Positions 1-64,000 of a stretch of DNA of 64,000 nt are shown here, piece by piece. The stretch lies in NCBI RefSeq assembly GCF_026151205.1, contig NC_087076.1, positions 2,503,902-2,567,901 on the forward strand. Reading direction: 5' to 3'. Position 1 is the stretch's first letter. Every line of letters starts with the position of its first letter. This stretch comes from Bolinopsis microptera. Its lineage: Eukaryota > Ctenophora > Tentaculata > Lobata > Bolinopsidae. The notes beneath the pieces are model-generated. The model searched no databases, had not been told where the DNA came from, and saw nothing but the letters and a program-made list of their open reading frames with translations. A program made the position numbers and the translations under genes.

Positions 1-2
1 CT

Positions 3-437
3 GTGAACGGAGATCGCTACCTACAGATGTTGCAGAGCTTCTTCATACCAGAACTCTTCAACTTCTGTGCACACCACGACCTGGATCCGTCTCTCATGAG
101 CTTTATGCAGGACGGGGCGAGAGTGCACATCCCCAACCGCATTATTGATTACCTTGGTGACCAGTTTGGGAGCATGACGATCGGAGAGAAACTTGCTCAA
201 CACTGGCCAGCCCGCTCTCCTGACCTCACTCCTTGCGACTTCTTCCTGTGGGGATGGTTGAAGGATAAGGTCTACGAGAGTCTACCCATCCCCAACCTTG
301 CTGCTTTAGAAGTTGTCATTCGTGACAACTTGCGGAACATCCCCATCACTCACTGCCAGAACTCCTGTTTATCAGTAGCCAAGAGGATGGACGTCCTGAA
401 GAGCCGAGGCGGTGGTCACATTGAGCACCTTCTCTAA
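3..437 (+). CDS. Tc1/mariner (IS630 superfamily) transposase, C-terminal part
   Basis: This is an open frame entering from the left edge of the window, so the apparent GTG start is not a real start. The product would be the C-terminal half of a DDE transposase that cuts and pastes its own element. Visible marks are FMQDGARVHIPN (the catalytic-domain block that is usually QDGAPxH) and, about 40 residues on, WPARSPDLTPCDFFLWGWLK, which is the signature around the last catalytic acidic residue in mariner-like transposases. The frame stays open to TAA at 435-437. A second terminal inverted repeat was not recognised; the frame instead runs into a 25-bp tandem repeat. The rest of the gene lies outside the window, so it is not possible to say whether it is intact. 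Confidence 0.85.
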   Translation: MNGDRYLQMLQSFFIPELFNFCAHHDLDPSLMSFMQDGARVHIPNRIIDYLGDQFGSMTIGEKLAQHWPARSPDLTPCDFFLWGWLKDKVYESLPIPNLAALEVVIRDNLRNIPITHCQNSCLSVAKRMDVLKSRGGGHIEHLL

Positions 438-535
438 ACGGTGATTTTAATCGCCAACACAAACGGTGATTTTAATCGCCAACACAAACGGTGATTTTAA
501 TCGCCAACACAAACGGTGATTTTAATCGCCAACAC
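436..535. repeat. Four tandem copies of a 25-bp unit
   Basis: Four back-to-back identical units, each beginning aaacggtgattttaatcgcc and ending aacac, start inside the stop codon of the transposase frame. They may be subterminal repeats of the mariner-like element, or a local amplification of its 3' end. Spacer-free tandem copies exclude a CRISPR array. Confidence 0.95.
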
Positions 536-1728
536 GGCGGGCAATGGATGAACCTTCTTGTGGTGCCTGCCGAGAAACGCAATTCAATTGATTTCAGTAT
601 CGATAAAATTGTAGGCTAATCATCCAGCTATAATTTTAAATTTGTTAAGGCAAGTGAGCAGAACGATATAAACAAGCAGGAAGGATCATCTGTGATAGTC
701 CTTATCAGTTAAAATATAGGATGTACACTGTACAGCAGTGTAGAGAATGGAATGTGCGATGCATCGTGGTGAATAGAATTGGTAAAACATAAATAAATCG
801 GTGGTTTTTTAATTTTTTTACCCAGGATTTTTTTTGGTGGTTTCTATTAACCAATGTAAACAGTTCTGGGTGAGAAATTAACGCTAGCTCGCTCAGGAGC
901 TAATTTTGCCAGACAAGCTCAGACTCACACAAAACTTAGCACGAAGTTGTGTCTAATTATGATTGACATTCTCTAAAAATTTGAAGCAAAAATATTAATC
1001 AGAACGTAAGTTATGGCGCTTTTCCATTCTGAAATAAAATAATAAGCAAGATCTCAGCGACCTGTAACAATTTTAAGAGATAAGGATGGGTAGACTATCA
1101 TGGGCCACCCTGTATATAGATAGTGTTACTGATTCTGAGAAAGAATAAGGCATAGAGCTAGCATTATTTCTCATTACCTCATACCTGATTAGGTTGACAT
1201 TCACCCGGGACCTTAGTCGTGCTCAATGCTCTTTGACACAATTTATATGGTGTCATGTCATGGTGTCATAGGATATTGGTAATTTCTTTATTGAAAGTCT
1301 CGCATTGTCGTCCTCATTTTGGCTTCATCTATCCATCTTAAACTGCCAGATATAAAATCATGGAGTTTAACATGCAATTGCGTACACACTTAAAAATTCT
1401 CGTTAATCCTCACATCTGTTCTTTTTCTCAAATTCTAGGCGAACAACTGTTTAATTCAAACTACTGTTCAATCGAAATCGAAATTTTAATTTCACATTCT
1501 TATTTGCCATTTCATGTTAGATATAATATAAGTAGCAGTGGACGATTTCCGTTACCTCAGCTCTGTAGTCTGGAATGTACTCTGCCAATTGCAACACTTG
1601 ACTAAATTTATTTTATATAATTATACTGTTTGACACTTTTATATAATTTGCTATTTTAATTCTTGAAACTGTTGTAAATCTTGTTACTTTGTTACCCTTA
1701 CGTATGCTATTTATGACAATCTTCTACG
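536..1728. other. Non-coding stretch, nothing recognised
   Basis: AT-rich sequence with short T-rich and A-rich runs. The open frame at 1360-1605 shows no family resemblance and has no splice context. No repeat with a clear boundary was seen here. Confidence 0.6.
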
Positions 1729-4700
1729 GTAAAATCGTTATTATCACTCCAAGCCTTACTTGGTAACACTGTCCAACCTTCTTCTTCATATTACTACAAA
1801 GCTGTCCTCAATAACATAATATAGTTTTCGTCAGTCTCACTCAGAACATTTTTCTCAGGTACACATTTGTTTACACTCATTCTCAATGTTTGGCCCTTAA
1901 ATCTTCCCCTGTACATTCAACAAATATATCCCGAATAAGGTGTCCACTATATAGTTACATAATATTATGTTGTGATCAATGATCGCGTTGTTTATCGTGA
2001 GTTGGCACTTGATGAATGTATAGTAGTGGGCCAATCAGGTTTATCAGCGTCTTTATCAACGCACTGTTCATTATTATTCTACCCTGATTCCGGATTCGCT
2101 ATATAAGGATTGAATGGAAAAAAGGCAACCGCCCTGTGTAAACTATTTGAGCTCAATTAAAATGTAATAGCGTGTACATGGTTAATACTTATAGAATGGT
2201 GACTGGTGAGTGTGATAGCTCCTTCCGCATAATATAAGATGAATCTGAATATTTCAAACTCTGGTTACCACGGAGACAGTCTCAAGTAGAACATACACGA
2301 GTTGCCGTGTCAAATTAACCATAATAATTCAGTACCATTATCATTAGCGGTTTATGACGTAGCTTATATCAGCAGCGATGTTTTTACTGCTAGCTTTATT
2401 GTTTTCAGTTGTCTCATTTATTTCAAAGGTACCGTACGCGTACCGGCCTTAACTTGTCTTTAACTATAAATTTAACGATATACGCAGTCATTTTAGATGT
2501 AACTGCACATGCTGCCATGCTGGTGAGAGTATAAAGATGTAACAAGCTTCGACGGTAAAATCGTTATAATCACTCTAAACCCAGCCCAACTTGGCTATAC
2601 TGTCTAACCTTCTCCTTCATATTAATATATAACTGCGAAGCTGTCCTCAACAACATGATATAGTTTCCTCTGTCTCACTGAGAAATTTTTCTAGGTAAAT
2701 TACATAGCCTTCCTTGCTATATGATATAATTTATCGTGAGTTGGTACTTTATACATGTATAGGGTGTAGTGGTCCAAAAGTCAGTGGGTATATGTTGGCC
2801 TCAATTGCTCCGCCGTGTTTTACATTTGAGAACTGTAGCTTTGCAGATGTAATGCCATATAACTGTTTTTACCATGGTAAATGGTTCGACGAGATTCCGT
2901 CGTCGAAATTTATGGTTTTGCATATTTGCACAGTGGAACTATCAGGTTTATTAAGTATCAACGTCTTTATCAACGCAGCTGCGCATAATTATTCTACTTA
3001 GTTTAACTCTCTTTCTATTTTAGCTGAATTCCATTCCCTCCCTCTTCGAGATGATTGCTTCCGTCAATTGCGAAGGACTCGCTCAAGGTAAGAAATTGAC
3101 TCTCACGTATTTTTATAAGTTCAGATTAATCGTTTTAGCGATATAATATAATACTAAGACAAAAGTTCCGATTTTATGCGAATATTCAATTTATTTGTTT
3201 AGAGTTTGCCATGAATAAGTATTAAGTATTTGTTAATGTGGCGGCTAGAATAACTAGATTAGCCATCTTGAGCTATGATTTATCATGAAATACTTACAAT
3301 TTCGACAGTTGCTTTTTAAACCTTAACTCGATAATTTTAGATAGAGAGATAATATTAAGACGAGCGGATCGATAAATCGAAGAATTAATTCATAAACTCG
3401 ATTGTGTTTCATATAGTTTCATCTGCAAGATGGTAGACTTCTTCACTTCTCAGTTCTCAAAGCTCGACGATCTTCATATTATATTATACTTATAGGATAA
3501 AGGTTGTTATTTTATTTTTTAAATTAAGTACATTCATTTAACAATTCACTTTATTTGATAGCTTCTTTTGATTAACCCCTCCAAGCTCGATATTATATTT
3601 TATCATTAATATTATCTGCCATTTGTTCAATTAGTTACATTTCCAGGGTCAAATTACAGATAGTAATTGAGAGCGGCTTTAGAAATCAGGGAACGTGACC
3701 TATACATAGCATAGATTATCTCTTAATCAGGTAACATGTTAAATTGAGGGTAATTGTTACAATCTCTTAATGTGTACGGCAGATTATATCGTTAGTCATA
3801 ACAAATATTTGTCCACCTACATGTTTACAATTGGCCCTTACTCACACATATAACCAATACTCCACACTTTCCTGTTACTGGCGACCCCAGGCTATAATTA
3901 TCATTAACATAGACATTCGGTGAAATGAAAGGCTGGGCGCCACCCAGTCTGAGGGTTACTGTGCCCAGTAACTCCACCGTCTACACGTGCGCGCGGCTCT
4001 AACCGTGCTTCAATCGAAGCAATGCTAATTATAGTGGTTACACTCACAGTCACACACACACACACACAGAATAGTAAACCTAAGAGTTCATGAATCCGAT
4101 ATTTTGGAACAGTAAGACAGAATTGAGACAAATTTGGAACAGGCTTTTGGGGCAGTAGTTATGCCTGGACTGACTTAAAATTGATCTGGTATAAGGGGCA
4201 TGGGAACTAACATGTTCAGTCACTGATCAGAAGTGCCAAATGATCCCCTGGTTCATGAAATGAACGAAATGAACAAAAATGAACTTTCCATAAAATCGCC
4301 TGAAATGAGTTGAAATCAATCAGAATCGATTGGTATTGATACTAGGAGTATTCCTGAAAAGTTTGGAGGCTCTAGCATGCTCAGAAAGGGCTCTAAGGGC
4401 AATGTCCCATTTTGGTTTCAGAGTAGTTGAGATTTTGGAACTGGATTGAGACAAATTTGGAACAGGCTTTTGGGCAGTAGTTATGCCTGGACTGACTTAA
4501 AATTGATCTGTTATGGTAGAGGGGCAATGGGCATGTGAACTAACATGTTCAGTCTCTCAGAAGTGCCAAATAATCCCTTGGTTCATGAAATGAACGAAAT
4601 GAATAAAAATGAACTTGATCCTAAAATCGTTGTAATCACTCTAACATCTAAACCCAGCCCAACTTGGCAACACTGTCCAACCTTCTCCTTCATATATGAT

Positions 4701-5300
4701 ATAATTGCATAATTCTCCTTAGTAACCCGTCCCCGTCGCCATAGTTACAGACGTAAACAGGACATGAGTGGAATATCGTTCATAAAAGGCTATAAGCAAG
4801 CATACTAACTAATCCGCTTTACCAAGGTGTGTCATATAATGTACATACAATTATTTACACGCAATATTTGGCGCTTAAATCTGCCCCGTACATTCAACAA
4901 CTATATTCCGGGCGAATAAGGTGTCCACTTCATAGTTAAATATTGTGATCATTTAGTCGCGTTGTTTATCGTGAGTTGGTACTTGATGAATGTATATAAT
5001 AAGGGCGGGCCAAACATCAGTTGGTATACGTTGGCCTCAATAGCTCCGCCGTGTTTTACATTTTACTGTAGCTTTGCAGATGGCATATAACTGTATTTAC
5101 TATGGTTCGACGAGATTCCGTCGTCAAAATGTATGTTTTTGCATATTTGTACAGTGGAACAATCAGGTTTATCAACTATCAACGTCTTTATCAACGCATT
5201 ATTATTCTACTCAGTTTAACCCTCTTTCTATTTCAGCTGAATTCTGTTCAACGAGTACAGTAGACACAAGACAACCTCAAGAAAGCTTCTAGACTACTCC
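1729..5300. repeat. Three diverged copies of a non-coding block
   Basis: Similar blocks lie at about 1729-2100, 2551-3030 and 4610-5300. Shared landmarks are a segment reading ggtaaaatcgttat with a following cactgtccaaccttct (near 1729, 2551, 4620), a cgcgttgtttatcgtgagtt segment (near 1986 and 4961, with a related one near 2730), and an end reading ttctattt(t/c)agctgaattc (near 3013 and 5228). The copies differ by many substitutions and indels, so the duplication is old. The two agctgaattc ends look like a polypyrimidine-AG splice acceptor, so they may be exons of a non-coding RNA. No long conserved reading frame runs through all three. Confidence 0.7.
4128..4614. repeat. Direct duplication of about 155 bp
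   Basis: The segment at about 4128-4283 (starting near atttggaacaggcttttggg) recurs at about 4449-4614 with small indels. Both copies end in a stretch rich in atgaacgaaatgaa. The spacing is about 320 bases. It is non-coding and lies between the second and third copies of the larger repeated block. Just upstream, near 3880-3960, is a degenerate match to the palindromic elements at 13.9 kb and 58.2 kb (gaccccaggctataat). Confidence 0.75.
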
Positions 5301-5841
5301 GCTTACTGTCACAACACTATGTAAGTTCATAATTTTACGAATTTAAGAATTATAACACATTTCTTTCTTATTTAAATACCTGAACCTTTTTCTATTGAAA
5401 TCTTCTATATTAATCAATTGTATTATATTTATATAATATACAGTGCAGTATACACTATACATTACACAAATATGTTAACTCAAGGTAGTAATCAAGTTTT
5501 AATTTATGGACCGAACTGAAAATGTATCAAAGGTAAACAAAGGATCCATACCCCTGTTGCCAGAAATAGACTTTAATAACACTGTAAAAAACGTACTGTG
5601 CAGAATTTGGGCTCAACGTATTTGAGCATACAAGATTTAATATATTATTTGAACTTAATCTAAAATCCTCAATCTAAATAGTTTCTCCAAAATGTCTTAT
5701 TTAATTAATTACCATTAAGTAAGTATACATTCAATTTGAACATATGATTTATAATATATCCAAACAAATGTGTAATTCACCGGTTGACTCATGATTAGGT
5801 CTCCGCTATTTTGCGATAAACGAAAATTGAGACGAGGTTAC

Positions 5842-7654
5842 TTAAAATATATCGTTAGTTATAACTAGTATGTCCCTCTTCACCCTGTCACTCAGTCCTG
5901 GCACGATTCCTTCAATATCTTCCAAATTAAAAATATGTCCGCATTCATTTGTGAGAAGTTTAATGACTCCTTCCGTGAGTTCACAGTCCAGAAAGGGTCT
6001 GTTGTCACTATAGGACGTCAGCTGGCATGCTAACGCTTTTGCAAAGAACTCCCTATCTTCTTTCGTCACTGTGCGTCTAGGTTCTGGAAATATTATGACT
6101 GATATTGCTGATTCTTCACCACTCGCAGGAGCACAAAGTTAAATTGTTGTTGTTGTTATCATTACTTTTCGATAAAAGCAAAAAAGCACAGTTTAGGCAT
6201 GAACGTTACAAATATTACATGTGATTTAAAACATTCGGTACTAAGTACTCAGTACTCACGCATGTCTACATCCGACCTCCTCTGCTTGTTATTCCGTTCC
6301 CGGAGTCTTTGAATGAGTGGGTCTTGGGAAGGTCTGCAAACATCGCAGCAAGTATCGTTATAAACGTTGTCATGCAGCTTGAGTACCCCTGATGACATTT
6401 ATGTCATCGCATTGAAATGGCTAAAATTTGTGATTTCAAATGCCGTTGGAGAACTTAAAGTATTTGCCAACTAATAAAGGATATTGAATTACTTTTTCAA
6501 TTGTAGGACTACGTGGAGCTGTTTTACCTTTAAAGGTACCAGAAAGTATTATCCTACGGCAAGTTCCATTCTGGTCGCGGTACATAAGACACTCTCCGTC
6601 CATATCCCTGGTCTTGTTGTGCGTAAATACAATACATATCGCCTTTAGATTTGCACTTCTCCCAGCCCGACCTGAGATTAAAAAGCAACGTTTAAGACAA
6701 TTAAGCTCGTTAAACCTTTAATAGAGGTATATGTGCAGAGCGCTCTATAAAATTATTACAAATAACTTAATTGTTTCACATTACCCACCAATCATCTGGA
6801 TGAAATCCTCTGCCGTACGAGCCATTTTCGAATGGATGACGTATTGGATCCCTAAAGAATATACATTTTTATCAAATTTACTATTAACCGTGTTTAACAC
6901 AGAGAATCCATTTGTTTGAAATAGACTGTTTAAAGGTGTTTAAAATAGTCTTCGATATACTTGGTGCCAAACATAGTACATACCTGCTGCATCAAATCCC
7001 ATAGATAAGGCACTTGTAGCTATGACGAATTTGATACGCCCATTGATATTCATTAGATCAGCCGCTATTTCTTCCTGTTTACTGTCTGGTATCTGGGAGT
7101 GAAATACTTCAACAAGACTAATTTTCCTCGGATCCTTTTTGAGTGCCTGAAATTAAGAAAATGTCACTGGTAATTGGTAAATAATGAGTTCCGTACACAG
7201 TTAACTTTAGTTAAGTCGGTAGATGGTTTAAATGCTGATAACCCGGCACAAAAAGAAATTTTTAAACAACAGTTTAACAAGTTTAAGTATGAACAAGTTA
7301 AATGGTTATGTCAGTCTTCAATATTTTATATCCCATATAAGCTAAACATGTGGCCATAAAATGAATTATTTAAGTATGTGCACAATCAATCATATTAATT
7401 GTATATATGCTGGCAAATAACCATTTTTACCTGCATGAATTCTAAATATCTATATCCGCAGTCAACCAACGAGTTTTCGAAGATTATCACCCTGGGACAC
7501 TCTTCTGCTTCATTCTCAAGTAAGGACACCAGTGGTACTATGTCTAGCTTTCCCGGGATATTAATTAAAGAAATCCTGCTATTAACAGGATTTTGCGAGA
7601 TTCTCATCAACTGATGCAACATTACAGAAAGTGTCACATATGCTCTAGTTCTTT
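5842..7654 (-). CDS. RecQ-like SF2 DNA helicase, C-terminal half (six exons)
   Basis: Six exons read on the minus strand with matching phases: 7654-7431, 7146-6984, 6851-6789, 6671-6528, 6388-6260 and 6083-5842. Together they give the second RecA-like domain of a superfamily 2 helicase: a PRVIIFENSLVDCGY block, then IKFVIATSALSMGFDAAG (motif V region), then YVIHSKMARTAEDFIQMIGR leading into the motif VI arginine finger GRAGR. A cysteine cluster CCDVC follows, like the RecQ zinc-binding segment. The Walker A and DExH half was not found upstream; a Merlin element sits at 8132-9085 and the region beyond is repeat-rich. The copy is therefore either 5'-truncated or has distant exons. RecQ-like genes of this kind can be transposon-borne or multicopy in invertebrates, so a housekeeping role should not be assumed. 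Confidence 0.75.
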
Positions 7655-8123
7655 CTAAATGTTAAAGCAGAGAAATCTGGCTATATAATATATTTATCAA
7701 ATAAATGTGTAATAACAACAGATGTATACAATTACTGCAATTCTAAAAAATTTAAGTTTACATTAATGTGCTGATACGATACACTCCAAAATATTCCTAA
7801 TTTTGTGTTGTTATCATAATCCCATTCCGCAGGGCACAACACCACAACTTCAGAAGATGCAAGGAGCGTGTTCTTAACTCTCCAAAACGAAGGTTGGTGA
7901 ACAATAGAAAAATTGATATTTTGTTGGTTGGCGTTATCATGGTGAGAAACCAGGGGTATTACGAGATATTATAACGTCCCGAAGGTCATTTTAATTGTAA
8001 TATTTATCCAATCTAGTACAATAATGTAGACCAAGGAATACCGATAGGGCAGCTAAGTAATTAAGTTTTCAAACTGGGGCGTTTTGAACATTATAGTACC
8101 TAACCACAAATGTTTAAAACTTC
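7655..8123. other. Non-coding or possible upstream helicase exon
   Basis: On the minus strand around 7900-7790 a short frame contains ASSEVVVLCPAEWDY, which could be a further exon of the helicase gene. It has no confirmed splice sites and no diagnostic motif. The rest shows nothing. Confidence 0.3.
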
Positions 8124-8488
8124 CGAGAATGGGCAGTATCGAGATAGCCCGACCACTGTCCGCGGACAGTTGTCCGCAGACTGTATAATAACAGTATCCC
8201 CTGAATCAAGCAAACAGGTGTTTGTGAATAGTTCAAAATAGATTCAAATGTGGTCTCTCGGATATAATTAGTTACTAATAATATTGATTGCTCAATGAAA
8301 TAAATGATTACGATTAAAATGTGGTATATAAGTCGTTCGTTTTTGGTGAAGTATTATCAGTTGCCATCATCAACAACAACAACTATTCCAATTCCTGACA
8401 TGGTACTCTTCTGTCTAATGGACGAAATTAATGGACCCACCGCCTCCCTCGAGACTTCCTATTCCAGAAAAACCTCCTAAAGAGCTCC

Positions 8489-8671
8489 ATGTCCTGTTCT
8501 GGGTGTAATGCATCTATGTCCCTGGTTCCCTCCTCGTCCTCGAAGTCTCCAGATGGCCTGATATGGCGCTGCTCCCCCTGCAAGAAGTACAAGAATATCA
8601 GAACAGACAGCATCCTCTCTGGACAGAAGCTCGCTCTCAAGACCTTCATACAACTGCTGTTCGCAGAGTAG
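8489..8671 (+). pseudogene. N-terminal zinc-ribbon fragment of a Merlin (ISXO2-like) transposase
   Basis: The frame holds CSGCNASM and, after an acidic-serine stretch, DGLIWRCSPC, giving two CxxC pairs that form a zinc ribbon as in the N-terminus of IS1595/ISXO2-type transposases. The downstream pattern (SIL.GQKLALKTFIQLLF) also fits the family. The frame continues upstream of the ATG (LLKSS before the Met) as family members do. It stops at TAG 8669-8671, and no DDE domain is present before the right end of the element. It is a truncated remnant or the first exon of a deleted gene. Confidence 0.7.
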
Positions 8672-8861
8672 GGCTGAGTTCATCCGTTTCGTTTTCTCTG
8701 AGACCATAGTTGTAGTTGTTCAAGAAGGAGTTGATTATAGAAATGATTGATGCAGTCTGATAATAGTTATTCTTTATATATTGCATGATGTGAACTGATC
8801 TCGTAAGGTTGCTTAATCGTTTAATAAGCCTTGACACCACCGCTGATTGAAATTCGCGTGC

Positions 8862-8982
8862 GATGATGTGAACCCTGCTTGACTCAGGGGATGATGTGAA
8901 CCCTGCTTGATTCAGGGGATGATGTGAACCCTGCTCGATTCAATGATTCAGGGGATGATGTGAACCCTGCTTGATTCAGGGG
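8862..8982. repeat. Four 28-bp tandem repeats inside the Merlin element
   Basis: The units begin gatgatgtgaaccctgct and end in caggg. The third unit carries an 8-base insertion (attcaatg). The last unit runs directly into the right inverted repeat, whose mirror at 8196-8212 also contains the tcccctgaatcaagc segment, so the array was amplified from the inner edge of the right arm. Confidence 0.9.
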
Positions 8983-9093
8983 ATACTGTTATTATACAGT
9001 AATATGATCTGGTAGACAGGTGTCTGCGGACAACTGACCGCGGACAGTTGTCCGCGGACAGTGGTCGGGCTATCTCGATACTGCCCGAGAATG

Positions 9094-10937
9094 TTGGGTT
9101 AATACAGTGGGTGCTTAATATGTTTACGGCATGTCTAAATAAGAGAGTTTGAATGCATGTCACGTGATATAGTTAACAGTCAGTGTAATTACGAGTCAGG
9201 GAATGTGTCTAGCTATACAGGGCCCTTTGGTGTATTTGTAATAAATTTTTTAGTGACGTGACACCTCTTAGTAATAAGTAGTGACGATTAACGGGACAAA
9301 TTATGGTTAATTTTCTAAAAAACTAGCAAATATGTCACCTTTAGATAAAAAAAGGACCCACGCTCAAACATTTTTCGAGGTACGTTAAGCGCGCGCACCG
9401 CAGTTCCTTTTAATATGATTATGACGTATCGTCTCGGTTTAACAATCATAACGTGATCACGTACTGTACGTGACGTATAATCTTACTTATTTAGTGAACA
9501 AAGAGTGTGAGAGAGTGTGAAAGTAAAAGTACTATACTATACTGCGAAACGGACAAATTGGTTTAGTCAATAAACTGGGATGAACCGCTTTTGGTGTTAC
9601 GCCTTACGGTCAGATAAATAAACTACTGTATTCTGGTCCCAATAGTTTACTGTGACTTTTGAGTTGAAGATTAGGCGTACATCATAATGTCCCTAGTGTT
9701 TTGTTTAGCTCACCAAGGTTTAAGGACTATTTGAAAGTGAGGGATTTTACTAAGAAGAAGCAAACATCGACCAATAGCTCTTATTAATGCTATTTGTTTG
9801 TTTAAAAGGCGAAATGTGGGATTCTATTCGCTTTAAATCCGGTTCCATAATGATACTTGACTTAGTGCGGCTTTGATGTCCGAGCAAAGCTATTATAAGT
9901 TAAACCTTAGTTTGTTAAAGTTGGCGGTTTTTCAAGAATCTCCGCCATACTGTCCATATCTCAGTTCTCGATAGGCGTAGAATCGTATCATACTGATAAC
10001 TGATGTTGTGAGCAAAAACAACATAACCCCTCCCGCCTTGAGCCTTCCTGCTCGATATTATAATATTATATAAATTAGTGCTATCCCCAGATGGGTTTAA
10101 AGCTAATGGTGCTACTAATAGTTTTGCCTTTGGTATTTGAGACGGGTTTTGAGAAAATCTCTCTAAACAGGCATATTTACATGTTAGTGTGTTACTGAAA
10201 TCTGTAATCTTTTCGGCAAATGCCAGCTACTGTAATAAACCAGAATTATAGCATATATTCTAAGATGACACTTATACGCAGCTCTGAACATCATACATTC
10301 TATTCAACTGTAATTATAGTGTTTAGAATTTGTATAATGTACTGGCACGTCTGCCAGCTTTATTCTGACACAATAGATATAAATCACTCTACACGACACC
10401 GGAACTTCGATATGTTCCTAAGTTATAAGTTACGTGAATTTTCAAGTGCATACGGTAAAGTGATCTTTCCTTCAGTTACGCAATTAAATAACTATTCGAA
10501 AACTGAAAGACTAGTTGTTCCCCTTGAAGATGTATGTACAGTAAAGCTTTGAACCCCGGCCCAAATTAATATCGCCTCAATCGAAAGTTGCTGGTAACAA
10601 CTTATAAGTCAGTCTGATATTTCAGTCTCGGTGTAATTTTGTGTCGCCAAGCAAGGATAAATATACAGGGGGGAGGGGGGCAAAAGTCCTAATAGCTCAG
10701 TCACTGAGTGCCCAATCGAAATAATTCAATCGCATTACATTTGTCCTGAAAAAAATGAGAATTCTGGTTTCTCATATGACCGAGATATAATACTATAATA
10801 TCTTCGCCACAGTATGCCATCTGCAAAGCAACAACCCTCTAAAATAAGACACGACGTTGGTATAAGACCCAACTTATGCCCACTGACCAGAGCTGGTCCA
10901 GATTCCAGAACTCAGAAGTCGATGGTAACCCTCCTGT
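9094..10937. other. Non-coding, no feature recognised
   Basis: AT-rich sequence without a convincing coding frame. The 110-codon frame at 10220-10552 has no recognisable domain, and its composition matches the surrounding non-coding DNA. Confidence 0.5.
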
Positions 10938-10944
10938 TATGAGA

Positions 10945-11025
10945 GGGGGGGGGGGGCAACGTAGAATTCTACTCTACTTTATTCTACTTTATTCTACTTT
11001 ATTCTACGTTCCCCCCCCCCCCCCC
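10945..11025. mobile_element. 81-bp miniature element with poly-G and poly-C ends
   Basis: A run of 12 G (10945-10956) opens the element and a run of 15 C (11011-11025) closes it. Inside, aacgtagaat and its reverse complement attctacgtt face each other around tandem attctacttt units. The direct repeat tatgaga lies immediately outside at 10938-10944 and 11026-11032, as expected of a target-site duplication. The same end structure, with an 8-bp duplication, occurs at 26252-27021. It has no coding capacity. Confidence 0.65.
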
Positions 11026-11032
11026 TATGAGA

Positions 11033-12030
11033 ATATTCTCTAGCTGCTGTACGCTGCTTAGGATTTGTTTTTGTTCAGGGGCAGGCTTGTCACATAGGTC
11101 CAGGGCTTCCGGACTTTTGGGCATGGTGCAGGTTGTGGTACACACTCAACTAGGTGGTCTGAGAGTCGGAAAACCTCCAAAAAGAGATGTCATCAGAATG
11201 TAAGCCACTACCTGACTAACCTGTGAATAGAGTTTTCTAGACTCAATAATCATGGCAGGTAGTATCTTCGGTGCGTTGCTGAGATACCGATTTAGTGAGT
11301 AGTAGGATGGTCATCAAATCAGAAAAGGCAGACCTGAGTTGATAGCACGGTACTTGTAACGGTTTCCTCATTCTGCTCTCAGACTGACTAATGTCTCCAC
11401 TTTTTTATCTCCTGTTAAGATTATCATTTCTCCGCTGTTAGGATTGTTCAATTATGCTTTTTATTTTGGACACACCATTGAGCCAGATTGTCGCAGCGTA
11501 TGTCAGAGAAGTTCTGAGTATAAATATTATATAGGCTTATTCTGTCACAAACAATGAATTATTAATCTCATTTGCCCTATCCCCAAGTTCTGATAAGTCT
11601 ACAAAGAAGATCAGTAAAAAATAACTGGGATATCATTACAGTTATTAAAGTTCCGATCGATGCTATTAGCCCAAATGAATGGGTTTTTATATAGATTCTA
11701 AACGAACACTTATTCTTTCAGGAGGGGATCTGCAATAAACAAAGACGATATATTTTTGGCCAGAAATTTGCGGAGTTCCTTCGTCTTGATATCGGTCTTG
11801 GCTGCAGTTGTATCTCTCGAAATCAGGTATTCACTATTAAAAGCTATCCTGCCTGGCTTAAATCCTGGTTGTTAAAATTAAAAGCCTTTTTGCATGGTCA
11901 TCTTTAATTAAAAATAAATCAGCTTTGTTAATAATTTACTGTCGTCTCCTTGGTATTTCCACGGGAGACTTTGGGACCGGAAACTGATCCGGCCCCCAAA
12001 GAGGGGTCAGATCACGTCACCAATTAGTGA
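11033..12030. other. Non-coding, no feature recognised
   Basis: No open frame of note and no clear repeat. A short segment at 11957-11998 (gactttgggaccgg...cggcccccaaag) partly mirrors ggccccaaagtc near 12321, so the left limit of the inverted repeat described next may lie here. Confidence 0.4.
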
Positions 12031-12256
12031 CGTATAATTAGTGATGTGATCCATGGATTGAATTTAATTGACATAGAAATGGGCTAGATCTGGGGTAGAG
12101 TTCACATGTCAATTCTATAAATCATAGCTGTACATTAAGAAGTCAACATGATCTGACTTCTCGACTCGTAGATCACATAAAGGACGGGAGCTCTTGCTAA
12201 AGGGGGGGGGGGGGGGGGGGGGGGTTCAATCCATGGATCACATCACTAATTATACG
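12031..12256. repeat. Inverted repeat (32-bp arms) with a 23-G run beside the right arm
   Basis: The arm at 12031-12062 (starting cgtataattagtgatgtgat) is the exact reverse complement of 12225-12256. A G23 run at 12202-12224 directly precedes the right arm; no matching C run is seen near the left arm. Weaker outer mirror segments (around 11957 and 12321) suggest a larger fold-back element of about 380 bp. No clear target duplication was found. Confidence 0.75.
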
Positions 12257-13864
12257 CCACAAGCTTCAAGCTTGCATGTTAATTACTTGATGACGTATAT
12301 GGTGGATCATATCACTCCGGCCCCAAAGTCTGGCAGCCGGTATTTCATGATAGAAGTTGGACATTTTCTCTCATTTTCACACGTAGAATCTTATTTTCTT
12401 TCCCTCAGTGACGGTTTGAGGAGACACTGCATCTCACTGCTCGGTGGAGACACGGGGATATGAAGCTGTTAATCCCTCTTAAAGTCCACTGCACGTTGTC
12501 ACAGAGCCTCAGTCCGATCAGAGCAAGCAGCAAAGATCAAAGGAGACTTTTCCTCCAATGTCAAACAGATAAATTTCGACAGAAAACTTCTAGCAGACCT
12601 CGGATGATTTAGGAAAGTAAACATACTTGCAATCTGTAAGACAAGTGACTCTACAGGAACTAGCAAGAGGCAGAGAAAGTGAAGAAGATTCGACGACCGA
12701 AGCCTAGCAGATAAAATAATAGCCGATGAATTTGATACGACATCATAAAATACTGGAGTCCACAAAGGAGCATGTCCTACTTTTCAGCCGCTCCTCAATC
12801 GACAGATCCTCTTGATGGCTTGCAGACATCACGTCCTTGAGGCGGATCTTGTAAGAGGATCTGCCTCTAAGCAACTGTTCGGTGACACAACATCACTTGA
12901 AGTAACCCTTTTTAAGATCATGAAGACCTCCTGGGAAGATCTCAATCTGCAGAACATTGTCCTTCCTGATATCCCTACTTGCAACAGGAACGGAAGATCT
13001 TCTATCCTTCATTACTCAAATCCGTCAACTCAACAACCAGCCCAGGAGAATAAAAGGAATTACTAGAGCTAAACTTATCCATGGAGAAAGCATAGAGATG
13101 AAGAAAGGATGCGTCTTCCAGATACAAAGACCTGGAGCTGACCACCATGTCAGATGGATGGCTAAGTCCATATACATTATGAAAATGATTCTACTTCACT
13201 AGATACCACTTCACTGGACGAAGAAGAGAGACGTGCAGAAGATGGCTCACGTTGTTGTCTTCGTTTACTTAAGAGCTTGGTTCAACGCTCCTTTCCTTGA
13301 ATCTGCAGCCTCCGCCGACACCCGTTTGTTACACTTACAGAGTCTTCAGAAGTACAAGAGTGTGGACAGAGTATTAGCCATCATCACGACAGTCCTCAAG
13401 ACATACCTTTAGAGCGAAGAACTCTCCTTGCAGCAAGAATAGGCCAACAAACTCTTGAAGCAATTCAAGTTGGAACTTGAAAACTTGTGTTCGGTTGTTA
13501 ATGTTATTGAGCTTTATGAACGTCAAATAAGCCTAATTGATGAAAAATTATTCTGATATGTTTTGGTTTTATGACCAGGGGTTATGACAAATATATAATA
13601 AGGATGTTGGTCTAGTTTCTCGTACGGGTTTTCAACATACGCTTTAGTCCTACACTCTAGTTTGGGGTTGGATTTTAAATAGTCACTTGAAGTACGTGTT
13701 AAAGTATCCTACGTGTTGGTCGAGTGTTGAGTGATTAAACATCTTGATCGCATGTTTATTGTTTACTGTTTAGTGTAGACCTTGTTCAGTAGAAACTCAG
13801 TACGGTGGTCCGCGGTAAATTTCATTCTTTATTATACGAAAATGCATGACCTGCATGAGGTATG
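12257..13864. other. No gene; possibly decayed mobile-element coding sequence
   Basis: Base composition rises in GC at about 12,490-13,480 relative to its surroundings. Several frames of 80-90 codons overlap in different phases, which looks like an old coding region broken by frameshifts. No motif could be matched to a known transposase or reverse transcriptase, so no identity is given. Confidence 0.35.
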
Positions 13865-14782
13865 TTACCTGGGGACCCCAGGCTATAATGTTCCGCCGAA
13901 TAGAGATTCGGCGGAATGACAGACTAAGCGCCGCCCAGTAAGAGGTATGATAATACTGGGTTTCGAAATCTTTTAAATATCTATTCGATTGAGTCTTATT
14001 ACCTGGGGACCCCGTTTTAAATTCTCATAAACGTATCAATTGAATATATTTACTAAAACTCAAGTCTCATATTAAAGTATTAATATGACAACTGTGTTTA
14101 AGAACACAAAGCCCGGGGTCCCCGGGTAAATTTAAAGCTAGGAATCATTATATTTATAAGTGAATTGTGTATTTGGTACTGGCCATAGTACTCCCGTCAA
14201 TCTATTTGTCATGTCAATAGTTTACTGTTTACGAATGAGTCCATCATGTACTGTTCTCTTTGATGTATGTAATCAAATTATTAGATTATTAAAGTTAACA
14301 TTTTGTGAAATGTCAATCACTTTATTATATTTACCTCAACCTGTAGACCTCTGGCTTTTAACACAATTGATATACCATATATAATATATGGTGGAATTAC
14401 ATCGGTCGCGTTTTTGTGTGGAATGCTAGGCGAGTTGTTATGTGATCATATTCATTAATTAATAATAGTTATATAATCATGAAACCTTTGATCCGTCAAA
14501 GTTCGGAATTGCAATTGACCAAAGGACATGAGGAGAACCTTCATGAAGTATCACGCTACTGCACCTAGAACTTACATTTCTCTTGTTGCCACTGTCACGT
14601 ACTTCTTCAAAAACGTATGAACGGTCTTCAGATATGAGATTATTACATTACAAAACATATATTTTGCGCGCTCAGCATTCCACGCGCAAAAACGCGCCCG
14701 TTTAGAGAGACTTGCGCGTATTAGAGGGTTCAGTCTCACCAGGCTATGTTAATGAACATAATAGCCTGGGGTCCTCAGGTAA
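13865..14782. mobile_element. Palindromic element with TTACCTGGGGACCCC ends, with a nested shorter copy
   Basis: The left end at 13865 reads ttacctggggaccccaggct. The right end at about 14753-14782 is its near reverse complement (aatagcctggggtcctcagg then taa). A second pair of such ends lies inside at 13999 and 14129, outlining a 131-bp unit. Related sequence occurs at about 58,200-58,446 and, degenerate, at about 3,880-3,960. There is no coding capacity, so it behaves like a miniature inverted-repeat element family. Whether the outer pair is one element or two independent insertions is not certain. Confidence 0.6.
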
Positions 14783-16116
14783 AAAACAAATACCTACTTG
14801 CCCATCGATTAAGCAGTCGCCAAAACAAGGCTCAAAGTTAATTTACCTTCACACCTTGTTTTGGAGATTGAAGGATGTCAATGAATAAATAATGGATAAT
14901 ATTAATACTGAATATGATGGATAATCAGTATTACCAATAAAATCCACAATCACGAATCATGTTTTAGGAAAGAAAATTTTTTTTAGGAAAGAAAAATTTT
15001 TATTTACCACAAAACAATCAATACATAATGTTATATTCATAAATAAATTCAAATTTCAATTTCAAACACATATACAGTACGCCGCGCACACAGCCACGAT
15101 GGGCAAGCACTCGCAACTGGATGCCGAAACAAACGGCACAAGTCTTGCACCGTTCATGCAGCATACGTCGCGAGATATCATGAGCTCCGCGCCGCTAACT
15201 CTGCGATTCTAACGGATGAATTAGGCTCCCCTCCGACAGAAACACAGGTAATAGGGGGTTGTGGTAGGACACGAACACTGTTCGTTAACTCGTACCCTGG
15301 GTACCCCCTAGATTTATGTCCCGCCGGAGAGAGCTCACCACCAGTCATATCGAAAGCAGCTTTTAATTCTGCATTGTAAATATCCCGTCGTCATAATAAA
15401 TATATATTACCACTACACACTTGTCACTACACACTTTTATGCACAGTACAACTAAAGTATTAACAAGAGACAGAAGAGTTTTACATCGGCTCAGCACCGC
15501 CAGGACGTTGGCTATACAGGTGGTTCATAAATTAGTTTGATTTGGGTACGGTTCGACCGGGAAAGTGGTCGGGATTAGTTCTCATAATGAGTGATCACTG
15601 TCGTCAGAAATATTAGAGCGGGAACTTCCCCAGGTTCCAGACGAAACGCGCACAGTATTTAGAGTTTCAGCGCGCAATGCTGTGCGCCTTCCCATATTGT
15701 TTTGTCATTCGGCGATCGCGTTCAACGTGACTGGTGAGGAAGTGTTATGTTGTTTACCTAAATTCAAGCATGGTATTCATAGATAAGATTAACAGTCAGT
15801 AAGTGGGAATAACAGGCACAAATCACTTTATACTCATAATTCAGTGAAATTTTTGTCACACCAATCAGTTCCATACCTGTTTTGAGCTCTTAGAAGTAAC
15901 TGTTTAAGCAAATTCTTGACAGAGCTGCAAGAGGAGGTGAAATTCATCGGCCCAAACACAGATAATGGACAATATACCGACAACAATACTAAAAACCCGA
16001 GTGCCGCATTGACTTTTCCGAATCCGTTTTTGTTATAACCCTGTCTGGGTTACTGGTTTACAAAGAATACACAAATTATAATTACAATTAAAAGAATAAT
16101 AAAGTTATAGTAATAC
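14783..16116. other. Non-coding, no feature recognised
   Basis: Mixed AT-rich and moderately GC-rich DNA. A gtaccctgggtacccc palindrome near 15,292-15,308 resembles the ends of the element to the left. Nothing coding was seen. Confidence 0.45.
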
Positions 16117-19100
16117 AATGAGTACAGTGGCGTAACGACCGCCCCTGCTAACCCTGCTAGCAGGGGGGCGGCACCTTAGGGGGGCGGCATTTTTCCGCCC
16201 CATTACACAATTTTGCCGCCCCCTGTAGCCGGTGATGACCCGTGACTCTTCATACCGAAGTAAAAAAAGTAAAGAAATTAGTTGAACGTGTCTACTACTC
16301 CAAAATTCTACACGAATTTATAGCGCAACTTAACCACGCGCTGAAAGTTGCGCAAAAAGTGATAACGATACTACACTTTCATTGTTTAAACTTTAGCGCG
16401 GAGGCCAATTTCTAATGATGCGCGGTGTGACTAAAGTTTATACGACGGTAATTGTGTGAACTCTAACCTTCGAGGTTTGCAGTTTGTGACTTTTCAATAA
16501 TTTTAAATCCGGCTCCTTAAAACCTGGGCTCTGGCCATGTTAGTTATCGTAGTAGGACAAATAGAAACAACCGTTTCGAGATACACTTATAAATTATGTT
16601 AAGTAAAATAAACATCATGATCACAGATCAAGTCAACCCAATTACAACAATTTACAAAATACAAAAAAATAAATAAATGTTCAGTGGAAACGCTTGATGC
16701 GCCCTGCTTTTGCACTGGCAAATTTTTGTACCAGCTTCGAGCGATCAAGTTTGTCAACCTCACTGTTCTCAATTGAGATGAGAGCTAAATCCTTAAGTCT
16801 AGATTGTGACATAGTCGACCTTAGATAAGTTTTTATCAACTTTAACTTCGAGAAGGACCGTTCCGCCGATGCAACAGTGACTGGTATAGCTATGAAAAGC
16901 ATCAAGGCTGCTACCAACTGCGGACACAACAGCGGAAGGTCTCTCTCGAAGATAAAGTTGATCAACTGGAGAGGACTTGTCACATCTTCGGTCCTTAGCT
17001 CACTCCCGTAATCTTCCTTCAGGTCAATTAACTCGTCTGCCAATGATGGCTGCAAGTCCTTGTGGTAGATCTTTACCAACTCATTCGCAGCAGTTCGGAG
17101 GTCCGTGCAACTCTTCGTCAGTATGTGTTTGGGCTGCAAACACGCGAACTTGCTCACTATTGAGTTGTGTCCCTCAAATCGAAGAAGGATTTGTTCCCGA
17201 CATGTCTTCAGTGTGGGAAGAAATATCTGTACCTTGAACAAATCCTTCTTCGATGGTTCTGGTAAGTTCTGGCCACGAAGTTGACCAGAATATCTGTAGA
17301 GGTTCCGGGCCATGGTGAGCTGGAATGACTGCTCGGCCCCAGCATAGATGGCTTGCTGCTGAGCTTCTACGATGAGAGTATCCCAATTTCCCTCTAGATT
17401 TCGGAGAAATCTTGTAAAGCTGCTGAGAGCAGCTGGCACAACTCCAATGTCCAGGTTTTTAGCCTGGAGCATGTTAGTAATAGTCTGTGCCTTGGAGAGC
17501 AGCTTCTCCCAAAACACCAGAGTAATGGTGAACTCGAAAGTTCTAACTCTACTCAAAAGTCCCGCAGATGTTCGGCAGTTGGTGAGTGATAGCTTCGTCA
17601 GAAGTCTGATGATATCTGGCTGCCGATTCTTGATGGCCCTAACGCTTTCATGACGAGACGACCACCTCGTTGGGCAAAGTTTTTTTAGGTCTAAGCCCGG
17701 AGAGTTCATCTTCAGCTCCTCCCAGCGTAATGAGCTCGATCCAACAAACGTAAAAACCTGGCCCAGACAGTCGAAGAAATCACTGGTGTGGTTGGTAGCA
17801 GCCACAACATCTTTTATCACCAAACACAGATTGTGGGTCGAACAGTGCACGAAGGGAACAGGGTTCGTGGTTCTGTTCTTCAGTATCGTCTGTACTCCCC
17901 CATAAACTCCCGACATAACACTGGCTCCGTCAAATCCCTGTCCTCTAAGTTTGTCCAGCGTGATTCCCAGCTTCTGGAGTTCTTCAATAGCGAGATTAGC
18001 AATAGCCTCTGCTTTTCCAGATGACATTGCGATGAATCCGAGGAAGGTCTCATGCACCTGTACTTGAGAGTCTCGAACGGAAACCCAGCGCACCACCAAA
18101 CTTAATTGGTCTACCTGTGAGGGAAATATGTCAATAAAATAGCTTCTAGATTCTAATACACATCCGATGGAAGAAATAAATGTACAACATAGTGAAAAGG
18201 GAAGGTGTAACGGTATTTTTCTTTACCATTGTCCACTGTACAGACATAATCATATTACATAAACAAATTTGAAATCAAAATGTATTTGACCAAAAGATGG
18301 AACGAACCTTTCCCAGATCAACTGTCGAATCAAGGATAATCGAAAAGTAGGGGCTCTTTAGGATATCCGATACCAAGGAGATCCGCATTTCCTCGGCGAT
18401 AAGGGAGATCAGCTCGTTTTGGATCGCAGGGCTCAGATATTTGGTCTTCCCCTTGGGCGTGGCGATCACTTGCTTCAGGAGACCGTCAAACTGGGCAAGC
18501 AGTTTGACCAACTCTAGGAAGTTGGATCCCTCACAAACTCCATCCCCCACAACCTCTCTGTGTCCACGTAATCCAATGTTCATAGAGGCAGCAGCTATTA
18601 TGATGGCAATTACCCGCTCGACGACCAGAGTCCACTTTTTTTCGTTCTCCTCGATGATCTTCAGCTCTTGAAGATCGACTGGGCTTTTGATGAAGTGCAG
18701 TCGATTTTTATGCGCCTCTGCGTGGCTCTCGGACGTCTCATGTGTCTTCATCTTCTTGGAGATGCCATACTTCTTACTGGGAAGAATCTTGTCTGCCCAC
18801 GGTGATTTGGCTTTATCCCCGAACAGCCAGCATGTCTCGCAGTAGGCATATTTGCCTAGTGGAGAATAGCAGAGCCATTTTCTTCGCAGTTCGAGTCCAT
18901 TCTGTTGCTTACTAACATAGTAGTTCGACAACGTTGAGGGTTGACAAGGTCCGTGTTGCAGTATCGCCCGCTTGTCAGCGATGCTGAGACATTGTCTGTC
19001 TTTGAACAGCTCCTTGTCGCTCGGCCAGTTCACCTCCAGTGATAGAGCAGCTGCAGCTTCCACTACAGCATCGACTTCGTTGCTTCCTTCACCTGGCGCA

Positions 19101-21535
19101 GATTTCATGATCAACTGTAAAAAGCAAGCCAAAAATGAAGATGTTTCTGTGAAAAGAAATTTAAGGATGTGGCAGTCAATCTATGATGTAATATCTAAGA
19201 TCACACCATTCACGACGAGATAATAGACTGATTATCGTATCATACTCCGTATTACTATTTGTTAGTAATTAGTTATGAGTTATGATAACAAGTCAATTAT
19301 ATGTACTTTCTTGCACTAACAGGAGTTTTAGAGAATCATGTCACTATTTCAGTAAATTAGTAAAGACTTATTATTTTGGGGTTCCTCCAGTAATTTTCTT
19401 ACCTGTTTCGTCGTCCGATTCAAATTGGAGAAACTCCAACTCTTCATCTGGTTCCTCGACTGGATCGGGACGGCTCTCCTCCCGCCAATACACGTCTTGT
19501 GCTGCTACTCGGGCTTCTGCGGCAGTAGGGAACGCTGGTCCTGCAGTTGCAGTGAAGCTTGTTATCTTGGGATAGGACTTCATAAACTCATCCTTCTTCT
19601 TCTTCTTGTTTCTGTACGCTGCCCCAGATTCTTTAGTACGCTTCATGTTAACTGTTGTGAAAAAATAATCAATCAAGAGGTCGGTCGTCGTCAATTACAA
19701 ATTGCAATGCGATTGATTGTCGAATTAGATATATTGTATACATGATGATGAGTAGTGAGCAGCCTGCAACTTATTATCATGTTAATAATAATAATAATAA
19801 TAACAAATTATTATATAACCAAGAATGGTACTAGCTACTAATGTCAGAGCGGCTCTCCTAACAAAGAGAAAACTATAATATTTTATAATAATAGTATTGC
19901 TAATTTTCAAACCTAAAAAAAGTGGCTCTCGGGCGGTAGGACAATGGACATATCTCATGAGTGATGAGTGACGGAATGTTGGCTATCGCGGAAAATCACA
20001 GACTATAACAAAAATGTACGCATATGACACATGTAGATTAAATTGGTGGACAACAGTCATGCAACATGCTTTAAAAATCTATGTCAAGTGATGAGTCAAC
20101 TACATTAAAGGCTAAAGCTAACTTTAACACATGCTTCAGTAGGGGTACTGGGTAGGATATTGCACATCAGTACAGGAATAAACGTTATAACTAATATTAA
20201 CTTACGAAGTTCACGTTGTAAGACGAAAGTCGGGTGGCCCAAGTGGGTACGTGACCAAGAATACAGTAGCGCTTGCAGTCCTTCCAGTTTCCCATTTGAC
20301 CGGACGGCGGACTCTGAAAATATCCATGCGACAGTAATGCAAATCAGCCCTCAGGGATTAAATCCTAAGGGCTAAGACCTAACTTATCAACAAACGTCAT
20401 ACAAAAACATCATTAATACTGTGACTCGTGAACCGGCCAGCGCAAAGCTGAAAGGCGAAAGCACCGCTGACCTTAGGCAATTCCGATCAATGATCAATGA
20501 TCAATCAACAAAATCGAACGTCGACGGTCGAGTTCACAATATTGCAATTCATTACTAAAAACTAGTCATAGCAGTTAGTCGTGGCAATCTGCACACTGCA
20601 GGTTAACAATGGAGTCAATTGAATTGATTATTGATCTATAAGATTAACAACCGTTTAGTGTTTACACTTTACTATACCGTTAATAATACGAGATCTGAAT
20701 GAGCTGTTGAAATACTTAATATAGAATTGATCAACAATTTACTTAAATTAAAACTTAAGATTCAAGATTAAGATTGATAACTTTTAAGTGATAGCAGATA
20801 ACGATAAATGATAACTGTTTACTGTCAACTGATAGCTCATAGGCATGGAACTTATCAGATAACGGCTTAGTTTCTGCACTCAGCAGTCAGCAGTGAGCAG
20901 TCAGAACTCAGATTTCAGAAGTCACAAGTGACAACAAGTCTACAGTTTACACAATTACAATCATCAATCAATTATCAACAATCAACAATCAACAATCAAC
21001 AATGTACACGTATGACGTAGACGCCACTCGCCAGACGGTAGACGCAAGACGTAGTAGACTGTAGAGTACATTCTAGGGCACACGCCATACGGTAAAACCA
21101 AGATAACAAACGATTAGCATTCTGATAACTACACGTGCGTCGTGTATCGGTGTCTCGCATTGATATCATCGACTGACATGCAATTTCCTCCAATCACAAG
21201 GCAAGCAGCAGACCACGTGAATAAATTTTATCCAACGCGAACGCGCACAAAATGAATAGAGGTCGATATAATGGTATATTTTTGCTGCCTATGCGCGGCT
21301 CGATTTTAATATTTCGTGGGTTTAACACGCGCGCGTCTTGGTCAAAATTTAATTTGCTTTGTTTTCTTAGACGTCGTGTTGGTAAACATTACTGATTACA
21401 CAGTATACCCACTACACTGTAACTTCACGCGACGGACAAATCTCGGCGAGCGAAGCGAGCCGGCTCCGGATAGGGGCGGCAAATTTCAATTAGCAGGGGG
21501 GCGGCACAAAGTAACGTTACGCCACTGAATGAGTA
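16117..21535. mobile_element. Complete hAT DNA transposon with 8-bp target duplication
   Basis: The element is 16125-21527 (5,403 bp). Both tips read cagtggcgtaac as a perfect 12-bp inverted repeat, typical of hAT elements. The 8-bp direct repeat aatgagta flanks it exactly at 16117-16124 and 21528-21535. Just inside each end are GC-rich gcaggggggcggc motifs (twice in opposite orientation near the left end, once near the right), which look like subterminal transposase-binding repeats. It carries a minus-strand transposase gene. Identical target duplications and a largely open transposase point to recent insertion. About 1.9 kb to the right of the gene is 5' leader sequence without a recognised gene. 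Confidence 0.95.
16681..19646 (-). CDS. hAT transposase (zf-TTF / DUF4371 / C-terminal dimerisation type)
   Basis: Exon 3 is 18114-16681 and exon 2 ends at 18308; they join in phase to read DLGKVDQLSLVVRWV. Taking the ATG at 19108 gives 744 residues without a stop. The N-terminal part has a TTF-type zinc finger (WLCYSPLGKYAYCETCWLFG). The catalytic core shows ILDSTVDLGK and GQGFDGASVMSG, both carrying acidic residues expected of hAT enzymes. The C-terminus has the hAT dimerisation block IPVTVASAERSFSKLKLIKT, including the conserved Glu. A further 5' exon (19646-19403, starting MKRTKESGAAYRNKKKKKDE) fits the lysine-rich start of related proteins, but its donor does not join exon 2 in phase. 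The true start or acceptor is therefore unresolved, or there is a frameshift. Related host genes are of the ZMYM1 type, but the transposon termini make this the element's own gene. Confidence 0.9.
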
Positions 21536-24146
21536 ATGGATAAACTTGTGTTACTTTGTTTCTCTTGTTACTCAAACACTATGTAGGGTGAGTGAATGAC
21601 TGAATGACTGAATGACTCAACTCACTCTATACTACTGAATTACTAACTAGCTACTAAATAAATATCTCAACACTATAATAAATTAAATGTAAATAAAGTC
21701 TTCTTTAGATTAACTATAAAATTAACTTCTTAGGATAAACTACTAAGATCTCTTACAAACTCCCGTTTGTTGTAGGCTTCTGTTTCTTGTAGGCTTCTCT
21801 ATATTAGGTGAATACTTGATGATCATGAAGGGCCTCTTGAACTAACGACTGTAACTAATGAACAAAAACCCTGGGGGAAAACTACTGTGAGTAAAAGTAA
21901 AAGGAAATAGTAAAACCAAGTGAAACTAGAAAAGGAAAGAGGAAGCAGGAACTCCAAGACAAAGAAACTAAACTATAACTATAAATTACTTACCACTCTT
22001 TCCACGTCACAGAACACAGATCGTATCTGTCGACCAGAATCTGTAGGATCATTTAAATACTAGACACTCCTCTCTCTTCTGCTGAACTGCTAGAGTCTGG
22101 AGTCGACTTAAACACTGGAACACTCCTCTCTCTTCTGCTACACAGCTAGAGTCTGGAGTTGAACCTTATCTTCCTTCTGGAGTCCCTTTACCCCAACACT
22201 GTATATACAATCACTGGAACTAAACCTTTGCTAAAGTGAGATACAGGGTTAGATAAGTTGAGTACAATTACAAGCTACAAGATTGCGAACTTAAATAGAA
22301 TTAAGATTCTAACAGTTTTTACCGAATGCTCATATACCAGTTACTCATGCTGCATTTATAGTCTAATAATATTTATTTGTTTTATTCTCTAGCAAGCATT
22401 CTGTAAATCGGAATGTCGCATTTATTATAAAAAGAACTAGCCAACCTCCGCATTATAATCTTTCGTGTGCCAAGTTAGTTTATAAAATCTAATCATATTA
22501 TAATAAAATTGATCCAATAATTTAAGATGAACGGTATATTGTAGCTCATCATTGTTCAAATTCGAATGAATGAATTAATCAAGTTGTGTTCCCTTTCAAC
22601 CCAACTAAAAAACAAACAAATGCTTGCTCACCAGTGGTGACGCGATAAAACAACAATAATTGATTGAATTGTGCTATAGTCATTTTTATGTAATTACCTT
22701 CAGTTCAAATGAATTCCTAACCATGGGAATTTTGTTACCAGCGTCTCCTAGTTTAGGGAGATTATCAGCCAAATGATCAGAAACGTTATAGTATAGAGCG
22801 TGAAGAGGGCCCTGCCAAAATATTTAAAATTGTCTCAGGACACCCCTTCAGCTTCAGTACATCTACATTGTACATTCTAGTGTACTGTAATAATAATAAT
22901 AATAATTCTATACAGTTACATAATTGAAACAATTATGACCCCTTATTGTGGGCAAAGTATGTGTCTTTGTTAAAGTGTCCTGGTATAAACTTATCTGAGT
23001 GACTGCATTAAAATAATTTAAGGAGATTTATCTAAAAGGTCCTTAAATAATTTCAGATCTTTTTTGGCTCCTCCACTGGAGCTTTGCATAAATTCAATAT
23101 TTTTTCGTACCAGACAAATGTTATGTCGGCCTGGATACAGTACATTTCGCTACCAAATTTATTTTAAAAGTTCCACAATTTGGGGAAAAAGTGCCCCCTT
23201 TGATGATCCCCCTCCTGTACAGCATGATACCATACACTATACTATGACACTGATATATCACTAACAATATTGTCTTCCAAAGATCACTACTTGCTGGCCA
23301 CACACATCTGAACGAAATTCCCCTAGTCTAGTGTTTTTTCAAGTCTTGTTCTGTGAGTAAAGTATGTGTTTTAATAAAATGAATGTATATCTTTGAATTT
23401 TTAAGATTTAATTTGAGAATGAAGTATATAGAAATTTTTAATTAGCACTGTATAGTTTAAGATATTTATAGCTGATTATAACCATTGTTACAAAGGCCTT
23501 AATTTTTCACCAGCTCTCCAATATCCATCTTGAAGTTGCATTTTATATCATCAAACTACACAATATGAACTTAAGCATACTATATAGTGTAGACTTTCTG
23601 TCACAACAAGACTGCAACCCACAGTAACAAATATAAGTTCAGAACCCCTAATGTCTGCTAACAATTTTCTTCTGATCCTAATATGAGCCTTTTCTCTAAA
23701 AAGTCAACTGAACTAGCGTTTCAGTGTGTGCAAAAGCTTTCAGGCACGCACATTCCTTGCCCCGTTAGTTACCTGTCCCTTCAAAATCAAACTAACAGTC
23801 GAGGACAAAAAGTCATACACCAAATGAGCATTATATTTCTATGAATTGTTTTACATCTTTTTAATCTGTAAAATGTGCTAAAAATTAAATTTCTTGTTTC
23901 ATTGAAATTTCTTGTTTCATTGACCGATATATCGCATGATTGTTATTTTCAGCAAAACAAAGTTATATTTCTCAACAAAATCTTTACATGTCAACTAAAA
24001 TTAAACTGTATTCGCTTTTGTAGTTCTCTAGATTTGCTTAAGGTTTGTTCTCAGAACGTTTTTTGCTGAGTATATGTGTATGCTTATGAATTAGCTGATT
24101 TTCACTTCTCTAAATCAATCGTTCAGGTCATCAGTTTTTGTGGGTT
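21536..24146. other. Intergenic region with a local tandem duplication
   Basis: No gene was recognised. At about 22,050-22,160 a unit containing cactcctctctcttctgct and agctagagtctggagt-like sequence is repeated twice in tandem. Short tgaatgac repeats lie at 21,595-21,620 and (aat)n at 22,888-22,906. The stretch 23,400-23,960 is a dispersed repeat also found inverted at 59,345-59,860. The last 50 bases hold acceptor-like AGs before the DXO start. Confidence 0.55.
23400..23960. repeat. Dispersed repeat, copy 1 (inverted copy at 59.3-59.9 kb)
   Basis: Landmarks shared in reverse complement with 59,345-59,860 include atttcttgtttcattgaa, aattgttttacatctttttа-type sequence before it, a caaaaagtcatacaccaaat segment, and gcacgcacattccttgcccc versus its diverged partner. 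Identity is partial with indels. It is non-coding in both places. The second copy adjoins a zinc-knuckle retroelement remnant, so it may be that element's untranslated region. Confidence 0.65.
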
Positions 24147-25214
24147 ATGAATAATCCAGAATATAGTCCTTCAAAAAAGCCCAAGTACAATGGATCACAG
24201 ACTACACATTTTACCAAATCCCGTTTCTTATTAGACTCTGCTACTGACCGCCAGAAATATAAACTTCCAGTCAAATCACTTGCATACAATCCTATCATGT
24301 TGGGAGAATTTTCATTGTCTAAGGACAGGATATTTTCTAATGGGGCCACAATACCAACTATTAAAGATGATGCAAAATTGCCAATCGATCTTAATGATGG
24401 ATTTGAAGACTGGTATGATTCATCAGAAATACCGACACTGGATGTTTTGTTCAAGTGGATATGTGATAACAACTTTGTTATTGATAATATAGGCCTTCTG
24501 ACATATCGTGGACTTTTGAAGAAAATAGCTGTGACAAAATATGATGTTTACAAAAACCATTGGTGTGTTAGATTAAGTAAGTTATATTCTACTGTCATAA
24601 TGGATGAGGTTGATACTGAGGAACAGAAAAGAAAGCGCCGCTCTGAGTCAGTGCAACAAAAGAAATTTCAGTACTATGGCCATAAATTTGAAAAGGAAAT
24701 TCTCGAGGTTGAAGATGATCAAAAAGAAAGTGATATTGTTGTGACGTCAAAAATTGGACAGTACAGATGTCTGTTAGCTGCTGAAGTTGATGGCAAAGAC
24801 AAAATGGGAAATATTGTTGAGATAAAAACACACCGCATAATGCTAAACGGTCATCACAAACAAGCTTTCGAGCGTAGTAAACTATTGAACACTTATCTAC
24901 AGTGCTATATTGCAGGTATCAGTCAAACTTGTTTTGGGTTCAGGGATCAGAGAGGGCATGTGACTCAAGTCAAGAACTATTCTCTTGATGAAATTGAGGA
25001 GCGTTGTGTGAAAGTGTGGAACAAAGATGCCATAATGCAATTTCTGAGTGAGGTCCTAAAGTGGGCCCTTAATCAGATAGAAACTGGAAAAGTGTATCAT
25101 CTGCTGTATTCTGGTGATAATCACATAACTCTGCAACAGGTTGAATATGTTAAGTATTTGCCGGATTGGTTTATTGATCATGCTAAAAAATCTCACGAGA
25201 ATAACAATTCTTAG
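24147..25214 (+). CDS. DXO: DXO/Rai1-family decapping and 5'-3' exoribonuclease
   Basis: A single-exon frame of 355 residues. DXO enzymes remove incomplete or non-canonical caps (including NAD) from RNA 5' ends and degrade the body, mainly in the nucleus. Family motifs appear in order: TYRGLLKKIAVTKYD, YYGHKFE, the metal-binding AAEVDG (E213, D215) and VEIKT (E225, K227), then FERSKLLNTYLQCYIAGI and CFGFRDQRGHVTQV. These acidic and lysine residues match the catalytic set known in DXO, so the enzyme should be active. The ATG at 24147 was chosen because the frame upstream has only non-ATG codons and an acceptor-like tcag ends 12 bases before it. Length is near the human protein's. ATP23 follows 327 bases downstream on the same strand. 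Confidence 0.93.
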   Translation: MNNPEYSPSKKPKYNGSQTTHFTKSRFLLDSATDRQKYKLPVKSLAYNPIMLGEFSLSKDRIFSNGATIPTIKDDAKLPIDLNDGFEDWYDSSEIPTLDVLFKWICDNNFVIDNIGLLTYRGLLKKIAVTKYDVYKNHWCVRLSKLYSTVIMDEVDTEEQKRKRRSESVQQKKFQYYGHKFEKEILEVEDDQKESDIVVTSKIGQYRCLLAAEVDGKDKMGNIVEIKTHRIMLNGHHKQAFERSKLLNTYLQCYIAGISQTCFGFRDQRGHVTQVKNYSLDEIEERCVKVWNKDAIMQFLSEVLKWALNQIETGKVYHLLYSGDNHITLQQVEYVKYLPDWFIDHAKKSHENNNS

Positions 25215-25541
25215 TGCCATGCTCAAATCTTTGAATACATAGAGTTTGAATATAAAGGATGATATGTTCATATTTTGGATTCAGTATTCATTAATTAATC
25301 TAAATAACATTTGCCATCATTTGCAATTAATACTCGGGTGATGCACCTCTTAATTAGTAATTACCAAGGTTGTTGATGTAATGAAATTTCTAATGACATA
25401 TTACACAGTTTCCTTTTAACCAGTTCGTCATATTAAGAAGTTTCTCAATACAAATTCTTACACCTGTTAACATGAGTTTATGACCTTTTCATTGATATAC
25501 AAATTAGAAATCTCTATATCAGATCATTTTTAGAGATAGAT

Positions 25542-27333
25542 ATGACAAGGAATGACGTAATACACGAAAAAACAGTTGCTGCAGTGGACTCACCAGACCA
25601 TATTAATTGTGAAAGATGGAAGCTAGAGGCTGTCAGAAATAACAAGATTGTTAAAAACATTATATCAAAAATCGATAAAACGAAGAATTTCAAATTCGAA
25701 AATTCGTGTATTTCTTGTGAATTCTGTCCCAATTCAGGTTTGTTATAATCATAATTATCGAGAGCCTTACAAAGCAGCCCTGGAATAGTTTATAAATGAA
25801 AACATTTGTAAAAATAAAACGATATTTAATTTTCAGCTTACTGAGTTACGTTTACAAATCCATAATTATTAATTTTACAAGGTATTATTATTAGGTTTAA
25901 AAGGTGGTCTAACAAGTGATCCTGAGATATTACTGTGCGAGAATAGTCTCAAATCTGCCTCTGACGTTGAGACCGTTCTTAGTCATGAGCTGGTCCATTT
26001 TCTTGATCATCTTAATGTAAGTCAAAACTATATTTCAAGAAATGTACGTTTGATAGCATTTATAATTTCGTCCGGGCCAAAAATCGTAATTCTTTTTCAC
26101 TCAGCCTTAATCGACTTGTAACTTGGTAAGCTATTGTCCAATCAAATAATCCTCTGGAGAAGTTCTCGTAAAAATTAATAAGAAGGTTCAGTAAAACAAT
26201 TTACCCAATAGCTTAAAAGTAACTAAAAAATCGGTATTAGAGTGACAGACTGGGGGGGGGGGGGGGGGGGGGTAATGACTACTTTTGGGGACTTGGGGAA
26301 TTACGTCAACGATTTTACCCCGAGTCCCCATGATTTTTAGTCCCCATTAGTCCCCAAAAGTCTCCATTAGTCCCCATTTAGATGATTTTTAGTCCCCATT
26401 AGTCCCCAAAAGTCTCCATTAGTCCCCATTTAGATTTATCCTACTCTTATCTTGGACAAAACATCTCGATCGTATCGTTATTAAACTAACTTGAAAACCA
26501 TAAATAACTGTCAAAAATTCTGGGGACTTATGGGGACAAATGGTGAATTACGTCAACGAGTTGACCTCTAGTCCCCACGATTTTTAGTCCCCATTAGTCC
26601 CCAAAAGTCTCCATTGGTAGTCATTACCCCCCCCCCCCCCCCCCCCCCCGGGGGGGTTAATGACTACTTTTGGGGACTTGGGGAATTACGTCAACGATTT
26701 TACCCCGAGTCCCCATGATTTTTAGTCCCCATTAGTCCCCAAAAGTCTCCATTAGTCCCCATTTAGATAATTTTTAGTCCCCATTAGTCCCCAAAAGTCT
26801 CCATTAGTCCCCATTTAGATTTATCCTACTCTTATCTTGGACAAAACATCTCGATCGTATCGTTATTAAACTAACTTGAAAACCATAAATAACTGTCAAA
26901 AATTCTGGGGACTTATGGGGACAAATGGTGAATTAAGTCAACGAGTTGACCTCTAGTCCCCACGATTTTTAGTCCCCATTAGTCCCCAAAAGTCTCCATT
27001 GGTAGTCATTACCCCCCCCCCGACAGACTTAACCAAAATTGAAAAACCATTTTTTTTTCTTTTCAGAATACAGATTGGACAGATATCAAGGCCCTGGCAC
27101 GTTCAGAGATCCGTGCTGCTAAATACAGTCTAGAATGTCACAACCAATATGGTGCTCAACTTTGGGAGGGAAATCAAGAACATCCCCAGCTGTGCAGTAT
27201 ATCACAGAGATTTAAGCAATGTGTAAGAGACAGAGCCACTGACTCAGTCAGACTTGTCACCAATGTTGGGTCCTTTAAAGCTCGATCTATTGTTGATGAA
27301 GTTTTTGAGAAATCATACAGTGAGGAATTGTGA
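25542..27333 (+). CDS. ATP23: Mitochondrial inner-membrane metalloprotease ATP23
   Basis: Three exons: 25542-25737, 25895-26016 and 27067-27333, joining in phase to 194 residues. ATP23 works at the intermembrane-space face of the mitochondrial inner membrane, where it processes ATP synthase subunit 6 in yeast and helps ATP synthase assembly. Exon 1 carries the cysteine pair CISCEFC. Exon 2 has GGLTSDPEILLCENSL and the zinc-metalloprotease signature HELVH (HExxH), followed by FLDH. Exon 3 has the conserved ARSEIRAAKYS and CVRDRATDSV blocks and ends VDEVFEKSYSEEL. It is shorter at the C-terminus than the human protein. Intron 2 (26017-27066) hosts a double poly-G/poly-C-ended element. An acceptor-like ttttag lies 8 bases before the ATG. 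Confidence 0.93.
26244..27029. mobile_element. Tandem dimer of a poly-G/poly-C-ended miniature element, 8-bp target duplication
   Basis: The insertion is 26252-27021 inside ATP23 intron 2. It opens with G21 (26252-26272) then taatgactac, and closes with gtagtcatta then C10 (27012-27021). The direct repeat gacagact lies immediately outside on both sides (26244-26251 and 27022-27029). The interior is two near-identical units, about 26252-26649 and 26650-27021, meeting head to tail at a C23-G7 junction. Each unit is itself palindromic at its ends and full of agtccccattagtcccca-type direct repeats. One target duplication around two units means a dimer was inserted or formed in place. No coding capacity. 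Confidence 0.8.
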
Positions 27334-27974
27334 AGATTTTATTAGTTGATTTGTGGATTGTAAAATAGTGGACTATAACTGATACAGAGACATAACAAAA
27401 AATTCTCAAAGAAATATTAATGTCTTGGAGTTAGCTCGAGTAATCCAGTTGCCAACTTTATTCCTTTGTTAACGTGTAAAATGATTGGAATTGTACTGAC
27501 CGTACAAAGGGTCTCTTTAACTACTGGGAATTTTAATTAACTCACATTTCATCTCAGTTTGAACTTTTAGTTGCAGATTTCACCACAAACCTTTATCCAC
27601 CTTTCAAAATCGTTTTACCACCAAGCATGGACTTTTGATTGATCACAACAAATATCGCCTCAGGATGTTATATTTCTAATTATTTTGTAAATACTGTATA
27701 AAAATAAATTTTAGATAAGTATTGAGCCTATTTCAAATTAAGAACTTACTAGCCCAGAGTTAGATTTATTAAACTAGTGTAATGAAAATCTATTAGATTT
27801 TAAATTGTGTAACTACCCAAACTTTGTTCATAACTGATAATTAAAATGTATGTTTAATCCCCATATAAATTTCTTAGAAGTTTTAATATTGTGGCAATCG
27901 GTGTCTGAATATTACAATGTCTCGTGATATTATTTTGAAATTAAGATAGACTATAATAAATAATTCCTTATAGA

Positions 27975-30900
27975 ATGTCGAGCCCTGGAGGGGAGCAACA
28001 GCGCTACTTCTGTCATCAATGTAACACAACGTGTATCCCGCAACCTCCTGAGTTCCTATGTCCTTCATGCAATGAAGGATTCATTGAGCCAGTAGTAACA
28101 CCTCCGCCACTATCTAGACCTCCTATGGGAATGTTCCCTAGACTTCCAGTGAGTTTACAAAATTTCATCAATCTAGACTTTCAATCTAGACTTTCAAACT
28201 TAATCCTATCTTCACCTCACAAAGATTCATTAGAGAAGATATGTATTGTAACTTATTTCTTATTTATTGTAACCCGTCACAGGAGGATATAGAAATGGGA
28301 GCAGTAGGTGGAAATGCTGATCTGGGTCTCAGGACCTCAATAGATACGTTTAGCAGAGGTCACATGCAACGTCACATGGAGGCGCTTCATCTCAACGACT
28401 TGCGGTCCTTGTTTCAGGGTTTCACTCCTCCTGCCACATCTGCTTCAGGTTTACTATTACTCTAAATTTATTAATTAAACTTAGAAACTGATATCAATTA
28501 ATAACGTAACTGCACCTGCAACCTTACAACCAATTCTTTTTCATCCTGCTATATTTTCTATTTAAGAATAATTTGACAGGTGAGAGAATGAGAGTTTCCC
28601 CGCCAACTTTAAGCAGTGGCTCCAACTCTAGTTCCTCTAACAGTGGGGCCACCCCTAACAGTGGCACCCTGCCCACTAGTGGCACCATGCCCACAAGTGG
28701 CACCATGCCTAGCAGTGGCACAGTGCCTAGCAGTGGCCCAACACCAATTAGGGTTGGAGGACATTCTCATCGTATCCATACATCCAATGTTAGTCCCCAT
28801 TCAGCGGGTGTGCCACCTCCTGAACTCTTCCCGGTAAGAACACTGTTTCGTTAGACTTTCTAAATTTTATCAAATAACGGAGTAGTTCGCTGTTTATTAG
28901 TCTCATGATTGAAATACTGATATCTGGATATTATCCGGTTGGAAGAGACAAGGACAAGTGAAACAAGGAAGTTAGGAGTAAGGGCAAATTTTCGGCGTCA
29001 ACGCCATCTTCAGGCTAAAATTGTTATAAATGTTAGTATATAATAAATGCTTCTATACTAGTTAAAATGCTAAATTAAAATTACACACACTGAATACAGG
29101 TTACATCAAATGGTATTGTACATTACATTGAAAATAGTGATGTACACACGTTTTACACTCTGTCCAAGTACATAATATCTACTGAACAGCAGGGTCGTGT
29201 GCTATTTGTTTAAATTTGTCTTTGAATATGTTGTAAAAGAAATCCCTTAAGCTTCTCGCACTCTTCTTTGTTATTGATACTAGGTTTAAATAAATTAATG
29301 TAGTAAGCTTCTGTCACTTTACGTTTAATGGTGCTATATAAGTTAATTTCTAAAATATCGAAGGAAATATCTGGTTCTATGTTATCGTGAAACTCTGAAT
29401 AATGAGCAGCCAACGCATTATCAGGATAGGTTAAAGGCCTGTTGACTGCTCTTCGATGCTCTGAAAATCTATCGTGTGCTGTTCTACTCGTTTCCCCTAT
29501 ATATAGCTCTTGACATAATTTACACGTAACTTTGTATATGACACATTTTGGTTTGCAGTCGTGATTTGTTGTGATGAGTGGACATATGATACAGTTTGGT
29601 ATGGTGCAGTGTGGTTTGTCGTGTGGTCGTGATGAACATAAGATCTCTGAGAGTTGTGGTGTGAATATGAATTTGAAGCAGAAAAAGAATATCACACTGC
29701 ACGCCAACAGCCACCACAATGAGGGAACTAAAGTAGCAACCATCAAGAACTTCTACAAAACGGCTGCTTTTTGCTCATCAACACCAGAGTATAAAGAAGA
29801 GTCCATGAAGATAGTAGACAACTTGTTGGTCAACAACGGTTACCAAGACCCACGACGTATAAACAAAACAGGACGACTTCACCCTCTCTCACCTACAACA
29901 CGTCATAACCCTTCATCATCAAACATACAAGATACCGACCACGTAACATGCACTCTACCATTCATCAACGAGCCATTTTCCAAAGAAGTCACTCAATTTG
30001 CCCTCTCACACAACTTACCGGTCAAATTCATATTCACACCAGGTAAGAAACTCTCAGAGATCTTATGTTCATCACGACCACACGACAAACCACACTGCAC
30101 CATACCAAACTGTATCATATGTCCACTCATCACAACAAATCACGACTGCAAACCAAAATGTGTCATATACAAAGTTACGTGTAAATTATGTCAAGAGCTA
30201 TATATAGGGGAAACGAGTAGAACAGCACAAGATAGATTTTCAGAGCATCGAAGAGCAGTCAACAGGCCTTTAACCTATCCTGATAATGCGTTGGCTGCTC
30301 ATTATTCAGAGTTTCACGATAACATAGAACCAGATATTTCCTTCGATATTTTAGAAATTAACTTATATAGCACCATTAAACGTAAAGTGACAGAAGCTTA
30401 CTACATTAATTTATTTAAACCTAGTATCAATAACAAAGAAGAGTGCGAGAAGCTTAAGGGATTTCTTTTACAACATATTCAAAGACAAATTTAAACAAAT
30501 AGCACACGACCCTGCTGTTCAGTAGATATTATGTACTTGGACAGAGTGTAAAACGTGTGTACATCACTATTTTCAATGTAATGTACAATACCATTTGATG
30601 TAACCTGTATTCAGTGTGTGTAATTTTAATTTAGCATTTTAACTAGTATAGAAGCATTTATTATATACTAACATTTATAACAATTTTAGCCTGAAGATGG
30701 CGTTGACGCCGAAAATTTGCCCTTACTCCTAACTTCCTTGTTTCACTTGTCCTTGTCTCTTCCAACCGGATAATATCCAGATATCAGTATTTCTAAATTT
30801 TACATTAATTGAATCCAAGTATTGTAGACGCCTTAGACAATCTTGATATTGCAACTGTGCTTTTGTAGAGTTATATGTTCAACTAAATCAGTAATTTTCC

Positions 30901-31581
30901 GATTACTTCTCGATACTTCAAAATATTACCCAATTACATAAAATTATCTAAAAGAGATATTTTTATAAGGGAATGGGACCTGGCGGAACCAGCAGATTCA
31001 GGTTTGTACTAGGGGATAGTCTGAACGCTGACGGGAACACAGACGTCCCTACACTGTTCAGTATGATAATGTCCGGGCTGAGTGGAGATCCACAGCCTAT
31101 GGTTGGTAATCCTGGTGACTATGCATGGGGACCAACTGGGCTTGACAATATCATCTCTCAACTGATCGGACAACTAGATGGGTCCGGGCCACCCCCTGCA
31201 CAGGAGCAAACCATTGACTCACTGCCTGAGGTGTATGTACCCAAAAAACACATAGAAAATAAGCTTGACTGTACAGTGTGTCAGGAATATTTTACTGAGG
31301 ATATGAAGGTCAAAGAGCTACCATGTAACCATTACTTCCACATTGACTGTATAGTACCGTGGTTGAAGCTCCACAATTCTTGTCCCATCTGCCGAATCTC
31401 AATAGACGGACAGCAGGATGCCTCCATGGAGGACGTTTCCATGGTGAACCTGTCTGGGGAGGGAGACAGTCTGCCTGATCTGGAGGACCATTCTGCTAAC
31501 TCTGCGGCGGAGACGAATCAGCCGACACCTCCTCTACCCACCAGTCAATCTCAAACTATACACGAGGATGATTTGGACTGA
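27975..31581 (+). CDS. RNF126: RNF115/RNF126-type RING-H2 E3 ubiquitin ligase
   Basis: Four exons: 27975-28148, 28283-28448, 28580-28833 and 30970-31581, giving 401 residues in consistent phase. The N-terminus is the BCA2-type zinc finger (FCHQCNTTCIPQPPEFLCPS then C), which in RNF126/RNF115 binds ubiquitin or BAG6 clients. The middle is low-complexity, with serial SGT(M/V)P-like repeats in exon 3. The C-terminal RING-H2 finger begins CTVCQEYF and continues CNHYFHIDCIVPW and CPICR, all eight ligands present. Family members ubiquitinate mislocalised proteins and endocytosed receptors in the cytosol. Intron 3 (28834-30969) contains a Penelope-like element. Orthology to RNF126 rather than RNF115 cannot be settled here. 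An acceptor-like ttatag ends one base before the ATG. Confidence 0.92.
29210..29690 (-). pseudogene. Inverted copy of the Penelope-like GIY-YIG ORF fragment (left copy)
   Basis: The minus strand encodes the same C-terminal domain as the right copy, with very few differences, for example TSRTAHDRF in place of TSRTAQDRF. Near-identity shows that the two were made together or recently. The truncation point is about 29,675, upstream of which no element sequence continues. Confidence 0.85.
29690..30494 (+). pseudogene. Penelope-like element ORF fragment with GIY-YIG endonuclease domain (right copy)
   Basis: An open frame reaching TAA at 30492-30494. It reads through 29571 but the first ~100 bases are the antisense of the other copy, so the element's own coding part starts near 29690. 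Visible parts are a linker with FIFTPGKKLSEILCSSRPHD, a cysteine cluster C..PNCIICPL, then CVIYKVTCKLCQELYIGETS (the GIY-YIG core, here VIY and YIG) and, further on, an R..EH..A segment with the catalytic Arg and His region. This nuclease normally nicks the target DNA during retrotransposition. The upstream reverse transcriptase is missing, so it cannot act alone. Confidence 0.85.
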
Positions 31582-31717
31582 AATTGTGCAAAATAGAGAA
31601 AGTTTTGATGAGTGTGGATATAAAGATCAGAATTTTGTACAGAGAAAGAATCGTAAAAAATTCCGAAATTTGTAAATTTGATGGGATCTCGTAAGGCCGA
31701 GCGTGAGTTTTTAACAT

Positions 31718-31920
31718 AGTAGTGTTTAGTAGGAGGCATCACGGCTCTCACCATTCCACGTTTCGGCACTCATTGGCTTTTCACTAAGATTATTAAAATA
31801 TTTGTAAAAGGCCAATGAGTGCCGAAACGTTCATTATTTTCATATACACACATAGTTTCACCAGTTATTTCCTACGTTTTACTTTGTCGAGAGCCGTGAT
31901 GCCTCCTACTAAACACTACT
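31718..31920. mobile_element. 203-bp miniature inverted-repeat element (double hairpin)
   Basis: The first 32 bases (starting agtagtgtttagtaggaggc) are the exact reverse complement of the last 32. A second inverted pair lies inside: cgtttcggcactcattggc near 31759 and its complement near 31811. It has no coding capacity. No certain target duplication was found. It lies 137 bases after the RNF126 stop, in the gap before HMCES. Confidence 0.85.
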
Positions 31921-32611
31921 CAATTTGAGGGGGAAAACTGAGCCGTAAAATGTAATTCAAAGATACTGTAATTGTATTTGCAGTCAGTACCTTGTATATT
32001 CTGAAAAGTTTGCCAAAAATATAAAGACAGTTACTATTAAGTTTCCAACTTTTTCGTCGCCCGAACGAGGACAAAACTTTTTGCGCAATTTTTGTGATCA
32101 AATTGATTTATAATTTTTTGGTATCGAACTTTTTGGGGTTGAGGTAATATAATCCGCCCTCCTGCGGCATTTTAAAGCAACATATTTGTATCCATCCTAA
32201 TTCACGTTTCGCTGATTAAGAGTTTTCGAATCATGTTTTACTAACCACATTTATTAACAAAATATTTTACCAGACCCTCTCCGAGTTAAAGAGCGAATTT
32301 GCTACAATTTTGTATATGGCACGTTTTATGATAAAATTAGTTAATTAGATGAATTTTGTTACGTACCGCCTCAGCTAGTTGTATCATTTTCTTGGTTTTT
32401 GTTGTGCAATTTAAGGAATATAACAATCGGTCACATTAACAATTCAACTTATTGGAAGGCGCGACGCCGTGTACGCTGATATCATAACATTCTTAGAACG
32501 CGCGTTCCTCTTAACAGAAATCTGGATTTTACATGAACGTTCTTAAATATCAGTCAGGTTTCCACGCTAGTTTTACTTAAACTGACTCATCACATAACAT
32601 TTAGGGTTAGG

Positions 32612-34387
32612 ATGTGCGGGAGATTAATATGCGTACTGGAGGGGCATAATTTAACAGTGAGGTGCCAGTTTCGGGATAGCGCAGGAAATGTAAGTACATT
32701 TACTGGACAGTTTCAAACATAGCTTAATCACAGAACTCAGTGGAATTTCAAAAGATGTTAAATAGACCTTAAGCTATACGCCGAGTCTAACTCTGAGATA
32801 ACAACCCAGATGATGAGACCAGAGTGGGAAGGTAGCTATCACACACCCGGGTACAATCTACCTCCAACCTCTCAGATACCGGTTCTGTTTGGAAAGATGG
32901 GAGAACGGAAATTTAGGTGAGAAATTTATATCTTCAACACATTATAACTTGTGTGGTAATATATGAGCCTATAAGCAACTTGCAAACTTGTAAAACTAGA
33001 AGTTATTAACCATGGATGTCAGGTCAATGAGATGGGGTTTGGTGCCCTCTAGTCACACCAAGTCGATCAAAGACTTCAAATTGTCCACGCACAACTGCCG
33101 GGCTGAGAACTTGCTAGAATCACAAATCTACTCTAAAGCTTTCTTTAAAGGACAGCGCTGTGTGATACCAGCTGACGGTTTTTACGAATGGAGTTCCACT
33201 AAAGGAGCGGAGAAAATACCCTACTTTGTCCACAGGAAAAATTCAGATGAAAGCGGGGAGAGAAATGTTAGTTTGAGGGACTAGAATAATTAATTGGTAT
33301 TATTATTTATATTTAACTCATAATATTTAACGTTACCACCGCGTGGTCTGCAGTGTTACTTTTTAGATAATAAATAATTGTTTTATGTGAATGTTTCATG
33401 AACGTCTTGCAATTCTAGCGTTGAAAATTTGAAACGTTTCAGCTCCTAATGATGGCAGGTCTATATGACAAATGTCGACTGAATAACGAGGATTGTATAC
33501 TATACTCCGCTAGTGTCATCACAGTCAGTGCCTCAGCACCAATGAGCTGGTTACACCATCGCATGCCTGTGGGTATTCATTGTACATTAACTGAGCTAAA
33601 ATCTCTCCTTTTCTTTAATGGAAATAGAATATCAGGTAAATTTCATCTATTAAGTACATTTATCTGCAGGCGCTATTGGAGACGGAAGAAGAAGTAAAGA
33701 AGTGGTTACACACAGGAACGCTTAAGGCGAAGGAAACGCTACCTCTTCTTTCGTCCCGACTATGCATTGACCTCTATCCAGTAAGCAAGGTGGTCAATAG
33801 TGTGTCAACGAATGGACCTCACTGCATCCAGAAAACAGGTTAGATTCAAGATGATTCATAATAGGGGGGGGGGGGGGGGGGGGGGTTGGGGGATAACTAG
33901 TGATAAAATAAGCTTTCCAATCATCCATTCATGACTTTTTCAGAGTTAACATATTTAAAAAATAGTTCATGTTAAGAAGTGAACAGTGGATATATCTGTT
34001 AAAATAAGTAATACGTGAATATCTTTTATTACAAGTTTATTGGTTTAAGTCGTTAATTAAGACACCATTCCATAACGCATTGAAATCTGAAAGTTCTTTA
34101 AGCTCGAAATAAATTTCGCTAGGACTGGTAAACCAACATATTACTCTATTCGCAATTTTCACCATAAAACTAAAACTGAGCCACTGGTAAAAACTAAAAT
34201 TATAAACTGAAACGTTATGAAGTGAGCTTGAAAGTTTATTTCACTGTGCATTTCAGAGCCACCTAAGAAAAGGAAGTCGAACACTCTGGACAATTTCTTC
34301 AACAAGAAAGCTAAGACATCCCCCGACCCAGTCTCTGATGATATGATAAAGAAGGAGGATGACCGGGCAGGCACCTCAAATAAGTAA
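32612..34387 (+). CDS. HMCES: SRAP-domain abasic-site sensor HMCES
   Basis: Six exons: 32612-32689, about 32810-32916, 33023-33266, 33443-33568, 33670-33838 and 34257-34387, giving about 284 residues in phase (exon 2 could begin 24 bases earlier). SRAP proteins form a covalent thiazolidine crosslink with abasic sites in single-stranded DNA at forks through Cys2. Visible are MCGR at the start (the nucleophile after Met removal), MRWGLVPS, the Asn in STHNCRAE, ADGFYEW with the active-site Glu, and HHRMP with the active-site His. The tail has a basic PPKKRKSNTLDNFFNKK segment that resembles a PCNA-interacting motif (L..FF). It is shorter than the human protein. The ATG follows an acceptor-like ggttag by one base. 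Confidence 0.92.
33864..33885. repeat. Poly-G run (about 22 G) in the last HMCES intron
   Basis: An uninterrupted G run followed by ttggggg. It is similar in length to the G runs at 12202 and 26252. No matching poly-C end was seen in this intron, so there is no evidence that it bounds a mobile element. Confidence 0.9.
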
Positions 34388-34887
34388 AACAATAAACATA
34401 TTGAGCCAAGATATCGAATAATGCTTATCGAAACCTCCAAAGAAAGGTCTCAGAAGTTTTTAATAGTTATCAGATTGATATATTGCTTTCGTTTACGGAA
34501 GGGCAGTTTTTATTTAACATATTTTCAATCGATCACAATTTAATGCCCGTATTTTAATTGTTTTTAATTTGAAGTGGTCGGACGTCAAATTAAAATGACG
34601 TTTGTACATCTTTTTTATTCTAAATTAAAATCTAATAACGTTATTTTATCTACATTTCACACGAATATAATCAATTAATTATTCAATTTTAATTTTATCA
34701 GTTTTTACAAGATTGCTTGTTTCATTATAGAGCGAACTCCTCGAGTAAATAATAAATATATTCATGCACAGATTTGATTTCTCTCACAAAAGGTTTCCTA
34801 TTCATATTCTTATCTTTCCTGTTTATAAGCTATAACCCGGATTATTCCAACAATTGTTTAAAATTACACTCAACTTCTCAGCATCAC

Positions 34888-36939
34888 ATGACATCAGATA
34901 TAAAGATAGTACCACTTGGGGCGGGCCAGGATGTGGGTCGAAGTTGTGTGCTTGTCTCGATGGGCGGAAAGAATATAATGTTTGATTGTGGGATGCATAT
35001 GGGATATCAGGACGAGAGAAGGTTCCCAGATTTCTCCTACATTTGCCAGCCTGGCGGAGCTACAGATGTCATAGATTGCCTGATAATATCTCACTTTCAT
35101 CTCGACCACTGTGGTTCTTTGCCTTATTTCACCGAGAAATTTGGGTATAATGGCCCTCTTATCATGACAGCCCCTACTCGGGCCATAGCTCCTATATTGC
35201 TGGAAGATTACCGGAAAATAACTGTCGACAGGTTAGTTAGCTACATAATAAATTGTTAACTTCAATCAATACTTAAAAGTTAAGAGTTATTTGAATTATT
35301 AATTATTGACGACGATTAAATATATAATATCGGTAACATAAGGTTGTTACTTGACAACTTGATTTGTCCCCCACAGGTACGGAGAGACAGACTTCTTCAC
35401 GACCCCACAAATAAAGCAATGTATTAAGAAAGTAAGGACGATAAGGGTTCACGAAACGATACAAGTCGACAAGGATATCAGTGTCAAGTGTTACTACGCA
35501 GGTGAGTCATCCTGCAACCAACCATTAGTTTTTATTCAGATATTGAGCAGGCGTAGTTTGGAAATTATCATGATTATATAAGATAATGCTATTTTTAGCA
35601 CTTTTTAGCAAAGTGTTATTCAGGTCACGTGTTAGGAGCAGGAATGTTCCTGGTAAAAGTGGGGAACCAATCAGTTCTCTACACGGGGGACTACAACATG
35701 ACACCAGACCGGCATTTGGGTTGTGCCTGGGTAGACCGGTGTAATCCGACTGTTCTTATTTCTGAGTCCACTTACGCTACCACTATACGCGACTCCAAGA
35801 GATGTCGTGAACGAGACTTTCTGAAGAAAGTTTACAATTGTGTCGAGGCTGGTGGGAAAGTGCTGATTCCAGTATTTGCTTTGGGTCGAGCTCAGGAACT
35901 TTGTATTCTTGTCGAGGAGTTTTGGGAGAGAATGAACTTGAAGGTTCCAGTATTCTTTTGTCACGGTTTGACTGAGAAAGCTACAAATTACTACAAACTT
36001 TTTATCACGTGGACGAATGAGAAGATTAAATCTTCGTTTGTTAACCGGAACATGTTCGATTTCAAGCACATTTCAGCCTTTGACCGGTCCTACATGAATA
36101 ACCCGGGTCCAATGGTGGTGTTCGCTACTCCTGGTATGCTGCATTCTGGCATGTCCCTCAGTATCTTCAAAGCCTGGTGTCACGAAGCTAAGAACATGAT
36201 TATCATGCCTGGCTATTGTGTGGCAGGTACTATGGGTCACAAACTTCTAAATGGCTCAAGAAAGGTTGATACAGATAAAGGGCCGATAACTGTCAACATG
36301 ACGGTCGAGTATTTATCGTTCAGTGCCCACGCTGATGCAAAAGGAATTCTCCAACTCATTAAAAATTGTCAGCCTAAAAATGTCGTTTTAGTTCACGGAG
36401 AGGAGAGAAAAATGACATTTTTAATGGAAAAAATAACGGATCAGTTCGAGATACCGTCGTTTAAACCCGCTAACGGAGAACAGATAAACATTCCTTGTCA
36501 GCCCCAAGTCTCCGCTACCATGTCAAAAGAAACATTCAAAACAGTGCGTAGTGCTGGGAATCAGTTTGAAGGAATGGTGGTTCGGAAGAACAACCAACTC
36601 GTCCTCTTATCAAAAGAGGAAGCAGTCCAGCAGCTCGGTCTTAAACCTCATACCCTCAATCTCAACTACAAACTCTGTCTATCAGGACTAAATCTAGAAG
36701 GTTCCGTGATCATGGAGAGACTTCACTCTCAGCTGTCCTCCATTATATCAGACCAGAAATTAGGTACGTTTAAGCGGCAGCATGACGGTACACTAAACTT
36801 GAATTCAGTTCACATCACGTGCCGAACAGAGGGAGGGAGGTCTGTTATCCATGTATCCTGGAATGTAGAGGATGAACCCATTGGCAAGGCTGTGTCAGAA
36901 ATTTTAGAGGAGTGTGGCGAGGACCTTATCACGAACTAA
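34888..36939 (+). CDS. INTS11: Integrator complex subunit 11 (RNA endonuclease)
   Basis: Three exons: 34888-35231, 35377-35501 and 35624-36939, joining in phase to 594 residues, close to the human 600. INTS11 is the metallo-beta-lactamase/beta-CASP endonuclease of Integrator that cuts snRNA 3' ends and nascent RNA at paused polymerase. Motifs seen are [12 protein letters not shown], the zinc motif HFHLDH (about residues 69-74), [23 protein letters not shown] with the bridging Asp, [10 protein letters not shown], the beta-[24 protein letters not shown] and [12 protein letters not shown], and [11 protein letters not shown] with later HGE. The C-terminal domain that pairs with INTS9 is present. 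The ATG was chosen from family length and from acceptor-like cttctcag 6 bases before it; the frame is open further upstream. Confidence 0.96.
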
Positions 36940-37250
36940 GCTTTAAATGAAGATAATTTATTGTAAACTTCGCTTTTTAAAATTTCTTGATTGCTTATTT
37001 TCATAGAATTTTTATCTTTGCAGATCAAACTAAATCTGACACAAATCTTATTTATTTTACCATCCACTTTATTCTAATATTGATAATTTTGATGTTTCCA
37101 TTCTTTAATACATCATATCACATATGAGACTGAGTGATATTGTTGCCATTTGGTTTAAAAACTGTATTTCTAAGCATCAAATTACTTATTTGAATTGCTA
37201 TGAAATTGAAAGATCGAAATTAAATCTGTACTTCTATACTAGATAAGATC

Positions 37251-38425
37251 ATGATAAGAAGGCAGACACGATTGAGAAGAGAATATCTTTACCGCAAGGT
37301 TAGTTTCATCATTTTGTTTCAATCATATCGTTTTTATTCCGCGGCCGCAAAATGTGGAACTCTCAATTTCGACTTGTTCAATGTTAATGCCATTCTGTTG
37401 TAAAATATTCTGTTGTCAATAATACCATTCGGATAAAATACTAGGTAACCCACAATCCTAATAATAATATTTCGTAGGGTCTCGAGGAGAAAGAGAGAGC
37501 TACAGCTGAGAGGAAGGCTCAGCTAAAAGTAGCTGTAGAGGAAGGTAAACGGATACCAACTGAATTAAAGAAGGATGCGATCAACCTTCAGAAACAGATC
37601 GATCTTGACGGTAAGAACTTTCCGTTTTTATCAAAGTTTGACAACCTTTCATCAGATTGTCGTACGGTTTACCTTATTGTTAGCGTGCTACCGAATATAA
37701 GATTGTACTGACAGTTTAATATGCCAGGGAATGCGGATACGACAATAAACTCTATAGATGACGAGTATCTGTACGCGGGAGTACAAGACCCCAAACTAGT
37801 GCTCACCACCTCCCACGACCCCTCCTCTCGACTCAAACAGTTTGCAAAGGAGATCCGTCTCATTCTCCCAAACTGTCAGCGCCTCAACCGTGGACACTTC
37901 GTGGTGAAGGATCTGGTAGAGGCGTGTAAAAGTAACGATGTGACAGATCTGGTAGTGTTACATGAGCACCGTGGTGTCCCGGACAGCATTGTCATCTGTC
38001 ATCTCCCTTACGGCCCTACTGCTTATTTCTCCCTCTCCAATGTGGTCATGAGGCACGACATCCCCAATGTTGGACCTGTTCAGGAGGTCTACCCTCACCT
38101 TATCTTCCAGAATTTCACTACCAAACTGGGAAAGCGTCTTGAGAGTATATTAAAATACCTGTTCCCTGTTCCAAAACCCGAGAGTAAACGAGTTATGTCG
38201 TTCGTTAACAGTGAGGATTACATATCCTTCAGACATCACACCTACACCGGGCCAGATAACAAGATCGAGCTGTCCGAGGTAGGTCCCAGGTTCGAGATGA
38301 GGTTATTTGAAATCAGACAAGGCACCTTGGAGCAGAATCACACTAATATCGAGTGGAAGTTGAGACCGTATATGAACACTGCCAAGAAGAGATACTTTCT
38401 TGGGGACGAAGAGGAAGAAACGTGA
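37251..38425 (+). CDS. IMP4: U3 snoRNP protein IMP4 (Brix domain)
   Basis: Three exons: 37251-37298, 37478-37610 and 37728-38425, in phase, 292 residues, matching the human 291. IMP4 binds U3 snoRNA and pre-rRNA in the nucleolar small-subunit processome and promotes their pairing. The first exon gives MIRRQTRLRREYLYRK, almost the family consensus. The Brix domain starts near DPKLVLTTSHDPSSRLKQFA and carries ELVEACK-like VVKDLVEACK, HEHRGVPDSIVICHLP and GPTAYFSLSNVVMRHD; it ends with VGPRFEMRLFEIRQGTLEQ. The start lies 311 bases after INTS11, and the XTBD gene begins 335 bases after its stop. Confidence 0.96.
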
Positions 38426-38760
38426 TGAGGGAGATGATTTAATTTATTACTTAACTTTCAGCTGTTCTGTTTCGTCCAGATGAATCTACTTTACTTCTGC
38501 GTTTTAACTGATTGGGGTTTTTTATTTTATTTTTAACAACAGTCGACTATTGGACGGATTTGACCAATTTTGTAAGCTGCACAATTTATCTTATCATAAT
38601 CATGTTTTATTGAAATTTGAATATCAAACGATTATTCAAACCCAAATTTTAAATATATTTGTCAAATTTAATTGCATTATTTCGACAGTTTTCTCCTCAT
38701 ACCTCAAATTCTTCTGTTTAGTTTAACATGGCTCCACTAAACTAGACTCTCTATTTAGTG

Positions 38761-39234
38761 ATGGAGGGAGAAAAACCGTGGGACAGTACCTACCAATACC
38801 AGTGTAAAAAGAAGATGTTTGAGGAGCACAAAGAAGAGTTGGGGGAAAGTAGAGCGGTGGCCCTGGCAAACGTGTGGGCTAATTATCATTTCTTAAGTAT
38901 GCCGGCTAGCTATCTCTCCTTAGATATGCGTGTTTACTATCTCTTCTTAGTGATGTGATTTCATAGGATCGTTTTAAACATTTTCTAGGTTCATTCATTT
39001 TCAATTTGCACTACGTTCTGTTTTTAATTGTTTTCTTCTTTGTTTGATCACATAATATATCCGGCAGATTGTTCCTACCCTCCTGAAGCATTAGCAGCCA
39101 TCAACAGCTGGGGACCTCCACCTAGAGATGCAATGTATGAGGAGAAGATGAAAGAGTTAAAGGACAGAGAGGCAATAATGGCTGGAGATAAACCTACAAG
39201 GTACATTAATACTATGTTAGCCAAGTTAATATAA
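38761..39234 (+). CDS. Small XRN2-binding (XTBD) domain protein, CDKN2AIPNL-like
   Basis: Exons 38761-38896 and 39068-39234 join in phase to a 100-residue protein that is almost entirely an XTBD domain. The core reads ESRAVALANVWANYHFLN then CSYPPEALAAINSW, with the same intron position as in the NKRF-like gene at 55012. XTBD domains of CDKN2AIP, CDKN2AIPNL and NKRF hold the 5'-3' exonuclease XRN2. The size fits CDKN2AIPNL (116 residues in human). A possible donor at 39201 could extend it, but no downstream exon in the right phase was found. The ATG lies two bases after ctatttag. It may be the detached XTBD module of the neighbouring NKRF-like genes, since those at 43.5 and 50.8 kb lack this domain. 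Confidence 0.85.
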
Positions 39235-39344
39235 TACCTTCAAGATATAGATACTGGATGCAAGATAAGAGAAAGTTCATGTTCAAGAGATAAGAGAGGA
39301 TAGAAACATTGCTTTCAGTAAAATTATTAATTGCAATTTTAGTG

Positions 39345-39362
39345 CCCCCCCCCCCCCCCCCC
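39345..39362. repeat. Poly-C run of 18
   Basis: An isolated C18 between the XTBD gene and the NERD-helicase gene, equivalent to a G run on the other strand. No paired run or target duplication was found. Confidence 0.9.
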
Positions 39363-39567
39363 GCCACATTTCTATGTGCTTCTAATCAGTGGAATAAATT
39401 CACCTCGTTAAAACTTTAAACACGTATCTTTATGAAGTAATGTGTGAGAAATTATACATAATAACGATTACATATTAAGAAGATAATTTAATATTGCTAC
39501 TAAAGTCTAAAATACTCATTGTAGACGGCCACAAATTCGTCAACATTCAACATCATTAACGCTTTCC

Positions 39568-41793
39568 TCAATCCTCACTCATAGTCATATCGATTATTCT
39601 GACAGAATCTTTGAGTTTCTTTAACAATCGTTTATGTTCATATGACGGAGGAGGAGATTGGCAACGTGGATCATACTCTCCGTCCACATTAGATGTTATC
39701 ATTATCACAACACAGTATACTCTAGCTCGTGACATCTTCAGGTAGAGGGAAGGTAATGGACATTGTTCCATATGGTCTAATACAATAACAGCAGGGTACT
39801 CAGTCGAGTAGCAAGAGTCCACCACACACCACTCCATTTTACCAGATCTGTACTTCACAACGCCTACTTTGAACCCACAAGGAACATCTGTATTAATGTG
39901 TAGTTTATCGAATTCTTTGTTCAAGATTGAAGTTAATTTGGTTTCTGTATCCTTCATATTGATGACGTACAGAACTGTTCGAGGTCCCTGTATTGCATGT
40001 CCTGGTTTTAGGGCTGGTAACAAAACTTCTATATTGTCAGTTCTAGACTCAAAATTATTGTTAGAATCAACTATTTCATTTCTTATCTTCAATAAGATAC
40101 CCGCTAAATCGCCAGTACTTCTCATGTTCAACGATAAATTAACTCTATTGTCAGCTGGTATGAGTTGAATGATTGGCTCGTACACTTCCGACATGACAAT
40201 TTCATAAAAAGAGCTTATCTGGGTTAAATCACTCGTAATCCAGACTCTGTTGGATAATGATAATTGTTTAAATCTACTTAGTAGGTCCTCACGATGTAGT
40301 GTGTACAGCGCTGCTTGACAATCATCTACGAAAACGTGCACATTCCTTCCCACTAGTTTCTCCATAAGTTGTATAAAACCACAATATCTCACTATGTTAA
40401 CCATCACTACCTGGTTATTGTGCTCTGATATCACCTCTACCAAGGTATCTAACGAATCCTTGTGAAAGATTGCTTCCACAGTTTTGTGTCCGATATCAGC
40501 CTCGTCAAAAATATTTTTATAATGTAAAATGTTGGAGTTGCTAGTTTTAACGAAGAAGACAGCTCTGTTCACTTTGCTAGATGAGATCAACTGTATTATC
40601 TTAGCTAACAAAATTATGGTTTTCCCTGAACCTGCTGACAGTCCATTTATGAATAGAAGGTTATCATCCCTGTTGAAGGTTTCGCATTGTTCTGATGTCA
40701 AATTCTTTACTCCGATGATATCTCTAAAGATGTGAACTCCGTTGTTAATATTCACAGCTTCAACTTCAGATCCCTTCCTTACATCATGATTTAGTGGATA
40801 GTTTGAACTAGGAGATACTATATCTTCCTTTCTTAACAACTTATCAATTTCCACTACACACTTTCCTAAACTACACCTCTGTTCATCGCACATGTTTTCA
40901 TCAGTGCACCATATAGCAATAATTGTTTCTTTGACTTCTTTTTGAATAATATCGATAGCATCTCCTGTAATGAAGTTCGTTACATTTGTACACCACCAGC
41001 TCCTGAAATTAAGGAAATCTTCTTGGCAGATGATCTGCTTCTTCTGCTCTTCATCCATGTCAGTTAAAAGAATACGGGGTGTACTTGGAAAAGCGGAGAA
41101 ACTAAATACCAAACATTCCTCCGGGCCATTCTTCATCATGCTCTCAATTAAACATTTCATTTTATCTCCCTGGTCTTGGGATTTTTCGAATGCCAGAGAA
41201 AGTTGTTTTCTTTCTTTCTCGGTTAAATCTTTGGCCACTTTCTTGACAAGGGAAATATTACTCACCTCAACTATCACAATAAAGTTCCTTCCAATAACCA
41301 AAAAATCGATGTCGCCTTCTTGTTCTGCAGGATTCTTTCTGCAAGCCACACAATTACTTCTAACATGTCTGGTATCGCACAGTCTATGTTGGTGATGAGT
41401 ATACTGGAACTGTTGCAGAATTAAGAAGTCTCCACTCAGTCCCTCCAGTGCCCGATACACCATCATGATCACTTCTGCCTCATATTTTGCCTGCAGACAC
41501 TCTTCATTATCAAAATCTCTGCTGGAACCCCCCTCTTTGTCTATGTTGATGTTTCGTCTGCTCGGAGCAGGTGGTAGCATTATCGGAGTCTCATATTCCG
41601 AAACACAGTACTTCTCAACGATTTCTTTACCTTTTACTTTGTACTCTTCCAACGTAGTGAGCTCTGAAAAATACCACGTTAGAGATAAATAGCCCATCGT
41701 CTTAGTCTTACTTCAAAATAATGATCTTTATTATTGAAAATATTTAAAATAGTAGTAGTCCGCGAGTACTGAATCAGTAAACCTACCAGACAT
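39568..41793 (-). CDS. NERD-like nuclease fused to an SF1 (UvrD/DUF2075-like) helicase
   Basis: A 7-base first exon (41793-41787, ATGTCTG) joins 41663-39568 in phase, giving about 700 residues; the second exon has no stop. The N-terminal third resembles a NERD or restriction-type PD-(D/E)xK fold: a cysteine set around CVACRKNPAEQ, then GDIDFLVIG and VIVEVSN (Asp about 120, Glu about 135), but the usual Lys after the Glu is Ser, so cleavage activity is doubtful. The helicase part shows Walker A GLSAGSGKT (about 343-351), Walker B VFVDD (about 447-450), VWITSDLTQISS (motif III), LSLNMRST (motif IV), TEYPAVIVLDH (motif V) and YLKMSRARVYCVV (motif VI). It is the only gene on this strand in the gene-dense half. 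Its role is unknown; the architecture recalls Schlafen-type and prokaryotic defence helicases, which is only an analogy. Confidence 0.8.
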
Positions 41794-41799
41794 ATTGCT

Positions 41800-43490
41800 T
41801 TGTTCACCTTGACCAGCAGTCGCAAGTATATAATTGTAATTCATTTCTACCACAGCTAATACAACTGCGAATGTAATATCAATACAAAAAACAGTTTTAA
41901 AATTTGACCGCTAAATGCAGGGTATATCAGTTTTAGAGGACAAGAGGCATTTTTTTCCCTTTGAATCAATCAAACTAGATGAATTGTTGTAAATACTGAG
42001 ATCAAACTATCAATTTACAGGCTATCGTCAAACATGTTGCAAGGCGTCATCTTCAGTGACATAAGCCCTAGAAATTGTAAAAAGTTAGTAAAAATCTGAA
42101 CACTCTTAAAACGGTTATAAAGTTAAAATTAAGATGTAAGGAGTAAGGGAAGGCCAAAAGGAGTTTTTAGAGGAATTTAGGGAACATCTTTACTTGCTCA
42201 GGGTTTAGCGCCAGGATAAAGATTCCTACATAGTCCAATCAAATGTTATCGGATAATTCAACGTAAGTTTAGAACTCAAAACGAACGATTTTCAAGTGCA
42301 GTCAATTAACAGTCATTTAAAAGTGTTACAATAAGAAAGTCAATGATAAAATCTAAAATTCTGTCTCAGACACAACAGTCACTGATGAGAGAGAAGAACA
42401 AAATGACAAATGTACGAAACTAATTTAACATTGAGTAGAAAGTAGAAATAGAAATGGCGGCTGCTGGACTGACCTTGTTATTCCTAATAAGGATTGTCAT
42501 GGGTGTGTTTAGGCGGGAAAATACTCGTTCCCGCCTAAATAGTAAATAGGCATTTCTTCATCTACAATCTGTCTGTATATAACTGGAGTCTGGTTGTGTA
42601 CATCACTGTACATTGTACAATGTACACCCATTTTCAAGGGCAGGTACCACATGAAATATATAATATAATACATGATATTTGTTTGCAGTTCACCGTTCAA
42701 TGAATAATCAAATGTATCATTTTAACAGTAAGCTTACATTCAGAACTATCGCAAAAATGAGGATTAGCTTTGAAATCCATGGCTGTAAATTTTGTAAATT
42801 GCAAAAGCGACCCCTCCTTAAAACTTTGCTGGTTTTCCTTAAAATAGGATTCAGTAGTTAAACCGGTTTTGTTTCAGCCAAAAGAAGAAGCAAAGAATGC
42901 AAATGCACATGTGACAGAGTGACCGGTAAAAGAGACTCTCAAGAATATCAAGGGTCAGTTCAGATCTTGAAAGTTTTGGAGTTTTACCTCTAATAGGTAA
43001 TTATCTAAAAGACCGTTATCAGAATTAACTCCATTAACTCGAGTTTGTTCTTTGGAGGGAGCCTCCAAAATCCGGACGGAAAGCAGAACACTTGAATCGA
43101 GTCACTTTAAGTCGACGAAAACTGATAACTTTATTATTCAGCGAAGAGAGTGACATTTTTCTAATCTTCATTTTAATATTTGACAAGTTGGTGTTTAAGT
43201 TGTATCTATACTATTTCTATTCCACATATTATTTAATGCTTTTATTGTCATTTTATTGCAATTTAACGTGTGCGTGTCAAGTTTAAACGTTATAACATAG
43301 ACTCTTGTTAATGGGAAGATGGTCCACATTTTTAAACATCAATCTCCCTATACATATAACATATTGTATTAACCAAATCTTTCGGCATTTAAATTCTACT
43401 GAATTAGGTGATGGGTATTCGGATTATTTACATTTCTTGTGATATCTAAGATTATTCTAGTATGCTAACTCTAACTTATATGTTCAGTTT
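41800..43490. other. Intergenic region without a recognised gene
   Basis: An AT-rich gap between divergent genes, so it should hold the promoter of the NERD-helicase gene and the 5' region of the NKRF-like gene. A perfect short hairpin, taggcgggaa facing ttcccgccta, lies at about 42,509-42,538. No coding exon in usable phase was found. Confidence 0.5.
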
Positions 43491-43496
43491 TAGTTC

Positions 43497-46400
43497 ATGA
43501 ACGAGAGCAATCCCACCGACATCCTCCTTGAGTCACCAGTCAACTTCAAGGAAGATGTTTCAGTGAATCTTCCAGATCCTTCTTCCTCGAAACATGGCTT
43601 CGGCCCTCCTCCAGAGGAAACGAAAATACCCGTTTCGAATCTGCCACCCCAACCTCGGTCTGATGCTGCACCAGAGCAAACACTAGACGCTTCAGCTCAA
43701 CACTCTGATGCACCTAATAAAATACATATAATTATTGAGCAGTCTGTAGGACAGCTAGATGATCCACCAGAAGTATGCAAGGTTGATGGTAGTATGCACG
43801 ACTCTGCTGGTGACGGTGGAACTAGTAGTAATCCTGAACCTGAATTAATGGACAATTCTTTAAGAGAAATCATTGAGGATGAGAAAGAAATACTGGATCC
43901 AGTCGAGGAAAAGCTTCTACTATTCTTGAAGGATTCGTCCAAAAGAGAGATAGAATTTGCTGGTGACATTTCCAGTCACGAGAGATATTTGGTGCACAGA
44001 TTTGTGACAGAACATGGACTTACTTGTGAGAGCACTGGTAGTAATGCTAATCATAAATTTGTGGTAAAGAAGGCAGGCGATGAAGAGGACGAACTTGACT
44101 ACGGAGCTGGCGGTGACGATAATGAAGAGAAGATGGGCGATGGTGAAGAAAATATACAGGATATGGATGATGTTGAAGGTGATGTGGTCACTGATATTAA
44201 TGGGTCACCAAGTCAGGAAGATGTCGTGGAGCTTTACTCAAACTTTAAGGTTTTTAGCGAATTTTTTGTTCTCGGGACTCAGGGCTGGGGTCGTTCACGT
44301 GTGTATTACGTAATCAGCCGAGGGGTAGTCGAGGGCCGAGGGGAGGCGGTTTTGTGAATGAAACATGTTGACATATTTCTTTGTTCCTTTGCACATAAAT
44401 TATTGCATTATATTATTTCTCCTTTTAAAGGTTATCATAAATCTGTCTCCAATTTCAGGAAGTGGAGACTGTCCAGAATTCTGCAAAACCACCAAATACG
44501 CAAGCGAAAAAACCAAACCAGAATGAAATAAAGTTTGATGTCAAACATGTTAATCCACATCTAACCTTGCGGGATCTGAAGTTGGAACATTTCTCTGGGT
44601 GCTACAAAATGGACAAACCTGTCGTTTCGCAAATTCTTCGAAATATTTGCGGAAGTGCAAAAATTCCTCTTCAAATAGTTCTAGATGAGAAGAAATGCGT
44701 TGGTAATCCAGGTCCTAACAGGTGCAAGGTTTCAATCTATATGAACGATATTCATGTATCCGACGGATTTGGAAAAAATCGTAAAGCAGCTAAAGAATGT
44801 GCTACCCTTACTGCAATAAAATATTTGCAGCACAAAGGAGTCACTTTGTGGGATACTATAACATTGGAAGATAGGTTTGTTGTTGCAAAGCCCATTGAAG
44901 ATCTGGGAGAAGACAAAACCACATTTAAAAGAAACTTCCAAATATTTATGGAAGAATTCATCATGGATCCGAACATAGTGCAGCTTCGAGTTATAGGTAA
45001 ATTTCTAAAACATGTTGCGGACGACTGGAGAAGATCGGAAATTATCAGTAAAAGCAATCAGTATAGTCTTCGTAAAGACGTAACTAGCAATTTTATTCGA
45101 GTTTCCAAAACCAATTCTCTCGTGCACAACCTTGCAGCTTATCCTACTGATGAGTGCAGTGGCCCCTCAGACGATGGTTTACCTAACAAATATGAAGGAC
45201 AGGTAAACTTTTTTAACGAATACTATTTTCCGTCTTGCTTATAATGTTTATTTAATCTATCTTTAGCATCTTGTTTTCTTTTTATTTAATTTATCTTTCA
45301 TCCAAATTAAAAAATATATATATTTATATATGCATATATCTTAGATTTTTCAAAAGGAATGAATCGAAGATAGTCCAGAATTTGAGTTTCAAATTGAGTT
45401 CTAAATCGACCAGTTTCAAGTAACATGTCTTCATTTTCAGAATATATCAAGTTGTGACCTCTCTCAAAAGTTCGTCGAGAACCCGCTTCTACCTTTCTCT
45501 CTGAAAGAACTAGCTAAAACGAAGTACGATCGTCTGAACGTAAGCTCTAACCTCCGTAATTTGCGTCCTCTTAAACTGGACCAATACCAAGGCGTCGTCT
45601 CGAGGAAAGTTGTTGGTCAACACAATCTTCCTGGTATCATAACAGAAATAACAGAAGCTGTTGGAGTATCATGTGAGTTCGATGTGAAGGGACCTTTCGC
45701 TGGAGTTCCGAGACTTCAGTGGAGAGCGTCTTTGTCAATTAACAAAGTATTCATTGCTAAAGGTTTCAGCAAAACCGAAAGTAAGTCCAGAAGTGACTGC
45801 GCAAACAATGCCTTTCATTTCTTACTTTCTGTTGGTCTTAACCTTATTTTCGACGATGAGATAATTGATGGACAGATAAAAAAGGTCGAGAAAGCCGAAG
45901 TTGAATCTTCGAGTATTCGAGAACAGTTTTCTGTATTCCAGGAGGATAAGAGTTTTGTAAAAATGAAGTTCTGTTATAGAATCAGTGAGACTGAAAAGGA
46001 ATTGTTCGAGGTGTTCTGTGAAAAATATAATCTTACACTACTTTACGAGGGCACTGGTGAGATAATGGCAGTTAAAAAGAATTCACATCTGCACAAAATG
46101 GAACTCATCATAAAAGAAGCCGAACAAACCGTTCCCTCCGTTCAGTCCGTTATCATAATATCCAAGGAAGATCTGGCTGTAAATTCTTCTATTCGCTACC
46201 ATATCCAACAGTTTGTCAATAATGACAGTTTGCTTGAACTTCAATTTCCGGAAAATTTGGATGTAACTCAAAAGGAACTAATCGAAGTCCTCTCGGAAAA
46301 ACACAAGTTGAAGCACGATGTTGATGGTTTAAGTAAAATAATCCTCTCTAAAGATCCTGATGATCTTGCTAAAGTTCTGGAAACAAAGACAGAGCCCTCA

Positions 46401-47574
46401 ATTTCTCAGGTATTGGTTTGTTTTGAACTGAATGTTTTGAACTTTTTAAAAAATGAGAAATTGGCAATGTACGGTATATATCAAACTGGAAACTTCTCCT
46501 TAAGAGTGGATTCCTGCAATCATTATCTAAATCTATATCGAAATATACCCTGTATAATATTTGTAAGAGGTCAGAAGATATTGTTTACCACATTAAAATT
46601 ATCACATTGAAAGCCAGTTAAATTAATTGAAAGTTAATTGAATGTTAATCCTCCATAATTGTCAGGTTCCCGGGAAATCAACCACAAAACGAAAGCAAAA
46701 ACAAAGACAGCAACTGACTGGAGTTCCGACTAGTTTGACCCCAAAACTCATTCAACAGAGAGGGACCAAGAGATCGATCATATCTATTCATGATGATGTT
46801 TTAAGGAAAACATTCAGAACGGATAACAATTCTGGCAAACAGCGGACCAAGCCCAATCCACGTATACAAAAGACCAAGAGTAATAGAAGGAGTGAGAATC
46901 GGAGAATTCAAATTGGGGCAGGTAATCCTGCTGGAAATAGTGGGGGTAACCCTGCTAGAAATAGTGGGGGTAACCCTGCTAGAAATAGTGGGGGTACTGA
47001 TCGTAGATTAAGTGAGGGCTGGAAAAACAATGAGAGAGAAGTTGGAAGTCAAGGTGGTAGTGGAATGGACTTTAGTTGGGTTAGTGACGTCGTGAACAGA
47101 GCTGTAAACACAGCGGTTACTGTGAACAGTGCGACAAGAACTACACTGAATCACACAAGTAACAATGCGGCAAACAGGAACAGCGGCGTATCCCTCCTCC
47201 GCCCTCCTTACCTGTCTGAAGAAAGCAGCTCCACTAGCTCGTTTAACCAATCTCTAGCAGTTTCTAACAATCATGCTAAGAACTGGCAAAGTCAGACCAC
47301 AAATGCGTCCCGCACACAAATCAGAGGATTCACATCACTCGGTTCTCAGAAGAGAAGCACTATACCTAGTTACTCTACTCAAAGTGTTAGTGATCCTAGT
47401 TATCAACAGAACACTAATGTGAATTATCAAACCAATGAGCAGGTACCGTATTATCCTGCCTCTTCTATACCCTCCCATCATCAGACTTCATCAGAAGACC
47501 TTTATTCATCATCATCTGGGGCTGAATACCAATCTCAGTATTCATCATGGTTCTCCAGGGGTGGCTCAAACTGA
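43497..47574 (+). CDS. NKRF-like RNA-binding protein with R3H and dsRBD modules, no XTBD
   Basis: Four exons in phase 0: 43497-44249, 44459-45202, 45441-46409 and 46666-47574, about 1,124 residues. Exon 1 is acidic and ends in an R3H-like unit (ERYLVHRFVTEHGLTCESTG then KFVVKK). Exon 2 holds a dsRNA-binding fold (CKVSIYMNDIHVSDGFGKNR and KECATLTAIKYLQHKG). Exon 3 has a second dsRBD-like region (LSINKVFIAKGFSKTESKSR) and two further R3H-like units (ELFEVFCEKYNLTLLYEGTG; ELIEVLSEKHKLKHDVDG). Exon 4 is basic, Asn/Gly/Ser-rich, with three NPARNSGG-type repeats at about 46,920-46,995. The order resembles NKRF but lacks the XTBD and G-patch. NKRF binds RNA and, with XRN2, helps pre-rRNA processing. 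Whether this paralogue does so is inference. The ATG follows ttttag by three bases. Confidence 0.8.
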
Positions 47575-47920
47575 GAAAGATAAGCCGCTTGTTTTGCTAC
47601 TGCCATTGTATGAAATTATTTACATAAGTTGCCCTTTTGCTCAAGTTGTTTGAATTTTGCCACAAGACAAGGGTTGTCTCTTACTTTAGGGTCTGATCTT
47701 GCTGTATAGTTGGTATAATCAGTGCATTCAAGAAGTGTGACATGTCTAAGGCCACTTGTTTTTATCGCATAAATTATCCCAATTACTATAATTATTACAA
47801 TATCATGACAATTGTTGTTATTCTTAAAAGGTTACTCAATATATTGTATGATGTGCTACTGTAATAATCAATTAATTTTATGTCGCTTTAAATCTATTGT
47901 TATTGCATTGATCCAGAATG

Positions 47921-48015
47921 AATTGATCCAGCAATTAGAATCAGTCGATCAAGATGAGAATCCGACTGGAAATTTTACCTTAGCCGATTGTGTGTTCACA
48001 AGACTTGGTGATTGA
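47921..48015 (+). other. Possible alternative last exon of the NKRF-like gene
   Basis: An acceptor-like gatccag precedes a coding-looking stretch that reads NELIQQLESVDQDENPTGNF and stops at TGA 48013-48015. It would join in phase to a potential donor (gagcag|gtaccg) at about 47,441 in exon 4. Composition looks coding, but without transcripts this is only a candidate. Confidence 0.3.
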
Positions 48016-48146
48016 GCTTTTCTTTGTAAACAATCTTGCATGTAAGAATAAGTGAGATCGTGTTAAGTTAAAATTCGAACATCGAAAATCGTGATAAACC
48101 CTCCCCCTTTTAACTGTTTATCTAATCTTAATCTATTGTAGGGAGC

Positions 48147-50160
48147 ATGGAAAGTGAATTCGATGACCCATTTGAAACAGATGAATACCAAGAAGAAGGT
48201 TCCTTCTCCTTCACTTCCTCTTTAAGTGGCACTCTTTGTGTTGTGGATTGTAGTGATGAGATGCTTACCAAAGATAACGAAACTGGTGTTTCCAGAGTGG
48301 TTCTAGCTCTCGAAGCTATCAAAGCCACCTATTGCAACAAATTGATCAGTGGATCTCTGGACCACATTGGAGTCTTGCTGTGTGGGACAGACACTAAAAC
48401 TAACGATTATCAGGGTCTTCATGTCCTGCTACCTCTCGACACCCCAGATAAAACCTGTGTTGATATTCTTCAGAGGACCTCAAACGAGTTTGCATCAGGG
48501 AAGTACCAGTTTGGGCACGGGCAGGTTTACTCTCCGTATCACCTGCTCTGGACTTGCAGTAGCATCTACACCAGCTGTGTTAAGAAACTAGGGACCAGGC
48601 TCGTCATGATCTTCACCAATGTGTCAGAACCCCACAATATCGACACTAAAACCAGACAACTTGCTGCAACCAAAGCACGGGATATGTCTGAACTCGGCAT
48701 CACTATCTCTATAATTACTCTTCCTTCAGTGGACGGCAGTCAGTTTGATATGGACAAGTTTTACTCCGTACTTGTACCTGATCACGAGGTTACCAACCCA
48801 ACTAATGACATTGAGGACTTGTCTATGAGAGTGCACCGCAGGGAAAGTAAAGTTAGAATGACAGCGAATATCAACTTTGTTGTTAATCCGGAACTAACAA
48901 TCGGTGTGAAATGTTGTAATTTATTCGGTGAATCAACAGCGAAGCATGTTAATCTGTGCAGTAAGACGAACGAGCCAGTGGTTTGTGTATCCTCAGTAGT
49001 CAGGGAGACTGACCGGTCTGTGCTGCTGCCTCACGAAGTTTACAGATCTTGCAAACTGGGTGAAGAAACCGTCATTTTTGGGCAGGATGAAGTTGATCAG
49101 ATGAAAGTACAGTCAGATAAAGGTATTTACCTGATCGGGTTTAGACCAGCAGGGGATATAAAGTTTCACCATGTTGCTGGTAAATCTACCTTCATTCGGC
49201 CTTGTGAAACTGTGTTTAACGGGAGCACTGATTTCTTTGTAGCTCTGCTAAAACGTCTCCATGCTCGGAAGATGGTAGGTATGGTGCACTGTGTGTCTCG
49301 TGAGGGTACTCCCGGTTATATCGGGGCTCTTCTTCCTCAACTAGAACAGAGGGATGAAGATAACGAGCAACTTCGACCTATGGGATTCCATCTTATACAC
49401 TTACCTTTTGCTGATGATATCAGAAAACTGGACTATGAGCCCAGCGTAGATCCATCAACTGCACAAGTCGATGCTGCCAAATCGTTGGTCCTGAAACTAA
49501 AAGCTAAGCAGTTTAGCTCTGACTTAATAGAAAACCCGCAAGTTCTGCAGTTTAACAAAACTCTTGAAGCCATAGCACTAGAGAAGGATGCAATAGAAGA
49601 GACAGAAGACTGCACTAAGCCGAATATTGAGAGTATGAACAAAAGAGCGGCAAAAGAGATTTCGCAGTTTAATAACGTTGCCTTTCCGGCTGGTTACACA
49701 ATTCCTGAAGACTGTAAGAAACCAGATTATAAGCGCGTCATCGCATTGGTTAGTCATTTCACAATTTTTTTTAAACTGTTTGAGCGATTTTTTCCTTCCC
49801 ATATTAATCTAACTAGGGTCTTTCTGGGCCTTTTTTCGGAAATAATAAACGTCTCCTCCTCACCAATGGTAAAGTTTATTGATGTATATGAAGGGTTTAA
49901 TTTTGACCTCAATCATTATTAGTGGCTTATGTATGATCATGATTAGTGGCCCATTTTAATTTATAAGTTCATCATCAACTTATTATTCTTCACACGCTAA
50001 GTGATTCTCATTGCAGGTGCAGAATAGACAAAGAGAAGGAACACTCTCGAAAGTGACTGTAACTGATCTGAAGCTGTACTGTAAAGGTGTCCGACTGAAG
50101 GTACCCTCTACTGCTAAGAAAGCTGAGGTTGTTGAGGCAATTAAGAAGTTTTTAGGATAG
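48147..50160 (+). CDS. XRCC6: Ku70, DNA end-binding subunit of the Ku heterodimer
   Basis: Exon 48147-49748 joins 50017-50160 in phase, 581 residues; human Ku70 has 609. Ku70 pairs with Ku80 to ring DNA ends and recruit the non-homologous end-joining enzymes. Parts in order: an acidic N-terminus, the von Willebrand A-type domain (CVVDCSDEM; RLVMIFTNVSEPH), the Ku core beta-barrel (CKTNEPVV-type segment; GIYLIGFRPAGDIKFHH; PCETVFNGSTDFFVALLKRL), FHLIHLPFADDIRKL at the end of the core, the C-terminal arm (VEAMNKR-like IESMNKRAAKEI), and a SAP domain in the last exon (KVTVTDLKLYCKGVRLKVPS). Exon 1 ends in a GT donor, and the frame beyond it is intronic read-through. An acceptor-like attgtag lies 5 bases before the ATG. 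It sits between two NKRF-like genes. Confidence 0.96.
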
Positions 50161-50785
50161 TTAAGCCCGGTAACCTTTTCAGCGCTTCATAGGTATGGTG
50201 ACTCAGCATTTTTCGTTTGCTTTTAATTTTTTAGCGCTATGAATTAGTCTCACAAAAATTTGCTAATTTTGTTTGAAACACTGCTTAGCTGTGGGATATG
50301 TTATCATTATGTTGTTTTCTTAATCAAGTTTCCAAAAACCCATACCAGTTAATTAATGTGTATAATCAAATAATATTATAGAAATGTATGCAATTAGTGA
50401 AACAATCATAATACTAGTGTGGCTATTTATTATGTTATGTTAATTTTTTTAAATTTAGAGTAATGTAATTTGTTTGTAACAGAAAGTTTCCATCTTATTT
50501 TATTCACACTTTTTACAACTTATTTATTTTAGCTTTAAATTTTCTATTATTTGGATCCTCGCGTTTTATTGTCGCATTATTAAACTGTACGGTTTCGATG
50601 AGGTTAAATTAAAGAAAGTCTAAATGTAGATTTCTCTTTCATTGTTTTTTAGTTGACGATTCTAGTAAAATCATGTTCTGTCCTTCTAAAGAAATGATAT
50701 CGGTGCCGTTTAATAATTTCAAGTTGTTTAATTCCAATAAATTAATAAATGCCTCCCTTAAACTTATTCTGCAGGGTACCTGACT

Positions 50786-53700
50786 ATGAATACACAACCT
50801 GGTCCCTCCTCCCAATTCCACTCTGACTTGCCTGATTTAGCAGCTAGAAAAGGTGGAGTTTGGACCAACACGCATGCGTTTGAGGAGACGCTTGTAAATC
50901 CTGATGTAGACCTTGATGCTCTCGGTATGGGCAATTTCAGAGGTATTTATGCCACTACAGTGAGACTTGATAACCTTATGAAGAACATTGTCAGAATATG
51001 CAAACTTAAAACTAGAACAATTGTAATCCACGCTGGAAATCCGGTTACGGTAAGATTTGAGATAAATGGAACTTGGATCAGTGACGGGGTCGCTCAGACA
51101 GAGAAACAAGCTACAGTTGCTTCTATCAACAATAGTTTGATATATTTGATTCGCTGCAAGGGTTTTCAGATTATTGCAGCTGAGCATGTACCGCTAGATG
51201 CTATCAAGAAGGTTTCTCAACATAAGCTTTTATTTGATACAAACAGCGAAGATCCAACTGAAGAGTTTGAAGCTGTGCGTTTGAAAGCAGCTGGTCTTCT
51301 CCATGACTTCCTCATGGATCCTTTCTTAATGAAACTTGAGCTTGGTGTCGAGAATCTGTCTCGCGCTCTCCGTGAGGATATACATAATTCCGCTAATGTC
51401 TGTAAACTGACACACAAGTCGTTTGGTACTGAAATTTGGTTTTGGAAGATCAATTCAATAAAACACAATTTGTTTTATTTGAATCTTTTCAATCTGAACT
51501 CTTCAGTATTGCAATGTTTTTTAAGGATATCCTTTTATAAAATTTAAATTTCGCTACCACTTTTCTCCAACATCTAGGCTATAGTTGACTTTAAATAGTG
51601 TACTAAAAAGATTTGGAGTTGAGCCATATTTGTTTTTGACATGTCACATCGATTCGCGGAATGGATTAGTCGCTGCAGGCTGCTAAATGCTAATTGGTTA
51701 ATTACTGTCACATGTCAAAAAATATGGCTTTCCTTTCTAAAAATAACCAAGTCTATTAATTTTCAATTCCCACACATTTCAGGTCCCTCCAGTAGAGAGA
51801 ATATTACTTAGAAAAGGGAAAACAAAGAAGAAGTTTTCAGATGATGGAATTACTGTTGGACATTTATATTTACAAAAGCCAGCCGGTATGAAAACTGTTT
51901 TCGCTGAGCCGGGAGAGTCACTGACCAAAGATAAGATTCAATTGAAAGAGGTCAAAAAAGATAGAAGGAAGCGTAACAAGATGCAGGCTCAATTAAAGTA
52001 CGAAAAAAAGAAGGAGCTAAAAAGAAAAGGGATAGTCGATGCAGTTAAACCGAAGCAGACACCTCCTAAAACGCAACCTTTACTTTTTGACGAAGATTCG
52101 ATAAATCCTGAGCTTTTGAAAAGTTTTAAAGCTCATTTCGCTGGATTCAAATTTTTGCCAAAAAGGTGGAAAAAAGCCCGTCCTGATCCCTTATTATTGT
52201 TAGAGAAGTCTGCGATTTGCTCAGGTTTTCTATGTAAGTTCGCCATTGAACTCATGGACACTGCAAGTGAAGATGAAATGACTGTCAAACTTATGATGCG
52301 TAATCTGAATATCAAGAAAGAATTTTGGGTTTCTTTGGGTAAAGGTAAGACGTTCGCGGAAGCCAAAGATGATTGTGCGAAGAAAACTGTTAATTTCCTG
52401 AGGACCAGAGCTAGAGGTATACCGAAATTTAATAATGCAAAGTGGAACAAATTTCTTCAGAAATTTCATCATCCCGAACACGTGTGGTCTTTTTCCAAGA
52501 AAGACCTTGGAATGGATTTTCTCTTATCTGCATCTCACTGTAAGATACAGGATGATAATGTTGGCTTCAAAATTCTTCAAAATCTAGGATGGAGTCCAAA
52601 CACTAGTATTGGCAAACATCGTCAGGGTGTTGCAAATCCTATTGAAATTTGGGTTGGTCATTCTGGTCATACCGGTCTCGGTTATAAAGATACAAATTCA
52701 GAAAATGGATCGATTATGGGCTCAATAGCGCTAGAAGAAATTCTGGTTCGATTCAGAAATAATGTTGATGCCTGGAAATTGCAATTTGTTGATCCTCTTA
52801 ATGAAAACGATGGTAGAATAATAATGTCAGAAAGTTGTAAACTCAAATTGAAGAGTGTCTTCTACAAAGGACGACATATCGCGATGGTCTGGAAGCCGAT
52901 CGTCCAGGCTGTGGGAATTACCACTGAGAAGTGTGAGCTGAAAGAGAATGATTATGAAATATCTGACGAAGAATCATTAATCCCGGCAGCTCGAAGTCAC
53001 TTTGAAGGGTTTACACTTGATAATTATGATCCGGGAACGTATTCGAAATCCGAAAATAATGATGGAGACGGTCGGGGAGTTGAAGATGATATTGATGGAG
53101 AAACCTTCTATGTCGATGACGATATCGATGGTGAGACTCTTTGTGGCGATGATCTTGATGGATATGACAACGATGATATCGATGGGGAAGAGCTTGACGA
53201 CAATTATGACGACTCTGATAACGATGGAGATGAACTTGAGGTCAATGGTGACTTCTTCGATGTCGATAGATATGAATTTGATGATGATCATATCGATAAT
53301 GGCGAGATCAACGATGAAACTAAATCCTTAGGGACTACTTTCAATTCAGTTGACCAGGGGCATTTACATAATGATGATTCTGTAGCCGGATCTTCAAGAT
53401 TTTTAGATCATCATGCCACTTTTTCTAGAAATAAAGTTCTACTTCCAGCTCCCCATGCTTCCCAAAGCTTGCTGTCGCAGCAACCACCTCGTACTGCTTC
53501 AATCATCCGACATCAACCAAAACCTCAAGAGATTCATCAAATACAGTCAAATAAAAAGCAATCAACCCAAAACCTATTGTCACAGCAACTATCTCATGAT
53601 CCTGTGAATAGGAGCCATCAGCAGAGACCACCAGAGGTTCCTGAACCCCATGTCATTGAGCACAGATTCCAAAGACCACTTCAAAACCGTCCATATCACC

Positions 53701-53831
53701 CTTATGAGATACCTCAATTCAGAAACATGAGCCCCAATGAAAGGCCTTATCATCACAAGGAAAACAGATTTCCTCCCCGCTACAGACCTTACCCTCCAAC
53801 ACGTCATAATTACCCGCAGCCACCTCATTGA
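50786..53831 (+). CDS. NKRF-like protein with degenerate G-patch, R3H units and acidic tail
   Basis: Exon 1 starts at 50786 and probably ends at a donor near 51508 (phase 0). Exon 2 is 51783-53831, giving roughly 920 residues. Exon 1 has a dsRBD-like region (RFEINGTWISDGVAQTEKQA) and an R3H-like unit (FLMKLELGVENLSRALREDI). Exon 2 begins with a lysine-rich stretch, then a second dsRBD-like region (FWVSLGKGKTFAEAKDDCAK), a G-patch that has lost some glycines (VGFKILQNLGWSPNTSIGK then GHTGLGYK), and an R3H-like unit (AWKLQFVDPLNENDG). The C-terminus is a long Asp/Gly-Glu tract (about 53,080-53,310) and a Pro/Gln/Arg/His-rich tail. No XTBD is present. The exon 1/2 boundary is uncertain. The ATG lies 11 bases after ttctgcag. 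Confidence 0.75.
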
Positions 53832-53997
53832 AGATAATCGCTACCTAGTGTTTTATAGTAACTTTGTAATGATAAGACTCTTGGAGCTCGAATTTTGTTT
53901 TGAATGTTCATATTGCATAAAAGATAATGGAGGAAGCAATCACCTAATTTCAGCAAGTTTTTTAAAATAAATTCAGGGCCTAAAACTTTCAATTAAT

Positions 53998-55031
53998 CGC
54001 ATTTGCGATTTTTTACTGTTATGGCCAACTCTGAATGATGTAGCTAAACCACGTTGGTATAATTATTTGAAATTACTATTGTCAAAAAACAGTATGATGT
54101 CATTGTAACATTTAATTCCCTCCCTCCCTCCCTCCCTCCCTCCCTCCCTCCCTCCCTCCCTCCCTCCCTCCCTCCCTCCCTCCCTCCCTCCCTCCCTCCC
54201 TCCCTCCCTCCCTCCCTCCCTCCCTCCCTCCCTCCATCCTTCCTTCCTTCCTTCCTTCCTTCCTTCCTTCCTTCCTTCCTTCCTTCCTTCCTTCCTTCCT
54301 TCCTTCCTTCCTTCCTTCCTTCCTTCCTTCCTTCCTCCCTCCCTCCCTCCCTCCCTCCCTCCATCCTTCCTTCCTTCCTTCCTTCCTTCCTTCCTTCCTT
54401 CCTTCCTTCCTTCCTTCCTTCCTTCCTTCCTTCCTTCCTTCCTTCCTTTTTTATTGCAATAATTACTGACTGGTTTGTGATTAAAGATATTCAATTTTAC
54501 TGACCCTAACCAATCTTTTATAATCTTATGAAGGCATGACATCTACAGAATTCCCCGCATTTGCGATTTTTTACTGTTATGGCCAACCCTGAATGATGTA
54601 GCTAAACCACGTTGGTATAATTATTTGAAATTACTATTGTCAAAAAACAGTATGATGTCATTGTAACATTTAATTCCCTCCCTCCCTCCCTCCCTCCCTC
54701 CCTCCCTCCCTCCCTCCCTCCCTCCCTCCCTCCCTCCCTCCCTCCCTCCCTCCCTCCCTCCCTCCCTCCCTCCCTCCCTCCCTCCCTCCATCCATCCTCC
54801 TCCTCCTTCCTCCTCCTCCTCCTCCTCCCTCCTCCTTCCATCCTTCCTTCCTTCCTTCCTTCCTTCCTTCCTTCCTTCCTTCCTTCCTTCCTTTCTTTCC
54901 ACATGTTTTTGTGTAAATGTTAAATTTTATTGCAATAATTACTGACTGGTTAGTGATTAAAGATATTCAATTTTACTGACCCTAACCAATCTTTTATAAT
55001 CTTATGAAGGCATGACATCTACAGAATTCCC
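53998..55031. repeat. Tandem duplication with long (TCCC)n/(TTCC)n microsatellites, including the start of the next gene
   Basis: Two units, 53998-54555 and 54556-55031, share the same flanking sequence (start cgcatttgcgattttttact; end catgacatctacagaattcc). Each contains a pyrimidine tract: about 54117-54447 in the first and 54674-54893 in the second, composed of tccc and ttcc repeats, with tcc triplets in the second. Length differences between units come from these tracts. Each unit ends with the first codons of the NKRF-like gene, so an extra ATG with seven codons stands at 54536. Confidence 0.9.
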
Positions 55032-57273
55032 GTGGGTTGGTAGCACAGGTCTCGGATATAATGATGAAACTGGTGGTAGCACACATACCGGCTTCGGATA
55101 TGGAGATGAAACTGGCGATAGCAAACATACTGGCTTCGGATATAATGATGAAACTGATGGTAGCATACATACCGGCTTCGGATACAATGACAAAAATGAA
55201 GAGAGTGGATCGATTGCGAGCTCGATAACAGCTACAGAACTCCCTTGGGGTGGTAGCACAGAGTTTCCCGAATTCCCGTGGGAAAGTCAGTATCAGTACA
55301 AGAGCAGAGTTTACAAAATACAACAGCACACTGAGAGTCTGGGTCTGCTCCGAGCAACTGCCCTTGCCAATGTTTGGGCTAATTATCACTTCTTAGGTGA
55401 GTCCCTTCTCATTATTAGAAACCTAGCAATTTGCAATTGTTTTGCATTTTTATCGAAATTAGGATATTTTTATTTTTGTTTATATATGAGATAATTGGAT
55501 TACCAGAAAACTGATCAAATTAACTTTAGTTTTGAATTAAAAGACTTCATGTGCTCTCACAACATTTCTAATAACGCTTTATCGTAGGTTGTTCGTATCC
55601 TGTTCCCGTCCTTGAATCTATTAAAGATTGGGATCCTCCACCAAAAAACCAAGAACTTGAGGAAAAATTAGCAGAATTACAACAGCTAGAAAAAGAGGCA
55701 ATGTACGATGAAACCCTGGTCAACCAGCGTTTAAAATTAAAAGATCTAAAATTCAAGATGTACTACAGTGGGTTTGAACAGCAGCCTCCACCAGTTGTAC
55801 TGTTTTACAACTCTTCTCAAACTTGTAAAGTCCCCTGCTCCTTTGTGGAAAATGAGGGTATATCAGAAGGTAAAAGAACGGTTTCTCTTTTCATCAATGA
55901 CGTTCATGTTTCTGATGGTAGGGCCACTAGTTTTAAGGACGCTAAGCACGCTTGCGCTGACAATGCTCTAAAATATCTGAAAAAGAAAGGTTTGGTTATC
56001 GTATCTCCTCAAAATGTTGACGAAGAGGCTGTCGGTAAAATTTCTAAGGACATTTTGACTGGCAAAGGTAGCGGTAAAGGAGATGATTATGAGGAAAACA
56101 GAATAGCTGAGGATAACGTGGGGTGTAAGCTCCTGAAAGCAATGGGGTGGACTTCCGATACTGGACTTGGCAAGGATGGGCAGGGCAGAGTAAATCCTAT
56201 CAGTACTATTGGCCAGTTGAACCGGGGTGGACTTGGCTCCCAAAACTCGGAGGCTGGTATTTGTCACCAATCGGTAAAACAGCAGCTCCTCGACTTTCTC
56301 CGGAACGCAGATCTCATGAAACTAGAATTCACGGATGAGTTGGACAACTTGGAGCGGAAAATGATACACAAGTTGTCAGGAAAGTACGGGTTGAAGCACA
56401 AGAGTAGAGGGAGCGGCGCCAGTAGGAAGTTGGTGGTGTGGAAGGAGGAAACGTCTGTAAGTGAGATTTTAGCTGAACCCGTCACGCAATTTGACGAGGA
56501 AGATAATGATTTTCAGGTTCGTACCTTTTTTTCTCTACCTCAACTCTTATTCATTGAAATTGGGAGTTACAACGACTTATGTCGACTTTAGACTTTACAC
56601 TTAAGATAAAATCACCTATCAGTTCAATTTACTGGAACCAGCTATATGCTAGATTTGTTCTTATGCACTTCCATGGTTTTAAATGTTATTTAACATTCTT
56701 TTAATTTAGATGGGAGCCGAAGCGGGGGCAGACCTTGATGACAGCTCAACATACCACCTGAACTCACTCTCACTTGACCCTCTGGTCGAGGGGGAATCTG
56801 ATATCGTCATGAGCTCTGGCAAACGGAAAATGGAAGTGGCTCCAGCTCAGAGTAAAGTGTCTAGAAATACTAACGTGCATTTTGACTACAACAACACCAA
56901 TTCTCGTTCTAAGAGGGGAGCTAAAAAGTCATCTGGACAGCGAAAAAGGGGTGGAGAGAGGACGATAGAACATCGTCAGCCTGAAAATCAGTCGAAAAAG
57001 TATTCTAAATCACGGGGACCGTTCAGGGAGGGCTATGTAGATCCGTATCTTGTTGAGCCTCCTCGGGAAACTTACCGTAGACCTGGCTTTGAAACCGAGC
57101 AGCAGTTTAGTAGGAATCCTAATTGGAGATCCGATCCTCCTCAGTCCAATAACCGTGCGGCACGAGGACGAAGAGGTGAAGGGTATGTTGAAGACCCATC
57201 TAGAGACCCCAGGACACATTATTCTTCAGGGTTTGGTATATACCGCCATATGAAACCTAGGACTAGAAGATGA
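55012..57273 (+). CDS. NKRF: NKRF-like protein with full XTBD, dsRBD, G-patch and R3H order
   Basis: Exons 55012-55396, 55588-56516 and 56710-57273 join in phase to 625 residues; human NKRF has 690. NKRF is a nucleolar partner of XRN2 (and of the helicase DHX15 through its G-patch) in pre-rRNA processing, and was first described as an NF-kappaB repressor. After four 14-residue repeats of the type GFGYNDETDGSIHT come the XTBD (FPWESQYQYKSRVYK; LRATALANVWANYHFLG; CSYPVPVLESIKDW), a dsRBD-like domain (VSLFINDVHVSDGRATSFKD), a good G-patch (VGCKLLKAMGWTSDTGLGKD) and an R3H domain (ERKMIHKLSGKYGLKHKSRG then RKLVVW). The last exon is basic and Arg-rich. Of the four neighbours it alone has the complete family order. 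The ATG is duplicated upstream in a tandem repeat. Confidence 0.88.
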
Positions 57274-58069
57274 GGTTATCAGTATGAACAATTAATATTG
57301 ATGTATCCTTTACAAATAACAGAACTTTTTTGACATTTGATACATCTTGTAAGAATGGAAATATTGTGATTAGATAAGACGATACTCTTGGTATTTATTT
57401 GACTTTTGGGATTTGAGGTATCTGACGAAAAACGGTTTTTGTTGCGATATCAATAAATTTATTATAGCAGACAAATGCAAATTCAGGATTTCAGATTTTA
57501 TTTCTATAGAAATGATCCCTAAGTTTCAACTGAACTACACTCAAGTTTATTTCCTTTAAGTTTATAATGCTTAAAACCCGATTCAAGAGCTTCAGATTGA
57601 AATTATTTGTAGAGTTAGAACTTGGAGGTTTAAACATTAAAGTTATTCATCGGCTGATGTATCGCGGAAAATTGTATTATTCGATTTATGAAACTGGTTT
57701 CCGATTGAAGTGAGTCTTATGTTTCATTTTATTCAGTTTTAAAGAAACTAAAGCGATAGAGTAGCAAGCTAGGTAACTGCGTAACGAAATGCGCGCTATA
57801 TACTACTGCAATCTGTATACCGGGCGCGCTGCGCATCAAATAATGCCTCTCGTCACCCTTTGCCCTTACTTAGGTGATTATGGACTTCCATGCGGATTTT
57901 AACTTGCTTTGTGAAGAAATCGTTGGCGGAGCTAGAAGCTGGATCCGACAGATTTAAACGCGTCAGAGCCCTTCTGCTCCTAGAAAAATCGCGATTAATG
58001 AGTGTAAAGTGATTTTACCTGCCGCGATCTCAGGGTATTATATTTATGTCCATAATAATCATTGTGCAT
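57274..58069. other. 3' flank of the NKRF-like gene, no gene recognised
   Basis: AT-rich with an aataaa at about 57,451 that could be a polyadenylation signal. A GC-richer patch starts at about 57,775 (ctgcgtaacgaaatgcgcgc) and leads into the inverted repeats to the right. Confidence 0.45.
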
Positions 58070-58575
58070 TGGAGGACTCTGCCGCTTCGACGCGCCGCGC
58101 GAACTAGCATTCTTGCTTCGCATGGTCGATCCTTGCTTTGGTTCGCAGAGCAACGATTTTGATGGGTTGGCATTGTCATGTCAATCAACCATAAACATTA
58201 ATATAATAATAGAATAGAGATTAGGCAGAATGACAGGCAGAGCGCCGCGGCCCAGTAAAACTTGATTTAGCACGCTCAATTTTTAAATTGATTAAAGCAT
58301 ATTTGGTTATAAAAAATACATTAAACTTTAAAATGTATTTTACAGTGCCACTTTACTGTGCGGCGCTCAGCCTGTCATTGCATTATATTCCGCTATGATC
58401 TCTATTTTATATGTTCATGAACATAATAGCCTGAGGTCCCCAGGTAAAGTGCCACTACGCAAGCTTTGACGTTGATTCATGATTGACGATGTCAACCCAT
58501 CGAGATCGTTGCTCTGCGAAGCAAGAATGCTAGTTCGCGCGGCGCGTCGAAGCGGCGAAGTCCTCCAAGCTTTGA
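58070..58575. repeat. GC-rich inverted repeat enclosing a second palindromic element
   Basis: The outer arms, about 58073-58195 and 58462-58567, mirror each other (ccgcttcgacgcgccgcgcg and its complement). Between them, about 58,203-58,446 forms another inverted pair (atagagatta...gacaggc...gcgccgc against gcggcgctcagcctgtc...gatctctat) and ends in atagcctgaggtccccaggt, the same terminus as the element at 14,782. One miniature element therefore appears to sit inside another. The GC content contrasts with the AT-rich surroundings. Confidence 0.7.
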
Positions 58576-58931
58576 CGGATATTACTCGTCTTCTTTGAAT
58601 AGAAGTAGCGCGCTGCTTTCTTTTCAAAATGTTGCCCGAGGTAAGTGCTGCGCCGGGCTAGTCCATTAACAATGAACAACGTAAGCTGTGCTAAAAGTAT
58701 TTTTGTAAAAATGTTTTTAAGAAGACGTCCTTTTCAACATTGTTCACTAAGATGATGCCTTCACCTAACCATGTGCTTTCGCGCCACTGCGGGCGCGCTT
58801 GTTTCACAAGTGAGCCCGCCGTGAGGCGGGCGCGCGCTACTGCAAGCGCAAGGGCTCTGGATAGAGCAAGATGATGCCATATAATCATAAGTAAAATACA
58901 ATTTTTATACAATTGTCAAATTGGTTTTTTG

Positions 58932-59335
58932 TCAACTTAACACAATGCCCTTCTTTTCCGCAACGAATACACTTTTACGGCATCGGTTGGCATAGTGTCC
59001 GCTTTCTAGGCATATCCAACATTTCCTGTTGTTGCCATTAGGTCTGTCAGCTTGTGAGTTGGGTTTATTGTACATAACAATCTGTTCCCTCTTTCCATCA
59101 TTACCATTTAGGACATCATCCCCCTAGGAACATTCCTAGCGTCCCTTGAACGTTGTGCAGACCATCTCTCAGTTTTTGTGCCCATCGAGGGATTCCATCT
59201 GCGACAAATACATCAAAGTCCTCTTGCTCTTTCTTAATTTGATGGGGTACTTTCATAGGTAATAGTGCTCTTCTTTAAGACAGTCAACTTGTCCTTAGCA
59301 ATCTTAAAGATAGCTTTCACAGCAGTTGCGTCCAT
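58932..59335 (-). pseudogene. Decayed retroelement ORF with CCHC zinc knuckle
   Basis: Minus-strand fragments in more than one frame. One holds a perfect CCHC knuckle, CWICLESGHYANRC (C-x2-C-x4-H-x4-C), preceded by a hydrophilic stretch. A second CxxC-like piece follows in a frame shifted by one. Upstream pieces read DFDVFVADGIPRWAQKL and DMDATAVKAIFKIAKDKL. Zinc knuckles of this kind occur in Gag-like and ORF1 proteins of retroelements. Stops and frameshifts separate the pieces, so it is not functional. The exact family is not determined. Confidence 0.6.
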
Positions 59336-59344
59336 ATCTGGCTT

Positions 59345-59860
59345 AAATTTGACAGTTCAATGAAACAAGAAATTCAATGAAACAAGAAATTTAATTTTAG
59401 CACATTTTACAGAATAAAAAGATGTAAAACAATTCATAAAATATAATGCCCATTTGGTGTATGACTTTTTGTCCTTGACTGCTTGTTTGGTTTTGGAAGG
59501 ACAGGTAACTAACGGGGCCAATGCGCGTGCCTGGGAGCTTTTGCACACACCAAAACGCTAGTTCAGTTAAGTTTTTAGAGACAAGGCTCACATTAGGACT
59601 ATACGAAAAATTGTTAGCAGACATTAGGGGTTCCGTTTAAAGTTTTTACTATCTAGGTTGCAGTCTTGTTGTGACAAAAAGTCTACACTAAAACATGCTT
59701 GATTTTATATTGTGTAGTTCAAGGATTAAAAATGCACCTTCAAGGTGGATATTGGAGAGCAGGCGAAAGATTATGGCTTAAATTTATCAATGGTTATAAT
59801 AAGCTATAAATATTTTAAACTATACAATGCTAATTAAAAATTTCTTTATACTTCAGTTTT
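59345..59860. repeat. Dispersed repeat, copy 2 (inverted relative to 23.4-23.96 kb)
   Basis: Reverse-complement similarity to 23,400-23,960 includes tcaatgaaacaagaaat, gtgtatgactttttgtcc, ggtaactaacgggg and a shared end near aatgctaattaaaaattt. It directly follows the upstream end of the zinc-knuckle remnant, on the side where a minus-strand element's 5' region would be. Confidence 0.65.
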
Positions 59861-59958
59861 AATACTTTCAACACTACTATATAACAAATAATTTGAGGTA
59901 TGTCCAATGAACTCATGTCACCTAAAATGTCACCTAATTTGGCTTTCTAATTCCTAAT

Positions 59959-62900
59959 ATGTCTTCCTCAAATCCTAATGACAAGAAACCATTCACATCT
60001 TCTTCAAGGTACGGACTTCGACATCACATCAGACCAGAAAAACCCTTATCAATTAAAACTCAAGTCAGATCAGAAAATCCTTTGTCAATTAAACGTCAAG
60101 TCAGATTAGAAAAACCCTTGTCAAATAAATCTCAATCCCAATACTCTAGTAGCAGGGAGGGATTGAGTGTGCACTTCGATGTACAGAGTTTTTTGATACT
60201 GAATCAGGTTAATTAGGTCATTGGTAACTCAAATCACCGAGGGGCACATTTTGTGTCGCTAGTCCCAACCCTGTGGGGGCCACGCCCATATTTCACATTA
60301 GGCGCACATATGGGAAATATGTATCTCAGCTTCTGAAGGTCTTAGAGACTCAAACTTTGGCTTAAAATGACCGCAATGCACATATTTATATTGACACTAT
60401 GAAGGGTATAAAGGCCCAAAATGCTTACTTTTGGAAAAAATCCAGAAAAACCGATTTTCACTGGGGCGAGAGTGAAAAAATCTACTCTAGAAGCTTATTG
60501 ACATCGAGTATGCAGTTTGGTGTCTACAACTTTTCTAGAAACCAGGTCTTTTGTAAGGTAATTCTGGATCAGAATTGATAAGGTACGCAATTTCTATCAG
60601 TAATCCCAACCCTAGGGGGAAATTTCTAAATTACCCTCAGGCGCAAATATATGACTTTTGTATCTCGGCTTCTGAACGTTGTAGGGGCCTCTCTTTTACC
60701 TCAAACTAACTGCAAAGGCCACATTTATTTACAAGCTATAAAGCAACATAGGGTTTATAGTGCTTAGTTTTGGAGATATTCATTAAAAACTGTTTTAACT
60801 TTCGTGCATCCTAAATTAGTAACACATGTACTTAATTTTGGTATCCCGGGCTAAAAAAGTCTTACAGATACTTCACTTGCAGCACAGCAAAATGTTCAGC
60901 ATGAAAACATTCAGATAATATTTATGGAGCAACACAATTCAGTTTCAGAAGCTCCTTCCAGCTATCTTATCTTATCCACAAATGTATACATCTAACCATC
61001 TCTCTGGTTACTTCAAACCACTTCAATCCCCAAATTTATACATGAAAATCTAACTATCTCGTTATATCTACCACAAGTTGGGCTCTCTCCTGTACTGTTT
61101 GGCTGTTATGGCTAATCACCTCCAATCTAACCTCATGTTGTAGAATCTCCTTCTAGCTACCTATAATTCTGCTACTTCCATGTCATGCCTATTCTACACA
61201 GCTACCACCAGCACGTTATAATTCTAGCTCTTTCTAGCAACCTCTGAATGCTACCTCCTGCTCTATACAGGTACCACCAGTGGGCAGAAACCACCAACTC
61301 CAGCTCTTTTCACTTACTTTGGCTACATCTATTTAGCTGCTACTGCAAGGCCCCCTGGCCCCTCCAACCTCTGCTCTTTCTAGCAAACTTAACTTAAGCT
61401 ACCTCTTGCCTTTTATAACACCACCAGCAACAATTTATTCTGGCTCTTTCAGGCTGCCTCAGCTGCATTCAACAATTTCCAGTTAATTGAGGAAGAGGAA
61501 ACCTGCTATTTCTAGCAACCTCTGAATGCTACTTCCTGCTCTATCTAGCTTCCACCAACACCCACTAATTGTTGTTACTTGTTAAGCTACCACTAGCACC
61601 TGCAAATTATAGCCCTATCCAGCAAACTCAGACTACATTATGCTATATCCAGATAGCACAAGCACCCTAAAGTTCTAGCTGGAGCCTGGAGGTAGCCTGA
61701 ATTAGGTAAAACAGATAGAATTTGAGAGTGCTCATTTAGCTGAATAAGGATGGATGTAGCCCGAAGTAACTAGAAGAAGCTAAAATTTGTGGGTACCGTT
61801 TGCTAGTGTTAGCTGGATAGAGCAGAAAGTAGTCTGAGGTTGCTGGATAGTGCTAGAATTTGCAGGTGCTGGTGATAGCTGTTTGTTTGTTTGTTTGGGG
61901 ACCGGTTTTTGGTACAGCGGCCAATGAGCTGCAGCTGAACAGAGTAGGAGTAAGTCTGAGGTGCTGGATAGGGCTAGAATTTGCAGTGCTAGTTGTAGCA
62001 TAACAACAATTATTGGGTGTTGGTGGAAGCTAGATATAGCAGGAAGTAGCATTCAGAGATTGCTAGAAAGAGCTAGAATGGAGGTAGCAGAATTGAAGGA
62101 AACTAGAAGTAGATTCTACTACATGAGGTTGGATTGGAGGTAATTAGCCATAATAGCCAAACAGTACTGAAGAGAGCCCAACTTGTGGTAAGACCGGGAT
62201 CCCGGCTTAATCCCGGTCCCGGTCTTAATCCCGGTCCCAGCACTTTTTCCCAGTCCCGGTCAAAAAAGCAGTCTCGGTCGATCCTTGGCTTTAACGAGAT
62301 GGAAGCAACCAGAGGGATGGTTAGATGTATAAATTTGGGGATTGAAGTGGTTTGAAGTAACCAGAGAGATGGTTAGATGTATAAATTTGGGGATTGAAGT
62401 GGTTTGAAGTAACCAGAGAGATGGTTAGATGTATAAATTTGGGGTTGAAGTGGTTTGAAGTAACAAGAGAGATGGTTAGATGTATACATTTGTGGATAAG
62501 ATAAGATAGCTGGAAGGAGCTTCTGAAACTGAATTGTGTTGCTCCATAAATATTATCTGAATGTGTTCATGCTGAACATTTTGCTGTGCTGCAAGTGAAG
62601 TATCTGTAAGACTTTTTTAGCCCGGGATACCAAAATTAAGTACATGTGTTACTAACTTAGGATGCACGAAAGTTAAAACAGTTTTTAATGAATATCTCCA
62701 AAACTAAGCACTATAAACCCTATGTTGCTTTATAGCTTGTAAATAAATGTGGCCTTTGCAGTTAGTTTGAGGTAAAAGAGAGGCCCCTACAACGTTCAGA
62801 AGCCGAGATACAAAAGTCATATATTTGCGCCTGAGGGTAATTTAGAAATGTCCCCCTAGGGTTGGGATTACTGATAGAAATTGCGTACCTTATCAATTCT

Positions 62901-63713
62901 GATCCAGAATGACCTTACAAAAGACCTGGTTTCTAGAAAAGTTGTAGACACCAAACTGCATACTCGATGTCAATAAGCTTCTAGAGTAGATTTTTTCACT
63001 CTCGCCCCAGTGAAAATCGGTTTTTCTGGATTTTTTCCAAAAGTAAGCATTTTGGGCCTTTATACCCTTCATAGTGTCAATATAAATATGTGCATTGCGG
63101 TCATTTTAAGCCAAAGTTTGAGTCTCTAAGACCTTCAGAAGCTGAGATACATATTTCCCATACATGCGCCTAATGTGAAATATGGGCGTGGCCCCCACAG
63201 GGTTGGGACTAGCGACACAAAATGTGCCCCTTGGTGATTTGAGTTACCAATGACCTAATTAACCCGATTCAGTATCAAAAAACTCTGTACATCGAAGTGC
63301 ACACTCAATCCCTCCCTGCTACTAGAGTACAAGTAGTAGACTCAGTTAAAGTAGTAGAAACATATCATTCTGTTGAAGTAGGAACTTCTAACAATCATAG
63401 CCCAGTTGAGGCTCCAATCAGAAATGGAAGCAACCCTGATGCCCCTTCTGTTGTGTATCCATGTGGTAAATGCTCTCATGATGTCACCGGCTTCGAATGC
63501 GTTAAGTGTGATGGTCCCTGTGAAAAATGGTATCATACTAAGTGTTGTATGCACAAAAAAACTTTTGAAAAACTTGGGCAACACTCAGAAGTAATGTGGG
63601 TATGTAAGAATTGTAAGGCCCTAGAGAAGAAACCGGCTAAGCTAGTTAAAGTAGTTAAATGGGGTAATTATGCTTCTTTAAGTGAGATATCCAATGCTGC
63701 TGATTTAGCCTAG
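59959..63713 (+). pseudogene. PHD-finger reading frame split by a large palindromic insertion
   Basis: The left part (59959 to about 60141) begins with MSSSNPNDKKPF and has three 12-residue repeats of the type RPEKPLSIKTQV. The right part (about 63,330-63,713) contains a PHD zinc finger: CGKCSHDV, CVKCDGPCEKWYHTKCC and VWVCKNC-like VMWVCKNC, a Cys4-His-Cys3 pattern. With the insertion and one CAA removed, the two parts would be in the same frame. PHD fingers occur in ORF1 of some CR1-like retroelements and in chromatin readers. The short length and low-complexity start favour a mobile-element ORF, but this is not settled. The start and any further exons are unknown. Confidence 0.6.
60139..63332. 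mobile_element. 3.2-kb imperfect palindrome (fold-back element)
   Basis: Arms of about 1.3-1.5 kb face each other: 60142 onward (tactctagtagcagggaggg) is the reverse complement of the sequence ending at 63329. The arms match closely over the outer 800 bases, including two degenerate sub-repeats with tatctc(a/g)gcttctga, then more loosely toward the centre near 61,730, where short gctagaatttgc-type repeats prevail. The triplet caa flanks it on both sides (60139-60141, 63330-63332), possibly a 3-bp target duplication; a TA duplication is an alternative reading. A (ccggt)-rich patch at 62,192-62,280 is present in the right arm only. No transposase frame was found. Confidence 0.8.
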
Positions 63714-64000
63714 TAAAACAAATTTTTTTTTTAGTAAAACAAATTTTATTTTATACCCACAATCAATTCATATTTAGTTCAAATATTTAAAGTCAAAATA
63801 ACCATTTCACATAAGTGGTTATATTATAATAAAATAATTTGTGATAAATTAATAAATTAATTTACACTCAAAAATGAACAAAATATACACAATTTTTACC
63901 TAGTGCAACACTGGTTCAGCGCGCGGCTGATCGAAAAAGTTTGATTTGATTTACTAACTACAGTGTACAGCGTACATGAAAAAATTACTTACTGAATCTT
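63714..64000. other. AT-rich 3' flank, nothing recognised
   Basis: A direct repeat, tagtaaaacaaatttt, occurs twice right after the stop of the PHD frame (63712 and 63733). The remainder shows no feature before the window ends. Confidence 0.5.

Follow-up and report, generated by a model that had tools for sequence, protein, structure and literature searches.

The window, a 64,000-nt stretch of the Bolinopsis microptera genome, contains eleven plus-strand gene starts, listed here with their candidate acceptors; the names ATP23, HMCES and XTBD are those of the initial annotation.

24125..24147, plus strand: DXO (RAI1 domain), candidate acceptors AG 24125-24126 (20 nt) and AG 24133-24134 (12 nt) 5' of ATG 24147
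25532..25542, plus strand: ATP23 (complete 3-exon ORF), atcatttttag 8 nt 5' of ATG 25542
27972..27975, plus strand: RNF126-like gene (RING domain in a later exon), attccttatag 1 nt 5' of ATG 27975
32603..32612, plus strand: HMCES (complete 6-exon ORF, N-terminus MCGR), pyrimidine-AG 7 nt and nearest AG 1 nt 5' of ATG 32612
34880..34888, plus strand: INTS11 (beta-CASP/RMMBL; exons joined, reading frame displayed for the first 260 residues), caacttctcag 6 nt 5' of ATG 34888
37241..37251, plus strand: IMP4 (Brix domain, complete ORF), cttctatactag 8 nt 5' of ATG 37251
38757..38761, plus strand: XTBD gene, ctctatttag 2 nt 5' of ATG 38761
43492..43497, plus strand: NKRF-like 1 (R3H domain), cagttttag 3 nt 5' of ATG 43497
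48140..48147, plus strand: Ku70 (Ku_N, Ku, Ku_C), atcttaatctattgtag 5 nt 5' of ATG 48147
50773..50786, plus strand: NKRF-like 2 (no match in a Pfam search of the exon), aacttattctgcag 11 nt 5' of ATG 50786
55008..55012, plus strand: NKRF-like 3, AAG 2 nt 5' of ATG 55012

All eleven ATGs are present and all have an AG within 12 nt upstream, as the initial annotation had stated. Eight of the eleven distances that it gave are those of the nearest AG; at ATP23, IMP4 and Ku70 the nearest AG lies at 2, 3 and 1 nt, and the 8, 8 and 5 nt given there belong to AGs with a preceding pyrimidine. ATG 37721 was rejected as a start because it precedes the acceptor of IMP4 exon 3. A minus-strand gene (39568-41697) displays no clear acceptor by eye and lies outside every count.

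The mere occurrence of an AG within 12 nt is weak evidence, being true of 57.6% of the 1137 plus-strand ATGs of the window, and this is what would be expected if frequent AG dinucleotides and A/G-rich start-codon contexts placed an AG near any ATG by chance. Against such an origin, which we regard as having a negligible probability, the excess concerns pyrimidine-AG and not GA or other dinucleotides. Taking 2186 ATGs of the window on both strands as controls, the nearest AG is closer at the eleven starts (median 2 versus 10, p=0.0016) and the shift is stronger for pyrimidine-AG (median 5 versus 23, p=5e-4), with no comparable shift for GA, AC, TG or CA. The pyrimidine preference claimed earlier was confirmed, with pyrimidine-AG within 12 nt at 10/11 starts (the sole exception being NKRF-like 3) versus 34% of controls, and a YAG within 15 nt preceded by at least 7/12 pyrimidines at 10/11 starts versus 16.5% of controls. 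Nine of 12 cut-off combinations yield p<=0.013, the three strictest (9/12 pyrimidines) retaining 1/11, 1/11 and 2/11 window starts, which is not significant. Splice-site scores trained on 19 cis acceptors of the window gave p=4e-4 (position-specific) and p=4e-5 (pooled, with a +1 term, IMP4 and XTBD being low); both scores penalise TAG and non-G first bases, and the main counts rest on the simple pyrimidine-AG rule.

The pyrimidine-AG excess recurs outside the window. From 151 Ras and 41 E2 matches, restricted to loci with a domain start, 63 loci were taken (22 out of 30 Ras loci, plus 41 out of 52 regions), from which 19 were dropped by fixed rules and nine as near-duplicates. In the resulting set of 35 non-redundant starts, 27 have a YAG within 12 nt (p=3e-8 versus window controls) and eight do not, while 18 pass the tighter criterion, a YAG at most 15 nt away with 7/12 pyrimidines before it. 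The latter two counts indicate that some genes may not be trans-spliced.

Since the cis introns of the window have the same type of acceptor, the AGs might also belong to ordinary introns in the 5' UTR, with a separate upstream exon for every gene. Such introns are common in animals and, for any single gene of the window, the AG could be of this kind. As a general explanation this is improbable: IMP4, ATP23 and XTBD are preceded by gaps of only 311-335 bp, scant room for a promoter, an exon and an intron, and the leader RNA genes, the leader-joined gene copies and the presence of two leaders at one junction, all described below, would remain unexplained.

The initial annotation had proposed a spliced leader as the source of the 5' ends and had called for a genome search for a leader RNA gene bearing a GU donor and an Sm site. 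Two kinds of leader RNA genes, SL1 and SL2, were found in the genome, occurring as tandem arrays in which the exon is followed by a donor (exon/GTAAG), a stem-loop, ATCTTTTGG and a second stem-loop. The donor is of the kind sought, and the second feature is only Sm-like: ATCTTTTGG in SL1 and CTCTTTTGG in SL2 are located between two predicted stems, neither being an exact AT(4-6)G. The leader RNA, predicted at about 130 nt, would presumably bind Sm proteins, and its exon probably starts with CAG or AG. The SL1 fold has a z of -2.5; covariation comes down to a single pair, which shuffles reach in 120/500 cases, in a shallow alignment of only four leader RNAs.

A first pattern search had returned four matches, two of them leader genes, versus one with the reversed pattern. 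Searching with the SL1 exon end plus GTAAGATTAAGTTCC gave 93 matches, 71 of which are exact, and none with the reversed control. SL1 arrays occur on C3, C5 and C13, partly within 5S repeats: 5S rDNA accompanies SL1 on C5 and C13 and was found neither in the SL1 stretch on C3 (L078) nor in the SL2 stretch on C1 (L193). The SL1 exon and intron core are identical between C5 and C13 and align with C3 at 133/138 positions; the 100-nt flanks align at 75-82 of 110-114 columns for C5 versus C13 and, in comparisons with C3, at 60-72 of 113-126. The SL2 gene has nearly the same intron as SL1 but a different exon, and its 434-bp array on C1 holds 73 of the 100 matches listed. At the Rfam gathering threshold, no match was obtained in the window and only 5S in L013, L005, L006, L060 and L067.

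Besides these arrays, copies of the exons are dispersed over the genome (264.65 Mb, 13 large contigs). Arrays included, the SL1 exon occurs 1747 times and the SL2 exon 1082 times, with none for reversed-pattern controls. The following features of the window relate to the dispersed copies.

59854..59897, plus strand: full 44-nt SL1 exon, identical to the exon of the SL1 gene
59898..60141, plus strand: dispersed element headed by the SL1 exon, with same-junction relatives carrying SL1 (L173) or SL2 (L174)
30645..30690, plus strand: acceptor aacatttataacaattttag/CCTGAAGATGG of a GIY-YIG element in an RNF126 intron, the first base after the AG being 30690
29014..29059, minus strand: the same acceptor, in the inverted arm of the GIY-YIG element

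Comparison of 78 leader-headed copies, some of which are head-to-head pairs and hence not independent, gave 18 families with at least two members and 20 singletons, so that one leader is joined to unrelated RNA-derived sequences. The gene L153 on C3, which has a 700-bp intron and a 5' region reading cttgttctag/CTAAA...ATG, has two intronless copies (L136 and L154) that read SL1/CTAAG...ATG, with the junction exactly at the parental AG; relative to L153, both combine a 5' leader remnant with loss of the parental intron, as would be expected of SL-tagged retrogenes. The GIY-YIG element, which we take to be Penelope-like and whose window copy falls slightly short of the Pfam cut-off (20.4 versus 22.6 bits), has copies elsewhere in which SL1 is joined at the base matching 30690. 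Junctions at a parental AG acceptor are therefore documented for one gene with two copies and for one element. In two element families, two different leaders occur at one junction, SL1 and SL2 being joined at the same base (window element and L173 versus L174, and L186 versus L198; 97.5-98.8% over 80 nt, with 89% over 56 nt for L179 versus L174). L176, a relative of the window element, has no leader.

Dispersed leader exons might instead have arisen when a reverse transcriptase switched templates to the SL RNA, as occurred in U6-L1 chimeras, and many SL-headed copies are indeed repetitive, some forming head-to-head pairs. This origin is very improbable, since the copies stop at the exact splice donor (only one of the 78, L201, which resembles a dispersed SL2 gene, continues into the SL RNA intron) and the gene junction coincides exactly with the parental AG.

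With the leader at the parent's AG in intronless copies, and SL1 or SL2 at the same element base, spliced-leader trans-splicing is shown from DNA to operate in this ctenophore. The earlier proposal of a spliced-leader supply of 5' ends is thus supported both by the leader RNA genes and by intronless copies in which the leader is joined at a pyrimidine-rich parental AG. It is highly probable that the window AGs are 3' splice sites accepting a trans-spliced leader, and each of the eleven genes would then receive one. A short leader RNA, SL1 or SL2, would be transcribed from the tandem arrays and donate its 44-47 nt exon at the GU donor to a pre-mRNA whose first splice site would be the acceptor closely 5' of the start codon; everything 5' of that acceptor, the outron, would be discarded. 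The leader-headed copies were most likely made by reverse transcriptases of resident retroelements.

The window genes might be transcribed polycistronically, as the initial annotation had considered. Their same-strand gaps (327, 641, 1030, 500, 311 and 335 bp) all exceed the 250 bp used as an operon criterion in the chaetognath Paraspadella gotoi (0/6 below; PMC12460157, consulted in part), and the available part of PMC7986045 states that no ctenophore operon had been reported. A genome search for an INTS11-IMP4 retrocopy found none.

These data indicate that DNA alone can demonstrate trans-splicing in an animal and that real acceptors can be listed without RNA work, an approach that may be applied to other ctenophores, sponges, hydrozoans and flatworms. 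They also suggest that many genomic "leader sequences" of ctenophores may be retrocopies and not leader genes. More speculatively, and with the odds rather against it, retroelements might live off trans-splicing: because the cell would excise the element from any read-through transcript by leader addition, no promoter of its own would be needed. The leader would then provide a 5' end suited to translation and reverse transcription, each insertion would carry a leader exon, with thousands of copies logging the acceptors in use, and SL1 or SL2 would occur at the same base among copies because the leader is taken anew in each round.

Derelle et al. (2010) reportedly described spliced-leader trans-splicing in ctenophores; ctenophore leaders, like trans-spliced transposon RNA in Hydra, were already known. 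In the accessible part of the Hormiphora californensis account (PMC8527503), the leader resembles the SL1 exon in length, with 39/46 columns aligned, and shares its 3' end (...TTTGAG); 718 genomic matches occur there in 110 Mb, compared to 1747 in 265 Mb here. Shared first exons were attributed in that account to mapping at the nearest leader locus, whereas here leader RNA genes are told apart from dispersed leader-headed copies, and a second leader and SL1 genes within 5S repeats are added. As far as the available text of PMC7986045 goes, the SL RNA genes described from Hydra and from nematodes are multicopy and laid out as here, with the exon followed by a GT donor and with a site between stem-loops to which the present candidate is Sm-like; that candidate reads ATCTTTTGG, and the exons of SL1 and SL2 differ although most of the intron part is common to both.

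Chaetognaths (Spadella, PMC2566580; Paraspadella gotoi, PMC12460157; both in part) likewise have more than one leader and leader genes in the 5S cluster. Motif-carrying processed pseudogenes were suggested in the printed debate on chaetognaths as a possibility, not shown, whereas leader-carrying copies are observed here, and SL2 is located apart from 5S. A chaetognath source for the window was rejected, since chromosome number and leader agree better with a ctenophore. SL-tagged retrogenes of dinoflagellates (PMC6050394, PMC12014239, from the portions available) are, as here, mRNA-derived DNA copies with a 5' leader remnant; the present case differs by an animal host, by two kinds of leader that are complete at 44-47 nt and by many copies being repetitive elements. 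Finally, ca. 30% of transposon Iso-Seq reads in Hydra bear a leader and represent trans-spliced transposon RNA (PMC12220107); that evidence is at the RNA level, and the part of the paper available does not mention any return of leader exons to genomic DNA. Taken together with the Hydra data, the present copies tie the spread of retroelements to trans-splicing in early-branching animals.

Two spliced leaders, SL1 and SL2, with exons of 44-47 nt, are encoded in the B. microptera genome. Ctenophore leaders were already known from the accessible text of PMC8527503, which cites Derelle et al. 2010, and the Hormiphora leader published there served as seed for searching 264,652,675 bases in 232 contigs (contigs 1-13 account for 258,070,895, or 97.5%, and contig 14 for 198 kb). 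The first pattern search returned four matches, two of which are leader genes, with one match for the reversed control. The core of the SL1 gene reads CAGTTTTAATACTTTCAACACTACTATATAACAAATAATTTGAG/GTAAGATTAAGTTCC..., followed by two stem-loops with ATCTTTTGG between them; the exon end plus intron start occurs at 93 places in the genome with at most 3 mismatches (71 exact; none for the reversed control). SL1 genes lie mainly in arrays, and those on contigs C5 and C13 are within the same repeats as 5S rRNA genes and on the same strand. The array on C3 has a 591-bp repeat, with no 5S gene within the 1.5 kb read, and diverged SL1 copies are found on C13 at 12.79-12.91 Mb. SL2, CAGTTTTAAACTAATTACAACACTACAAATCTATTACATTTATTGAG/GTAAGATTAAG..., shares most of the intron part with SL1 and differs in the exon; it has its own array on C1 (434-bp unit), which contains 73 of the 100 SL2 places listed. 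One pair of the leader RNA stem is altered on both sides (U-A to A-U), no more than in shuffles. The four array units compared by eye share an upstream motif close to AAGGAAAGAGCT, which we take for a putative promoter element. Separately, 5S rRNA genes form facing pairs ca. 3 kb apart at several loci (e.g. C3:2780523-2783860); one such pair (L005/L006) is embedded in extended inverted repeats that match at 91% across some 2.4 kb, which might mean that a mobile element or a palindrome carries the genes.

Leader exons are also widely dispersed, the SL1 exon end occurring 1747 times and the SL2 exon 1082 times in the genome, leader genes included, with no match for either reversed control. Seventy-eight copies were compared, comprising 51 SL1 regions (60 of the 100 SL1 places listed, on C1 and C2 only), 8 SL2 places (from 27 listed that are not in the C1 array), the window copy, its relatives and a C3 copy, L154. 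In 64 of these the exon is joined straight to other sequence; GT follows it in the other 14, one of which continues into the leader RNA intron and is a dispersed SL2 gene (L201). The sequences group into 18 families with at least two members each, and 20 are singletons. Head-to-head SL1 exon pairs, a few bases apart and flanked on either side by copies of one element, were seen at four C1 regions (L141, L143, L147 and L149). At L177 (C5:8570790-8570990), the leader is followed by GTATGTCCAATTGAG and then again by GTATGTCCAATG, resembling either the remains of two leaders or a start that has been duplicated.

The comparison of one gene with its leader-headed copies is decisive. In L136, on C1, the leader is joined to CTAAGTTCTCTACCTCGACATGAAACTG..., and a genome search with this gene sequence found a copy on C3 (L153) that is split by a gap, a 700-bp intron (GCAG/gttag...ggcag/GAGG), and in which CTAAGTTCTCTACCTCGACATGAAACTG is preceded by ...ttcaatcttgttctag. 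L136 and L154 are both intronless, and in each the complete SL1 exon is joined precisely where L153 has its AG, 19 nt upstream of an ATG. A leader encoded elsewhere thus replaced all sequence upstream of this AG, in an RNA from which the cis intron was gone as well; we read the comparison as trans-splicing recorded in DNA.

Two elements in the window relate to the leaders.

Features in the window
59854-59897, plus strand: complete SL1 exon at the head of a dispersed element, identical to the exon of the SL1 genes
30690 (plus strand) and 29014 (minus strand), RNF126 intron: acceptor of a GIY-YIG element, aacaattttag/CCTGAAGATGG

Relatives of the first element carry at the same base SL1 (L173), a truncated SL1 (L179) or SL2 (L174 and, by eye, L175), while SL2 adjoins in reverse in L178 and neither leader is present in L176. 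A second such junction is occupied by SL1 in L186 and by SL2 in L198, which are 98.75% identical over 80 nt. Two leaders at one base are not explained by a leader carried passively with the element; repeated trans-splicing explains them, though recombination may have produced the same arrangement. The GIY-YIG element, which is presumably Penelope-like, forms an inverted pair (28900-30800) inside the RNF126 intron. Copies elsewhere in the genome read SL1/CCTGAAGATGG, so that the window contains an acceptor whose family is leader-joined.

The initial annotation had proposed leader acceptors at AGs before 11 plus-strand start codons, all of which were confirmed in the window sequence. Its AG-ATG distances refer to the nearest AG in 8 of 11 cases and, for ATP23, IMP4 and Ku70, to a pyrimidine-preceded AG that is not the nearest. 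Since 57.6% of 1137 ATGs have an AG within 12 nt upstream, the claim is weak for a bare AG. Unlike this, the pyrimidine-AG form is not weak: such a site lies within 12 nt of 10 of the 11 starts versus 34% of 2186 control ATGs from both strands (distance p=5e-4), with no distance shift for GA, AC, TG or CA in the same comparison. Splice-site scores derived from 19 cis introns gave p=4e-4 in one scoring and p=4e-5 in another; for the window alone, the simple pyrimidine-AG rule was not significant at the strictest 3 of 12 cut-off combinations. An ordinary cis 5'-UTR intron at each of the 11 genes, instead of a leader, is a possible source of these acceptors.

An independent set was drawn from Ras-family and E2 genes of the same genome, in which the start codon is close to the beginning of the conserved domain. 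Of 63 loci that include the start of the domain, 44 satisfied fixed rules, and discarding near-duplicates reduced these to 35. A pyrimidine-AG lies within 12 nt of 27 of these 35 starts (p=3e-8 versus window controls). When the rule is tightened to a site within 15 nt that follows at least 7 pyrimidines in 12 positions, the count is 18 of 35, versus 16.5% of controls and 15% at upstream control positions of the same loci. The acceptor pattern is thus genome-wide, yet not universal. Many Ras-like genes, each matching in one uninterrupted frame, form a tandem cluster at C1:12.43-12.46 Mb.

Pfam supports the DXO/RAI1, Ku70, RING, beta-CASP/RMMBL, Brix and R3H/G-patch proteins of the window, and ATP23, HMCES and XTBD are putative names assigned from sequence in the initial annotation. 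Joined reading frames are complete from the listed ATGs for ATP23, HMCES and IMP4, and that of INTS11 is open across the 260 residues shown. A minus-strand gene (39568-41697) has weak NERD and ResIII matches below Pfam cut-offs; the first ATG of its long ORF seems intronic, and no clear leader acceptor was seen by eye at its likely start. An ATP23 intron contains repeated units (AGTCCCCATTAGTCCCCAAAAGTCTCC) with G and C runs at their edges (26245-27020), and at 54044-54904 an extended purine-rich simple repeat, strongly skewed between the strands, gives rise to spurious EGRK-repeat ORFs on the minus strand.

None of the six gaps among seven tandem window genes (327, 641, 1030, 500, 311 and 335 bp) is below 250 bp, the intergenic distance used as operon criterion for chaetognaths in the accessible text of PMC12460157; operons had not been reported in ctenophores, according to the accessible text of PMC7986045. 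Leader-tagged retrocopies or retroelements were not recognised for animals among the papers listed, which were judged mostly by title and abstract opening, with subscription journals mostly outside the search. From the accessible text of the respective sources, chaetognaths are one known example of leader genes located in 5S clusters (PMC2566580), dinoflagellates are known to have SL-tagged retrogenes (PMC6050394, PMC12014239), and in Hydra transposon transcripts are reported to be trans-spliced, at a share of about 30% among the Iso-Seq reads from transposons (PMC12220107).
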